This document shows positions 1-64,000 of a stretch of 64,000 nt of DNA, piece by piece. This DNA comes from Moniliella sp. 'wahieum' (taxonomy: Eukaryota > Basidiomycota > Moniliellomycetes > Moniliellales > Moniliellaceae). The stretch lies in contig RSEE01000036.1 of assembly GCA_003971905.1 (NCBI GenBank), positions 248,001 through 312,000 of the forward strand. Reading direction: 5' to 3'. The notes under the pieces were generated by a model. The model searched no databases and had not been told where the DNA came from. It saw only the letters and a list, made by a program, of their open reading frames with translations. The translations under genes and the position numbers were made by a program. Position 1 is the stretch's first letter; each line of letters begins with the position of its first letter.

Positions 1-311
1 AACGTAGGCCTGGTTCACACGGCGGAGAGGCACCCGTTCACCTTGAATGGACCCGTGACGAGGAGGAGACCCGACTCGAGCTGCTTGAGGAAGACGACAC
101 GCTTGCCCGCGAAGCGGCCGGCAAGGAGGATGAGCACAGTGCCGGGCGTAATGCTGGCACGCAGCTTAGAGGGCTTGTTGACCTTGCGCGACACCTTGGG
201 CTTAGGGGCGTCCACAGCAGGGTAGTACTTGTGGGCCCGCTGGGCGGGCAAAGTACGGGTGCCCTTGCCGAATGGCTTGCTCTGAGTAGCAGCGGCGTTG
301 ACAGCGGCCAT
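1..311 (-). CDS. RPL6: 60S ribosomal protein L6 (eL6), 3'-truncated by window edge
   Basis: Component of the large cytosolic ribosomal subunit. The minus-strand reading frame starts at the ATG at 309-311 and gives a basic N-terminal region followed by the eL6 core, including [19 protein letters not shown] and [20 protein letters not shown], which is highly characteristic of eL6. The frame slips at about base 40, within a GGG run: the expected [14 protein letters not shown] continues in the next frame. The C-terminal part lies beyond base 1. The ATG was chosen because it gives the short Ala-rich N-terminus usual for fungal eL6 and because promoter-like motifs lie just upstream. It is transcribed away from MRT4. 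Identity is firm; the slip is probably a sequencing error. Confidence 0.92.
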
Positions 312-827
312 TTTTTTATCTGTGGTGGAGATATGGAAGTCAGATCGGAAGGGCGGTCCAGCGAGCAAGGCAGGGGAACGAGCAAAGGTGGAGCAACGTA
401 CGAGTTAAGCCTTGATGGTCTTGCGGGTGAGGTGAACGACGATGAGCTGGCCAACGAGGCCAGCGGTAAGCAGAAGCCTGACTGGATGGTGCTAGGGTTA
501 AGAAGTGGATAATGCACTTTGGAGAGGACGGGACACTGATGATACGCTTGCCCACCAGAATTGCGCCGTAGCTAAACAACGTAGGGTTGGCATCACGTGC
601 TGGAACTGCATTGCTTTGAACAATACTGAAATCTTTGGAATTTCAAAGATGAAATATCTGTGTCGGTGCATTTGAGCTGCGCGTCAGGGATGATAGGATG
701 ATCGATGATCGATGGACACCATTCCGCCTGCCCGGATTCCGTGACATTTTTTTCTTTTCCCCCCCACAAGCAGTAGCACTGCCAGGGCTGCCCCACCCCT
801 CCCCCCACCACCTCTGAGCTCTTCACC
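312..827. promoter_or_regulatory. Divergent promoter between RPL6 and MRT4 with telobox motifs
   Basis: This 516-bp spacer separates two divergently transcribed ribosome genes. It carries two AACCCTA telobox-type motifs on the minus strand (TAGGGTT on the plus strand at 493-499 and 582-588), a CACGTG E-box at 594-599, and a heptamer array TGA-TCGA-TGA-TCGA at 699-712. AACCCTA elements are known in ribosomal protein promoters of many fungi and plants, so the motif fits the flanking genes. A minus-strand stretch at about 412-480 can be read as a short hydrophobic peptide ending LIVVHLTRKTIKA and a stop. I could not tie it to a gene. Confidence 0.6.
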
Positions 828-1768
828 ATGCCGCGCGCACGCCGCAACAAAGTTGTCTCGCTGACGCAGACCAGTAAGAAGACTAGGGCCGACAAGGAGT
901 CTTTCGCGCGACACGGTCCGTGATACCGCCAACAAGTTTACCTATGCATGGCTCTTCTCTATTGGCAACATGCGAAATGCCTACATCAAGGATGTCCGGC
1001 AACTCTGGGAGGGCAGCCGTATTTTCTTTGGAAAAGCGGTGTCATTCGCTTTGCTCTTGGCACGGAGGAACAGAATGAACTCCGACCCGGTATCTCTGCT
1101 CTGTCCAACGTACGTTTCATAATCATGCCGGTTTTTCGGGAACGAAACTAACATGGTTTTTATGCCCTACAGCGCCTGACTGGTCAAGTAGGCATCCTCT
1201 TCACGATTCTCCCCGGAAGAAGTGCAGGACTGGTTCGAGAGCTACTCTCGCCCGCGACTTTGCACGCGCGGGCAACATTGCGACGGAAACGGTCGTCCTC
1301 CGAAGGGGCCCGTACAGATGCGCACCACACCGCCCGAGAATCTGCCTCATCCATCGAGCCCCAACTGAGGCAGTTGGGCATGCCCACCGAACTGCAGCGT
1401 GGTGTGCCTACCCTGCTTCGGGACTTCACCCGTCTGCAAAAGGGCGAGAAATTGAGCAAGGAGGCTGCACATTCTGAAACTCCTGCTTGTCCAGCAAGCT
1501 GAGTTCCGCATTATCCCGCTGGCCTACTGGAGTGCTGTGGCTCGCGGCGATAAGGCAGAGGGTGCATTTACCGAGCTTGAGCTCACTCTGAACAGAGAGC
1601 TGTGATTGAGCAAAGCGGAGCGGACCTGGCGGTAGTGGGTCAATCCGGAACAAGGCAGATGGCACTAAGGTTGCCACGGCCCAGAATGCAAGCGACGACG
1701 ACGAGGACGTTGAAATTGACGATGGCGACCAGGTCACCGACGGGATGCTCCCTGCCCACCTCCGCTGA
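828..1768 (+). CDS. MRT4: Ribosome assembly factor Mrt4 (P0-like)
   Basis: Nucleolar trans-acting factor, paralogous to stalk protein P0, that occupies the P0 site on pre-60S particles. The start at 828 gives MPRARRNKVVSLTQTSKK, a classic Mrt4 N-terminus. This is followed by NKFTYAWLFSIGNMRNAYIK, then a region ending GSRIFFGKSGVIRFALG and a later EFRIIPLAYW segment. An intron at 1110-1172 (GTACGT...CTACAG) separates the ISALSN and RLTGQVG segments. The C-terminus is acidic (SDDDEDVEIDDGDQ) and ends at the TGA at 1766-1768. The frame changes at several points (near 912, 1035, 1213 and in the 1300-1490 region), so the protein cannot be read in one frame outside the intron. Identity is strong; exact structure is limited by these slips. 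Confidence 0.88.
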
Positions 1769-3494
1769 CGCCTTGTTCACCTTTGCCTAGTTTGCCTGCA
1801 TTTCGTCTCGACCCCACACTCCTCGAATGTACTATTACCTCATGGCGCCTAGCTTGGGACCATGGGGGTGGACTGTGACAGAAACCAAACTCAAAAGGTG
1901 CCGAGTGGGCTCCTGAGAGGTTAAAATGGGGAAGATGCTGGATATTCGGTATACAGCAAGCCGTGAACACAGGCACAAACATGCATGACTTGATGCATGA
2001 GTGGGGTCGAGATATATGAGAGAAGGATTGATAGGTGCCTAGATGTCAAGGATCACGCAGTGGGATTATGCGCCAAATTCGAAAGGCTGGAATACTTCCC
2101 TGTCGAAGTGCGGGAGGAATTGAATCCACTTGCGCACCTGTGTGATGCATTCTTCCGCATGCCCGATCCGAAACGCCTGTAAAAGACAGCCGTCTCCCTT
2201 AAGATGAGCTAGGCTACACCCCCCCACCACACGTGCCATGGCCACTGCATGCATCATGAACAGGGCAAAACGCCTCTTCAAAGAGTTTGACCTCCTCAGC
2301 CATCCCCATCTTTTACCAACGATTGTCTCGCTCTCCTCCGGCGTATATATCGCACACAGACATCATTAGCATTGCCGTTTGACATAGGGGCCTCGCCAAC
2401 ACCATTTTATGGTTTAGCAAATTAACAACACCAAGGTTATCAACGAGAGGGGAACAGATTCTACGTGGGCACAGCAACACAAAACAAAATATGCCCCCGC
2501 TCAGCTCACATGGCTCACAGAGGCCAGGCTTGTAGAGGGCGTTGTGAGGATGCTGCGCAGCGCTGACATGGCTGACAGGCTAATACTCTGGCACCTTTTC
2601 CCTTTCAGTATTACTTCCTACACTTGCTAATAGTAGACGTGGAGAGGGCGAAGCCTCACGGCACCGGTGGCACTTCCTCGTGTAGCGCTATTATACAGAG
2701 GGTCTGTTAAATTTACGGGGCTTTCTCTGACAAGCTGTGATGTGATCGACATGTGATCATCGATCATCGATCATCCGATCATCGGTCGACGATCGATGAT
2801 CTAACATTCTAAAGGCAACGTATCCGCAGTCGGTGATGTATGACCGGATGACCGGATGACCGGTGACCAGCCTGGGGCATGAGGCTTGCATCATGCATAT
2901 ATAAGGCCTAAGGTCTAGGCTGGGCAGGCCCAGCCTAGCAGTGGCTTGAAGCTTCCCTGCCGAGCACCGATTCCCCCGCCACGTAACATTTCACCGCGCG
3001 AGCGCGAAGGGGTGCGCGCCATCCAACTGCGACGTGGCGGTCGCCCTCTGTCCTAAATGTCCCCACGCTCCCCCGCGACCATCGACCCTGGCCCACTCGT
3101 GGCGCAGCACTGGCGCAGCCGGGAGCGAGCGGCACTACTGCGACAACGGAACTGACCCTGTATACTGCACCCTGGCAGCCACTGCTGCGCAGCCACCGAT
3201 GAGGCCCGCAACGCTCATCCTATTGACATCTATCCGTCCATCCATCCGTCCCCTGATTATGCAGCCCTATATATAGCCTACAGGTCTACCACCACAACAG
3301 CACGATAGCCCTCCATCCTTCCCACCAAACCTGCAGTCAGCTTGACGCTGTCACCCTCCAACACTGTGCGCCCGAAAGCCGGATCTTTTTGGCACCCTCC
3401 TCTGCACCTCTTCTCCCTCTTTTTCATCTTACCCCCCCACAATCAACCCTCTACCTATATCGTCTCTCTCTTTCTCTTCCTTCCTCTATCTCTT
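1769..3494. other. Gene-free stretch with TATA boxes and heptamer arrays
   Basis: I see no convincing gene here. It holds a TATATAA box at 2898-2904 and a second TATATATA at about 3268-3275, some 220 bp before the GH128 start. A long pyrimidine-rich leader (about 3390-3490) follows, typical of highly expressed fungal promoters. Two heptamer arrays occur at 2757-2775 and 2841-2868. Confidence 0.5.
2757..2868. repeat. Heptamer arrays TCA-TCGA (2757-2775) and TGA-CCGG (2841-2868)
   Basis: At 2757-2775 the heptamer TCATCGA (reverse complement TGA-TCGA) is repeated 2.7 times without interruption. At 2841-2868 the heptamer TGACCGG occurs three times, the first two copies each followed by a single A, then a partial copy. 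Both units are TGA joined to a self-complementary tetramer. Confidence 0.85.
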
Positions 3495-4775
3495 ATTGCT
3501 GGCTACGATTGCTCTCCTCCGCCTTCTCACTCTTTCCATTGTCGCTGGATCGACATTGATTGCCGCTACTCCCGAGTTCAGCTCGGGAGCCGCTCCGGCT
3601 GGTATCGCAGGGCGTGCCTTGGTGTCGTTCTCAATCGTGGAATGAGCCGCAAGCTTCGCATGCGTGGTGACTCGGGCTACGGTGACTCCGGTTCGAACTC
3701 GTCCGGATCGGGGTCGGGTTCTTCCACTTCAGGTTCTTCAGCCTCTGGCTCCGGTTCCGGTCCGGTTCCTCCGGCTCTGGCTAACTCGGATGGTTCGTCC
3801 AACTGGAGTTCAGGTTCGGGTTCCGGCTCGAGCTCGACTTCAAGCTCGGGCTCCTCCGACGGTGCCTCTAGCTCGCAATCAAGCAGCTCTAGTGCTCCTA
3901 GCTCGTCTGGCTCATCTGGTTCCTCCTCTGGCTCTTCGGCCGGACTGAATGTGGGTAAGAATGGCTTGGCTTGGCCAAATGGACCGTGGGTCAACATCCA
4001 GTCCTACAAGAAGACGATGGGTGGCTTTACTCCTGGGATGCATATCCTGCGACGGGGAACCCGACAGCATCTTCGTTCGTCCCGACTCGATTAAGTTCTT
4101 CCCTATGTTGTGGGGGTAACTCGGGCACGCGCGTCTCCAACTGGAAAAAGTACGTACTCAATGACCGTACCTCCACCCGACAGCGCCAAAGTCGCTATGG
4201 GACCCAACGAGGTCAATCAAGCGACAGTCAGACATGAGCGTGAGTGACGCTTGTACCCTTTTCCGCGACTACATTGTTCCCCTCAAGGATCAATGGCTGG
4301 TCCATCATCGGAGCTTCGACCAATGGCGCTCCCGACGGTATCACATGGATGAACACTTTAAGTCGCAGTGCAGTGACGTGTGGAACAAAGTGCGTTTCCC
4401 CTTCGTACCCCCTCTCTTAGCCTTCTTATTGCTGACCTGTTTTCTATATTTAAGGTCGACGCAGACAGCTTGCACTTTTACGGAACTGACCCGCAAAAGG
4501 CTATTCTTACTTTGAGAACTGGTACAACACATTCAAGAAGCCCATTTTCATTACTGAGACAGCGTGCATGAACTACGATGGTTCGGCCCGCGCCTCGCTG
4601 GGCCAAGCGTACAACTATGTCAAGGAGGTTAACAACTGGGCCACACACTAGTTATGTGAAGGGATCGCATTTTCGGTGTTATGAGAGCATCAACATCAAT
4701 TCTGTCAATCGCCTTGCCACCTCGAGCGGCACGCCCACTGATCTGTTCACCTTCTGGGTGAACAATTCTTCCTAA
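3495..4775 (+). CDS. Secreted GH128-type glycoside hydrolase with Ser-rich linker
   Basis: Predicted extracellular beta-1,3-glucanase-like enzyme of the Asl1/GH128 catalytic-core family. The N-terminus reads as a signal peptide (LATIALLRLLTLSIVAGSTL). Its start is probably the ATTG at 3495-3498, which would be ATG if one T is an insertion. Next comes an extreme Ser/Gly/Thr-rich linker (about 3680-3940). The catalytic region starts GLAWPNGPWVNIQSY and includes VSNWKKYVLND, VDADSLHFYGTDPQKA and FKKPIFITETACMNYDG; the ITE segment carries the family's catalytic Glu. An intron probably lies near 4390-4455. The final frame ends TDLFTFWVNNSS at 4773-4775. Several frame slips occur in the catalytic part. 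Family placement is from motif memory. Confidence 0.75.
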
Positions 4776-5440
4776 ACACCATCTTTTGCCTTTACTTTCT
4801 TCCTGTGCCGGTCACGGGAGGAAGACACTCTGTTACGGACCATTCTCATGAGCTTGGAGGGAGACGTTTTTGTCACTGCACGCGGCGGATGACAGAAAGT
4901 GCGTAATTTCTGCTTTTGCCTTTTGTCCCCACTTTGTGTGGGGACCCCCCCCCCCTCTCTCTTGCTGATGCTAATATGGCCATACTTCTTTGTCATCCAT
5001 TTCTTTGACTTTTTGGTACCGTAGGATGTGTGCGAGCAACGTATTTAATAAACCCTGTCCTGCTAACCCTGACCCAACCCTCTTGCGCACCGTCATTCGG
5101 GAGATACTAGCCTTTCTGAAAACCTTAATAAGGTGTCACATGTCATTGGGTTCAAAATGCTGATGCATGCCTGGAGCATGATGCAGGGCATATGCATGAT
5201 GCATGATGCATGATGGGGCACATCAGCTCATCAGTGCACCCGCGCGCTGATCGCGCTGATTGCGCGGATCATAAGGCGCGCTCTGGCAGCATAACCGGTA
5301 ACAGCAGGCATGCCGGCTTGAACATTGCATGGGCCACTGCCCTTTGCCCGGTGGCTGATGGCATGCATACTCGGTATTCGGCCCAACGAGGCGCGGCTAA
5401 TGCAGTGCCCGTCCTCGCATTCTTCTGCCCCACCTCCACC
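4776..5440. other. Intergenic stretch between GH128 gene and ERG7
   Basis: No gene seen. It contains AATAAA at about 5046, a T/C-rich 3' flank of the GH128 gene, and a perfect heptamer array in the ERG7 upstream region. Confidence 0.5.
5193..5213. repeat. Heptamer array TGCATGA x3
   Basis: Three perfect tandem copies of TGCATGA, a rotation of TGA-TGCA, run at 5193-5213 about 230 bp upstream of the ERG7 start. A copy of the same array occurs at 44106-44125. Confidence 0.9.
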
Positions 5441-7705
5441 ATGTCGGCCACCCCGCAGCGCCCCAAGCCATGGACTGGCACTCGCCCAACCCTTTACTGA
5501 CATTGGCGATGGGACCTTCCCCGCACCGACCGCACGCTTTGGCGTCTGTCCAGCAGCGACGGCAGCCATGGCCGCCACACCTGTCCTTCCTCCCCCCCCG
5601 AGCAGGCCGCCGCCTGGCCGCAAACTGACGAGGACAAGTATTGGCTCGGCCTCCCGCTTGCGCCCTTCGACCCACCCCCCTCCACCTGCCACCACGCCTG
5701 CTCAGGCTGCCGCCAATGGGTTTGCCTTCTACAAGCGCCTTCAGGCTCCCGATGGGCACTGGTCCGGCGAATATGGTGGCCCGCTCTTCCTCTTGCCGGG
5801 TCTGGTGATTGCCAACTACGTTGCGCGCGTGCCCATGCCCACCGCTTGGCGGACCGAGTTTGTACGCTAACCTTGCCAATATGCAGAACGAGGACGGTGG
5901 TTGGGGGCTTCCCATTGAGGACCACAGCACTGTCTTCGGTACGGCGCTCAACTACTGCGTTCTGCGTCTGCTCGGCCTTCCAGCAGACCACCCTGTTGCT
6001 CAGAAAGCGCGTACCCGCCTCCACACCCTTGGTGGCGCCACCGGCGCACCTTCCTGGGTAAGATGTGGCTCGCGATCTTGGGTGTGTATGACTGGGAAGG
6101 CATGGCACCCATCCCCCCAGAGCTTTGGGGTGCTGCCCGACTTCCTGCCTGTCCACCCGCACCGATGGTGGATCCACACCCGACAGGTTTACCTTCCTAT
6201 GGGGTACATTTGGGCTGACGCATCACAGCACCAGACGATGCGCACTAGCTTCATTGCGAGAAGAGCTGTCGTGCAATCGTATGAGACGATCAATTGGCCC
6301 AAGATGCGAACGTACGTCAACCCGGCCGACGTCTACTCTCCGCAATTCCTACTTCCTTGATGGCCTTTTTGGCCTGATGGGGGTGTACTAGCAGTGCCGT
6401 ATTGAGCCGTTGCGACAGTCAGGAATCCGCCGCGCCTATGACTTGATCGTGATGGAAGATGAAACACCAAGTGCCATGTCTTGGGCCAGTCAACAAGATG
6501 CTCAACCAACTCGTTCGATGGCACGTCGATGGACCCGACAGTGAGGCATTTGCTCTGCACATCGAAAAGACCAAAGACTTTGTTTGGATGTCGGACCGTG
6601 GTCTGATGATGACTGGTACCAACGGCTCGCAGCTCTGGGATGCCCTCCTTCATCGCTCAGGCCATGGCAGATGCAGGACTTTCAACCTTGCCGGAGCATA
6701 ACGAAGCCTGTCAACGCTTGCTGGATTGGCTCGACAAGTGTCAGATCCGCCAAAACCCCAAGTTCTACAAGGAAGGTTACCGCCCGCCACTAAGGTGCCT
6801 GGCCCTTTAGCACCCCCGAACAGGGCTATACTGTCAGTGATACAACTGCGGAGGGCATGACGGCTGTCTTGCGTTTGCAAGAGCCAGCACCACTAAACTG
6901 CGTGCTCGGGTCAGTGTTGAACGCCTTCACGACACCGTCGATCTTCTGCTTTCACTACAAAACCCAGGGGAGGATTTGCAAGTTATGAATTGGTGCGAGG
7001 GAGTTCGCTGCTCGAGGCTCTTAACCCGGCTGAGGTGTTTGCCAACATTATGGTCGAATACCCTTATGTGGAGTGCTCCACTTCGGTCGTGGCATGCTTT
7101 CGTACGAACGGGAGATTAAAGATGGGTACCGCCACGAGGACATCCAGCGCACCGTTCGCCAGACGATCAAGTGGATCCTCACACAAACAACGGCCTGATG
7201 GGAGTTGGTATGGTTCCTGGGCTATATGCATGACTTATGCTGCCATGTTCTCCCTGCACTCACTACGCTTGGCCGGATATCGGTGGGACAATACACCAGA
7301 AGTACGACGGGGAGTAGAGTTCCTCCTTTCCAACAGAATGCCGACGGCGGCTGGGGGGAAACGTACGAGTCGTGCACAACCGGCGTATACTCCCGCTCCC
7401 GAAAGCCAAGTGGTTCAGACTTCATGGGCAGTGATCGCACTGATGCACGCCGACTACCACAAACACGATCCAGAGCCCATTATTCGTGCTACCAAGCTCA
7501 TCATGTCCCGCCAAACCAAGGATGGCGCGTGGAAACAAGAGCGAATTGAAGGAGTCTTCAACAAAAACTGTAAGTCACGCTTTTCGATGGTTGGAAATAT
7601 TCTGACACTCTCCTTTCCCCAGGCATGATATCTTATCCCAACTACAAGCATTCGTTCTGCATCTGGGCCCTCGGAAAGGTAGCCCACGAGGTGGAATGGA
7701 AATAA
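5441..7705 (+). CDS. ERG7: Lanosterol synthase (2,3-oxidosqualene cyclase)
   Basis: Cyclises 2,3-oxidosqualene to lanosterol in ergosterol synthesis, on lipid droplet/ER membrane. The likely start is 5441 ([13 protein letters not shown]), followed by [13 protein letters not shown], the usual N-terminal region. The core is unmistakable: [73 protein letters not shown], and QW motifs such as [12 protein letters not shown] and [13 protein letters not shown]. The catalytic-acid motif reads DTTAE at about 6839-6853 instead of the usual DCTAE. A 53-bp intron at 7570-7622 splits the Cys codon of [15 protein letters not shown]. The protein ends AHEVEWK at 7703-7705. The frame shifts many times between 5600 and 7200, which looks technical given how well each segment is conserved. 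Confidence 0.9.
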
Positions 7706-8133
7706 ACCCTTTCTTGCTTTCATGGAAAACGAAATTGATGCATCCTGAGTTTCGCATCCCCCCTCTCCATCCGAAGTCCCACATAATTTCAAGGCAATGG
7801 GGAAGCACAAGTGCGGTACATATAATAGGTACAGTGCCAGTAGCTACCAGTGATGGACGTATTCAAGATGGCGAATGAAACGAGACCAATCATTAGTTGT
7901 CCATCCGTGGAACAAAACGTATTATCCAACTATTAGTACCACGCGCAGATGTTGCTCTAGTAACTATGGCTCCACTTAAAGTCCATCAAAGACATGCTAT
8001 ATCCTAATAGTACCCTTGTTTCTATGCTCACACTTTTAAGAAGGGATCAGCCATACGGTGGTTTTTGTGGTGTTACGATTCGTGCGGCAAAGCATCTTGC
8101 CTCTCCGTTGATAATAAAGCCTGGAGCTTGGCC
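7706..8133. other. Convergent intergenic region ERG7/NRK1
   Basis: AT-richer 3' flank shared by ERG7 (+) and the kinase gene (-). I see no gene, repeat or RNA in it. Confidence 0.4.
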
Positions 8134-9060
8134 TCAATAGCTACGCAAAGCGATCTCGAGCTGACGTTCAACTTCATTGGTGTCTTGCGCTTTGCTCTGC
8201 GACCGATCCTCAATCAAGATCAGATCCGGGATGGGGCCACCCTCCTCGGATTCACTGCCTCAGAGGGTGCTTTGATCAGTGACCCCTGCTCAACATCCCC
8301 ACCTTGGAAGATGCGCTGGTGGGCAAGTTTGTATGCAGGCCACACAACTTCGTCGAATACCCTGGCGGGTCCTGCATGAATGTGTTAGTGAAGCTCAGCA
8401 ACTGCTCGAAATGTACGCACCACCCAGGACTCCCCGACTCCGTCACGTATCCTCCACGGTTCTCCCTTCGATACAGTACTTCATCCCTGGGAGTGCGGAT
8501 GAAGAGTTTGAGTTTGAGTCCATATATCTCCTCACCTCAGGGTCAAAGTACAAGAGGAAGCCTCAGTCACCACAATGTACAGCGGCTTCCTCAACTCGCT
8601 GGCCACAGGCCTGTTCCGCTGCACGAACCAAGAGGGACAGGAAACGAGATTGCCACTTGGACCTAAAGGCAGGGGTGACGGGAAGCGGCTTCAGCTCATT
8701 GAGATGGTCATGGGTCTTATACCACAACGGAAGATCGCCATGTTCTTCACATACGCTAAAGCTTGAGCCGTCTTTTGATAATCCACCGTCCATATGGTGT
8801 GTCCCAATCTTCAGCACCAAATGCCTCGTTCCAAGGGAGCGTTTTGTTGAGAAAGTCATCTTGATGGATCAGGACCACGGCGGGGCTCATACTGGCAGTC
8901 GAAGAAGGATGGGCCATGCGCTCTTCCATCGCCTGATCCCGGGCGTGAGCAAGTCCACCAGATGTTTGGCCATAGTTGTTTTTCCCGAGCTCGTGGCCCC
9001 TCCTACCCGATGTGAGCACGTCCGCTTTGCGGGCTCAGTTGCCTCGTTTGTTGAATCCAT
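8134..9060 (-). CDS. NRK1: Nicotinamide riboside kinase
   Basis: Phosphorylates nicotinamide riboside to NMN in NAD salvage. The minus strand from the ATG at 9058-9060 gives a short leader, then a P-loop VGGATSSGKTTMAKHL (Walker A GATSSGKT). This is followed by VVLIHQDDFLNK and PWNEAFGAEDWDTP, the HQDDF and DWDTP motifs diagnostic of this kinase. Further on, GFLLYFDPEVRRYM and FDEVVWPAYKLAHQRIFQGG match the C-terminal half. The predicted end is after QLEIALRSY at 8134. The frame slips several times, for example just after the P-loop and after DWDTP. It is convergent with ERG7 and divergent from RPL7. Confidence 0.8.
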
Positions 9061-9248
9061 CGCTCGTGGTGGGGAGCGGAAGGACCCGCAAGTGCTCCAT
9101 GGCAAAGACCGGCGGACAAAGAATAGGGACAACGAGGGCGGATATGAAATGTTAAGCTATTTGACCGGCAACGGTAACCGCCCATATTGAACGTTTCATG
9201 TTGAGTGAAGACCTGGCGGCTGCGATGCATGCAGGGCGCAATAAGCCA

Positions 9249-9271
9249 ACCCTAGTGCAATATACTAGGGT
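9249..9271. promoter_or_regulatory. Telobox inverted repeat in RPL7 promoter
   Basis: A perfect 8-bp inverted repeat, ACCCTAGT...ACTAGGGT, with a 7-bp spacer lies about 133 bp before the RPL7 start codon. With the preceding A it contains AACCCTA, the same motif that occurs twice upstream of RPL6. The region between NRK1 (ends its start at 9060) and RPL7 has no other clear feature. Confidence 0.6.
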
Positions 9272-9403
9272 AGAGGGTGAAGTGCGCCCTCTGCCTAGTT
9301 TCGAATCTATGGCGAGCTTGCGATGGGCGTCGGACACTGGAAAGACCGTGGTGAAGCTTGACGCGAGATCCAGTTTACACTCAACCTCCGACACTCCAAG
9401 AAA

Positions 9404-9899
9404 GATGGCCACGACGGTTCCCTCCACGAGTCAATTTTGCGCCCTGAGGCGATCGCCAAGCAGGTGGCTTGCGCAGGTGCCGTCAAGGCTGAGCTCGCTG
9501 CCAAGGCGGCGGAGGCGAAGAAGGTACGTGGTGCTGCCCATGCCATGGGATGGGCCCGGATGCTCGTGACATCCAGCGCCGGCGAACGCCCAAAGCGCTG
9601 TACCGGGAGCAGAGCGCTATGATGCATAAACCCACTTTGATGGCTAGCCTTTTTGCTATGCTGCCTCAATATCATACCATCTTTCGGGTCTGAGCATCCT
9701 ACTCCCGGACGCGCTCGTGCCTGTCCCAACCCTTCCGCATCGATGAGTGCCTCCCTGGATTGGGACTGACCTTTTTGACACTTTTTAGGCTTCCAAGGAA
9801 ACCCGCGAGAAGATCCTTAAGCGCAACGAAGCTTACGTCGCCGAGTACGCTGCGGCTGAAGCTGAGGAGGTGAAGAACCGCCGTGTGGCCAAGGCCGCC

Positions 9900-9932
<33 letters not shown>

Positions 9933-10417
9933 GTGTTTGTGGTCCGTCTCCGCGGTATCTGCAACATCCCCCCTAAGCCCCGCAAGATTATGCAACTTCT
10001 CCGTCTGATCCAGGTCAAAACGGTGTGTTTGTCAAGCTCACCAAGGCCACGGCCCAGATGCTGCAGCTTATCGAGCCCTACGTTACGTACGGTACTCCTT
10101 CGCTGGCCACCATCCGTCTGCTTCTCTACAAGCGCGGTTACGCCAAGATTAACGGCCAGCGCCTGCCTCTGTCGGACAACAAGCTGATCCAGTCCCGCCT
10201 GAGCAAGCTTGGCTTCCTCTCGGTTGAGGACCTCGTTCACGAGATCTACACGGCCGGCCCCCACTTCAAGCAGGTTACCACCTTCCTCTGGCCCTTCAAG
10301 CTGTCCAACCCCACGGGTGGCTTCCGTGCCCGCAAGCTCAAGCACTTCGTTGAGAACAACGGTGACACGGGCGACCGCGAGCACTTCATGCCTGCCCTCA
10401 TCAAGCGCATGGCTTAA
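9404..10417 (+). CDS. RPL7: 60S ribosomal protein L7 (uL30)
   Basis: Large-subunit ribosomal protein. The start [10 protein letters not shown] at 9404 is followed, after a one-base slip in a TTTT run at 9435-9438, by LRPEAIAKQ and an Ala/Lys-rich helix. An intron at 9524-9788 (AAG|GTACGT...TTTTTAG|GCT) is unusually long for this window and hosts a snoRNA. Exon 2 reads [20 protein letters not shown], then [57 protein letters not shown] and [18 protein letters not shown], all typical uL30. A second slip lies in the AAAA run at about 10016-10019 (QVKNGVFVKL). The stop is at 10415-10417. The whole length agrees with fungal uL30 (about 245 aa). Confidence 0.95.
9612..9698 (+). ncRNA. Intronic C/D box snoRNA, snR39/U51-type guide
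   Basis: Inside the RPL7 intron there is a C box ATGATGC at 9619-9625 (consensus RUGAUGA, one mismatch) and a D box CTGA at 9690-9693. The 14 nt directly 5' of the D box (9676-9689) are fully complementary to the 25S rRNA segment ACCCGAAAGATGGT as I remember it. That is the site of the yeast Gm805/Am807 methylations guided by snR39, snR59 and snR39b. Yeast snR39 and snR59 are themselves encoded in the introns of RPL7A and RPL7B, so both guide and host gene agree. By the D+5 rule the target here would be the G of CCCGAAAG. Terminal stem pairing is weak and the ends are approximate. Further C/D-like boxes (CGATGAG near 9741, CTGA near 9764) could mean a longer RNA. Confidence 0.75.
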
Positions 10418-10911
10418 TTCGTTTCGTCCGTCTTCTCATGTTCGGACCCCGTATTCTGCGGCCTCCACCAGCCGGTGTCTATTCTGCCCCTGGGGGCGCA
10501 CACACACCAGTTCCATCGGTCTATTGCCCATGCCCTAGCCATGCTCCAAAACGCGCCTGGCTTCGGCCAGGCGAGCACTCCATGCCCTCTCCTATCATGC
10601 GATTGCTATGATCCCCCTCATACAGCGTTATTTGCCCGTAGTGCTGTTCATTCTATCCAGCATGGACTGGGAGACACCTTTGGTGCTCACCTTCATCCGC
10701 TCTAAGTAACTCGAAATGCCAGCAGATGCAGCAGAGGTGTAAAGGACCGATCCCACGAGCCAAAAATGCAACTTGCAAAAACGCATAGAGCAGCACAACA
10801 TCGACATCAGCGCACCCTTCGTGCCAGTTTACCATCGCCTCCTATGCGTCTCCCGTGTGGGCCCAATGCCTGCGATGCACCATATCCCATGGTCTGCGGA
10901 AACCCACGAGG
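10418..10911. other. Intergenic region RPL7 to RRG7-like gene
   Basis: 3' flank of RPL7 and upstream region of the next gene on the same strand. No gene or RNA recognised. Confidence 0.4.
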
Positions 10912-12101
10912 ATGAGGACGTATGCCAATCTGTCTCTGCGCCCCTTTCTTCCATCTTCACAGCTGTCCACTGCACGTGTGGTCTACGCTCCTACGCCAGC
11001 CCAGGCCCCTGTCCCTCCACCGCCCTACTCTTCAGACGGCTTGGTACAGAAACGGGCGAGAGGAAGACCCAAAAAAGTGTGGCGCTAAGTGCAATATCTG
11101 GGACCGAGAAAGATGCCGCCCCGCAGGGACATTACCTGTACCAGACGGTTCAGTTACGACACGTCGCAGAGGGCGCCCCAAGAAGACTGTTGCCGAGGGT
11201 ACCCTTACCTTGGGGGATCCATTCCCCAGCCCAAGCCAAGCAAGAAGGATGCGTTGCGCCAGCTGACCTCGTTACCCCAAGGGGCTGAGGATCATGACAT
11301 GACAGTCATGTCTCCTCACTTGCACCGTCTGGGCCTGTGAAGGGTGCGACACCGCGGCTGGAGTCGACTGTGGCGCGTGGTACACGTTTCGAGTTTGGCA
11401 CGCTCGCCTACCTCTCTTCCTTGGGTATGGACCTTTATCGTGTGGGGGGGAGGAACGATCAAGGTGCGGACTTGCGGGGGTGGTGGAAAATTCGTTGGTC
11501 TCCCCGCGAAGGCGTGGCGACAACATGCTGGGTTTGGACATGCGGGTGATCGTACAGTGCAAAGCAGAGAAACGACCGTTGGGGCCCAAGATCCTTCGTG
11601 AGCTCGAGGGGACTTACATCGTGCCGCCTGGGCTGGGGCTGGCGTCGAGACCACCGATACGAGTGGAGGGTGGTGGCGCGTGATGCTTCGGAGGGGCAGA
11701 GGTGGCCTGGTATCCCGCCTGCAGACTCGCAGGCTTCCGAGACGCCTCCGGCTAGCCAAGGGAGCCAGGCCACCACTGCTCCGCTTGAAGTGCAGATTGG
11801 AGTTCTAGCCAGTTTGAGTGGCTTCTCCAAGCGCACAAGTCAAAATGCGTTCAATGCGCCGATGCCGATCCTCCTCCAACTTGATCATGGTGGAGTGCCC
11901 CCCACAGGAAGTTCTACTTCGCCCCTCAGGGTGGTATCTTTCCTGCCCAACAAGCACTTGCAGTCTATCCTTGCTCCTGCTGTGAGTTCTATTGCTGCAT
12001 TCCACTTCTACCCCGATACTGTAGAAGACGAGACGGTCGCCCCATGTATTATTTGGCACAAAGATGTACAAGTGGTGAGCAAACTCTCTTCCAAGGCTTG
12101 A
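10912..12101 (+). CDS. RRG7: RRG7-like mitochondrial protein (DUF2034, nuclease-like fold) with AT-hook-like motifs
   Basis: Related to yeast Rrg7, required for respiratory growth, a mitochondrial protein of restriction-endonuclease-like type; its molecular function is not settled. The start at 10912 gives MRTYANLSLRPFLPSSQLST, a plausible mitochondrial presequence. Then come two AT-hook-like cores, RGRPKK, in KRARGRPKKVWR (about 11052-11085) and RRRGRPKKTVAE (about 11163-11198). The family core follows: GTRFEFGTLAYLSSLGMDLY, RVGGRNDQGADLRGWWK, VIVQCKAEKRPLGPKILREL and EGTY. The Asp in GADLRG and the QCK segment match the nuclease-like signature. It ends at 12101, convergent with the AIM18-like gene 74 bp away. 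At least three frame changes are needed. The family call is good; the AT-hook role is inference. Confidence 0.7.
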
Positions 12102-12175
12102 TCAAGAAAGGGACTTGATATGGTCGAAAGATTCCTCCACGGCTTTTCGTAACTGTACGTCAAGGCGTTACAATG

Positions 12176-13036
12176 TTAGTTTGATGCACACGCACTAATC
12201 GAAGAACGTACCGGAGGAGAAGGCACGTTGCCCTGTGACACATAGGCCAGGACCAGGTTGCGGGTGAGGGGTGTGCCATGGACTTGAGGCACAACTGTAC
12301 CCAGTGCCACCCCATCGTGAGCAATAGTGACCGCTGTGGTAGCGCGATCCTTGAGTGCGACACGCTGGAAGAGAAGGTCGAGGGTGTGGCCCTTGTGGAT
12401 CTTTGTCCGTTTCGCAAACAGTGACTTGAACAGAGCCGAATCGCTTGCTGCCAGCTTCTCCTCGACCTCGTCCGGCTCGGATTCGGAAACAGGAAGAAGC
12501 TTGGCGCGTCCGGCTGCGGCACGCGTAAGCCCACCGTGAATATGGGAAAAGTCGGTTGTCCGTACGGGCACGATTCGGACTGCGAAGGGTACGCCAGCAT
12601 CCAGTAGCGTTCCCACCACCTCGTCCAAAGGAGCATCATCAGGCAGCTTGGCTGATTGAAGTACCTTGGTCGCCTGGGCAACGTTGGTGTAAAATCCAGC
12701 CACATATACTCTTACCCGGAGAAAGGTGACGGTGCGCACACCTGTTCCAAGCAAATCAAGTTCGCCCAAGGGGGCAGACTCGTTCGCATCGGTAGAGTCC
12801 GCTTTTATAAGGACGAACGCTTGGGGAAGGCCACACCGGTGGTCGGGTCAGAGAAAAAGTTATCACCGACATCCGTCCCCAGAAGTTCCGAGGAGCAGGC
12901 GCTTCGAGAGAGAGCGGCTGTCCCAGCCAGGTGTACAAGACCAAAGAAACAGCGGCCGCCGCAGCTGCGGTAGTGAAGGTAGTACGTGGACAGAAGTGGG
13001 CCGGCCAGCGGCGCGCGTGGAGGCGAAGGCCCGCAT
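12176..13036 (-). CDS. AIM18/AIM46-like mitochondrial chalcone-isomerase-fold protein
   Basis: Fungal mitochondrial protein with a chalcone-isomerase-like fold, probably not an isomerase. From the ATG at 13034-13036 it reads MRAFASTRAAGRPTSVHVLP, an Arg/Ala presequence. After a frame change comes an Ala-rich hydrophobic stretch (TTAAAAAAVSLVLYTWLG) suggesting an inner-membrane anchor. Then DPTTGVAFPK, LDLLGTGVRTVTFLRVRVYV and AGFYTN, the hallmark start of the domain. The rest (DEVVGTLLDAGVPFAVRIVP, HGGLTRAAAGRAKLL, RTKIHKGHTLDLLF) runs in one frame to the stop at 12176. The slips are confined to the first third. Family resemblance is clear; the exact paralogue is not decidable here. Confidence 0.72.
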
Positions 13037-14336
13037 AGCGGTCTTGGGGTGTGGGCCATGACCACGGCTGGTCGCACAGCGGCGCGGACCGCGGGGAGCA
13101 CCCCGAGATGTGATGGGCAGCATGTCTGATGGATGTGGATGGGGCGATGGTGAGGCCGATGTTCGCTTGATGTTGCTCGACCCAGTTCTTGCCTTGCGCT
13201 GGAGTGGCAGCGGCAGGGTGATGCTGACAATTGGGCCACGATGCCGTGGGGCGTGAGCGTGAGCCTGCGAGCGAGATCGATGATCCACACAAAGCATTGC
13301 GGAATGCAACTTTCCATTTCAATTGCATCACAGCCAACGCAGCGCTGGCGGGCAGAGAAACAACAGAACACGCAGCTCTCGGCTGCCACCATCAACGAAG
13401 GAGTATATTCATCTCCACAGCGTCTGAGGGGCCTTGAGCTTCAAGCTCAACACACTCAAGCTTGGCTTTTCAATCCTTCCTTCAGAGCTCTTTCAACCAG
13501 CGGTTGAAGCTGCAAGCCAAGCGCCGCCAGCATCCTCATTTTGCCACTCCCCACCAGACGAAACGGCGGCACGCGTACAACCGCCCATCAGGCGAGTCGA
13601 GTGCACGCGGAGGGCTTCTTCCAATTGTCACAGCAATGCAAAATGTACCGGTATGGGCCTCCGTGTAGACTGTTGCGATATACCACCGCTATTGGTCCTT
13701 GTCACGGTCCCCGCGCGTAGTCGCTTGGTCTGCATCCTGCTTCTTCACCCGCCTCGCTCGCTGCTCGGCGAGTACTATAGTCATTGGGACGACGATTCTC
13801 AGGTAAAACACTTCCACTTCTGATTCGCTTAATCAATAGGACCCGCACAGCTGGATTTGCTTCTCTCGGTTCTGACAGGAAAACAGTCCCTCAATCAAGG
13901 AGGCCACACGCCGCCACACCTAGCCTGCATATCCTTCGATGGATCAAGGCCTTCATCACCTATATTCATGCCCATGAACCCGGGAGCTCCGAGGGAAACC
14001 CACCGCAGTCTCAGCGCTCACTGCTCACTATTGGCGCATCATGCAGGAAAGAGTGTTTCCTACCTGACTGGCACCCTTGACAATGAATCAGCCTCCCACT
14101 ACATCTGCCATCCGTCCGATGCTGGGACTGCTCCTTCCACCCCATCGCCTCCTACAGCCTAGTATATAGCTGCCGAAGTTGTCTCACCATCTTCCACCTC
14201 TTTCCTACCTTCTATGGCCCCTTGATCATAACTTGAGCCACAGCACGAGAACAATCTTATCCTCCAAAATCTCCAGCTGCTAGCCAGACTGCAGAATCAG
14301 GGTATGCAACAAAGCAAGAAGGTGCGATCAGACAGT
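13037..14336. other. Gene-free stretch, AIM18-like to NDUFS4
   Basis: About 1.3 kb with no recognisable gene. A TATATA motif lies at about 14162. Near 13430-13480 there are small palindromes built on TTGAGCTTCAA and CAAGCTTG. Confidence 0.4.
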
Positions 14337-14959
14337 TTACTTGGTGTGCACAATGCGCAACTTGCCGGGCGCATAGCTATAGTTTGCTGCATAGCTCTTG
14401 GGTGGGATACGCGAGACGTGAGGCTCTTGGACAAAGAAGGGCCATCCTGGATGGGTAAGAATGAGTTAGTGGATGAGCTCGCCGTAGGTGCCCTCTCCCA
14501 CCTAGCGGGGTGCGCTTGCGTACCTTGCTTTTCACAGAAATGGATAGCGTCCTCCTTCGTCTTGAACTTCATGCTGGTCCCTTGCATGTAATCGGCAGAG
14601 GAAGCCCAGCCCATCAACGGGTTCTCCCACCGGCCCGAGCCCTGAAGAATATCCCAGTCTACACGCCAGGTCGCGGTACCCGCCTTTCCCGACGTCGTGG
14701 CCGACTTGTTGGGGCGAAAGATGCGCACAGGCCGCTGCGCCAGCTCGGGCGGGGCGTCGCTGACCATGTCCGCGGTGTGGGCCTGGGCGAGACGCGCCTC
14801 CTGCTCCGCGGCCAGATCCCGGGAGCCCGTCTTGCCAGACACAGCGAGAGAGGTCTGTCCTGGACCGGCCTTGCCAATGAAGGAAGCGTGAGCACTGGTG
14901 CTGAGGCTGCGCACGGGCGTGCGCGCCAGAGGCGTCCTCAGGGCTGACGCAAACAACAT
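14337..14959 (-). CDS. NADH:ubiquinone oxidoreductase 18-kDa subunit (NDUFS4/AQDQ)
   Basis: Accessory subunit of mitochondrial complex I, peripheral arm. The gene reads cleanly. Exon 1 (14524-14959) starts MLFASALRTPLARTPVRSLS, a mitochondrial presequence. It continues through RPVRIFRPNKSATTSGKAGT and WRVDWDILQGSGRWENPLMG to FKTKEDAIHFCEKQ. A 77-bp intron (14447-14523; GTACGC...CCAG) interrupts a Gly codon. Exon 2 (14337-14446) reads WPFFVQEPHVSRIPPKSYAA and ends GKLRIVHTK, the usual C-terminal motif region. About 181 aa, normal for the family, with no frame slip. Its presence shows that the organism keeps canonical complex I. Confidence 0.95.
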
Positions 14960-15406
14960 TGTGGGTGAGGCCTGAGGGCCAAGGCCGGATGTGGGCGTGC
15001 TGGGGGCGCTGTGGGCGAGGCAGGGCGCGTGATGTGCGGGGTGATGGGACAAACGCCCGCACTGTGCCCTGGTGCCCCAACCCATTTCTAAGCTGCAACA
15101 AGGTGACCAGGACGTGACGCTCCATTCCGCCCAGGCGGAACTATGCGTGCATGTTTTCAACAACAACCGGTACCTAAGCGGGGACGAGACGGCCTGCAGC
15201 GACGGCTTGCGTAAGTGCTCTGCAGTGCTGCGCAGGCTGAGGCAGAACGGCAGTCGCGATGCGTTTCGCCCCGCAAAGCGGGTTTGGTACTCTAGGTGAG
15301 CTTGGCGTTGGGCGGCTCCCACGGCATCACATTCTCAACGCCTGCTCCTGCCTGCCTTGCCCGCCTTGCCTCCTCCTCCTTCCCTTCGACCAGCAGTGCC
15401 GTGGAG
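14960..15406. promoter_or_regulatory. Divergent promoter NDUFS4 / RTA1-like gene
   Basis: 447-bp spacer between the starts of two divergent genes. No motif stands out, apart from a pyrimidine-rich stretch just before the RTA1-like start. Confidence 0.4.
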
Positions 15407-16786
15407 ATGGGCGCCTACTCCGAGGTATCCAAGTGTGTCGCCATCGACAACACACCTGGCTCCATCTGCCAGCTTCAGCATGCGCCCTATCGCTACATCC
15501 CCACCCTCTGGGTCGGCGTCCTCTTTTCCTGCATCTATGCCGCCGCCTTCCTCACCCACCTCCTCTTCGCCATCTGGCCCGGCCGCTTCCAGCGCGGAGG
15601 CTTCATGCTCCTGGCCACCGTCTGCGCCGGCGAGCTGGCCGGCTGGGCTGCGCGCACCACGAGCCACTATGACTTTTTCAGCCGCACCCCTTACCTGTCC
15701 AGCTTATCTGCCTCATCATCAGCCCCATCTTTATCAGCGCGGCCAACTATGTGGCGCTGGAGCGCATTACGCTCTGTGTTGGTAATGAAATGGCCCGGCT
15801 GAGCCAAAGTTTACTTTATCATCTTCATCAGTGGCGACATCCTTTCGCTCGTTGTCCAGGCTGCCGGTGGTGCGATGAGCGCAACAGCAGCTACAAGCAA
15901 GGGTGTTCGCCATGGTCTGACATCGCCCTGGCGGAGTGATCATTCAAGTTCTTGTGACTGGGCCATTCCTCATGCTCTTCTTGGACTTCCACTATCGCCA
16001 TTATCGCGCTTGGAAAGAGGGCTTGAACCACGACCGCTGGACTAAGGGCACGATCCGCGTCTCCTGGGCAACTTTCATCTCACCATCTTCATTCTCTGTC
16101 GGTGCGCTTACCGTTGCGCAGAGATGAAGGAGGGTTGGGTTGGACGCCTGTCTACCACTGAAATTTGGTTCTGCATCTTTGATGGTGCTAGATCGCGGTA
16201 GCAATTTGGGTAAGCCACTCTCTTATGCCCCTGTACCCCTTGCACCGTACCTCGTCACGCCTTGGACTAACGTGAAAATATGCTTAGGTGTTCCTTTTTG
16301 CCCACCCGGGATTCTACCTTCCTTGCCATGGTCGGTCAGGGGACAGTACGTTCCAATGGAGGCCAAACCCGTACAGTGTCAAGCAGCAAACGTGGATCAT
16401 ACGGGTACTCCTCAGTTCCCTACGACGATTTCCCCACGTACGCCACAACATATGCGACGGGGGCCGAGAGCTACCACTCTGGGTCAGATACAGCAGCGTA
16501 CCCTCAGTCTAAATCGCGGCCAACGGTCACGTCTTATGACCGTACAAGAATGCAGCGCCCAACCGGTTCACGGAGCGCTACGCACCCGATCCTTATGACC
16601 GGTTTGATGACAAAGGGTACGACCGCTACCGCGAGAACTCGTACTCCTCGCCGGGCTGGACGACTATGGTGCGGATCCTTACAGCGATTACTACGATTCG
16701 AAGGACACCATGCTTATCGTTCTGCGGGTCGGAAAGCATCTCGAACCCAACGGGCGTCATACTATGACGACTACATTTACAGCTAA
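15407..16786 (+). CDS. RTA1-family multi-pass membrane protein
   Basis: Member of the fungal RTA1/RTM1/RSB1 family of seven-helix plasma-membrane proteins linked to lipid translocation and stress or drug resistance. The start at 15407 reads MGAYSEVSKCVAIDNTP, then YRYIPTLWVGVLFSCIYAAA (TM1). Next are GELAGWAARTTSHYDFFSRTPY, LICLIISPIFISAANYVALE (the family's most conserved segment) and FIISGDILSLVVQAAGG. Later come MKEGWVGRLSTTEIWFCIFD and VFLFAHPGFYL. An intron is likely at 16210-16287. The tail is rich in Tyr, Asp, Ser and Arg and ends DDYIYS at 16786. Several frame changes occur between 15690 and 16700. Substrate cannot be inferred. Confidence 0.75.
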
Positions 16787-16987
16787 GCTCATTGTGGACC
16801 TTTTTGTTTTCGTTTTACCCTTCCACCGCCCCCCTGATACGATTCGTCTCTGTTGCTCTGTTCTATCCTCACAATGACCGTTTCACGCGAAGTTTTTGAG
16901 GGGAGATTAAGGCCAGCCCGTTCAGCGTTCAGTGAAGTAGAGGCAACCCAAAAGAGGAAAAAAAGATAACATGATCATAACCAGAAC

Positions 16988-17933
16988 CTATACCCAGATT
17001 AACTCGCCGGTGTCACAGCTGCCGCCAGCATCAGCCAACACAGGCGCCCGCTCTTCATCCGTCGCGGTTGTGTTCCACCGCGGCTGCGGTACTTGGCATC
17101 GGCACTGGCTCGGACAAGCGCCAGGAGGAGTCAAGACGAAGAAAATAAGCGCCGACCAATGGATGAAGCGCGCTTTTTGTTGGTGCTCAGCAATGCCAGC
17201 AAACCTGCCGCAATTACCACAGCACCACCGCATCACCATTGCCGTAATACTACAGGAGGTCAGATGAGCTGCGGGAGAGAATGGATCAGCGAGGGTAGGT
17301 ACGTACAACGTAGCCGGCAGCCGTGGCTTAAGACAAAAGAGTGTGACAAAAGCCGCAACATCAGTAACGACCCCAGGCCTGTTTGTTGGCGTTGACCCCG
17401 ATGCTGAAAAAGCAGCGACAGCGAGGAGAAAGCATTGAAACCATGGTAGAGACTAAAAGGCCATTGAACAAAAAGGTCTCTCCCCAACTCGTGCGCGCGG
17501 GAGGGAGTAGTAGGGTCGTTCTTGGTCCGCTGCCGTGCGTCCCGATAAATGGCGGACACCCACCGCCGGCAGCCAGCAAAGCCAGAAGGCCAACACAAGA
17601 CAGACGGTGCGGGTGCTCGTTGTCGGGCGCGAGTTCCAGTAGGAATAGATGCTCACCAGTACGGCAAGGACGGGAAAGCGCCACCCGACCGTCTTGATCA
17701 CTGGGTCATAACCGGCATCGGTAAATTGGTACACCAGCATGCCCAGGAGTAAGGTGTGGATCAAGGGCCATGTGGCAAAAAGCCACGCAGCAGGAGTGAG
17801 GTACGTTTCGTGTGGGCCAGCCCCCCAGCCAGCATGACGCGGGACCAGAGCGGCATAGGCATTGGACGAAAAGAAAGCGCACAAAAGATACCACGTTGGC
17901 AGCCTGAGACCGAGACGATCCCACTTGTGACAT
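16988..17933 (-). CDS. TspO/MBR-like multi-pass membrane protein, tentative
   Basis: A minus-strand coding region with four or more hydrophobic helices. The most telling part is YLTPAAWLFATWPLIHTLLL followed by GMLVYQF. This resembles the pattern ITPagwxFxIWgxIYxxL of TspO-related tryptophan-rich membrane proteins. Later segments are VIKTVGWRFPVLAVLVSIYS, TVCLVLAFWLCWL and LFVQWPFSLYHGFNAF. The start is uncertain: the ATG at 17933 (MSQVGSSRSQ) needs one frame change, and the frame stays open further upstream to 18139. The C-terminal end at 16988 is also uncertain because the frame changes near 17400. I cannot assign a substrate or a family with confidence. Confidence 0.45.
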
Positions 17934-18115
17934 GCTGTGAGGCTGACGAAGAGGAAGAAAAAGAGGAGGAAGCAAGCGGGGGGAGAAAGAGGCGGTGGTG
18001 GCGCGGAACGAACGATAACGGGCGTGAGCTGGGCGAGCTGGCGAATGGGAAGCCAGGGTAAGGCCAAGCCTGAGCCTGGCCACCTGAGCGTTAATGTGGG
18101 CGCGGCGCTCAGCGA

Positions 18116-18136
18116 TGATCGATGAGGCCTGAGGCC
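18116..18136. repeat. Mixed heptamer array: TGATCGA, TGAGGCC, TGAGGCC
   Basis: Three heptamers follow each other with no gap: TGATCGA (18116-18122), TGAGGCC (18123-18129) and TGAGGCC (18130-18136). Two different palindromic tetramers (TCGA, GGCC) share the same TGA phase, which plain slippage of a single unit would not give. Confidence 0.9.
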
Positions 18137-20501
18137 CATCGCTCATCGGCTCAACCACCTGCTTGGTGCAGCTCCATCGCCATCCCTATGACGTGCATGA
18201 CGTCAGCACGCGCTCACCGCCACCAACCCAGCCAATGCACAAAAACAAAGTTCACGGGCGAAACCAGAGATCGGTAGACGCGATGGCAAGGCACGCCTCT
18301 GAAAGTTGAAAAAGGTGTGATACGGCGTCACCCCTGTCACATGCCCTTTCGGCGCTGAGGCGCTGGGAGGCGCTTAGGCACTTTAGATGTCACTGTCACA
18401 CTGTACGTTCACTGTCACAGTTGTCACTGGTTCCCATGTCACATGTCGCGTGCCGCTCATGCGGCGTACTCTTCGTCCCCTCTCCATGTCCTCCCCAGCC
18501 ATCGAGGAGTCAATATTCATCTCTGCTCTCCACCACACCGTGTCTTGGTCTCATCTCCACCCACTGACTTTCGCGTGGCTCGTGCGGCCTATATAACGTT
18601 CAAGTGGAAACCCTACTATGAACCACAGCCAGCAGCATGCCGGGCGAGACGGGCTGGGACGAAACGGAGGAAGGGAGACGATTGACAATATTGACACCCC
18701 GCCAGGCATTATTGTGGCTGCTGTTCCCACGCCCCTGGCCAAAAGTGGCTCTCCTCCCGCCGCCATCGCTGAAGATGACAGAGGGTGTCATGCGCATGAC
18801 CCGAGTCAGATCTCAGAGCCGAATACGCTGCCCTGTGCCCTCTTCATTGAAAGCTCTCACAACACCGTGCGGCTGGAGAGCTTATTTCCTCGGTCGTCTC
18901 GCATTGGAGCAGTCTCATTCTCGAACCGCCCCTGCGCCTCCTCCACAAGTAGGGGTTGCGAACATAGCTTGCGCCCTGTGCACCCCCACTTGTGTTCGCC
19001 ACCCCTATAGAAAAGTACTCTTAAAAGACTGTGGCTCGGTCGTCGTTCGCTTTCCCATCTCCATCGCCCCACCACACCGCTACGCCAGCTCACTCTGGAC
19101 GCAATGTCCCCTCTCTCGTCCAATTTTAAAGGAACTGTGACCACACTTCATCCCCTTTCGCTGGCCGTTCGCGTTTATATGCCTGGCCGCGGTGTGCAGC
19201 ACCTTATCCAATGCTCGAATGACGGTCCAAAAGGGGTGGCACCTTCGTTGGAGGGATGGCTTTGCCGCCGATGGGTCAGCTATGCCCCCCCTTGCGCCTC
19301 GACCCATAAGGTCACTGCCCATGCCTGAGCCCGAACGTTGCACATTTCTCTCGTCAACCTGTCACTCTGACTCAACTTTGAGCAGCGATGAGCCACGGAG
19401 TTGACCCATTTTTAGCAAGTCTCTCCTTCCACCTACGTTAAGTAGGCCGAGACGGAGCAGAATGATGGCATTTTACCAAAGAGAACACGTCCTCTTGTGT
19501 GCGTGTCTGACGCGGTCCCAGTTTATCTCTGTTTCATGAGCCCCGGATCACACGAAAGGATCCTTCCAGCACACTAACCCTTTCACAGTGGGAAGGTAGA
19601 AGGCCATTCGGTTAAACGACCAGTGGGCCAACGAGTGTTGTACTAACAGATACGAGGTACGTTCCCATATTCTTGAATGTGGATTCAATCTTGATATTGG
19701 CGTCACGGCTGGGGAGAAAGGATAACGCTGACCAAACTTTTTCAACAGCTTCTTTTTCTCATCTTTTTACACTTTTTCGTTCCATGAGCCAACCAATTTA
19801 GCAGACACTTCTTTTCCATTTCACCTACCAGCACAAGTGTATAGCACCCCCCACCGTTTCATCATCTGCGCACACTTGCCATTCCTGAATTCATACGTTT
19901 GAGCGATTGCATTCCACCTTATACTGATGCGGGTGAATCCATAGTATCGTTTGCTCAACTTCATGTTCACTATGCTATAAAGGATGCCTTTCAGTATTGA
20001 GACTGAGTTCCGTTTATCGCTACTGTCTGGATGGTGGACACTGTGGTGATGCATCAATCATGCATCTTATGAACGTGCCAGCATGCATATGAGCATACGA
20101 ATCCCCCTGTCCTATATCCATAAAAGCTTCTGTTGCCAGCGGGGCTGTATTATGGATTGAACCATGTAACGAGAAAAGTAGGCTGAGACGAGAAATAGGA
20201 CATGCAACTCCATTCGCCTCTGGTATACATCGCCCACTTCACAAAAAGGTAGACGGATGCGTTGTAAAGCTTCTGAAGGGCCCAACAGTACATAGGAGAA
20301 GAGGCAGTGTGGGAGGGGGAATAGTCGCAATTGTGGCAATAGCATGCACCTGCCACCAAGCCGAAAAAATCAAGAAGGGGAACCAAAGAGTATATCCACA
20401 CTCAAGAAGTAAAGTAAAACACCTTCACGTGCTGGAAGCGCTGTTGAAGCACATATGGACGCAATGTGGTCTAGGCCAATGTGAGAGAAGAGGTGGGCTT
20501 C
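18137..20501. other. Gene-poor stretch with one possible orphan gene
   Basis: No homologue recognised in 2.4 kb. A TATATAA box at about 18590 lies 25-50 bp before ATGs at 18618 and 18637. The frame from 18637 stays open for 167 codons to 19140, but shows no domain and could be chance. The remainder is AT-richer and contains tandem words on TGTCAC near 18390-18440. Confidence 0.3.
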
Positions 20502-20983
20502 TCAGTACCCACCACTTCCTCCGCCTGGCTCGGCAAAGGATCCGAATTTGTTCTTGTGCTCGGCTTGCTTCTTGGCCCAAGTTTCGGCCCAGGGGGCATC
20601 GAGCTCTTCCTGGGTGAGCGCATGGGTCTTCTCATGGGTGGGTGTAGCCGCACCCGATGCCGGACCGGAACCCGGGGCGGGGCGCGAGGGGAAAGCAGAG
20701 CCCTTCTCGGACAGGTGGGAAATACGACGAATGAATCCTGGGCGTTCAGGATGCTCTTCGGAAGGCGTGCCAGGTGTACCAGGCGTACCAGGGCGCGAGG
20801 GCGTCTTAGACTCCTTTTGGTGGGAGAACTTGCGCAAGAACCCAGGACGGTCGGGATGATTCTGGTGCGAGATGCGGCGGAAGAATCCTGGGCGCTCGGG
20901 GGCAGGGGCGGCGGCGGCAGGCGCCCCGCCTCCTCGGGCACGGTCTCAGGGATAACTTCGGCAGCAGTGGGTTCGGCAGACAT
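20502..20983 (-). CDS. Small repeat protein with three RRIS-type phospho-site repeats
   Basis: Not assigned to a known family. The start at 20983 gives MSAEPTAAEVIPETVPEEAG, an acidic N-terminus. After one frame change near 20930, three copies of a unit of about 14 residues follow: PERPGFFRRISHQ, PDRPGFLRKFSHQ and PERPGFIRRISHL. Each copy centres on R-R/K-x-S, a PKA-type consensus. A Thr/Pro/Gly spacer (PSRPGTPGTPGTPSEEH) lies between copies two and three. The C-terminal third contains LTQEELDAPWAETWAKKQAE and HKNKFGSFAEPGG, and ends at 20502. About 160 residues, with no membrane segment or signal peptide. The strong repeat pattern and codon-level coherence support a real gene. Confidence 0.6.
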
Positions 20984-21852
20984 GGTGTGAGTCGTCAAGG
21001 CTATCCGAGTTGGCGGGCCCAAACGGAAGCGGGCGTGCTCGTGGGTCGGAAAGGAGGGGGTTAAATACGAGTGGTCGATGATCGAGATATCACCAGCCAG
21101 TGTCCAGGCACAGCGCCTGGCACAGCCAAAACAGGCGACAGTGGCTGTGAAGCCGAGGCGGCGGTTCGGCCCAAACGAGGGCGGAGAGGCCGCAGTGCAG
21201 TGCCAGGCAGTACCCCAGTGTCGTTACCTGTTAGTGGTCCCTCTCTCCTCGTCCTCTCCGGCTTGTCCCCACATCTCGGACCGTCTACACAGGGGCCGGG
21301 CGGGGGGAGGTAGTGGAGGCGTGGGGAGGCGCGGGGAGGCGCGAGGCCGCCCCAAGCTGTACTGCTGCCGGCTATACCCTGCCATGCACCATGTATCAGA
21401 GACACACTGCCGGAGGCACGTCTTTCATCGATGATGGATCGCTGATGGACCGATCAGCGTATCAATATCAACGCCTTGGGGGAGTGGCGGCATCCGCGTG
21501 GGTGGCGCGGGGCGGCACAAAGCGGCCCCTGCTCGTCCCATCGGGGGCAGTGTGGCGCGATGTATACGCGTCGCAGACAGGAACCGCGAACGAGCAGAGT
21601 GACGAATGACTAGTGCGGCAGAGAGCGACTGGGTCCTGGGCAGAGTAACGGAGTACTGAGGACACTGAGAACTGACTTTCCGCCTCGTTCATACGCTCAT
21701 CCCGCCGCCTCCAGATGCCCGTGCGGGGTCAAGGGGCGGTCACTGGTCACGCGGGTCACGGTCACTGGTCAAGCCACAAGCTCAAACAGATCCAGCACTG
21801 GCCAAGCTCGGAGATCGAGATCTGAGTTCTGTGATATGTCGCAGGCTACATG

Positions 21853-21918
21853 TGACATGTGACATGCGAGGCTGTGACGCGTGACGCCTGAGCGCCTGAG
21901 CGCCTGAGGCCTGAGCCC
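21853..21918. repeat. Dense heptamer tract with CATG, CGCG, GCGC and GGCC units
   Basis: TGACATG twice (21853-21866), then TGACGCG and TGACGCC (21875-21888). Then TGAGCGC plus C twice (21889-21904), TGAGGCC (21905-21911) and TGAGCCC. Nearly every TGA is followed by a self-complementary tetramer, in a near-7-bp rhythm over 66 bp. Confidence 0.8.
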
Positions 21919-23797
21919 GCTAGCTTGATCGAACTTGAAGAGCTTGAAGAGCTTGAAGCCTGACGCGTGCATTTGGTCGATGGTCGGGTGATCGCGGGGA
22001 GAAGCACACAGGGACACAACCTGGCACAAAACGCCCCGCACCTACACACAGACGTACACGTTACACCCTCTCGTACATCGCGACCCTCACCTCAGGGCCT
22101 CAGGCCCCCCCCAGAGGTCCCCAAGGTCCTCAGGACTTCAGATCTAAGCCTCACATCTCAGGCTTATAGCGCTTAGGCCATGGGCCTTAGGAGAGAGCCC
22201 CGCTGTTTCCTCGCCCACAAGGGTGTTTTGTCTTAAGAGGTGTGGACGGACCAGATTGAATATTGACGATCAAAGTCGATTACCGGCACATAAGCGTGGG
22301 CACAGGCTTTGGGCCAGTCTTAAAGCTCAAGGAGCTTTTAAGGAATTTAAGGGGCCTGACCGCCTTCTGGTTAGGCCTTGTTATTATAATAAGACTCGTG
22401 CGGCTCCGGTGTGGCCATCCACTTCGCCGCAGCCGCCGGACCAGATGAAACATTCCCGGTGGCATCCTTCGGAGGCATTTTGTTAGGAAACTCGCCCTGC
22501 GGTAGCCATCCTTTGTGTTTTCAACCAAGGATCAAGACCGGGTGACAAAAAGAAACGCTGATGAGGTCGATGAGGCATATATACTTCAAGATTTTTGTCT
22601 TTCACAGCTTTGGTATCCCCCCCTCACCAGTCAGCATATATTACTAGAAAGGTGTCATCATGTATACCAACAAAACGAGACCGGAAGATACCGTTATAGG
22701 GCAGGAACTGCTCAAAAAATTCGACGATTCGACGGTCGCAATGTGGCCGAGTACAGGAATCCACTCAACTACATACGGCTCTCCCCAATCCCATCAGCCC
22801 TGTGCCTCCGGATCACCGACGAGCAGGTTCAGGCTGTACACCCGCACCCAACAGTCCATTATTGCGTGAGGCGATGCGAGAAGCCATTCTCCAGCTCGTG
22901 CGCTCCATCCCCGACACCTACATCCACAATGAGCCGACTATGGAGGAGGAGGATGGGACGAGGCGTGGGATAAAGGCAAAAGCCGTATACTGACTACCAA
23001 GGGCTGGGACCTAGCTCATTCGGAAGTGCAGGAATGGAGGAAGACCATACGCGTTGCGGGACTCGGGAACGCGGCCAAATCGATGTCTTCATACCGACGG
23101 AGGATGCTACGCGAGAGCACCGCAACAAAAACGCCTTTGGAACCTCGGGAGAATAAATGATCTGCTTGCTTGGCTGTTGGAACAGTAGGCAGAATGCGAC
23201 AAGAAGGCCGAGTACCACAGGGTCGCGCTCAAGAACCCTTCCTCCTGTTGTGGTTATGACGACGCGAGGATACTACGGCACCAAGACGGCGGGCAAGATG
23301 TTTGCGCATTGGAAGGATTTGGCTACTAAGTCTCAGTGGAAATGGTTCCTCGCTCGGATGTCAATCACGTTCATACGTGTCCACACGCGCTTCCTAGGGT
23401 ACGGGACCGGATGGCGAGAACCGGAGGGTCCTGATATCCTGGCGATCCCCTTGGTTCCTTAACCTGGGTGGTGCTTCCAGGTAACCCCCGCAAGATGAAC
23501 GGTTCGGTTTAGACGTATAGCGTTCCCCCTGTCCCTCCAGCCTTAAGCTCTCTGTCAATGATATGAACCCATCAGCCCCGTTTGCTGAAGTGATATCATG
23601 GATCGAGTGCGTTCGGTGCCATTTATGACACTTTCCCTTGTGGTGTATATGGAGTGTGCGCTCTTATCAGAAACTTGGGAGAGGGAAGCACGCAGGGGGT
23701 ATTGTAATACGAGAGGATACACCTCTCTTTCTTTCCTTTTTGTGGAGGAAACGCACTACATGTCTTTGCCATATGTGCATCACATCTCTCTCGCATC

Positions 23798-23816
23798 TCA
23801 GATCTCAGATCTCAGA
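23798..23816. repeat. Heptamer array TCAGATC x2.7
   Basis: TCAGATC repeated 2.7 times (reverse complement TGA-GATC), the GATC member of the heptamer family. Confidence 0.85.
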
Positions 23817-25043
23817 GAGCAAGCCTGTGTGTTCCACATCAAGCAGATATCCACTGGAAAGCCACATATACTTGTGTGGCTTGTGAGGTATTTGGTGCTC
23901 TCTGTGCCCATATACAAGAACTTATCGACGTCATCATCAGTCTCTCGTCATGATATTTGGATACGAGTATGATGTGTGTGTGATTCTATAGCCTGCGTCT
24001 CTCAAACGCTTCGCATATGACTATGTGTCACATCTGTGTTGCTACTATTCTGTCAAATAGAAGTACCATCTCTCTGCTACCTTCATAATTTGCCAATATT
24101 ATGCACCATGTGCATATGGCTCGCCGGAAAGGGTCATGACGGTACTGGAGTGCAAGGCAACCTTGCGATATGGTTTGTGTGGGGTCAAAATTGAGAGCGG
24201 GGTATAGAGGTAAGTATAATGATGTCAACCTAATGATGTTGACGTTCTCGCGCCCTCACACTGACTATAATCGGGTACCATAGTATAACGCGTGACGCAG
24301 TGTACTAAGGCTCATATATCCAACGAAGAGGCATCTCTCCACTATACATCGGGTGCATCAGGGGGGGTTAGGGACTGTTCTAAATGTTGGGCCAATCCAC
24401 ACAGGAGGATTAGCGCGAAAGGATTACCGCATGTTGTGTAGAGGACACAGGCATGCACATGCATCACACACGTTGCGGCCCAAGCACAGACGCACCTGTT
24501 GGCACACTAGCTACATGCAGAATGAGATGCGTTCATCGAGTTCACCAATTATAATCATCGATCGTCGACCATTGAACATTGACCCTCGCCTGCCGCCGTC
24601 AACGCGTCAATCATCGGGGCGTCGAAGGGAAACCCACGTTGGCTTGGCTTGACTAGTGAGTAACTAGTAACTGGTGGCTAGGTGATTTGGCTTGCGCCTG
24701 TACTGGAAAGGAGCAGCACACTATAGTTGTGTGGGCTGGCGCAGGCATTGAATATTGATGTCTTCTCAAGCTTCCGTTGAATGTTGAACATGGAATCGAG
24801 TATTCAATTCTCAGCACTGTCTCATCTACACCGCCCCAATCTCTGGTGGCTTATTTTGCGACGTTCAATATTTGGCGAGAGCTGATAGCCTGCAAGTACC
24901 GACCACCATCTCCCTGCTGCTGTGGGCTCCATGCTGTGCGCTGGCCGCCTGCCTCAGTGAAGTGCCAAACGCAGCTTGCCTGTGCTTCTAGGATCCCTGC
25001 CTGCATGCCCCCTCCGCCGCCGCCCCGGCCGGGACGGTCGCAC

Positions 25044-26871
25044 ATGTCGACGCCAAGCATCTTCCGCCCCCTTTTCCGGCCCGTTCTCATCCTGGCCGCA
25101 CACTTCTTTTTCTTTTTCTCGCTGCCCACATTGTACTGGCGCTGGGGACTCTCGTTCTTCGCGTCGCCATTCTTGCTATGTCCCATCTGTTGGCCGTTCT
25201 CCAACGCACCTTCGCACGCCTTGAATACGGCAGCAATGTTCGCCTCTATCCCAGCGACGTGGATAGCTACGCCAGCGCTGATGAGGAGGTCACTCCCCAC
25301 AGCCGCAACCAACGGTATCATGTGGCGAGCGCATTGGACCGGGATGCAAGCCTGCATCGCTTCCTCCTGGGCCGCCCTAATCAGCCAATTCATGTCCACC
25401 ACCATCATATCCACCATGACGCCGGGCAACATCCCTGGAACCCCACCCCTTTGGCAACGGCGAGGAAAGCAATACAGGTCAACATGGATTTGATTCCGAA
25501 TCCGAGGAAGGTTCGCTCTCTGGGTCAGGTGTCACTGAGCGCGTTCCTTCCCCCTCGATGGAGGATGTTTGTCCAGGAGGAGGCACCTCCAGCAATCTAG
25601 CGCTCGAGCTGCATCAGATGGCCATGCGTGCACAAGCCGAGTTGGACGCCCGCTTAGCGTCTGGCCGGGTCCGGATCGGCACATCCATGGACGATGCTAT
25701 TGCCGAAATGGACGAGCCTGGTGATGCCTCTCCCGACTCCCCAGGGGACGATACATCGTCTAGTGGCCCTTGTGTGGTGGCCATCACTTCATCCGATTCC
25801 ACTACACCCCTTGCTTCTCATCCTATCACTGTTCCCCTCCACCCATATAAGGAGGGCAGCAATCTTTCTCGGTTGCTCCAAGCCCATGATTTGCACAGTA
25901 CTCCTCCGAGCGCTTTCCCTAGCCCCTTCTCCCCCTCGACCATGTCCAAGCGCCGTGCCTCGGCCCCCCCAATTCTCATTTCCTCTGCGATCTCGGATAG
26001 CAAGGCGCGCGCCCCTTCGGAGCCCGACGCAATGAGCCGAAGGGAGTCGTATTCCTCCTCTCAGGGATCCAGTGCGGGCCGGCGCATTCGGCTGAAAGAG
26101 CCGGACTGGCAACCGTTTGTCGAGTCCCATGCACGCGCCGGACGCGCGTCCAACTCAATGCGCTCCTCACCAGTACCCGCGAATTGCAATCGCCCCGCCT
26201 CAAGGCAAGGGGCGGACGGCCAGCGCCCTCCCTTCGTGCTTCGCTGGCGGATTCGCTGGGCACAACAGGGTTGCCTTCCCATGCGCGTTCGGACATGCGT
26301 CTGCATGCACTTTCGGCCCATGCGCTGCACGCTGGCGCTCATGCACAGATCCATGCTCGGGCTCACGCGCGTGCGCACTCCAGTGCGATGGACGAGGAAT
26401 CGAAATCCCTTTCCTTTGTTGGGATCCGGAGGGAACAGTCTCGCGCTTCGACAACCTCAAGCACAGACGACATGTGTTTCAGCCCGACCGATTCGGTACT
26501 GTCATCGTCCTCGGTGGTAGACGAACCAGACTATTGGTTTGAACGTTTTTTCCCCGGACGAGCTGCGGCAGGGTCAGAATGGGACTGGCGCCGTCCTACC
26601 CCACACAGTGGCGACGCCGAGAACGACGTGCGGCCCATGAAGCCGCGCGGCGCGCAGGACTCGCCTGCCGGAGCCCCGGCTCCCCCTCACCTCGACGCCA
26701 GACGAGAGCAGTACATTCCTGGACCAGGATGATACTCCGGTATTGGATCAGGTGGCACAGCTACTCCTCGAGTCGTCAGAGGAGGATCCCCTTCCGGCTC
26801 GCCGGTCGGTGTCGCGAATTGTGTCACAAGCTAAAGCAGCGGAGGCGTGGTGGCATCGACGGCCCAAGTGA
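25044..26871 (+). CDS. Unassigned Ser-rich protein with N-terminal membrane anchor
   Basis: No family recognised. The start at 25044 gives MSTPSIFRPLFRPVLILAAH, followed by FFFFFSLPTLYWRW, a hydrophobic segment that could be a signal anchor. After a frame change near 25180 comes LLAVLQRTFARLEYGSNVRL, a His-rich stretch (HVHHHHIHHD) and LSAFLPPRWRMFVQEEAP. A second frame carries a long Ser/Pro/Asp-rich low-complexity region (LALELHQMAMRAQAELDARL, SMDDAIAEMDEPGDASPDSP). It also has RRIRLKEPDWQPFVESHARA, which looks structured. The likely end is QLLLESSEEDPLPARRSVSR through AEAWWHRRPK at 26871, though the frame could be spliced further. Long coherent low-complexity coding favours a real gene. 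Confidence 0.5.
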
Positions 26872-27741
26872 CGGCTGCTCGAAGCCTGTCGTTGGAGGGC
26901 AAGACGAACAGCCGAGTTCATCCGTCCCCGCGGCCTGTGCACCGATACACTGGTGCCCGTCACGCTCGCGTCCTGCCCAATTCTCGACGTCCCGTCTCTC
27001 ATTCTGACGGTCCTTCCCCGACACGTCGCGTTCAGCCTCCTTTTCCCGGATCAAGTCTCAGGATGCTTGGCCGACGATTCATACTTAGTACCTTTGCTCC
27101 CTTGCATCGTTCCCACCGCCTTGGCCGTGACAAAACGTATATTTATCTATACCTCAAGCTCTCTGGTCTTGGGGTTACTGATCGCCTAGTTCCCCCTTGT
27201 TTTTTGCACGTCAATTGTTCTTGTTTAAGATTGTCAACATTCATGTTCCTGGCCTGTGCCGGATCTCATCGCTATACATCTACATCTTTTTCTTCTTACG
27301 GTTAGCTCTGGTGAGTAGTCTGAAAGATGTGAACGAAGAAGGTTGAGCGTGGGCTGTAGAACGCAGAGGGAGCGGTCGTTACTGACAGAATCAAGAAGAA
27401 AGGCACCAAGGCGACGGATCGCAAACCGCCGGGAATGAGGCTCTGGCGCTGCCGCAAGTCTCTCGGCGCCATATTAAAGTGGCAGGGGACGTGTGGTAAT
27501 TAAAGGGGAAAGGGCGTCTCTGCTGAGTGGCCATGGGGCGTCTGAGATGCAGGAAACCCTCTCGAACCGAATCTACGCCTCTCTGTTAGTTTCTATATAA
27601 GCCCAATCCTTGAGCTGCTCTGGTCAACAGAACGATGCATGTACGAAAAGATGGCGGCACGTAAACATCGTAGCCACACGAACGAAGACAAGTGGTACAA
27701 AATCGTGAGAGCAAGGTGCACATGTAGGCCAGGTAGCTTAC
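26872..27741. other. Convergent intergenic region before CK2 beta
   Basis: 3' flanks of the unassigned plus-strand gene and of the CK2 beta gene. An open frame to 27189 ends in a hydrophobic stretch, but I see no support for it. No repeats of note. Confidence 0.35.
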
Positions 27742-29090
27742 CTACGCATTCTGTGAGGCAGCCGGCTCTGGCGCCAGTGGAGCTCGAGCCGCCGCATCTG
27801 TACCGCTCGTCTTGCTCGGGGAAGCAGAGACATCGTTCCTCGTGTTCTCCACAGAACTAGGGGAGGGCGCAGGCTGAAGAGTGGACTTGCGGAGGGTCTC
27901 ACGCCCCATGACTGAGCATACGTGGAGGGCCGTGCACGCATCCAGCGCATCCGTGGCCCTGACCGTGCCAACTCAGAGACGCGGAAGCCATAGATCCGCG
28001 GCTGATACACCCGCCACGTGGGCACACCCGTCGACAAGAGACTAGGTGGCAAATCTAGATCCTCATAACGCCCATCGGGGAATCCCCCGAGCTCCCCCAA
28101 GGCCGACTCGTCCACCCCGGCTTCCTCCTCCGCGTCGCTTCCCCCGGGAGCGGATCAGGGTCTGAGTCGGATGGAACGCCCTCGTTCCCAAATTCATCCT
28201 CCTCCGAGCTTCGCCTCCTTCGCCGCCCCCGCAGACTGAGAGAGGCGATGGGACTGGAAGCGAGGTCCTTGCAGGCTTGTAGGATCAAGTGGGGAAAAGT
28301 GGTGCCAAAGTAAAATCCTGTATCCAGGGGCTGAGTTAGATTACTCCCACCAAGAAAGAGGGAGGATAGCGTACCATCAATCCCATGGAAACGAGACGAA
28401 GAGGGGTATAGAGGTCCATGCAGTTGGGGCAGAAGAGTTTAACAGTGTCGATTCCTGGGGTGTCGGACCGGCCCCGACGGGAGAATAGGTTGGTCATCGC
28501 AGTAGACGCGTGGGCAGCAGCCAAATACACCGTCTTCCAACTTGGTCACCATTTGCTGCATTCCTGGCGCAGTCAAGATATATCTCTGATGGATCATGCC
28601 GTACAGCAACTCGGCCGATGACTCAACAATGGAAATGTCGGGGATTTGAGGAGAATCTTCTTCTGCAGGACGATGGGTTAGTACTAGTGCGTGCTGCAAA
28701 ATCCCAGGCGAAATGAGGCACGGACCTGGCTCAATGTCGAGAATCATCTCCATCGCCTCGCGGTAGTAGGGCACAACAGCGTTGAGCCCAGTCATGTTGA
28801 AGTCATCCTCGATAAACTCCTCTGCGACCTCGGCGAGAAACTCGTGACCAGCCAGGGAGCAGAACCATGAGATCCAGGTGAGAGACTCGGTGCCCGACTC
28901 GGTAAGGGAGTACTCGTCTGCGGGCACGCAAGTTACAACGTTAGTTTCCTGTGAATTCAAGGAAGAGACACATACCTTCCAGCTCCTCCTCTTCGAGCCC
29001 TTGGCTGTCCGAGTCGTGCGACGTGCTCTCGGGGAGCATCGCTGGGCTTGGAAGGGCAGCAGCAGATTCAGTCGGGGGGTGGGGGGGCAT
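27742..29090 (-). CDS. CKB1: Casein kinase II regulatory (beta) subunit
   Basis: Regulatory subunit of the CK2 holoenzyme. Exon 1 (28976-29090) starts MPPHPPTESAAALPSP and ends in an acidic patch. Intron 1 is 28918-28975. Exon 2 carries WISWFCSLAGHEFLAEVAEE, FIEDDFNMTGL and VPYYREAMEMILDIE. A second, in-frame intron of about 63 bp follows (GTCCGT...CTAACC...CCTGCAG). Then come ELLYGMIHQRYILT and the zinc ribbon FGCCPRVYCDDQPILPSG / KLFCPNCMDLYTP, with all four Cys present. A third intron (donor GTACGC, acceptor ATACAG) joins SSRFHGIDG to FYFGTTFPHL. The tail holds acidic and RRRR stretches, then PRIYGFRVSELARSGPRMRW, ending SQNA at 27742. Three one-base slips sit in G or C runs. CKB1 versus CKB2 cannot be settled. 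Confidence 0.9.
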
Positions 29091-29877
29091 GGTGCGCAGG
29101 CCGGTGTGGGTGCGGGGTGGGTGGACAGCAAGGCACACGCGGACGCTGGGGGTGGTGGAGAGCAACGCCAAGGCGACTGGCTCGTCGCCACTCGGCGCCG
29201 CTCTGCACAGCGCCAGTGTTCCGCCCTGTCTCTTTTGCGCCCTGCTATTCCGCCCGCGCCGAGCACGTGCACTTGACGAAGCAAGGCACGGGAGGTGCGT
29301 CCACCAGCAAGCCTGCCGCCAGGCGAGCCCACTCCGCCTGCAGGTGGCGATGCCCGCGTGCCGTCCCCTCCAGGCGAAGGGAAGGCGAGCTCGCGGCTGC
29401 CACCCCCCACCGGTTTGCTTTACTGCCGCCGCCAAGCGGCTCGGCCGTCGCGAAAGAGTCAGCGTGCCGCGCCCCGCGGTTTGGGGGTCCCGTAGAAGTC
29501 ATTCATTGATGCTGCGATCTCGGGGTCACCGGCTCACACTCACGCGCTCACGCCTCACGCCTCACGACGATCGAATTGCATCTTTCGCCAAAGGGCGTCT
29601 TGGGCGATCACGGACACGCCCCATGTGGCCGCGTTGCTCGTTATGTAAGACTTGCGCTCCACTGGGAGGCATGTTCATACGTTCATAGCTCGCTGCTCGC
29701 TCGCCACCATTGCTCCGCCGCTTTCCCTCAGGCCTCAGGAAAGCCTCAGCAGCAGCCGCTCACCCTCCTCAGCCATCGCCAATCCGTTGTCATCCTCCCC
29801 AGAAGCCAACCGCCTCCGCCTCATCTCGCTTGCCTGTCTCCGTACGCCGACGGGCCTCCGCCGACCACCGTTCCGCT
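29091..29877. promoter_or_regulatory. Divergent promoter CKB1 / LEM3
   Basis: 787-bp spacer between two divergent genes. It contains a run of TCACGC words at about 29535-29570 and pyrimidine-rich sequence before the LEM3 start. No TATA box stands out. Confidence 0.4.
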
Positions 29878-31205
29878 ATGGGTCTCTTTAAGCGCAAGTC
29901 CGTGGACGATGCTCAATCCCAGGCCGAGGAGCCGCAGCAGAAGAAGAGCTTCCTCGATAAGCCACCACTGGGTGTGTATCCGCCCCTTCCCACTTCCCCT
30001 CCCCCCTCGCAAGTTCTTCCGCTCACTATGCTCCAGACTCGCCCCTCCGCCAGCAACGCCTGCCCGGATGGAACCCCATCTTTACCCGCAAGCTCGCAAT
30101 CTGCATCTTCTTTTTGGTGGCTGTCTTTTTTGCGCCAATTGGAGCCGTGCTCTACGTCGACAGCCAGACGGTGAACGAGTTGACTTTTGACTATACCACA
30201 TGTTTCCAGCAGGGCTCTACGCCATCACCCATGCCGAAATACGAGTATCAGATTGATGCACGTAAGGCACCCAACACGTCCGAGGCCTGGCCGAAGCCTC
30301 AATGGTCGTGGATCGACAGCAACACAGCCCCCAACGGCAAGGTGTGCCAGGTTGACTTTTATGTCCCTATGGATCTGAAGAAGTCGGTTTTTGTACTACA
30401 AGTTGACGAATTACTACCAAGCTCACCGTCGCTACTCCGTTCCTTCGACTACGAACAGCTTCTGGGTCACCGCCGCCCTCCATGACCTAAGCGACAGACA
30501 TGCAAGCCGGTGCATAACTTCTATCGCACCTACCCCAACGGAAGCACGATCCAAGTTCCCATTTACCCGTGCGGGTTGATCCCAAACAGTGTCTTCAATG
30601 GTATGCTATTTCCACGCACGAGGCACTAGCTAACGCTCAACAGACACATTTTACCAGATCCAGCGTACTCAGGAGACGGGAGTAATGGGTGTCACGCCCT
30701 ACCCAATGCAGGAAAAGGGGTTGGTTTGGCAGGGGAGATGAAAAAGTACATTCGGTCAAAGTACAATTTAACGACGTCGTCCCTCCCCCAATTGGCAGAA
30801 CGCGACGGGGAGGTTCGGGATTCCTACTGGCTTTTATACCGCCGACAACTTCTTCAACCCCGAGGGAAACGAACACTTTGCCGTTTGGATGCGAACCGCA
30901 GGTTTGCCTGTGATCCGCAAATTGTATATGCGCAATGACGATACTGATCTGGTTGCGGGACACTACAGCATCCAGATTGAGGACAACTACCCCGTTGCTC
31001 GTTTCAAGGGGACCAAGAGCTTTGTCATCTCTACCGCCAATTGGACAGGTGGACGGAACCCTTTCCTTGGGATCACCATGTTTCCGTCGATGCCTTCTGT
31101 TTCGGCATTGGTATTCTCATCTCCGTCCTCCAGCTTGTCCGACCGAGACGTCTGGGAGACACAAAGCACTTGTCTTGGAACAAGCCACAAGCTTTTCAGC
31201 AATAA
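29878..31205 (+). CDS. LEM3/CDC50-family P4-ATPase (flippase) beta subunit
   Basis: Chaperone subunit required for export and activity of P4-ATPase phospholipid flippases. The start MGLFKRKSVDDAQSQAEEPQ at 29878 is followed by an intron at 29972-30036. Exon 2 reads SPLRQQRLPGWNPIFTRK and a first TM helix LAICIFFLVAVFFAPIGAVL. The ectodomain has VNELTFDYTTCFQQGS, QVDFYVPMDLKKSVFVYYKL, NYYQAHRRYS, YPNGSTIQVPIYPCGLIPNS and NPEGNEHFAVWMRTAGLP, all family hallmarks. Near the end are GHYSIQIEDNYPVARFKGTK, FVISTANWTGGRNPFLG and a second TM (FCFGIGILISVLQLVRPRRL), finishing KPQAFQQ at 31205. Four or five frame changes lie in the ectodomain. Which paralogue (Cdc50, Lem3 or Crf1) is not decidable. Confidence 0.9.
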
Positions 31206-31494
31206 TTAATCGCACAGCTCCACTTCTTTCACCGATTCCCGCGAGGCGTTTGCCTCTTCTCCTCTTTTTTCGAAGGGGCCCACTGTACCGCCCACGTATC
31301 CCCCGCAGTTGCACATGTTTTCGCCGAATAATGGTTTATGTTCTATACCAATACTTGTGCAAGTATGCATCGATCAACCGTACTAACACTGAAACCATGT
31401 ATCCAGTAGAGTCATACGGCGAAGAGTTGAAAATGGTAGAGCAGAAGTCGAAAGGGAGTCCATCAGAAACATGAGACAATCAGAGGTCATAGTC

Positions 31495-33296
31495 TCAAGG
31501 TAACTTGAAGAGCTCGGTCAGGTTGGGTAGACCCAATCCCGAAGCCACATCCCAGCCCTTGGTGGCAGGGAGGTAGTACTTGGGGTTATCGTCGCATCCA
31601 CCCCCCAACCCGAAGTGACGTCCCGTCCAGGCCCACGAGTTTTCGTAGAATGTCGGGTTGGCAAAGCCGAGTTGTCTTTGGCCCAAGGAAGCACGGTAAT
31701 TGTTCACCAGAGCCAGAATCGCGCGCCGACAATCGGAGCTGACGCGCAAAGGATAGTACCACCTGCTGGAGTCTGTGTTCCGTAATGATCGTGACAAATT
31801 TCCATCCATGGGACCAAAGGGCGGGGCAAAGTCAGCATAAGTATTATAAGGGTCTACTGGGGTGGTAAAACACGTACTTGGCGCTGACGTCGGGGAAGGA
31901 ACGACTTTGGGTTAAACAAGCCATAATTTGGAAAGGGAATGCTCGAATTGTACGAAACGCACAGCGCTGCCTGGTATTGGGGAACGTCAAGAATTTACTA
32001 TACCACTGGAGCTGAAGAAGCGAGAAGAGCCGTCGGGGTTGCTGGCCACCTTTGGGGGATTGAATCCAACCGTGGCACCGACGGAAAGAACATATGGGCA
32101 ACCACTGGGTAAGAGACCCCGAATCCATCGGAATGGCAGGATTGACCTTCATCGTGACCGCCTTCTAGACCACCGTCACCGGAGGCAAATACAAGCGTCA
32201 CACCTTGTGCTGTGAGCTTTTGGCAGCAGTGCAGAAGGCCTGGGCATCTCCCGGGAGACATCGTCCTCCGACACACCGTAGCTGACAGAGATCACGCCGG
32301 GGAGAGGGGAGTAACTATCGCCGATGGTGTTCAGACTTTGTCATGTCGGTAGAGAAGTCCTGGTTGTCACTATTGGCACGATAATAACCGATCTGAGCGG
32401 GGCGCCAGCACAGCCGATTGCACATCCAGGTTGCTTTCCTGGTCTGGGTTCGACGGATTGTTGCTCCCGTCACCAGGTCCCGTCTTGATGGTTAAAGTCT
32501 CCCCTTCCATAGATGGACGGAACTCGGAAATGAACTTGTGAAAGTCCGATGGGCTCACACTTGCGTACGTAGAATAGGCCATCAGTACAATGTTCTCCCC
32601 TCCCCAGGAGCTGTTGGCAGGAATGTATGAATCGGCTCCATATTGTTGCATCAGACATTTTAGCGTCACGTATTGGCTATCGCACCTTGCCCGCTCCGCC
32701 AACGCAGGGGTACCGCCGCGTACCAGCATGTTATCCTTCTTAGCTGATAAAGTGCGGAGTGTGGGAAGGCGTGGAAGGTCAAACGAAGTAAAGGGATGGA
32801 CGGCTACCACAAAGTCCTCAAGGTCTTCCGGAAGGGTGTACGAGGTCGTACGCAGAGCAACCCCCTGGTTGTACATCACATAGTGCTTGAGCGTTGTTCC
32901 CCAAGCCTTGTTGGCCTGAGCAACGGTGCTGCGAACCTCAATCCGGTCGCCGAACTTGCTGGAGGTGATTCCGTCCTCCGGCACACCAACTGAGGCAAGA
33001 TGGGCTTTGATGGCGGCAATATGCTGCGGCTTAGGGGAAATGTAGGCACCCAGCTCTTCCTCCGACAACCACTTACCACCAGTGACGGAGATGGCGTGCA
33101 ATCTGGCGTCAAGCTCATGCTCACGCTCGCCCTTGACAGTGATGGTGTAAAAGATAGGCTTGGTGCCAGGAGCATCGGCCAACTCCCTGTACGATTTGGG
33201 CACACGTTCGATGGAGTGGGTGGTGGCGGCGCTGGCAAAGCCAGTGAAGGCTAGTGCGGCGTACACGAAGTTGGCTAATAAGGACTTAGAGAGCAT
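31495..33296 (-). CDS. Secreted sedolisin-family (S53) tripeptidyl-peptidase-like protease
   Basis: Acid serine-carboxyl protease of family S53. The start at 33296 gives a signal peptide, MLSKSLLANFVYAALAFTGF. A pro-kumamolisin activation domain follows (HELDARLHAISVTGGKWLSE, EELGAYISPKPQHIAAIKAH, KFGDRIEVRSTVAQANKAWG). The first 290 residues are in one frame. The catalytic domain includes NPDQESNLDVQ, with the Glu and Asp of the catalytic triad four residues apart, then SVSYGVSEDD and GVTLVFASGDGG (oxyanion-hole Asp). Next are FPDVSAK and, spread over frames near 31730-31790, a GTS-like serine segment followed by ILALVNNYRASLGQRQLGF. It ends NLTELFKLP at 31495, convergent with LEM3. The frame slips lie in the C-terminal half. 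Role is probably extracellular protein digestion. Confidence 0.85.
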
Positions 33297-33392
33297 AGTG
33301 CTGGAGGTGGCGGTGGCGCGATAGCAAGGGGTGTAGGATTCTGAAGAAAGAAGAGAGAGAGATGATCGATGATGGCCGACTTTGGCAACTAC

Positions 33393-33402
33393 ATATATAT
33401 AA
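33393..33402 (-). promoter_or_regulatory. TATA box of the sedolisin gene
   Basis: A TTATATATAT stretch on the minus strand lies about 98 bp before the start codon at 33296, a usual distance. A heptamer pair TGA-TCGA-TGA sits just downstream of it at 33363-33372. Confidence 0.55.
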
Positions 33403-36123
33403 GAGAGACAACAGGGTTAATAAGCTCTCGGCCCTTCCGAGGATGCAACAAGCTTTTGCCAACAGTGTATACTAAGCGTTTTGCCTAACATGTTACATGT
33501 CTATTTGTGCTATGTCGTGGTGGTGTTAGAATCCCGACTTACGGTGACTAGCCTACTGGCGCTGTGGGATTTTTGGCTTCTGGCCCCGCACAGATACCCT
33601 GGACAAGAATCATTAATCAACGAGTGGCAGCAGATCCTCATCGCCTCATCTGCGATGATCGATGAGGAGGCTTTTATTGGAAAAACGCGAAGAGGACTGT
33701 GAGAAAGACTGGTGGCCACTGCCAGAGTGGCCCACGAAACACTATATATAGAAGACTATACATCAGATGAGATGTAGATGAGATGATATAGGAGGCAGCG
33801 ATTCTCTTGTAGGCTGTGTTCTTCGCTCTTGAGAGCTTGAGCATGGATCGCTCCTCCGATGGAAGCAGTGCATGCAAGCAGTGTACCAACGGCTATTCAT
33901 ATTAGCTGCGACCTACTATATAACGCCCAACGCCCCAACAATAGCACCCGGACAAGAGCGAAGACTCGAACGTTACGATAAAAAAAGAATCGCGGCGAGA
34001 AGGCAACGACACACGTGTGTACAGACCCCTATATTAGCCCTAATACTTTCGATATAGTATCTCTATTGCCACAGAGTATAGGTCGTGAAGCTGATGAACC
34101 TCGCAAAGCGGGTCCGTTATTCCCCTCGGATACCGTTTCAGGAGGTGCAGGAGGTGTTGCATCATGCATCACTCATCATTCGCTTTACTCTGAGAGCCTC
34201 TTGACAATCTGCCTCTTCGCCACTGTCATGGGGCGGAGTCCCGAGGTGAGACCCCCACCCCAGTAGTTTTTTAGGGATATAAACTCTTGGACAGGCCAAT
34301 CGGAGTCTCGTACGTTAGGTCCTACTGCTTCAGATCCTGGTTGAACCGAGCGGGTGTAGAGGTGAGGGAGAGACCCTCTTTTGGGTGACTGCCTGCGTGC
34401 AAAGGCCGCAGCTCAGACCCTCCGAAATAGGAGCCGTGTACGTAAGTCGTTAGACCAGTTCAACCGGTCCAGGAGCTCCGAAGTTACTCTGTTCCCCGCA
34501 GCGTTGCCAAACTCGGCGCGCTGTAGTATAGGTGGAAACAGACGGCGTCCTTATGAAGAGCAAGCGCTACTGATAGTATAACCGCGACTTGTAGAGTACT
34601 CGATGAAGTCGTAAATTCGTAAGTGGTTGGTGTAGAAGGTTGGAAAGGCGAGAGATAGGAACGGGAAGTGGGGAGACCAAAGACAGAGAGGATGGTCTGA
34701 TCGACAAGGACCACAGTTAGCAAGCCCTGGACATGGCTGGTATATACAGAAGGAACCAGGCCTCAAGGGCCTCAAGTGCCTCATGACAGGTATAAACAGA
34801 ATGCGGAGCACTTTCCAGAGAGGTAAAAAAGACTAATACACAGCCCATGCTCTCAAAGGCGCTGACGCTGCGTAGTCGGGCGCAGCGGGAAGGGTTCTGA
34901 TGAGACTTGGAGTCCTGAGAGGCCTGATGGTCCTCGAGGGTGATGCAATCGCACTGGTGGTGGTGGTGGTCTAAGCCAACCAGCAACGCCTACAGAGGAA
35001 CAACAAGCAGCGAGTCGCCACCAGGGGCTAAGCTGCAGAACAAGGAAAAACAAGAGAGAGAAAACACGGAACTCCCGGGCTGAGGAGGAACTGAAGGGAC
35101 ATTGGCCAAAGCACGAGCCACACGATGGCTCAACAGGTTCTGCCAAGACTTGGTGCAATGGGCGCAAAGCATCGTACCAATGAACCCACGCGACCTTGGT
35201 GGGCTGGGGATGATATCCGCAGCATGGACAAGATGTCGACTGGCTCTCTCTCGTACATAGCCTAACAGGACTGACGGTGTTTGGATGAGATGTCTACGAC
35301 ATGCGCGGCTCAGCGTCCGGAGATAACCGGAGCGCCCCGTAACATCCACATTGGGCTTAGGTACTACTGTCGCTTGCGCTCTAGACTTTCTCTACCATCC
35401 GGGACTCATCCATCGCAGACGATAGTGGGGGGGTGGACAATGAAAGAAGGACCGAGAGTACGCCAATTGGGACACGGAACTTGCACCATGATGGCTTGAC
35501 GTAACCGGCACGGAATCCTCCCCGTTGTCAGCAACTGGTTCAGCAGTCAGTGGGGCGCCTTACATCCAGACAAGTGTGGGTCCTGGGTACCCGGCGCTCA
35601 CCGTCGTGGGCGGAGGGAACCGACGCAGGTGGGCGTTACTACTATATGGCTAGCGAGTCGGCGAGTGGTAGTAGTAGGGTTAAAAGCGTTCTAGCATCGC
35701 AGACAAGCAGAAACATGCTGACGTAACCAGACAGCAAGCCATAGTGGGCCATCGGGTCGTGGAGACTGGCAGCGAATGACGAAGGGCTCAGAATGAGCGC
35801 AGAGCCTCAGCTCCTGCCCTCGCCTTCGTCTTATTCCATTCGACTCGATGATGGTACCAACGCTTGCTGTTTACGCGGGGCCGTTTCAGAGGATGCGCTG
35901 CACACGAGAGCACGGTCAGATCCCAGACCAGGCCTCATCCACAGTTGCTCTAGCTACTTTGCAGATTTGGATTTGCGCTAGTAAAATAGTTGCAGCCGCG
36001 AACGCTGGTTTGGTAATAATGCGCGTAATTACGTGGACACTGATCCGCTGCGCTGTGGCGCAGCGGAATGTCGTGTGGGGCTTCCTGTTAGACTACCCAT
36101 CGCCCACCAACCACCATTCCAGG
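33403..36123. other. Gene-free stretch before the p24 gene
   Basis: About 2.7 kb without a recognisable gene. It holds TATATATA at about 33743, a TGA-TCGA-TGA word at about 33656-33665, a GGTGGT run near 34955-34970 and several TAGGGTT or GTAGTAGTA words near 35660-35680. Open frames here are short and show no domain. Confidence 0.4.
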
Positions 36124-36865
36124 ATGCGCCTGCTCCTCTCTGTTCTGGGCTTCTTCAGCCTCCTGATTGTCCTGCTTTCCTCCCCGCTAGGGGAGCTGCA
36201 TTGACCACCAAAATTGACTCACACGAGAAGTCGTGTTACTACGCCTGGGTCGACCAGGTGGGGGAGAAGGTGGGCTTTTACTATGCTGTCCAATCTGGAG
36301 GGGATTTCCGGGTGGCCTATTCAATCCACGACCCCAACGACGAGTCCATTCTTGAGGAGCCGTCGGCACGCCAGCTGGACGTGATCTTTACGGGCAACAC
36401 GGTGGGCGAATACGTCTTTTGCTTCTACAATGGCCCTGATGACAAGATGGTACGTTCCTTTCTCTCTCTACTTATGGGGCGAACCCTGACGTGGCCTGCA
36501 GATCGACTTTGACATTACGGTCGAGTCCGAACCTCGTCTCGAGCTGCCCATTTCGGGGGGCACGTTGTTTCGGACCACACGGCTCCTTTGGAAGAGAGCC
36601 TGTCTTCACTCTGGGGCGAAATGACCGCAATTGAGAGGACCCAACGCTTCTTCCGGACGAGGGAAAAGAGGAATTTCGATACAGTCAAGAACACCCAGTA
36701 TGTTCTCACATTCCTTCTGCTTGCCCAGCAACTGACTCGTGTAGGTCCCGTATCTTCTGGTATTCACTTCTCGAGTCGGTCGTTATTATCAGCATGTCGT
36801 TGGCCCAGGTGGGGGTGGTCCGCTTCCTCTTCAACCGCAACGACACCAAGCGCTTCCGCGTATAA
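36124..36865 (+). CDS. p24 family (EMP24/GP25L) cargo receptor
   Basis: Type I membrane protein of COPII/COPI vesicles cycling between ER and Golgi. The start MRLLLSVLGFFSLLIVLLS at 36124 is a signal peptide; one base slip in the TTTCCTCCCC tract leads to LPARGAALTTKIDSHEKSCY. The GOLD domain reads YYAWVDQVGEKVGFYYAVQS and continues to the second Cys in YVFCFYNGPDDKM, giving the expected Cys pair. Intron 1 is 36450-36501 and intron 2 is 36698-36744. The coiled-coil follows (SLSSLWGEMTAIERTQRFFR). The last exon encodes the TM helix (FWYSLLESVVIISMSLAQVG) and a short cytosolic tail, VVRFLFNRNDTKRFRV, with the FF-type position replaced by FLF. Subfamily is uncertain. Confidence 0.88.
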
Positions 36866-37059
36866 ACTCTGCCTTCGACCATCTCCCTGCTACTCTGGTT
36901 TGATGGTAGTCAAAACCCGATACGAATCATTACTCTCATTTGGTCTAGAGAGGTGGATACATTGGTACGCCGGACAGGCCCAAGCTAACCAAATGAGTGA
37001 AGAAGTAGAAAACACCGAAACAGATGTGTTACTCGCCAAACAGCTGCAAGAGTGATATG

Positions 37060-37447
37060 TTAGATGAGAGCTCCAGAATCGCGAGGGAGATACACATTTT
37101 GCACGCGGCGTAGGACGGAATCCTTAGAGGGGTCGTAGGGATGGTCCTTGGACGGAATCTCCAGGAGAGCAGGGAAGGCTTGGGTGTACTTGTCGACCAG
37201 GGACGAATACGTTCAGCAATGTGCTGATTGATCAACACAATCGCAATGTCGTTTCTCTCCTCGGTATACTCGTGGAAGGCGGCTTCAATATCGGCCGTCG
37301 CGGTGCGGGGCTCGACAATGAAAAAGTTCTTGCTGCCGTCATCGTCAATGTTTCCTACGCCGCAAGGAGGAGGCCAGTGGTGCTGTCCTCATCCGTAATA
37401 AGGGCGAGGAGGGTACGATCGGCAGCGCCGGAGGGGGCGTGCGACAT
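37060..37447 (-). CDS. VMA7: V-type proton ATPase subunit F
   Basis: V1 central-stalk subunit of the vacuolar ATPase. The start at 37447 gives [20 protein letters not shown] and [10 protein letters not shown]. After a slip in GCGGCG come [36 protein letters not shown] and [17 protein letters not shown]. After a second slip in a CCC run, [20 protein letters not shown] continues to VLRRVQNVY and the stop at 37060. The total of about 128 residues matches the family. [20 protein letters not shown] and the [14 protein letters not shown] block are diagnostic. It is convergent with the p24 gene, and its start lies 306 bp from the divergent RPD3 start. Confidence 0.92.
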
Positions 37448-37752
37448 GGTGCTCCTGGGCCCCACCGTCGCTGGTTGGAGGACGAGGGGTTGGGAGAGGG
37501 TGGCCGATATCACACCGAGTTCGACAGGTGGGCCCAGGCGCAGCGAACGCAATTCCGCATTCCGCCCGTTGGTTGGTTAAGTGCAAAGCAAGGCATTAAT
37601 CAATAGACAATCGAACAATCGAAATAGTCCCTGTAGTTCCGCCCCCTCGACACCTACAAGCCAACCCAGGACTAATACAGACCAAGCCACGGCCACCAAC
37701 CACTAACCGTCGGCCCGCCCCATCGTTCCGTGCTTTTGCACGCGTCCCGACC

Positions 37753-39504
37753 ATGTCCGACACACTTCTGCCATCCAACCCGCAGCCGACAGCACACACG
37801 TCGACCATATTTGAGCCGCCGACGTACATGTCTTCGGGGCTGCTCCAGCCACTCCCCGCCAGCGGTGCGACGAAGAGGGCGCGCGATCCACGTGTCTGCT
37901 ACTTTTTCGACACGGACATCGGCAACTTTCACTACGGAACGGGTCACCACATGAAGCCCACGCGCATCCGCATGGCCCATTCGCTTGTGATGAATTATGG
38001 GCTGTACAAACATATGGAAATCTTCGTATGTTTTCCTTCCCCCGCGCGTGCGTAATCCCGGGGTACTAAGACGGATCCGCTAGCGAGCTAAACCCGCGAC
38101 CAAGCGCGAAATGTCCCAATTTCACACTGATGAATATGTCGAATTTCTACACCGTGTCACGCCTAGCCTGGTGAGCAACTATGGGAAGGAGGTCAACAAG
38201 TACAACATTGGCGATGACTGCCCCCTTTTCGACGGCCTATTTGACTATTGCTCCATCTCGGCCGGTGGGTCGATGGAGGGCGCCGCTCGGCTGTCGCGAG
38301 ACAAGTGCGACATTGCCGTCAACTGGGCCGGCGGACTCCACCATGCAAAGAAGTGCGAAGCGAGTGGGTTCTGTTACGTGAACGACATTGTGCTCGGAAT
38401 CCTCGAGCTGCTTCGGTACCACCAACGCGTGTGTACATTGACATTGATGTGCACCATGGCGACGGGGTGGAGGAAGCATTTCTTACTACCGATCGGGTGA
38501 TGACGTGTTCTTTCCACAAATACGGGGAGTTCTTCCCAGGTACGGGTGACATTTCGGATGTGGGCATAGGCAAGGGAAAATATTATGCTGTCAACTTTCC
38601 CCTCCGGGACGGCATTACGGACGCCAACTACCAAACGGTGTTTGAGCCGACCATTACCCGGATTATGGAGACGTATGCTCCCGGGGCGGTGGTTCTGCAA
38701 TGCGGTTCCGACTCGTTGGCCGGAGATCGAATCGGGCCGTTCAACCTCTCGATGCACGGACACGCGAACTGCGTCAAGTTTGTCAAGTCATTTGGCCTAC
38801 CCACCCTCATGGTTGGAGGCGGGGGGTACACCATCCGAAACGTCTCCCGTACCTGGGCATACGAGACGGGGATCGCAGCCGGGCAAGAGATGTCGCCCCA
38901 AATCCCGGTGAGCGAATATTACGAGAGTACTTTGGTCCGGACTATCAGCTCAACGTATTGGCGAACAACATGCCCAATCAGAATACGCCGGCCTCGTTGC
39001 AACGGACGAAGGAAATTGTCTTTCGCCACTTGAGCGAGCTGCCGCCCGTGCCTAGTGTCCAAATGCACCATCCTCCCGAACGATTTCAACTTAATGATGA
39101 AGGCGAAGAGATCAGCCTGGATGAGCGGGACCAAATTGATCGTGAAATGGCTGAGGACCGGGCTGCAGCTCATGGCCGCAGAGTAGCACGACGCCCACTC
39201 ATGCGGGACGGAAACGAGGGCACCCATCCTCTCGACGAATCGGACGATGAAGACGATCTCCGTGGGGATCCGGGCCGGCGCAATCGCACCGACCCTGCTG
39301 CGGACTCGGAGCCATCGCAGCACTCCCCCTTAAATGGTGTACCTGCAAGCCAGGTGCTCTCGATACCAGCGCAAGCCACCGACCCCGCGATCGCACCTAC
39401 CCCTCAGGCCAACGGTACGACCGGGGACAAGGAGAGCCCAAGCCCAAATCCTGGAGCCCCCAACGGGACTGGACGACGGGGATGTGGAAATGGCGGAAGC
39501 TTGA
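37753..39504 (+). CDS. RPD3: Class I histone deacetylase, RPD3 type
   Basis: Zinc-dependent lysine deacetylase of Sin3-type corepressor complexes, nuclear. The start at 37753 gives a fungal N-terminal extension, then [20 protein letters not shown] and [20 protein letters not shown] 58-bp intron (38026-38083, branch TACTAAG) follows. Active-site motifs are present: [20 protein letters not shown] (His pair), [16 protein letters not shown] (zinc-binding Asp and His), [19 protein letters not shown] (zinc-binding Asp) and [19 protein letters not shown] (catalytic Tyr). The acidic, proline-rich tail ends either DGDVEMAEA at 39504 or, in another frame, at 39515; the first looks right. Slips occur near 38435 and 38925. 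Confidence 0.93.
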
Positions 39505-39693
39505 TCTTGGCTTGAACAAAGTCTGCATGTATGCCTTGTGGTCTTTATACGCCACCCTCAAAGGGATCGCTATCTGCTGCTCTATGTGTCCCAGTCGCTA
39601 CATGACATGGTGGTGTGTACATACAGAGTCTAGACTAGAAGAGTGGCCAGGCCGATCGGTCGATTGAAAGAACCTGGGGCCAGATGTGAATAC

Positions 39694-41292
39694 TTAGCGT
39701 CCGGAGCGTTCGAGATTGTATGCGCGGACAAAGGTTTCGACTCCATGAAAGAAGGGACGGAACTCTGCAAAATTGTCACCCTCAGTCATGAACGTCTCGT
39801 ACTGGTCCAATTTCGGATGCTTGGCGCAGAACATGCGTGCAGAGATAATACGAATCTGAGTTAGGTGTGTGGACAGGCGGATCGATCGCTGAGAAACAGG
39901 CCACCTGGAGGTAAAGCCATGCGTGGTGCCACCGGTTCCGCTCTTGTGGAGAGAGGGAGGTTCTTGGATACGGCCGTTGCCGAGAACGGGCAGAGAGTCG
40001 TTGCCTAGGCCGACGGGTCGCATACGAAAGGGATGAGGTTGAGGTTTGGATTGGAAGGCAGTAGAGAGGGTAGATCAGGAAAGTCGGGGATAGAGAGGGA
40101 TCGGCTGATCCCTCCATCAGCTCTTCCTCTTCCGCTTGTTCCGGCTCGGGAGCGAAATGGGATTCTGGACCAGGCGAGGGCTCGGCACTTCCTTCGTCAT
40201 ACGTTGCAAGCGGGGGCGAAGAGCTCTCTTGTTCCATTGTTTGTATAGGAGGCGGAGTAGGCTGCAAGGCGGACGTCCTTCACCGTCTTTTGTCGCCCCT
40301 GGTCCCATGGAACTAGAGGCAGGCAAAAAAGCACTGGGGTGCCACCTTTTGTGGAACAACTGCACCTCAAACACTCGTTCTTCGAATCGGATGCGCAACT
40401 GCAGTTGGCTAAGCAGTGTGAAAAACCATGTTTCCTGGGGGCCCCGCCGACTTGCGGCCTTTATTGTGCACCCATTCCCAGTCCTGACCACAGAGGCGCA
40501 AGGCCCAACTGTTTTCCAAACGCCAACTGCTGAATGACCTCCAGCGGTATCCCGTCAGTTGCTGTATCTCCGCCAGAAACTCTTTAACCGAACGGCACCG
40601 CGTAGAGGCCTCATCCCTGTCCTTAATCACCATCAGGGGTGGGAACTCCTCGATGCTCATACGGCCCATAAAGTCCAAAGATGTATTTTTGGTCCGAGAT
40701 ACGCGGATCGCTTCGACCAGGTTGGCCAGGTCGAGGTAGGCGGGTACGTGCGGCGATGGAGTTTGCAATTGCGAAAGACCTTGCCATTCTTGATAAAATC
40801 GGCTTTGGGAAGTTTGCGATGGCAGGCCCCGCATACGATCCAGTCTGGCGCCTCTGCGAGCGGCATCGAGTACGGACCACTGGTTCGAGGCTTCGAAGAG
40901 CTCGGGCGAGATGTATCCTCTGTGAGCTGAGACCCCAGAGGTTCATGATCAGAGAGAGGGTCGCTTATTTGGTTTATCTCGTCCTGCTCCTCGGTGTCCT
41001 CGGCATCGTCGGCATCATCGGCATCTGGATTAACATCCGGTGGCCAGGCGGCGCGTTGGTGGTGAGCCACCGCAAGATTGGCGTTAGGGGCGTGCAGCAA
41101 GTCCTCACTGGGCATGCAGGTCGACGTGAATTCAAGGCTCGGATCCAGCTGGGATGCAAAGTGGGTGGAGAAACACAGCAAAAGCTGGCGAGCCCCCTGT
41201 GGTTGGTGTCCACCCGCAGGCGATTGGGGCAAGCATGCTTGGAGCCCAGATGAGGTGGGGTTAATTTCGTCGATTGCAACCTTCACCGCCAA
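39694..41292 (-). CDS. Putative zinc-cluster DNA-binding protein (WRKY-GCM1/FAR1-like), tentative
   Basis: Not firmly assigned. The N-terminal 210 residues are in one frame from 41292: an acidic segment (DADDADDAEDTEEQDE), then WIVCGACHRKLPKADFIKNG and KVFRNCKLHR. That is a C-x2-C...C-x2-H arrangement which could bind zinc. A second module in another frame reads IEEFPPLMVIKDRDEASTRC, EFLAEIQQLTGYRW, LCGQDWEWVHNKGRKSAG, and then LQLRIRFEERVFEVQLFHKR followed by WHPSAF. The order of Cys, Cys and His-x4-His recalls the WRKY-GCM1-type clusters found in many basidiomycete proteins. A Pro/Glu-rich linker precedes a final block (HPKLDQYETFMTEGDNFAEF) ending at 39694. At least three frame changes are involved. 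Confidence 0.45.
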
Positions 41293-41698
41293 TCGGCTGC
41301 TCTCGGCCGACCCGCCAAGCCAGCGCCGACCTCTGCGATCGCCCCTGCCTAGTACCTCTCAAACTTCAATTCCGCTCTTATTCCGCTGCCTGCCCATCAG
41401 CCTGAATGGCCACGCTTACGCTGCCCTCCTCACTCGAGAGCCCTGACCTCACTCAGACTGAGGCCCTCAGGGCCATCTACGCCTCAGGCCTTCGCTAGCC
41501 TTACGCTGCCGAGATGGTCGCACAACGCCTACACCTATCGCTCTAGAGCAACCCGCCCGCCTGGTTGGGGTACAGCTAAGTACGAGAGGGTGAAGAATGC
41601 GAACGTCATGGCAGTGGAAGTAGTCGTACAAATGGTAGCCAAGGAGCGCCCCTTGGGAGGCGGACAGGCCAGAGTGCATAAAAGAACAAGCAAGCTAG

Positions 41699-43513
41699 CT
41701 ACAACACAGCCTGGAGCGGTAGCTGGCGCGAGGGTCCCGACTGGTGAGCAAATGACAGGTGCTGGAGCTGGCCACCCAGCTGGACAATATCTTCGGTCGA
41801 AGCGACTGACCAGACCTCATACTCGGCCTGAGGTGGTTGCCCCAGTCCACGGCGAGTAAGGTGACGCGCGATCTGGTCACGATAGGCCAGTTCCTTGCTT
41901 AGCAAGTGGGCACAAGCCCGTCCTGGTCCCAAGCAGATGAACCGCTCCACCCCACTCGCCAGGAGGGACTCGATCGCCCCCATCCACCGCACCGGCTTGG
42001 CCAAGGCATTATGCAAGTCCTGCCGCATGAGGTCGCTTGTGGGCAGCCAATCGCCAGTGTAGGGGCTGACAACATTAAAGCCTTGAGGAGAGGCAAGCGG
42101 CAGGTTCGCCACCGCCGGCCGAGTAAAGTCGGCAGCGCCCTGCATCTTGCTCGTGAACCACGGCCCGGAAACAGGCAGGTTGACGGCTTTCGCTCCGTAC
42201 CCCTTGATGCGAAGTCGGTCCGCCACATAAAGTACCGCCTCCCTGGTGCCCCCCAAAACTAGTTGCATGGACGAATTGACGTTGGCCACTTCGGCGTACC
42301 CGCCCTTCGCAATCCCCTCCACCGAGCCAGCGGCCAAGTCAGTCGCCGCCATTTCCACCTCCATCAGGGCCGCATGCAGTCTTCCGGGTTGAAGCATCAC
42401 TGCGCACATCAACGGGCGGGCACCCCCTTCGCCCAGGAAACCCCAGGAATCATAGGCACTTAGGGGTGGTGATGTGTCTGGCGGAGAGAAGGTAGGGTGG
42501 GTTCGCAAGTGCATGGTCGAGGCCAAGCCGAAGTGGCGCATCAACCGTACCCCGTCCGTAAACTCCAGAGAGCCTGCAGTGACAAGTGAGGCCAGGTTAC
42601 CCAGCCCGTGTCCGGCCACCGCATCCACATGGTCCGCGACCAGATCAACAGCAAATTCCTTTTTAAGCACCTCAGGAAAGTGATGGTTGCCGTAAAAACG
42701 GCGGGCCAAGCATTTTCGGCACGAGTCAGGTTAAGTTGATCACCATGAAAAACCGTATCGCGGAGCCAACCATGCTGCCCTTTCCCCTCACGAGCGGGAT
42801 CGGCGTATGAGGTAGTGGCCAGTGCAGCCTCGAATGCGGCTCGTTGCTCTGGGGAGGCAAACTCCGGTAAGCCATTGGGACGCGATGAGGGATTAAACGG
42901 GCGTGATAGGGCCTCTTCTGCGTCAAGCCAAACTTTTTGCGCCGCTCCAAAGGTCTGGTAGAGCTTTTGTGCCATCCCAATGTACTGTGCCCCTTGCCCT
43001 GCAAAAATCAAGGCGGTCCTCTTCCTCTTGAGTTCGCTGGCGGTGGAACCCCCCAACCCAGCAGCCGAGACTACTCCCATGGGAGAGGAGAAGTATGTAT
43101 GTTGAGGCAAGGGACGCTTCGTCCGTGTCGATGGAGAGTACTGAAGGGGAGTCAGCATTTTGTTCAGTGGAAGAGCAAAGAGGGATACACACTTCATGGA
43201 CATAGTTGGCGCCTTGTTGCTTCTCGACTTGCTCCCGCATGGCACGCAGCCCAGGGGCATGATTCGCCTCCGTGCTGCCAAGAGGCTGGCGGATTCGGTT
43301 TCGTCGCCCATAGTTGGGTGTTGCGCCTTTTCCGGAACACCCAACAATTCCTCGACTGGGATGTGAATCGGAGGCTTGGTATCGCCCCGTTGCCACCCCT
43401 CTAGGGAGGGGGAGGTCGCTGGGGAGGCGGATGTCGGCAATTGTCGAAAAGGCACAGGTGTGCCGGGGAGTGGGTCGTGGCGCACAAACGCGCCGAGCAA
43501 GGCAAACAAGCAT
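41699..43513 (-). CDS. Mitochondrial malonyl-CoA:ACP transacylase-like protein lacking catalytic Ser and His
   Basis: Related to Mct1/FabD of type II fatty acid synthesis. The likely start at 43513, MLVCLARRVCAPRPTPRHTC, is a mitochondrial presequence. An intron (GTGTGT...CCTTCAG) ends near 43130. The domain opens TALIFAGQGAQYIGMAQKLY, the family GQGAQ motif, and later has NLTRAENAWPAVFTATITFL and HVDAVAGHGLGNLASLVTAG. The nucleophile elbow normally reads GHSLGE; here it is GHGLGN. The second catalytic motif, usually GPFHTSKM, reads GPWFTSKM. The rest is well conserved (ANVNSSMQLVLGGTREAV, NVVSPYTGDW, LGPGRACAHLLSKELAYR) and, from 42709, lies in one frame to 41699. Family is confident; loss of transferase activity is inference. 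Confidence 0.8.
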
Positions 43514-44042
43514 GCTTACGTCGGGTTGGTTGGGAAACAGAACAGATGGAGGGGAGGGGGTGTTCCAGGGGCGGTGGTGGGAGCAGCAACGGTGGTGAGG
43601 GGGAGGCAAGGGAGCAAGGTGGATTGTTTTGTTAGGCTAGCGCTTATGCCTGCGTTGGCACTACTCACGTTCACCGATGAGATCGATGAGCCTGTTTGCG
43701 GGGGCGGCGGGGGCGCAGGGTTGGCGCAGGTGGTCACCGGTCACTGGTCATTGCCGTGGGAGAGTTGCCCAAAGGCTGCGGACGCGCGGGGCCTGCTGGC
43801 GCATGGCGATCGATGATGCCATGCGACCGATGATCTGGGCTGAGCACCGGGGCGCCCAGCCTCTAGCCTCTCATCGGTGATCGAGATCGCGGAGTCATGA
43901 CGGCAATGATGTTCTGTGAGGCAGTGCCTTGGTAATCGATGACATCTTCAGCGATCCACCAGTGACTGGCAACCAGTAGCTTTGCTGGTGACTGGGTGAT
44001 TAGTGTGACCAGACTTCGCTGGTGCGGGGTAGGCACCTTACC

Positions 44043-44125
44043 TGAGGCCTGAGATCCTGAGAGCCTGAGGCCTCTGGGGCCTGGCCAGCCTGATGGGATG
44101 AGTAATGCATGATGCATGATGCATG
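44043..44125. repeat. Heptamer arrays TGA-GGCC/TGA-GATC and TGCATGA x2.9
   Basis: TGAGGCC is followed directly by TGAGATC at 44043-44056, then further TGAG units ending in TGAGGCC near 44066. At 44106-44125 TGCATGA is repeated 2.9 times, matching the array at 5193. Confidence 0.85.
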
Positions 44126-44332
44126 GACTCTTTTTCCGGCCCGGATATAACAGTACACTGGGCCTATGCGACGTTGCTCCGGATATAACCTGGCCCGGTC
44201 CGGACACTGATGGGCTAAGCGCTAATTAGAGACTGAGCACATACTGAGCGCCATCTAGTCTTCATCGTCACGCGTCATCATCAGGAATCACGCGTCAGGC
44301 GTTACGCGCTACGCGTTACCTGTTACCGATCA

Positions 44333-44356
44333 TCATGCATCATCGATCATCGATCA
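44333..44356. repeat. Mixed heptamer array on TGCA and TCGA tetramers
   Basis: The order is TCA, TGCA, TCA, TCGA, TCA, TCGA, TCA with no extra base. Two different palindromic tetramers alternate with TCA in perfect 7-bp phase over 24 bp. Confidence 0.92.
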
Positions 44357-44633
44357 TTTCATCATTGATCATCCATCAAAATTGTCATCTCCGTGGGGAC
44401 ATGATATAGCTAGGTGCGAGGGGGCTGTCTCTCATTTCCACACGTTCAGAAAGCGCTCAGCGTCACACGTCAGCCGCCGACTGGGGCGGTGACGGTGACC
44501 TGTGGTGGCCAGCGGTGGCCCTCGCCGCCAATACCCGCCCAACCAATTGGAATGCAGAGGCGGAGCCGCTTTTCAGAATGATAGAAACGCCCACACGAAG
44601 AACGCAAAGCTACCTCGTTCCCCGTCACGCGCG

Positions 44634-44647
44634 TCACGCGTCAATAT
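44634..44647. repeat. Mixed heptamer array on CGCG and ATAT
   Basis: TCACGCG is followed at once by TCAATAT, in phase, preceded by a longer TCACGCGCG word at 44625. Confidence 0.75.
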
Positions 44648-44756
44648 TATCCAGTCGGTACGCCCACAGTTACTAGTTACATGAGCGCATGAGCTCGGTC
44701 TTCCCACCACGCTTAATGATTAACCTCAGCTTCGGGCACTCATGCATATCACCATC

Positions 44757-46034
44757 TTAATCAAGTCCTGAGGTATGGTACGCAGTACCCTCCTCACTGC
44801 CATCTGGTTGCCATTGGGATAGGCCAGGTGCGGGCAGAAGAGGCGTTGCGGCTGCTTGCGCTCGCAAGCGTACCGCCAGGCGAAAGCCCGACCGGGCAGA
44901 GTCCAGCAGATCCTTGCATACGTCCTCCACATGTTCACGTCTCAGGATGCCGTGGACAACGCCATAGACCTCCGACTGCCGCGCCACCAGCTTCATCCCC
45001 CAATCGACCATTTTGTCCATCAGGCAGCATTGGTCTTGTAGTAATTACGAGTCTCGTAGTCAAGATTGAAGACCTCCCTTTCCACCATCGGTCGTCGGCG
45101 GCGTAGGCACGCCGTTTCACCCACCCTTTGGGCTCCTCGGAGCGCAACTGACGAAACTCGCTTACGCCGAGCCAGCGATACAGCGGTTCGCGCAGGTGCA
45201 ACTTTGTGTGATGGGGGAAGTGTTAGCATAGGACTCATACCATCAGGAAAAAGTGAAACTCACCAAGAGCCTTCTGTTGCGAAATCGCTTGTTCCTCTGG
45301 GGGATGTAGGTCATCAATCCATCGGCGTTGATGAGGCCAGGAGGGGATGGGCATGATTTCTTGCTGTCACACCCTTTTTACCTGGGCGAGGGTAGTACAG
45401 CACATATGGGTTTGCCATCATCTCTTGGACGTTTTTTAAAGTGTTCGAAGTGGACTTTGTTCGCTTTCCGTGTCTCCTCCTTTGGGAGAGTATGGGCGCC
45501 TGATGTTCGGTCTTGGCAAAGAAGGAAGCGCATATCCTGTTATGTCCAAGGATCATGGTAGTGGAGTGTGGATACACCATCGGGTCACACCCTTGTGTGC
45601 CATCAGGAGTAGGAACGAGCGGGAGGGCATCCAAATCAGACTTTCTGTCTGGAAAGACACTCCCCTGAGGGAATACGGGATGGAAGGGCACGTCCATTGA
45701 AGATGAGTCTGCTTGGAGCAAGCAGTTCGGCCATGCTGGTAAGGATGGGTCAACAGCATTCAAGTGCTGGTATGAGCCCTGCCCTGACTCTGGAACCCAA
45801 TTCGCCCCCTGATGGCTAATGCGCGGAACGCCATCTTCACCAATACAGCAACCGTTTGTGGGTGGAGCTCTTCCATATCGCTCACATTTAGTACGGTTCT
45901 TGCAAGTGGGGCTGGGGCGCGATAGATAGCTGAAAAAGTTGTTGGTGTTTCCAGAGCTCTTGGTTGTATGTACAAAGTACATTGGAAGATGATCCAATCA
46001 AATCGGGAACCGAGAGTGGAAGACCTTCTTGCAT
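44757..46034 (-). CDS. Unassigned gene with one clear intron
   Basis: I do not recognise this protein. The longest frame (45997 down to 45314) gives over 220 residues rich in His, Pro and Cys, including RAPPTNGCCIGEDGVPRISH, STTMILGHNRICASFFAKTE and MANPYVLYYPRPGKKGVTAR. An intron (donor GTGAGT near 45264, branch GCTAACAC, acceptor ACAAAG near 45201) joins AISQQKAL to LHLREPLYRWLGVSEFRQLR. Then follow EEPKGWVKRRAYAADDRWWK, GEVFNLDYETRNYY in a neighbouring frame, and EHVEDVCKDLLDSARSGFRL near the C-terminus. The good splice signals and coherent charged segments support a gene. The start (46034, MQEGLPLSVPDLIG) is a guess; the frame stays open upstream to 46367. Confidence 0.45.
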
Positions 46035-46869
46035 AGGCAGAATAGTGTGAATAAAACGGTGGGAGGCGTGGGAAAAGAGGGTCAAAACGGGGTCAGCCGA
46101 TGCTAAAAGATCGGTATGTGCTCTCGTCCGGGGAACAAAACGGCCCTCAAGGATGGGCGTGCGGGCGGTTGCACTGTTGGTTGTAAAATCAGTAGCGAAG
46201 GGACGCAACCATATTGTGAGGAAGCATGCGGTCAGCCGGGCGGGCCTTATAAGCGTTTTACCCTCAAGGCTGTTGCCGTCTTTACTGTATAAGGCGGGCG
46301 CAAGTGTCTGTCTGGGGAGCCTATACTCGTGCCCACTGCGCCACGATTCCAAACTCTGCGCGGCCATACGTACAATCGTACTACCCCCGTCCCCCCCCCC
46401 ACGGGCCTTTGGTCTAATAGTGAGATTCCCACAACTGAGGTGTGGATCAAAGAGAAGGTTAATAATGAAGTGTTAGAGGGAGGCGAGGCTGAAGACTTGC
46501 TGGAAGGCTGGAAGGATGTAAAAGCGAACGAGTGGCTGGGACAGTTTCCATCACACCCAGTGTGCGCAGTAGTACAATATTGCTGCGACCGCCCCCAAAG
46601 AGAGACCCTCTCGATCGCGAAAACTTATTGTCACAGAGGACACGCAGCCCCCACTGAGTACATCACACTATTGCTGCGCACTTCGCACGCCCTTATCTTG
46701 GTGCTCCCCCGACCACAACATTGTACCCTCTCTTATCCGCTTGGGCGCTGAAAACTCGTGGTTATAGATTGGGGTTTGGGCCATTCAGGACATGAATGGG
46801 AACTTGGGTGCTGTTTTAGAAAACAAGTGCATTGCTAATTTGACGTGTTTTGCTCCGCTGACCAAGACA
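46035..46869. other. Intergenic region upstream of tRNA-Asp
   Basis: Nothing identified. A short C run (CCCCCGTCCCCCCCCCC) lies near 46383-46400. Confidence 0.35.
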
Positions 46870-46951
46870 TCTCCGATAGTTTAGTGGCTATGACACGTCC
46901 CTGTCAAAAACGTGTTCGGACGAGACCCGGGTTCGATTCCCGGTCGGAGAG
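46870..46951 (+). tRNA. tRNA-Asp (GTC) with a 10-nt intron
   Basis: The acceptor stem TCTCCGA (46870-46876) pairs with TCGGAGA (46944-46950), with discriminator G at 46951. The D arm is GTT/GAC (46879-46881 with 46892-46894), with GG in the loop. The anticodon stem CGTCC (46896-46900) pairs with GGACG (46918-46922). Between them lie 17 nt: a 7-nt loop containing anticodon GTC at 46903-46905, plus about 10 extra nt (about 46907-46916) at the canonical intron site one base 3' of the anticodon. The T arm is CCGGG-TTCGATT-CCCGG, a good B box. A T7 run follows. Confidence 0.95.
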
Positions 46952-46952
46952 A

Positions 46953-46959
46953 TTTTTTT
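46953..46959 (+). terminator. RNA polymerase III terminator
   Basis: Seven T residues directly after the tRNA-Asp 3' end. Confidence 0.85.
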
Positions 46960-47645
46960 CACCTTCATCCTGCCTAACTAGCTAAATTCTTCCTTGCTGT
47001 CAGCTCTGCCCTTTTAGGCAAAAAGTACAGTGGTCCTCTACCCCAGGGAGTTGGCGGGTGTTTTGTTGACCCGGGAACCCAGTAGGGCAATTGCCTCGTG
47101 AAGCGGCCTGCGTGAACTGTTTGACAAGACCATTGGAGGACTGGGTGGATAAGGGCCGCATTAGTACTCTCATCCTGCTTTTCGTACGCCGAGCCTCTGC
47201 TGCTCAACAGTCTCTGCACTTATTCCAGCCCAGATCCATCTTAAACACAACCCCACTTTGAGTGGTGCTTCGGAATCCTCTCACTGAAAAACGTTCTATT
47301 GTTGGTCTCCACATCTACTGCCTCGGTGGCCCACAGAGGGTTTATGAACTGCACATACAGTGCTAAAGGAGCAATTACCGTTCCCACAATCTGGAAAGCG
47401 ATGAAGGAGATCACCCCGCTCGCACTAATGGATTAGTGGAACAAGAGATCAAGAGGCCTTTTCTCGTCAGTTTGCTGATTTCCTGCCTACTTTTCCTTCA
47501 GCGCGTCATCCGGGTAATCCGTTTGTCTTCCGACCGGGGTACTACACTACAGGCATTTTCTCGGCTATGCACGTTTTATGCTAGATCAGCACATCAAAAT
47601 GGTACGCTGGTATAAGATTCAGAGAAACAAAGATAATAGGCCTGC
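46960..47645. other. Intergenic region tRNA-Asp to NAP gene
   Basis: 3' flank of the NAP-family gene. No gene, repeat or RNA recognised. Confidence 0.4.
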
Positions 47646-48431
47646 TTAGTCCTTCTTCGCCTTCTTCTTCGGGCGCTCGTCCTCCTCGAGATCAATCTCA
47701 GCCTCAGGGTCTTCGTCTTCGTCCTCGTCCTCATCATCCTCATCCGAGTCTTCAAACTCCAGCGCACCAAGATCAACACCATCATGAGTGCCAGTGTAAA
47801 TACCGGTCGGGTGCTGCCACAGATCCGCCACAATGGCAGTAGCCACAGGACCAGCCACCTCCAGGTCGGTACCCTGGAAGAAATGGGAGAAGAAGCTGCC
47901 CGGTTCAAAGTCGTCCTCATCCTCCCCCTTGACATGCGGGTTCTTCTTGGCCAGGTTGTGTTCATCGTCCTTCCACGCAATCTCGGTAGCTTCCGTCACC
48001 GCCACGTCGGCCAGATCAAATTCAGGTTCGGGGGCCGGAGCATCCTCCTTGATGGTAAACGCCTTGACGAGCTCTTTGTTGGAGAAGTAGGGGTTCTCAC
48101 CGAAAGTGAAGGTGATCGTGACGGGCCGCGGGTCACCCTGCTCGAGGCTAGGGTATTCGACCTTGAGGTCCTCGAGGTAAGCCATCGCCTCTACATCCTC
48201 CGCGTCCAGGAAAGTGGCAAGCGAGGAGTTCATAACCGTCTGGGCCCAGAAGTGGGGGATCTTGCGAACAATCTCCCCGCGCTTGGCATCGAGGGGCGCG
48301 TGCGCCTTCATGGCCTTTGTCATCATGCTCAGGTCGACAGCGGCAGCCTCCTTCTGGAGCTGCTCCAGCTCAGCTTGCAGCTCAGCAGGCACTTCCTGCG
48401 GCTGGTTCTGTTCCAAATCAAAAGGCGCCAT
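47646..48431 (-). CDS. NAP/SET-family histone chaperone
   Basis: Nucleosome-assembly-type histone chaperone. A single uninterrupted frame of 261 residues starts MAPFDLEQNQPQEVPAELQA at 48431. The N-terminal dimerisation helix (ELEQLQKEAAAVDLSMMTKA) leads to KIPHFWAQTVMNSSLATFLD, the typical SET/NAP motif. Then come VTITFTFGENPYFSNKELVK and DDFEPGSFFSHFFQGTD, both family hallmarks. The C-terminus is a long acidic tail (EDSDEDDEDEDEDEDPEAEI) followed by a basic KKKAKKD end that may act in nuclear import. Length and the short N-terminal helix favour SET/Vps75-like proteins over NAP1. It is one of the few genes here with no frame slip. Confidence 0.93.
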   Translation of the reverse strand: MAPFDLEQNQPQEVPAELQAELEQLQKEAAAVDLSMMTKAMKAHAPLDAKRGEIVRKIPHFWAQTVMNSSLATFLDAEDVEAMAYLEDLKVEYPSLEQGDPRPVTITFTFGENPYFSNKELVKAFTIKEDAPAPEPEFDLADVAVTEATEIAWKDDEHNLAKKNPHVKGEDEDDFEPGSFFSHFFQGTDLEVAGPVATAIVADLWQHPTGIYTGTHDGVDLGALEFEDSDEDDEDEDEDEDPEAEIDLEEDERPKKKAKKD

Positions 48432-49080
48432 TATCTGATGACGGGGGGGGTCAGAAAAGCGGGCAACGAGAGAGAACGAGCAGGACATACACAAGCTTGT
48501 CGACTCGAGGCAAAAGCGGTAGGTGGAAGAGAGAAGAAACCGCGCGCAGCGCGCAGAAAAATTTGAAGAGCCGTGGACCGTGCGCGCGCACCGGAATTCG
48601 GAATACAATCAACCTCGTTATGTAATTCTTCCGCGGGATTCAATATTCAATTTTGAAGATTGACGCGATTGAACATTGTAAATGGATATTGGGATCTGGG
48701 ACAGCCAAAACGATGCTGTCTGGGCATTATGTCCAGCATTTCCAACCCACAAGACCATATCAACTGAGTAATACTGAGTACTGAGTCAGTACTGACTGAA
48801 TACTGATTCGCGAGACTGATCATTTCGATCATTGTACTCCCACCCCAACAGCATAGCAGGTTTGCCCAAGCTATGTCCCTTCTTGCTCACGACTGCCCCA
48901 AGAGTGACAGTCATACCACAGAGCGCATCCCCAAGTCCACAATTAAGCTCAAGTCTCTCGCTCATACGCCGCTCCTCATTCCCCTTCCCGCATATGCTCA
49001 TTGAAGAATTAAATCTGGACACAGGCGGTCAAGTTTTACATGCCATCCTGATGGCGGCCCTTCAAGCTTGCTGATCGAGT

Positions 49081-49104
49081 TGAACGTTGAACGTTGAACG
49101 TTGA
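49081..49104. repeat. Heptamer array TGAACGT x3 plus TGA
   Basis: Three perfect tandem copies of TGAACGT and a closing TGA. Confidence 0.92.
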
Positions 49105-49334
49105 TCCTTTTCTTAATAGGGGACGCACGCGCGCGGCGTATCGGACGAAGTCGAGCGTGAGCTTGACTATAGGGGTGCATTGACTTGGGCAGCTGGATGG
49201 ATCGCGGCGGCAGGGGCTGGCAAACCCACCAACACGGACATCATTTCTCATTGGCTTGCCAGTGTACCCAGCGCTCAGCTGTCTGAGGGCCTATAACTAG
49301 TTTGTCACAACTGACTGTCAGACTTAGGAGTTGG

Positions 49335-49396
49335 TGACCGGTGACCGGTGACCGGCGGGGACTAGGTGACTGGCTCAAGCTTCAAGTGACTAGTGA
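49335..49396. repeat. Heptamer array TGACCGG x3, then AGCT and CTAG units
   Basis: TGACCGG is repeated three times perfectly at 49335-49355. Twenty bases on, TCA-AGCT-TCA (49375-49384) and TGA-CTAG-TGA (49387-49396) follow each other. Confidence 0.9.
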
Positions 49397-49711
49397 CTGT
49401 CACATGAGTGACTACGACTGCGACCTGTGTTCTGCCGCTTTAAGTGTACAGCCCTCCTGCCTTGGCTCCTCGAGCGGCCGCACTGGATCAGCCAGGATCG
49501 CTGCGCAGCCGGCGCAGCACGAGCCCAGTCTCGAAGTGCGAGTGGCGCAGCGCAGCACAGGGCAGTACTCCGCTTAACGGTAGACGTTCAAAAACACCGA
49601 GGGGTCCGTAACGCTGCCGGCCTATTGCTTCTCCCACCACCTTCTGTGCCCCGTCTCGTGCCCATCCTTGACAACCTTGACTGGCTTGACTCTTCAACTT
49701 CAACCTTGACT

Positions 49712-50713
49712 ATGCCAGCATTGCCTTATGCCCTCTATGAGCGTGGGTGGGAGTGGAACGACGGGAGCGGCAGCACGTCGACCAACCGTCTCGCTCTCAC
49801 CTCGGACCAAAAAGTGGTGGTGATCGTGGCCTGCTGTTACATTGCCGGTATTGCGCTCTTGAGCTGGCTGCCGGTGGTAAATTGGGTCTTCTACCCCTTC
49901 CGTCTCCTTGCCGTTGGTTTCCACGAATTCTCCCATGCCGCCGTTGGCTTGCTCACTTGCGCCAAGATCGAGAGCATCGAGCTCGACCCCTACGAGGGGG
50001 GCGTGACCCGTATGCGTGGTGGGATCCCAGCCCTGACTCTTCCAGCTGGGTATACAGGAAGTGCCTTCATTGGTGCCGCCCTCATTGCCTGCGGGTTTGA
50101 CGAGAAGGCTTCCAAGATTGCCTCGATTGTCGTGGGCGTCTTTTTCCTCATCACTCTCTGGTGGGCTCGACGTGATTGGTTTACATGGCTTCTAGTCATT
50201 GTGTGTATCTTTTCCTCTCTCTATATTACAAAGGATGCTAACTGGCAATTTTTCAACCCACTAACCCATCACCTGTTGCATGCTAGATCTGGATTGGCCG
50301 TACGTCCCGTCCCACATCAAAAGCTATGCATCCCCACTAACCCTTCGCACAGTCTTCCTAGCATTCTGGTTCATCAAGGATTCAGTAGCACTCCGCTTTT
50401 TCGTGCTCTTCATTGTGCGTGCCTCCTTGGCGTCTATCCTTCCCACCACTGACCCATTCGACGCCGACAGGGAGTCCACAACTGCCTTTACTGTATCTGG
50501 GACATCTGTGATGACCTCATCTTCCGCAAGGTAAACGAATCGGATGCATCGGCGTTCGCCAAGCTCTTTGGTGGCACACCACAATGCCACGGGTTTATCT
50601 GGCTTTTGATCGCTGTCGGGTTCTTTGCCTGCGGGGTGATTGTGGGCATCGTTGCGTTCAAACGCACTGCGGCCCAACAAGAAGCTGACCCGTTCCTCAA
50701 GGTGAACGATTAA
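49712..50713 (+). CDS. M50B-like membrane metalloprotease-family protein with 13-nt micro-exon
   Basis: Member of the peptidase M50B-like family of polytopic membrane proteins. Exon 1 (49712-50200) starts MPALPYALYERGWEWNDGSG. It has a first TM (VVVIVACCYIAGIALLSWLP) and the zinc-binding HExxH in LLAVGFHEFSHAAVGLLTCA. GGVTRMRGGIPALTLPAGYT follows. Three introns (50201-50286, 50300-50352, 50415-50470) all have GT...AG ends and CTAAC or CTGAC branch sites. They leave a 13-nt exon (50287-50299). Spliced, the region reads LLVIIWIGLFLAFWFIKDSV, then LRFFVLFIGVHNCLYCIWDI and CDDLIFRKVNESDASAFAKL, ending DPFLKVND at 50713. Total 268 residues in one frame, no slip. Substrate unknown. Confidence 0.85.
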
Positions 50714-51140
50714 TTTTTTTTGACATTTCCTATTCCTGTTATACTTGATGGGCCACGCCCCCCCCCCCCCCCCCCAACTGCTGTGGTTGTGGCGGGCCCA
50801 TCCCATCACCGCCCTTACCCCCATCAACCCCGAACATTTGTTTGGCATGCCCCCTCTTCCCATGTATTCTTCCCCTGCATCTGCGTGTTACAACCACTGC
50901 GACCGATCTTCCTTGCGGAAACACTCCAGCCAGGACAGGCGAAAGCATCCCAAAATGGCCTCTTGTTGCTTGTGCGCGTGCGCTAGACTGCAGTTGGAGC
51001 CAGCGTAGCGGAATGGACTGTGGGACGCTGAGGCGGAATGAATGATAAGGCCTAAGGAGGGATCAAGAGTGCCGGACGATGGGGCCAGACGAGACAGCCT
51101 GGTCTCTCCCGTCCCATCCCTCCCATCTCATCTGGCCACG
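50714..51140. other. Intergenic region with an 18-C run
   Basis: 3' flank of the M50B gene and upstream region of the RRM gene. A T8 run is followed by 18 consecutive C (50758-50775), able to form a G-quadruplex on the other strand. No gene seen. Confidence 0.5.
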
Positions 51141-52232
51141 ATGGGCCGGCACGTCCGCCCACGTGCCTCACGCTCGCGCTCCCCCCCACCACGCATACCT
51201 TCCCGCCACGACTCCTTCAGTGCCGCGCGCCGCAAATGGGGGCCAAGGGAGGAGGCGGCCGGTCTCCGCACCAGCCGGAGAGAAGCACGATGCCCTGCCT
51301 CCCCACGAGCGCGAGCCCCTTGCTGCCCCGCCTTCTATTGTCCTTGACCCTGCTTCCGCCCTCTCGGATGCGCATGAGCCACCTCCTCATGAGCGTCCCT
51401 CTCCCCGTGTCGAGCGACCGAGGCCTGAGCCCCGGCACCCGCGCGAACGCGAACGCGACCATCCTCGTCCTCCTCTACGGGACGCAGAGTGGATGGGGCG
51501 CATGCCGCACGCGGGAGAGCGGCGGATTTTGGTGGGGAATTTGGATGCTGCGGGGCCGCCACCACGACTTCGCAAACTGATGAAGGCAGCTGGGAGAGTT
51601 TTGGGGGTGGAGGTGTTGTTGCATCCGGATGGTTCCCGGAATGGCGATGCGGTCGTTGAGTTTGCCCATCCCGCTTCGGCGCGGTGGGCGTGTGAAAAGC
51701 TACACTTGGCCAACTTGAATGGGAGGGCAATCTCTGTGCGTGCAGATCACCGGGCCCTAACCCACTCGGCCCAAGCAGACAGCAGCATGGCCGCGGGGAG
51801 GTGGGACGCGCGCGATCCCCGCGACGTACGGCGTGGCCCACGTGACCGTCGTGAGGCTCGTGACGTGCGCGACGTGCCTGACATGCGGGACTCGCGCTGG
51901 TTTGGTACCGGTGGCAGAAGCACCTTCCCCGTTCGGGCGGCGCTACCAGCGGGCCGGTGCGTGAACCAGCTCAGCTGGTGGTAGACAATCTTCCCACCGA
52001 GACGGAGCGAGACGACCTGTTTGATCTGTTTGATACGGTTGCACCCTTGGTGAGTGCAACGCTAGAAGAGCGGCAGAGCCAAAAACGGGGGTTTGTCCGG
52101 TTCGCCTCCGCCATCGATGCGGGCCGTGCGTTGGAACGGTTTGACCAGTACCTCTATGGCGGCCTGACACTGCAAGTGAGTGTCGATGACCAGTTCCGCC
52201 CCGAGATGGAGGAGAGAGGCCCCCCATGGTAG
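51141..52232 (+). CDS. Two-RRM RNA-binding protein with Arg-rich N-terminus
   Basis: Predicted SR-like nuclear RNA-binding protein. The start at 51141 reads MGRHVRPRASRSRSPPPRIP; a frame change near 51230 is needed. A Pro/Glu/Arg-rich stretch follows (PRVERPRPEPRHPRERERDH). RRM1 is RRILVGNLDAAG (RNP2-like) through DGSRNGDAVVEFAHPASARW (RNP1-like). Then an RD/RG-type linker (DARDPRDVRRGPRDRREARD). After another slip near 51955, RRM2 reads QLVVDNLPTETERDDLFDLF and QKRGFVRFASAIDAGRALER. It ends EMEERGPPW at 52232. The layout resembles Gbp2/Hrb1/Npl3-type mRNA export factors, but the paralogue is not decidable. Confidence 0.78.
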
Positions 52233-53792
52233 AACCAGTATCGGATCCCAGTCCTCCCCCCCTCCCCCTCACATCTTGCTTTGTTTCTGTTACTGTACGC
52301 CCACGCCTGTGATTAACGAATGCTTTGTACTTTATTTTTTTCTTTGCCCACACATGGCGTGGTATAGCGCCCAACGTTGTCTACTTGTAGAGAAGCGTAC
52401 CGCAGTAGCATTCCGAGGTAGCTCGGCGCCGTTGAGGACTCGGCGCCTTCGAGGCCCGATCGACGCAGTGTTGGCTGGACAGAGAAACGCAGCCTACCCA
52501 TCGCCCCTGATATAGTGCCCTCACCCGTTTGTCAAACCACACTACTAGGTCATCAAGGGATGTGGCACCTATACAACACGCCCCCTTCAAGTTGCCATTA
52601 CTAATACGAATGACGGCACACCCAACGCGCGTCGGTCCTTTCTGCTCGGGACCCCACCAAAAGCCAGGGCGAAACCCCGCTGACAATGTATTGCCTGAGA
52701 GAAAGTGCCCGCGTGCCCGCGTGCTCGCCTAGCACCGACACCCCACTAAAAGTCCAGGTGGCACATGGGGGAGGGCCAGTGCATCGCCCGCTTCCTCATG
52801 TCGTGGCCAAAGTAGCCACCGCGGTGGCCTATGAGGTATTGTTGGGACCGCCAGTGAGTATGCACACCATCAGCCTCGTCTTGCTCCAGCAGGAGAGCAT
52901 AGCTAAGCGGGACTCATATTAGGTGGGGCCATGACGGCTACAACACCCGACCTGAGGCCTGATGTGCAGAACGTGTTTCGCTGCGCCGTTCCCCGCTGCT
53001 GGCCCACGACTGTTGATAGGATGGGGGGGGGTTGTCAAACATGGTGAGCATGGCCACGAGCGGGAGAGATGGGCAGCTGAGTCAATCGAACATGGCTAAT
53101 CGAAATTTCTTGCGCACAATCTTGCACAGCCTTGCCCACCTTGAATTTTGTACGTAGTCCTCACATATCTATCCGGAACCTTGTTACCAGCATTTTCGAT
53201 TAGCTATGAAGCTAGCACCCCTCGTCAGTCGAGCCCGCAGCCCGCGTCACTCTGTTTCGACCAAATATGAGACACATCAGGTTGCTCCATCAAGGCTAAT
53301 AAAGGATGTACCCGGGCCGCGTTTTGCGTTCGTGGACGGCAGGGTAAGGCTTGCTCTCCACGGAGCCGCACCGAGCCATACATGCGGGACAGCGGTGGCG
53401 AGGGAGGCTCCGAGTTCCCTGCATCGGTGTGCGCTAGGCTAGTTGGCCAGTATTGGTGGCCTCGGCAGGCTACGATTATCCCAAACCAACGCGCAAGAAT
53501 GCTAGGTGCTGAACCAAACAGGCTACCCACGCGGATGCATAAGAGACAATAGAGGACATGTGTGTCTAACCAGTCAAGTTGGCAGTGTGGGAAAATAAAG
53601 ATATATGGAGGGGTGGGGGTGGGGATGAAGATGTGCCTTGAGTAGGATGTAGGTGTCGAGTCTCCGATTCGAGAACTAACGAAGAGATGTGGCAGGGGAT
53701 TCACCAACGAGAGGAGTGCAAAGGAGATCCATGAAAGAGGAAAAGGGGGCCCAAGGGAGAGCAGAAAGGGTATGGAGATCAATCAAGTTCAA
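52233..53792. other. Convergent intergenic stretch RRM / CSC1
   Basis: 1.56 kb with no recognisable gene. Open frames on both strands are short or proline-rich and lack domains. A TCAATCAA run lies at 53780-53802. Confidence 0.4.
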
Positions 53793-56700
53793 TCAATCAA
53801 TGTTCGTTGTCCCACGGTTCGCCGGGGGGATGGGTGCAGAGACAGTGATGGCTTCGGTGGATGCTCGAACCGGAGCTTGCCCACTCCATAATGAACCACC
53901 GTCTTGTCCACCCGCGCGCCATCGGTGGTAGCGGCCCAATCCAGCGGCTTGGGCCTGGGCCAAAGCTTGGTGTGCCAACCCAAACTCGTCCTGCGGGTAC
54001 CAGAGGGGCAACTGCTCTTCCCGAGCTGCGGGGTGGAGGAACGCGCTCATCAACTCGTCATAGTCAACGTGGAATTCTCGTTCAAACAACGAGCGTTGCG
54101 AACGGTGCTCGCGCGCTTGGTCCGCCACCCGCATAAACCCCAAGGGCGCGGTAAGTGAACGCTTGGAGATGGGGACATTGAGCGAGCTAAGGGTGAGCGT
54201 GCGGCGCCATCTCGCCTCAGGCCGGGAGGGGGACACCGCTTTCTGTCTGTCTTTCTCCTTTTTCTCCCTTCTCCGGGGCCAGGGTGGCATCGGTATCGCC
54301 GCGGGAAGGAGAGCTGGTAGGCAAGAGGGGGGGCAAGGAACCTTGTCGGAGCAAGGTCGGGAGAGAGAAAAAGCTGCCCCAGGTAGAGGAAGGTTTGCGT
54401 TCTTGCACACTCTTTTCCTTGGTCAAGAGCACGGTCGATTCTTTTTGCCTAGGCTCGGGCGGGTTTTGGTGCAGGCTGACCAGAGGGGGGCAGAGGGCTC
54501 GGGTTGGTCCAAGGGCGGCCGTACCTGCGTCACTCTTGACACTTTCGAGGAGGCAGGCGAAGGGAGCGGTACGTCCGACAGACCAGGCAAGCCCAAGGCA
54601 GGGGTACTGGGTGAGGGGGCCAGAGGCTGGTTGGCCAAGTGGGGGGAGGCAAGGATTTCCATTGGTGCCACGACAGCGAGAGGAGCACTCTGGGTGTGTT
54701 GGTGCTTCGGCAAGCGGCTGGAAACGAGCTGGTGCGAACCACAGTCGGGGTCAAGGACCCGTTGGATGCTTTGTGAGCTAAAGGTCCCTCGGACGGAGTC
54801 AAGGAAGATCCAGACGCTTTGTGAGCCAACGGAGACACCGGATTGGGGCCCAAGGACCCGCTCGAATCCTTGTAAGTAAATATCCCCCCGACTGCGCTAA
54901 GGATATGCCAGAGGATTTGAGCGCCAACGGAGACAACGGGCCCTCCAACTCCACATCGGCCCACTGGATCGTTGGGTCCCTCGAATTCTTCCGCGAAGGC
55001 ATCCAACTGGACGGCGGACGAGCAGATGAAGGGGTACCAGTGGTGCTGGAGGACGTGGTGGGGACAAGAATCGGGGCGGGACCTTGGCCGTAGGCGGCGT
55101 TTGTGGCATCTTTTCTCCCCGAATCGTTTCCATGTTGGTCTTCTCGCCCAAGATTGCCATATGTGTGGTTCCCCTAATGATTCCATCAGCGTTTCTTCCC
55201 CGAGCGATTTTCGCCTTCCTGCCTAGAAGTCGGTTCCACTGAAAATGGTGGGCAGTTCCGAACTAGGGGAGGTAATCAGGGGCCGAGGGAAAATATCGTG
55301 GGAAGACGAGAGCGTCTCGTCCACTTCTTCATCCGCTTCCTCTGGGTCGTCCATCATGGGCCCAGCAACAATCTCACCCTGCCGTGCTTCGTCCTCAATC
55401 TCTTCGTCGTGCAGCTCGCGCAACAACTCATCGTCGTCGTGCACCAAGCTGAGGGGAAGGGTGGTGAGAAGCGGCTTGTACGAGTCGTTGAGAAAAAAGT
55501 GGAAACAGGCGACACCCACAATTAAGATCACCATCAGCGCACCTGCATACGGTAAGTACGTTAGTCTTCTCTTGCATTACAATGCAAGGATACGGAGGGC
55601 AGAGGGGACGTACCTTCTGGTAAGGCGGTTTGTTTCTGGATCCCCCTTGAGTTCGGCGCACCGGCAAGGAAGAAGAGGGCGGCGAGCATGACCATCTCGA
55701 GGTACAGCCCCCAAAAGAACTGGTCAATGGCACGGGGAAGTAAAGGCCAAGCGTCTCGTGAGCAGGGCGCTGGAGCCAGACGTAGATCAGTTGGTAGCGG
55801 TACAACAGCCAATACAGGCAAAATGTTGTCAAGGCAAACAGAGAGACTAAGGGTGCAATCACCATGTAGCCTGTGGCAATGATCGTGATGAGGGTCGTGT
55901 TGGGGAAGAGCACACCCCATTCGCCTCTGAACAGATGGTTGTCTGTCCGCCACACCCCGCGAGGCGACTGGCCAAAGACAAATTTGCGAATGTAGTACAG
56001 GCAAACGGCACCACTTGCAGCAACCCAGCGGAGGCCCTTGAACACCCGCAAGCATGATGTACGCGATGAAAAAGGTTGCGCCTTGTGGGATCGCGCCGGC
56101 CACGTCGCCCGGAAACGCGGTAGGGTGATTGGCCAAGGAGTAAATAAAGTTGGTAATGTCCGACACGGAGCCGGAAACGATGGTGAGAAAGAGAAAGTTC
56201 TGGAAAAAGTTAAAGTAGAACATCCGGTCCATGAGGGAAAGCTCGATCGACGTGCGCGTTGGCTCGCCCGATAAGCGACCAAAGATGCGCAGAACAATGG
56301 GCAAGCAGGAATTGACGAGGGCTAGCATAGCAGAAGGAAACATGCCTTGAATCATCTGCTGGAGATAGCCAATGTGCGTCATGAAATCCAGAAAGTGAAC
56401 CACCTTGACCAGTGCATCAATATTGGAGATCAATCCAACGAGGGCGACGGGGATACACCAGAACAGCACCATCCCCCACGTCGCGCCCCAAAAGACCGAG
56501 GTCCGGATCTTCTTCTCATACGGATTCACGTTGAGGTTGGCCCAAACATATCCTTCGGGTGAGCTTCAAAGTAGCGGTTGACCATCATGTATGGAAGGTG
56601 ATGGGTTTGGGCCGAGTAGGCGAGATAGGCAGCAATTTGTTGATGAAAAAGAATAAACGCAGAGTTCTTGGGGGGATACTTTTTCCTATTCCTGGCCATC

Positions 56701-57788
56701 TCGCGGCGTCGCTGATCAATTTCCTGGTTCAGGCGCACAATCTGTGCGCGACAAAGGTCCAAGGTATCGTGTTTCTCCCCCCGAAAAGGAATCCGGCTGT
56801 CGCGATAGGTGGGGCGGGGCAGGAGGCGGGCAATCTCGTCTTCAGTGGCGGTGAACTGGGTAACGACGCCATCCGGAGTGTACACCTCTTGGACTGCGAG
56901 CTTGCCCTTGCGGACCAGTTTATACGCCTTGAGGATGTACTGGGTCTGTGCCTCCTCCAGCTTTTCGGTCCACTTGACGCGTTGCGAAACAAGCGCGGGC
57001 AAGTCACGCATATTGCGGTTGATCCACACTTTGGCCACACCCCGGGAAGGTGGGAGTACATTTTGGTCAGGCGCTTCTCAGAGAGGAGGTTGTTGGGAAT
57101 GCCGGTGACGAGGATGGTACGAGCTTGGGCCGACTGGGTATGGCGCGGAGAGGTGAGGTAGTCTTGGCGAATGGTGACCACATTCTTGACCTTGGCATGC
57201 ACCACAAAACACGTCCACACTGTGCACACCAGCTGGATCACAAAGGTGGCAATGTAGCGCAGTTGTGCCGTCTGCTCTCGGCCGACATTGGCAAAGGTGA
57301 GCTGGTCGATGCCGCTCTTGTGGGCGGTGATGCCGGTGGAGTAGATGGGCATGAGGATGACAAACGTAAGAAAAAAGATGGGGAGGAAGATAACAATGTT
57401 CATCTCGAGATACTCGAGGTAGACAAACGCGTCCAGGCCCTGGGTGCGAGGATGTCAAACTTGGATGCCTTGACGACGGGGACGATCCAGCCAAAGAGGG
57501 AGTTGGGCTGGGGAGGCACACGCTTGGATTTGGGGCCAAGAAAGGTGCGGGGGGCGTAGACCTTTTGAAGCGCGGGCGCAGCAGGAGAAGAGAGTGATCT
57601 CGATGGCACAGAACACGCCGTTGACCCAGAGCGAGACGGCGATCTGCCGCCGGAAGAGGACGTGGCCTGGGGCCCGAGTTGGAGCCGCCGTCGGGGGCCG
57701 CGTTCTGGGCACCGGCGGGGACGGCAAGCGCAGCAAGGATGGCCAGAGCCAGGCAGGCACCCGACACGGACCAGGCGGGGCCGGCCAT
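53793..57788 (-). CDS. CSC1/PHM7-family (TMEM63/OSCA-like) ion channel with repeat-bearing linker
   Basis: Polytopic membrane protein of the hyperosmolality-gated/mechanosensitive cation channel family. From 57788 a signal-like segment (MAGPAWSVSGACLALAILAA) leads to AIEITLFSLLRPRFKRVYAP, SLFGWIVPVVKASKFDI and EMNIVIFLPIFFLTFVILMP. The cytosolic domain has TILVTGIPNNLLSEKRLTKM and KVWINRNMRDLPALVSQRVK. The channel domain has EKKIRTSVFWGATWGMVLFW, SGSVSDITNFIYSLANHPTA, PRAIDQFFWGLYLEMVMLAA and MVILIVGVACFHFFLNDSYK. After an acidic segment comes a Ser/Pro-rich linker with tandem PLAHKASxxSL repeats (about 54760-54965). The C-terminal PHM7 extension domain (FLHPAAREEQLPLWYPQDEF) ends at 53793. 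An intron may lie near 55555-55610. Many frame changes occur. Confidence 0.85.
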
Positions 57789-60001
57789 GCTGGCAGGCTG
57801 GGGGGGGGATGGCGAGGTGGGGGCGGTGGGAGCGCCGAGCGGTGGGGGTGGCTGGCCGATGAGCAGAAATAAGGCACGCCTGGAAGCGGGTCGAGTCGCT
57901 CGTTCGGGGCTGAAATTTGAAGGCGTACTGCGTCTGAGATGTGAGGAGGAGTACAGTTACTGAGTAAGGGTTGCAGACTAGGGACCGCGTCCCCCCAGTC
58001 AGCCGGGCGACACCGCAGCTGGCTTGGGTGCGGGCGGCCTGGCCTGCTGGCTGGCCTGCCTCGCTCGAGTGGCCGCTGCCGCCGTGGTTGCATGCGTCAT
58101 GCATCGTGCATCACATGTCACAGGCACATGGCCCTGGCAGGCCACACATGCGCCTTCCCCCATCACCCATCCCACCCGTGCGCTCCACCCCCACCTGCGG
58201 CGTAGTGCCGCCCCTGCTTCGCCCCCCCACCGGTGGCAGGGGCAGGTGCCCAGGCACCGTCTAGCGCGTGGGTGGCGTTGCCACCACACCAGCCGCACCG
58301 CACCCTCCCACCCTGCCCTGCCTCGCCCCCGTCCTGGCGCCTGAGCTCTGGGGAGCGTGGAGCGTGGCATGGACTGAGCCTGACACATGCTTGCGGAGCG
58401 ACGGTATTCTGTTACAGCTCGGTTTCCCAGTTTTCACATCGCACTGGCTTTCCGTCTCTCCGATCTCACCGGCCATGTTCCCTTGCGCAACGCAGTCCTC
58501 AGTCCGAGTACTCGCAAGCACTTATGCGCTTAAGATGTACCGTTTGGCTGCCAGCTGCTCGAGCGCCCAGCCTGTGCTCCCGTCAAAAAAACCCGCTTGT
58601 GCGCGACAGGCAGCAACAATGCGCTTAAAAAAGTACTGCGTTTTCCTGTCTCTCAGGGTTTGTGCCCATCAAAACATGTCCGGGTATGTTACCACCAACC
58701 TTAATCGATCTAATCACGTTCCACGTTCAAAGTTATCATCGATCATCGCGCGTCACGCATGCATCTCATTGTTCGGGCATTCTACCCTGTGAGCCAACCC
58801 TCACAGTTACGGTTCGTACTTAGTTACACTGTTACGCGCTAAGTGGTACATCTCCTTGGCGCGGTACTGTCCCGGAGGCCCCACCGGTTCTCTGTTCTCC
58901 CGTTCCTCTGGTCCCTACGCGCTGTCCACCCCAAGCTCTGGCAGCCACCGGCCACCGGCCATCCCTCTGCCCGCCGCGGTGTGTCCATCGCGCACCCTCC
59001 CAGACCTGACCTCAGGCGTCCTGCGCCACACCTTACTGACATTGATGTCACCCACTCATATATGCTTGTCTGCACCTCATCGGCACCGGCCATCGACATT
59101 TTCCACCCAATTTTTGGCGTCGTGAGAAACTCGACTAGATGATGGGATCAGTGATCCCACACCATATGTCATTAGCTCAGCGTCCAAGCCATTGCCACAA
59201 GAAGCCGAAGACTTTCTTCTCTCCCTCTGGCCCTCGAAATCGGACCCACGTTACGCGTTGGGGCTTGCAAGAAACTATCTCTGACTGCTCCCTTCTCGTG
59301 CATATGTGAGCCGTGTGTGCGCCCGTGGAATCCTGAGCCGCTGAGTGCGCGTTTATTGTGAGCCTCCTGTTCTCTACGTTTGTATACTACTCTCTCCTTA
59401 TGTACGGTACTTCTCCTCCTCTCCTTGATTGCTCAAGAAATCAGTTGGTCCGCGGGAGCTTCCAGTTCACTGAGCAGCTGGGCCTCAGCGGGCGCAGGAG
59501 ATGTGGACGGGATACGACGAAGCGTGGGTGTCCGGATCAGATCTCAGACCCACCTGGCCACACACAGTCACCAGTTGGATGGACCCCTTTATTTGTTCTA
59601 GGCCCTGTTCTCCCCTTTGTCTATGCCCCCTTCCTGTTCTCGATGCGACAGTCAGCTCGCATGTTCTCTTCTCCGAGGCATATATTACCTCGCCTCCTTG
59701 CCCATCGATGAATATGATCCTCAGGCCTGATCCCTTTTCCCATCTCCATCGCCTGGCAGCGGGGATGGCTGGGGATGGCACGATCATAAGCTGTGTCAGC
59801 CGGCAGGGTGCTGATTAGTGGTGGATGCGTTGCCTGAGGCTCAGGCCTGAGCCAGGGATCGGGACCGACTAAAGAATGCTCGAGTGCGACTTAGGAGTAC
59901 TCGCGATCCTATGGATCAGCTGCAAAGCAACCTTGACAAGGGGTGAAAGGCAAAAGTGGGTGAACCAATCTTCTAGCAACGTCTGAAGGGAAGGAGGCAG
60001 G
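57789..60001. other. Gene-free stretch upstream of CSC1
   Basis: No gene recognised in 2.2 kb. It is C-rich at 58000-58340 and later mixes low-complexity words such as GCCTGAGGCTCAGGCCTGAG near 59829. A TTAATCGATCTAATC word lies near 58701. Confidence 0.4.
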
Positions 60002-60400
60002 AGAGAACAGGGAGATGGAATGAGCATGGGGCGCGCCGCCTGCGAGCGGAACTCTTCCGCCCGTCGCCGCTAAGCGAGCGTCACCGATCAACTGAGGGTC
60101 GTGCAGGGGAATCCTCACACTACCCTTCAACAAAGAGGACCCACTTCTATATAACGTTGAAGTTCAAGATTCAATTCAGTTGAACGTGGACCGCCTTGAA
60201 CATTGAATACGAGGAGTGCTATCGGATGATACTCTTGTGCCTTCGCAGCCTTCGAGCCTTCGCTTGCTTCTGTTGGAGAGTAGTGCCTAATGCGGGGTTC
60301 CCCTGCGGCCCTCGGTAGATCGGTGACGCTCACTTAGCCGGGCGGAAGAGTTCCGCTCGCAGGGCGCGCCCTGCTCGCTTCATCTCCCTTCTCTCTCTCA
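60002..60400. mobile_element. Foldback/MITE-like element with about 120-135-bp inverted arms
   Basis: The left arm (about 60002-60136) and right arm (about 60265-60400) are inverted copies with scattered mismatches. The core CTGCGAGCGGAACTCTTCCG is identical in both (about 60039-60058 left; its complement at 60342-60361 right). GCGTCACCGATC and GCAGGGGAA are also shared in order. The inner loop of about 130 bp is AT-richer and contains TATATAA and TTGAAC/TTGAAT words. No coding capacity. It could be a non-autonomous DNA transposon or a transcribed long hairpin. Target-site duplications were not clear by eye. Confidence 0.7.
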
Positions 60401-61252
60401 TCAGGCCTCAGGGTCCACCGGTCATCCAACAGTCAGCATCCTCCTTTATCCCACCTTCCATTCTCGTCCCTTCCCACATTTCTTGTCCAACTCCTGACCG
60501 TTTCCAGCCAATTGATTGAAGTAATACAGGCAACCTCTCGTCTCCACTTAGCTGCCTCATCTTCATCATCCAAACCTCATCCGCCATCGCGCGCGAACTT
60601 TCCTTCAGTGGCGTCGATTCCCCCTACCACAGCGGTATCGCGTGGGTTCCTTTCACAGCTACGTCCACAGCGCCCCCCCCCAGCTTCAGCCCTGGCAGTC
60701 TTTGTCCTCCACAGCATCTACCCGTCCCTAAGCTCCGGAGGCTTCAGACACGTTACTACCCCCAAGGCGGCGCATACGCAGCCTTTCCGCGCGTGCGGCC
60801 GCCTCGGCTTCACGCCCAAAGGCTTCTCCTCGGCTCGGATCCATCAAATAGCCCAAACCCGAAACTACCGCAGTCGGCAGTGGCGGCACAACTCTCGGCG
60901 TGGATTGAAGGAACATGTGCGCGAGTGTGGTCGTTGGTGCCGCAATGGGGGCCCGCAGTGAGCACGGGTAGGGGGCATTTTAAGGGAGTGGAGGGACGCG
61001 TCGACGCGACTCTGTCATATGCCCGATACTTGGCGCAGCCCCCCCCCCCCCCGTCACGTGCAGGGGGGAGCAGTAGGGTTGCACACTTTTTGATGGGTCC
61101 TGCCATATGGTAATTAAAGATTCAATGTGCCATCACGTAATCCCTGTGGTCAGACTGAGACAATGTAAAACAGCGGGTGCACAGGCATTTAAAAGCAGCG
61201 GGTGGGCTGTCGCCACGCAATTCCCCCCCATCATCTCCCAGCGCTGCTCGCG
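60401..61252. other. Intergenic stretch after the foldback element
   Basis: Open frames are Ser/Pro-rich and without domains. A run of 14 C lies near 61040-61053. An arginine-rich frame at 60860-60960 is probably chance. Confidence 0.35.
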
Positions 61253-61922
61253 ATGAACCGCTTATTCGGTGCCGCTGCTGCTACTCCCTTCAGTCGCGTC
61301 AACTTCTTGCTCCTACTGCCCGCACCCCTGTCCACCTCATCTATTCCTCCTCGTCCTCTTCTGTTTCCTGTCTACCCTCCCATGCTTCTCAACCGTCCTC
61401 GTATGATTCATGTCCATCCTCCAGTCCTCCAGCCGTCCTCTTCATCTTCTTATCCGTCCTCCCATTCCTGTCATGGGCTCGCTCCGCGCCACACAGCCTC
61501 GTGCTTATCCTGCTCATGCACCCTTCCTTGACACATACTATTTCTTTCCTCGTTTCTTTTGACTTATTCCTTAATTGGGGTCCTTCTCCTTCTCCTTCTC
61601 CTCTCCTTCTCCTTCTCCTTCTTTCCTCTCCTTCTCCTCTCTCTCTTTCTCCTCTCCTTCTCCTTCCCTTCTCCTTCTCCTCTCTTCTCCTTCTCCTTCT
61701 CCTTCTCCTTCCGACCACTCCTTCTTCACGACCCGCCCAGACTTGGTCCACGTGTTTGAGCCCCACCTCCTTCCTGACGCTGAGCGCCGCGCCGCCTACT
61801 ACGCCAGGCGGAAGGCGGGGAGCAACAAGTACAAAACCAGGCTGGCACGCCAGCGCGCTGGCTCCGACGTCTCGCCTGGGCCATCTCCCCTTCGCCGAGC
61901 TTGGACCGCGGACGACTTTTAA
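61253..61922 (+). CDS. Possible small gene with basic C-terminus
   Basis: Weak call. An ATG at 61253 reads MNRLFGAAAATPFSRVN and ends LLFPVYPPMLLNRPRMIHVH before losing coherence. After a long TCC/TCT tract, frames near 61735-61922 give DLVHVFEPHLLPDAERRAAY and YARRKAGSNKYKTRLARQRA, ending RRAWTADDF with a stop at 61922. That C-terminal block looks like real protein, but whether it joins the ATG at 61253 (through an intron covering the pyrimidine tract) is a guess. No family recognised. Confidence 0.3.
61579..61708 (+). repeat. CTCCTT-type polypyrimidine microsatellite
   Basis: About 130 bp of almost pure pyrimidine on the plus strand, built from CTCCTT, CTCCTC and TCTCTC units. Such mirror-like tracts can form triplex (H-) DNA. 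It could also be an intron's pyrimidine tract. Confidence 0.85.
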
Positions 61923-63497
61923 AAGATAGTAGGCTCCTGTTTGTTGTGCTTTTTAATTGGTTTCGCTGTTTTGTTTTTGTTTGATGAAAAAAGACGTTGG
62001 TTTCCTCTCCTCTTTTGATATCTGCCATAGCAGGAAGCCATACTAGTAGGAAGCCACAGCGAGCAAATGGTACATCGAGTCATTGCAGACAATATCATCT
62101 CACAGTCGTATTCTTTTTGATCGGTTCCTGTCCGCTAGGGGTTCACAGGCGACACGCTGTGGCCTTGTTGCAGGGTGAGAACTACCGAAGGCTATGGACG
62201 AGAAGGACAGACAGCGCATTGGTCAGGGCAGCAAACACAATTGTGTGATCCCATGTGATCTGTGATCCGGGGAGGACTTGCAGCACTTGAAGCATAACCG
62301 GTAACCACTACTTACGCCACCTAGCCGTGGGTACTATTTCATAGTTACAAAAACTCTCAAAATAGCGCATGGTTCTGACGCAGACGCCTGCCGCCACCGC
62401 CACACCGCCACCGCCTCCCCGATCACCCGCTCGCCCTCCCCGAGCCACAAGGCTCCTCCCCACTCAACGGAAGATAGCATCGCGTAATGAAGTGGAGCCC
62501 ATCGAGGGGATAGTCGAGCACGTTTTATATTACTGCACCGACTGTGCCAGGGGAGGAGCACCTGGAGCTACTTAGCAATAAATTCAACCGCTATGCTCGA
62601 TTTCCCCAACGCTTTCAACACTGTGCGCCGTCGCACACTCGCAAACGCGCCCTACTGTTATGCCCCCCTCTCCTCTCTTCGAGCACCTCGTGACGGCGTA
62701 CCTGGACGCAATTTACCATGTACTCGGTACAATCACTTTCAGTAGCTACAAAATGTTGCAGTGGTTTCTATTGTCATCAATGCTTCGTTGGGCCTGCGCT
62801 TCTGTACGCAGCCGATGTGTCGCACATGTCAGTGGAACGTGGACGATCAAACATGATTAACATGATTTCCGCGCCTCTGCGTCGATGCGATGACGCTCGA
62901 TGACGCTGGGAGGATCATTGATCGATATTCGCCGTCGGGCGCTCATGCATCATGCGCTATGACGCTCACCTGATGATCCGGATGGGCAATCTGATCAGGA
63001 GAACGGGTAAGGTCAGTGATCTAGGTGAGCGACTTTCCCCGCTTTCGTAGACCAGGATCCCAGCCAACCCATTGCGCCCGTCCACCCAACTCCGATGCCC
63101 ACGCGCCCATGCGCCCACGCGCCCAGCGCCCACCCCTCCGCCCAGCGGGGTTGGCTGTCCAGGAACAGAAACTTGCCTTGTGCCCAGGGGCAGCAGGGGG
63201 CAGCCGCCTTATTCGCCGTGTGCTTGGCGCGGGGCATTAGGTGGCAAACAGTGGCTAGTGGCAAGCGCCAGCCAGGGACCAGCACGCAAGGCGCTGCAAT
63301 GGACACAGGCCCGGAGCCAGTCCCAATCGATGATCCGTCAGCGCGTCAGCTTAGGTGACCGGTGACGGTGAGCGAGTGATCGTCGGCTGGGCACCTACTG
63401 AGTACCGAGTCTCAGTTTTGAGTTGGGTTCAGAGGGTGCTGCAGCACGGCTGCAGGCACCCGCGGCCCTCGAGGCGACCCACTCCCAGCGACTGCAG

Positions 63498-63511
63498 TGA
63501 CTAGTGACTAG
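63498..63511. repeat. Heptamer array TGACTAG x2
   Basis: TGACTAG twice in tandem, followed by imperfect TGCTAG and TGACTGACTAG words to 63528. Confidence 0.8.
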
Positions 63512-63985
63512 TGCTAGTGACTGACTAGTGGAGTGGCGCATGCTGGGGACGAGGGATTAGGACGTTGCCCGGCATGCCCGGCAGCAAGCAGGCGTTGGCC
63601 CGCGTCGGCAGCGTTGGCGCTGCTGCAGTAGCCGTCTGATGCATGGATGCATCGCAGGCGGCTGAGAAGCTACTCAGTACTGCATGCTCAGCCGCTCAGA
63701 CTCAGTCCGCAGTCTCCCAGTCGCCCAGCCGCTCAGCGCAGACGCTGCTATAAGGCTCAAGCGCCCAACGCCGCGCGCCCCAGTGCCATGCGGCGCCCTG
63801 CCGCGCCCATGCGCGTCCTGCGGCATCTCGAGGCTCGAGGATCGGTGTGTGTTCGGTGTGATATACCCGGTACTGAGTACCTGAGACGAGAATCAGACTG
63901 GCCATACGCAGTACAGCACCACGCCGCTCCCATCATCCGCATCGGCTCTGCAGCAACCTACTACGCCACGCGGCCAGTACCTCTG

Positions 63986-63993
63986 TATAAATA
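63986..63993 (+). promoter_or_regulatory. TATAAATA box at the window edge
   Basis: A consensus TATA box on the plus strand 7 bp before the window ends, probably of a gene that starts beyond 64000. Confidence 0.45.
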
Positions 63994-64000
63994 CCACTCT

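Follow-up and report, generated by a model that had tools for sequence, protein, structure and literature searches.

Slippage is the usual explanation for how short tandem repeats arise. In short template-switch mutations, described by a four-point model, copying runs forward, back on the other strand and forward again, and the events vary in size and place, with no fixed anchor or size. P-nucleotides and fold-back fillers arise at broken ends in V(D)J recombination, transposon excision and the templated insertions of polymerase theta, with hairpin opening typically leaving two-base P nucleotides. The heptanucleotide short tandem repeats (STRR) of cyanobacteria draw on a small set of fixed heptamers in each genome, and Tc1 excision leaves footprints such as TACATGTA. 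We know of no described case of a 7-bp, palindrome-writing insertion anchored at TNA (N, any base).

The window, a 64,000-bp stretch of one contig of Moniliella sp. 'wahieum', carries dispersed heptamer repeats whose pattern points to an unusual mutational process. We put at about 80% the probability that they record one stereotyped event many times over, namely a site-specific, fold-back-templated insertion. The unit event is a gain of 7 bp, in which five bases are directly duplicated and two bases of one flank are copied as their reverse complement. In its left-templated form, xyTNApq becomes xyTNA-y'x'-xyTNApq, and in the mirror, right-templated form, it becomes xyTNApq-q'p'-TNApq. The rule itself, xyTNA-y'x'-xyTNA or its mirror, is held with still greater confidence.

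The product has the U-R-U form of a short template-switch mutation, R being a reverse-complemented copy of nearby sequence, and a reverse-complement insert flanked by re-copied sequence is found in all six clean haplotype pairs presented below. Unlike template-switch mutations, a 5+2 size, the TNA anchor and one adjacent dinucleotide dominate here, and the events are frequent enough to build genome-wide repeats. P-nucleotides and fold-back fillers likewise add short palindromes beside a junction, with the end itself as their source, but the clean cases here lack deletion or variable length, the two bases lie next to TNA, and no mobile element was seen in the parts inspected. Transposon target-site duplications and footprints also place a short direct repeat on either side of a 4-bp palindrome; here, however, the palindrome follows the flanking host DNA and varies from site to site, so that instead of a constant element-derived residue, the inserted bases match the local flank at 130 of 158 isolated sites (about 12% by chance). 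Bacterial heptamer repeats are also dispersed with a 7-bp period. Arrays of GTTGAAC, a unit that is itself palindromic and centred on TNA, were found in Bacteroidales, Verrucomicrobia, Chloroflexi and other groups. In 138 bacterial and viral loci, the ACGT tetramer accounts for 489 of 532 sites, the loci having been chosen by the GTTGAAC unit; compared with loci so chosen, 14 tetramers hold 6–38 sites each in 264 kb of the present genome. Non-ACGT sites number 43 in 1.03 Mb of the bacterial and viral loci (9 flank-templated) versus 231 in 264 kb here (193 flank-templated).

The first-pass annotation had described units of TGA plus any palindromic tetramer. The repeats are real, and their rule is both broader and more informative than that version. 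Among the 18 coordinates it gave, 17 carry TGA or TCA with a palindromic tetramer within a few bases, several of the supposed arrays (44043, 44634, 49375 and 48640) being merely 1.4–2 units long; position 2841, read as TGA+CCGG, belongs instead to a period-8 array (ATGACCGG, 2840–2868) that runs into the in-register 10-mer TGACCGGTGA at 2857. Exact runs of period 7 that are 14 bp or longer number 36 in the window; 23 of them are odd-palindromic and 20 consist of TGA/TCA plus a palindromic tetramer, a class with a chance share of 1.4% among possible units. Examples are the TGA+TCGA array GATGATC (2.6 units, 697–714), TCA+TCGA (3 units, 2755–2775), TGA+TGCA (3.4 units, 5192–5215, and 3 units, 44105–44125), TGA+CATG (2.7 units, 21848–21866), TGA+ACGT (3.7 units, 49079–49104) and TGA+CTAG (2.6 units, 63496–63513), together with doublets of TCA+ATAT (48638–48651) and TGA+CTAG (49385–49398).

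A blind sample of twenty 10-kb stretches, taken at fixed identical coordinates on contigs C1–C20, agrees with the TNA pattern: 78 of 150 runs were palindromic, 59 with TGA/TCA and 17 with TAA/TTA (outer pairs T..A, 0; C..G, 1; G..C, 1). Given both classes, the TGA of the earlier description is therefore T-N-A with any base at N, so that the palindromic period-7 unit stands and the restriction to TGA falls. In 264 kb, T-N-A with the same N lies on either side of a palindromic tetramer at 248 sites, against 8–9 expected, and the control cores A-N-T, C-N-G and G-N-C stay near background (8, 36 and 22). N is G or C at 200 of the 248 sites, close to the 73% among all TNA triplets. The twelve palindromes noted earlier, out of 16 possible, grow to 15 in the window and to all 16 in 264 kb, where 14 hold at least six sites each and the rarest, TATA (1) and AATT (2), are indistinguishable from background.

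The proposed comparison of palindromic with non-palindromic tetramers favoured the former: identical tetramers in three-TNA chains with one N were palindromic in 24 cases and non-palindromic in 5, from 16 and 240 kinds of tetramer, respectively. Genome-wide (69.5 Mb in 223 contigs), there are 666 copies of TGATCGATGATCGATGA against 7 of its reversed control. A general excess of palindromes is ruled out, as odd palindromic heptamers are enriched 1.4- to 1.6-fold when centred on TNA and 0.85- to 1.06-fold when centred on AnT, CnG or GnC. Strong use of an inner palindrome is confined to length 4, with lengths 3, 5 and 6 raised about 2.5- to 3-fold; the excess at length 11 (25 versus 0.4 expected) we take to reflect two-unit arrays.

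The unit event is visible in a second haplotype of part of the window (contig C21), over 34 kb of alignment and few events. Twelve 7-bp indels separate the haplotypes, and the six clean ones outside arrays all follow the rule, four left- and two right-templated. The window holds the filled, left-templated site at 24747–24758 (ATTGA-AT-ATTGA; ATTGA alone in C21). It is empty at the other left-templated sites, with GGTGATC at 21987–21993 (GGTGA-CC-GGTGATC in the other haplotype), ATTGAAC at 48668–48674 (ATTGA-AT-ATTGAAC) and TCTCA at 49246–49250 (TCTCA-GA-TCTCA), and at both right-templated ones, with TGAAC at 34095–34099 (TGAAC-GT-TGAAC) and TCACA at 44463–44467 (TCACA-TG-TCACA). Five pairs came from a script; the 5+2 split at 48674 was read by eye, the script having scanned too short a distance leftward. 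At 23810, 43751 and 43968, the indel lengthens an array or a heptamer that is palindromic to begin with, as with AGTGACT at 43961–43967, which is doubled in the other haplotype. The indel at 18442, judged by eye, fits if one substitution is allowed, 21917 has the right geometry around a GCT core, and 35847 is a complete misfit. The longer copy is taken as the gained one because sites lie far above chance, so that something must make them.

In all six clean pairs, the new heptamer is palindromic and the old neighbour is not. The palindrome is thus a product, since it is built from a 2-base reverse-complement flank copy and a 5-base direct duplication. The earlier guesses of template switching or an unusual intergenic mutational bias went in the right direction, but palindromes as seeds of the process are not needed. 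The two haplotypes share 22 intact sites, out of 39 in the window and 50 in the other; among the non-shared ones (17 and 28), 14 face a 7-, 14- or 21-base gap, 6 a substitution and 25 another indel. Differences at arrays and doublets include the TCA+GATC array at 23795–23816 (7 bp shorter in the other haplotype), the TAA+CTAG doublet at 24659–24672 (N = A; 14 bp longer), the TGA+GTAC cluster at 48764–48806 (21 bp of it absent) and the 3.3-unit TGA+CCGG array at 49333–49355 (21 bp extra). The best reading is that the insertion process is recent enough to differ between haplotypes.

The same templating recurs across sites. The TNA sites in 264 kb comprise 71 left-templated, 71 right-templated and 66 full tandem forms, against Markov expectations of 0.4, 0.6 and 0.0, and left and right forms together number 3, 6 and 3 at the AnT, CnG and GnC cores. 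Against the explanation, sites with no templating flank (40 of 248) exceed the roughly 8 expected as background. Genome-wide, GTTGA-AC-GTTGA occurs 2157 times, its reversed control 40 times and the nine inserts differing at both bases 247 times, while TGATG-CA-TGATG occurs 3769 times, a figure obtained as the reversed control of an AGT-centred query, and the equal palindromic geometry around AGT 11 times. Of 447 five-base duplications that carry a 2-base reverse-complement insert, 274 have a TNA core. A further point against is that the choice of flank is constrained: relative to their share beside TNA, GA flanks are over-used 1.9-fold, and TA (0.11), TT (0.17) and GC (0.32) are under-used.

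A second event at the same place would add the same unit in three of four ways and create a new palindrome in the fourth. Three-TNA chains with a single N contained the same palindrome in 24 cases and different ones in 10, the rule predicting 3:1, and among the ten mixed chains, both flanks were as predicted in 6 and at least one in 9. The chain gaTGA-TCGA-TGA-GGCC-TGAgg (18114–18134) is the predicted product of one left and one right event at a single site; another, caTCA-TGCA-TCA-TCGA-TCAtc, passes into an irregular continuation (44331–44378). Simulated, evenly placed events gave only 2.6 same and 1.8 different chains, so hot spots must be added. Boosting palindromic targets in the simulation gave 0.2–0.4 mixed chains against the 10 observed, and regional hot spots are the better addition. 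Repeated events account for the array grammar, provided that hot spots are allowed.

How the insertion is made can be proposed only tentatively, with a geometry read from sequence: usually one flank is templating, rarely none, and N is kept uncomplemented, which fits a nick followed by fold-back. If one strand were nicked two bases 5' of TNA, a polymerase could copy five bases (xyTNA) through strand displacement; the displaced 3' end would fold back on TNA with A facing T, be extended by two bases (y'x') to the fold base and be joined by ligation to the free 5' end at x. The next replication would fix the 7-base hairpin, and a nick on the opposite strand would give the right-templated form. 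Possibly, though at less than even odds, the genome has an active sequence-specific "writer" enzyme, which could be a nickase or else a transposase-like protein, domesticated or still mobile, whose one-ended fold-back repair would leave the 7-bp insert. Such an endogenous site-directed mutator would act two bases from TNA, would seed heptamer repeats by the tens of thousands and might depend on a system of hot spots, for example breaks linked to meiosis or replication.

An unlikely alternative is a staggered double-strand break centred on TNA, made by a transposase-like protein or a nuclease, after which end joining with hairpin opening leaves 7 bp; the overhangs would be 7 bases long or the TNA target duplication 3 bases, and the sites would be scars left by a mobile element on insertion and excision. 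TNA is symmetric about N, as a dimeric enzyme would want, the fold lies at a constant two bases from TNA, which would suit an enzyme that cuts, the two-base palindromic addition matches P nucleotides, and sites cluster, with 32% of gaps under 100 bp versus 11% expected. Symmetric two-ended repair, however, predicts plain 7-bp duplications or templating by both flanks. Plain duplications show no TNA excess (18, versus 14 at AnT, 24 at CnG and 40 at GnC), and two different abutting palindromic heptamers occur in just 7 cases in 264 kb. Moreover, inspection of the borders of a few large gaps between haplotypes revealed no obvious element with a target duplication.

Ordinary replication slippage, expanding pre-existing palindromic heptamers into microsatellite-like arrays, is very improbable as the source of the repeats. 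It would suit the loci at 23810 and 43751, where the haplotypes differ by a complete unit of an array already present, and the shortage of chains from evenly placed insertions alone. Yet slippage copies existing sequence and would not make palindromes from non-palindromic flanks; the new unit is not an exact neighbour copy in the six clean pairs. It would also show no TNA preference and give an excess of plain 7-bp duplications, and mixed chains such as that at 18114 require both flanks as templates.

Still less probable is selection for platforms that a DNA-binding protein, dimeric or tandem, would occupy, although clustering and a preference for DNA outside long open frames would speak for it. 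The repeats had been assigned to gene-free stretches, and they are indeed commoner outside long open frames, but the uncorrected depletion (4- to 6.5-fold per kb, 3- to 4-fold per TNA) is confounded because TGA and TAA are stop codons, and it shrinks to 1.7- to 2.1-fold against TNA pairs flanking a non-palindromic tetramer. Six Pfam-matched stretches (2,151 bp) contain 0 of 62 window sites, with about 2 expected, hence weak evidence. In place of a fixed, symmetric half-site, the flanking TNA copies are direct (248) rather than inverted with complementary N (22), 14 of 16 palindromic tetramers serve, and just 22 of the 39 and 50 sites stay intact across the two haplotypes. An artefact of long-read sequencing or assembly is comparably improbable: 1-bp indels (334 of 530 between haplotypes) and several open frames that by eye look broken by 1-bp shifts suggest some error, but 22 sites occupy identical places in both haplotype assemblies, and machine error is not expected to favour TNA and one flank dinucleotide at the observed levels.

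Subterminal repeats of a transposable element were considered separately. Array queries of 741 and 701 bp each had one more full-length copy, both in the other haplotype (90 and 79% identity), and three and two partial short matches, counts that are lower bounds; with so few copies, the two array regions lie outside any high-copy element. A genome profile search found neither the PIF/Harbinger transposase domain PF13359 nor the polymerase A domain PF00476, and as the latter should be present in mitochondrial polymerase gamma, both negatives are uninformative.

A puzzling repeat grammar is thus reduced to one countable mutation with a fixed product, whose birth is visible as empty and filled pairs and does not look like slippage. 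The TNA preference and the copying of exactly two neighbouring bases point to a definite enzyme or lesion. If general among relatives, the process would mark the whole lineage with a mutational signature that could serve to date events and type strains, and it would caution against taking short palindromes alone as evidence of protein binding in such genomes. At the density found, 248 sites in 264 kb scale to some 65,000 in the assembly.

Related products also occur. Period-8 and period-9 relatives, with a 6- or 7-base duplication and a 2-base reverse-complement copy, number 84 versus 13 and 73 versus 4.7, and the fold-back route does not cleanly predict them. In the 1-base-insert form, TNA is not prominent among the eight commonest cores, and in the 3-base form, TGA accounts for only 2 cases; one 3-base-insert version occurs 5 times genome-wide (control, 0). 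The form with N complemented, GTTGAACGTTCA, whose excess the templated-insertion rule does not predict, occurs 473 times genome-wide versus 15 for its control.

The first-pass annotation had described tandem repeats whose 7-bp unit is TGA plus a palindromic tetramer, and 17 of the 18 coordinates listed for such arrays were right, the exception (2841) having period 8. The window has 36 exact period-7 runs, of which 23 are odd palindromes and 20 consist of TGA or TCA plus a palindromic tetramer. In a blind sample of 20 stretches of 10 kb (one fixed range, 400001–410000, on contigs C1–C20, not chosen for repeats), 78 of 150 period-7 runs were palindromic: TGA/TCA accounted for 59 and TAA/TTA for 17, and those with other outer pairs numbered 0 (T..A), 1 (C..G) and 1 (G..C). 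The repeats are thus confirmed, but the 17 TAA/TTA runs make their core wider than TGA, namely TNA, where N is any base.

Every one of the 20 blind stretches contained at least one site, defined as a palindromic tetramer between two TNA cores. Across the blind sample and the window together (264 kb), sites with the same N in both cores numbered 248, against 8–9 expected from a third-order Markov model, while 22 had complementary N (8 expected) and 19 had other N (11 expected). The control cores A-N-T, C-N-G and G-N-C gave 8, 36 and 22 sites versus 6, 22 and 29 expected. Four bases is the only length of inner palindrome that is strongly used. Genome-wide, one 17-mer occurred 666 times versus 7 for its reversed control, and one 19-mer 390 times versus 3. 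When sites are aligned, the common element is 14 bp long, two abutting heptamers, outside which similarity at distance 7 drops near background. Each heptamer is a present or former odd palindrome xyTNAy'x' (prime, complement). Single palindromic heptamers are enriched 1.4- to 1.6-fold when centred on TNA and not enriched with other centres. The use of flank dinucleotides is broad, not free, with GA over-used and TA, TT and GC under-used.

The genome was searched with two array-bearing stretches of the window. Each query matched the window and one other full-length copy, in both cases on contig C21 in reverse orientation; the other matches were short (three and two). The region C21:454001–493000 (L038–L041) is the second haplotype of window 15404–51323, and since the assembly (69.5 Mb, 223 contigs) contains both, its size may be roughly twice that of the haploid genome. 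The alignment comprises 34,169 aligned bases with 2.7% substitutions and 530 indels, including 12 of 7 bp, 2 of 14 bp and 2 of 21 bp. Single-base indels account for 334 of the 530, and apparent shifts of one base interrupt some open frames, which suggests residual long-read error in the assembly. Larger gaps also exist, such as window 40347–41177, which is absent from the C21 haplotype.

Six of the 12 7-bp indels are clean, lying outside arrays, and every one of them shows the same structure, in which one flank is copied back. With x, y and p, q as the left and right flank bases, a left event turns xyTNApq into xyTNA-y'x'-xyTNApq, and a right event turns it into xyTNApq-q'p'-TNApq. The left flank is copied back at 21987 (GGTGA-CC-GGTGA), 24752 and 48674 (both ATTGA-AT-ATTGA) and 49246 (TCTCA-GA-TCTCA), and the right flank at 34095 (TGAAC-GT-TGAAC) and 44468 (TCACA-TG-TCACA). 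Five of these splits were made by script, and that at 48674, beyond the script's leftward scan, was read by eye. Palindromes need not seed template switching, as one suggestion had it; in these empty and filled alleles the palindrome is made by the 7-bp insertion.

Three further 7-bp indels (23810, 43751 and 43968) lengthen either an array or a heptamer that was palindromic already; that at 18442 fits the rule with one substitution (by eye), that at 21917 has the right geometry with the core GCT instead of TNA, and that at 35847 does not fit. The extra copy is in the C21 haplotype in 9 of the 12 cases and in the window in 3. Within the aligned part the window has 39 TNA sites and the C21 haplotype 50, with 22 shared and intact. 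The 45 unshared sites lie opposite gaps of 7, 14 or 21 bases (14), a substitution (6) or another indel (25), and some of the last, being of 1 bp, may be assembly errors. At window 49333–49355, GGTGACC is found in both alleles, and the adjoining GGTGACG repeats are found in the C21 haplotype only.

A tetramer derived from a single flank predicts a matching dinucleotide at the left or right of each site. In the 264 kb, the match was left only in 71 sites, right only in 71, on both sides in 66 and on neither in 40 (expected 0.4, 0.6, 0.0 and 7.8); for isolated sites the corresponding numbers were 48, 50, 32 and 28. Plain non-palindromic 7-bp duplications around TNA exceeded the Markov expectation (18 vs 0.6) and were no commoner than around the control cores (AnT 14, CnG 24, GnC 40), and two different palindromic heptamers rarely abut (7 cases). 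Since one-flank matches are common, plain duplications are not in excess over controls and double palindromes are rare, the event looks one-ended, with one flank copied back, seldom none and hardly ever both.

The rule was also tested by genome-wide word counts. GTTGA-AC-GTTGA occurs 2157 times (reversed control, 40), and GTTGA-NN-GTTGA with nine inserts unlike AC at both bases sums to 247 (reversed control, 109). The palindromic geometry around AGT in place of TGA occurs 11 times, and its reversal TGATG-CA-TGATG, which obeys the rule, 3769 times. One word representing a three-base copy-back was found 5 times (reversed control, 0). Against prediction, GTTGAACGTTCA, with the second N complemented, occurs 473 times versus 15 for its reversed control, which the rule does not explain. 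This word often lies within the perfect palindrome GTTGAACGTTCAAC; as some of its listed pairs sit two bases apart on opposite strands, part of the count is a longer perfect palindrome counted twice. Of the 22 complementary-N sites in 264 kb, few (5) are flank-templated.

After one left event a site would read xyTNA-y'x'xy-TNApq, and of the four options for a second event (left or right at either TNA) three would lengthen the same unit and one would add a pq palindrome. Chains of three TNA with constant N repeat the same palindrome in 24 cases and combine different ones in 10 (264 kb); the mixed chains have both predicted flanks in 6 of 10, as in gaTGATCGATGAGGCCTGAgg at 18114, one in 3 and none in 1. 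Simulated evenly placed events yield too few chains (2.6 same, 1.8 different), so events must be clustered, and sites are indeed clustered, with 32% of gaps below 100 bp versus 11% expected. Some growth of long arrays may be due to slippage, though the grammar does not require it.

The data show a 7-bp difference of defined composition, preferentially anchored at TNA, one-ended and strand-symmetric (71:71). We infer that a nick falls two bases 5' of TNA and that strand-displacement synthesis would proceed from it over five bases; the displaced 3' end would fold back on TNA and be extended by two bases up to the fold base, then be ligated to the 5' end. Such a route would give exactly one templated flank, a preserved N and exactly 7 bp. 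The main rival is a symmetric, transposase-like double-strand break at TNA. Nick and fold-back alone leave unexplained the two-base nick offset, the preference for T..A over other complementary pairs and the period-8 and period-9 relatives; an enzyme with two-base/TNA specificity would be the simplest addition. These relatives, 6- or 7-base duplications with a 2-base reverse-complement insert, are enriched (84 vs 13 and 73 vs 4.7 in 264 kb), and TNA most often directly follows the copied dinucleotide (35 of 82 and 30 of 73). The fold-back insertion shares its copying path with known fold-back or template-switch insertions and is therefore classed as a variant of them, although its anchor and size are fixed. 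To our knowledge, no 7-bp TNA insertion has been described as a mutation. As a repeat family these sequences are odd; as a mutation they are simple.

Heptamer arrays also occur in prokaryotes, where the GTTGAAC unit, searched as a 19-mer, is frequent (at least 120 stretches), and in 18 viral contigs. GTTGAAC-type arrays, often with the variants ATTGAAC and GATGAAC, are found in Bacteroidales, Verrucomicrobia, Chloroflexi, Geomonas and others (L042–L161, e.g. L117, L131, L118 and L086), and a viral-collection contig (L166, IMGVR_UViG_3300042816_000144) has seven dispersed matches to such an array in 11.8 kb. As a control of grammar rather than a survey, 138 prokaryotic and viral loci (1.03 Mb) were taken from the matches listed, chosen by this unit. 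Their unit is nearly constant (489 of 532 sites have the ACGT tetramer) and varied by substitutions. Sites with other tetramers number 43 in these loci, 9 of them flank-templated, versus 231 in our 264 kb, 193 of them flank-templated. With the matches masked, 66 flank-templated TNA sites remain in 1.03 Mb versus 4–12 in three Markov runs, a moderate rise that follows from choosing loci by one such unit. The bacterial arrays are seemingly a separate phenomenon.

Per kb, long open frames carry 4- to 6.5-fold fewer sites, but stop codons are among the TNA triplets; with TNA pairs around non-palindromic tetramers as the reference, the depletion comes to about 2-fold. Selection against gain in genes is expected, as 7 bp shifts the frame. 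The window (64,000 bp of contig C36, 56% G+C) is eukaryotic and fungus-like, with short open frames, an intron-like stretch of about 60 bp near 1110–1172 with GT...AG ends (by eye) and one tRNA-Asp; it may come from a basidiomycete. Six of eight long frames matched Pfam families, including casein kinase II beta, NDUS4, a Pro-kumamolisin domain, an M50B peptidase and a 7TM channel. At 61581–61711 there is a long polypyrimidine tract rich in TCCTTC (6-bp unit, 22 copies, 83% matches).
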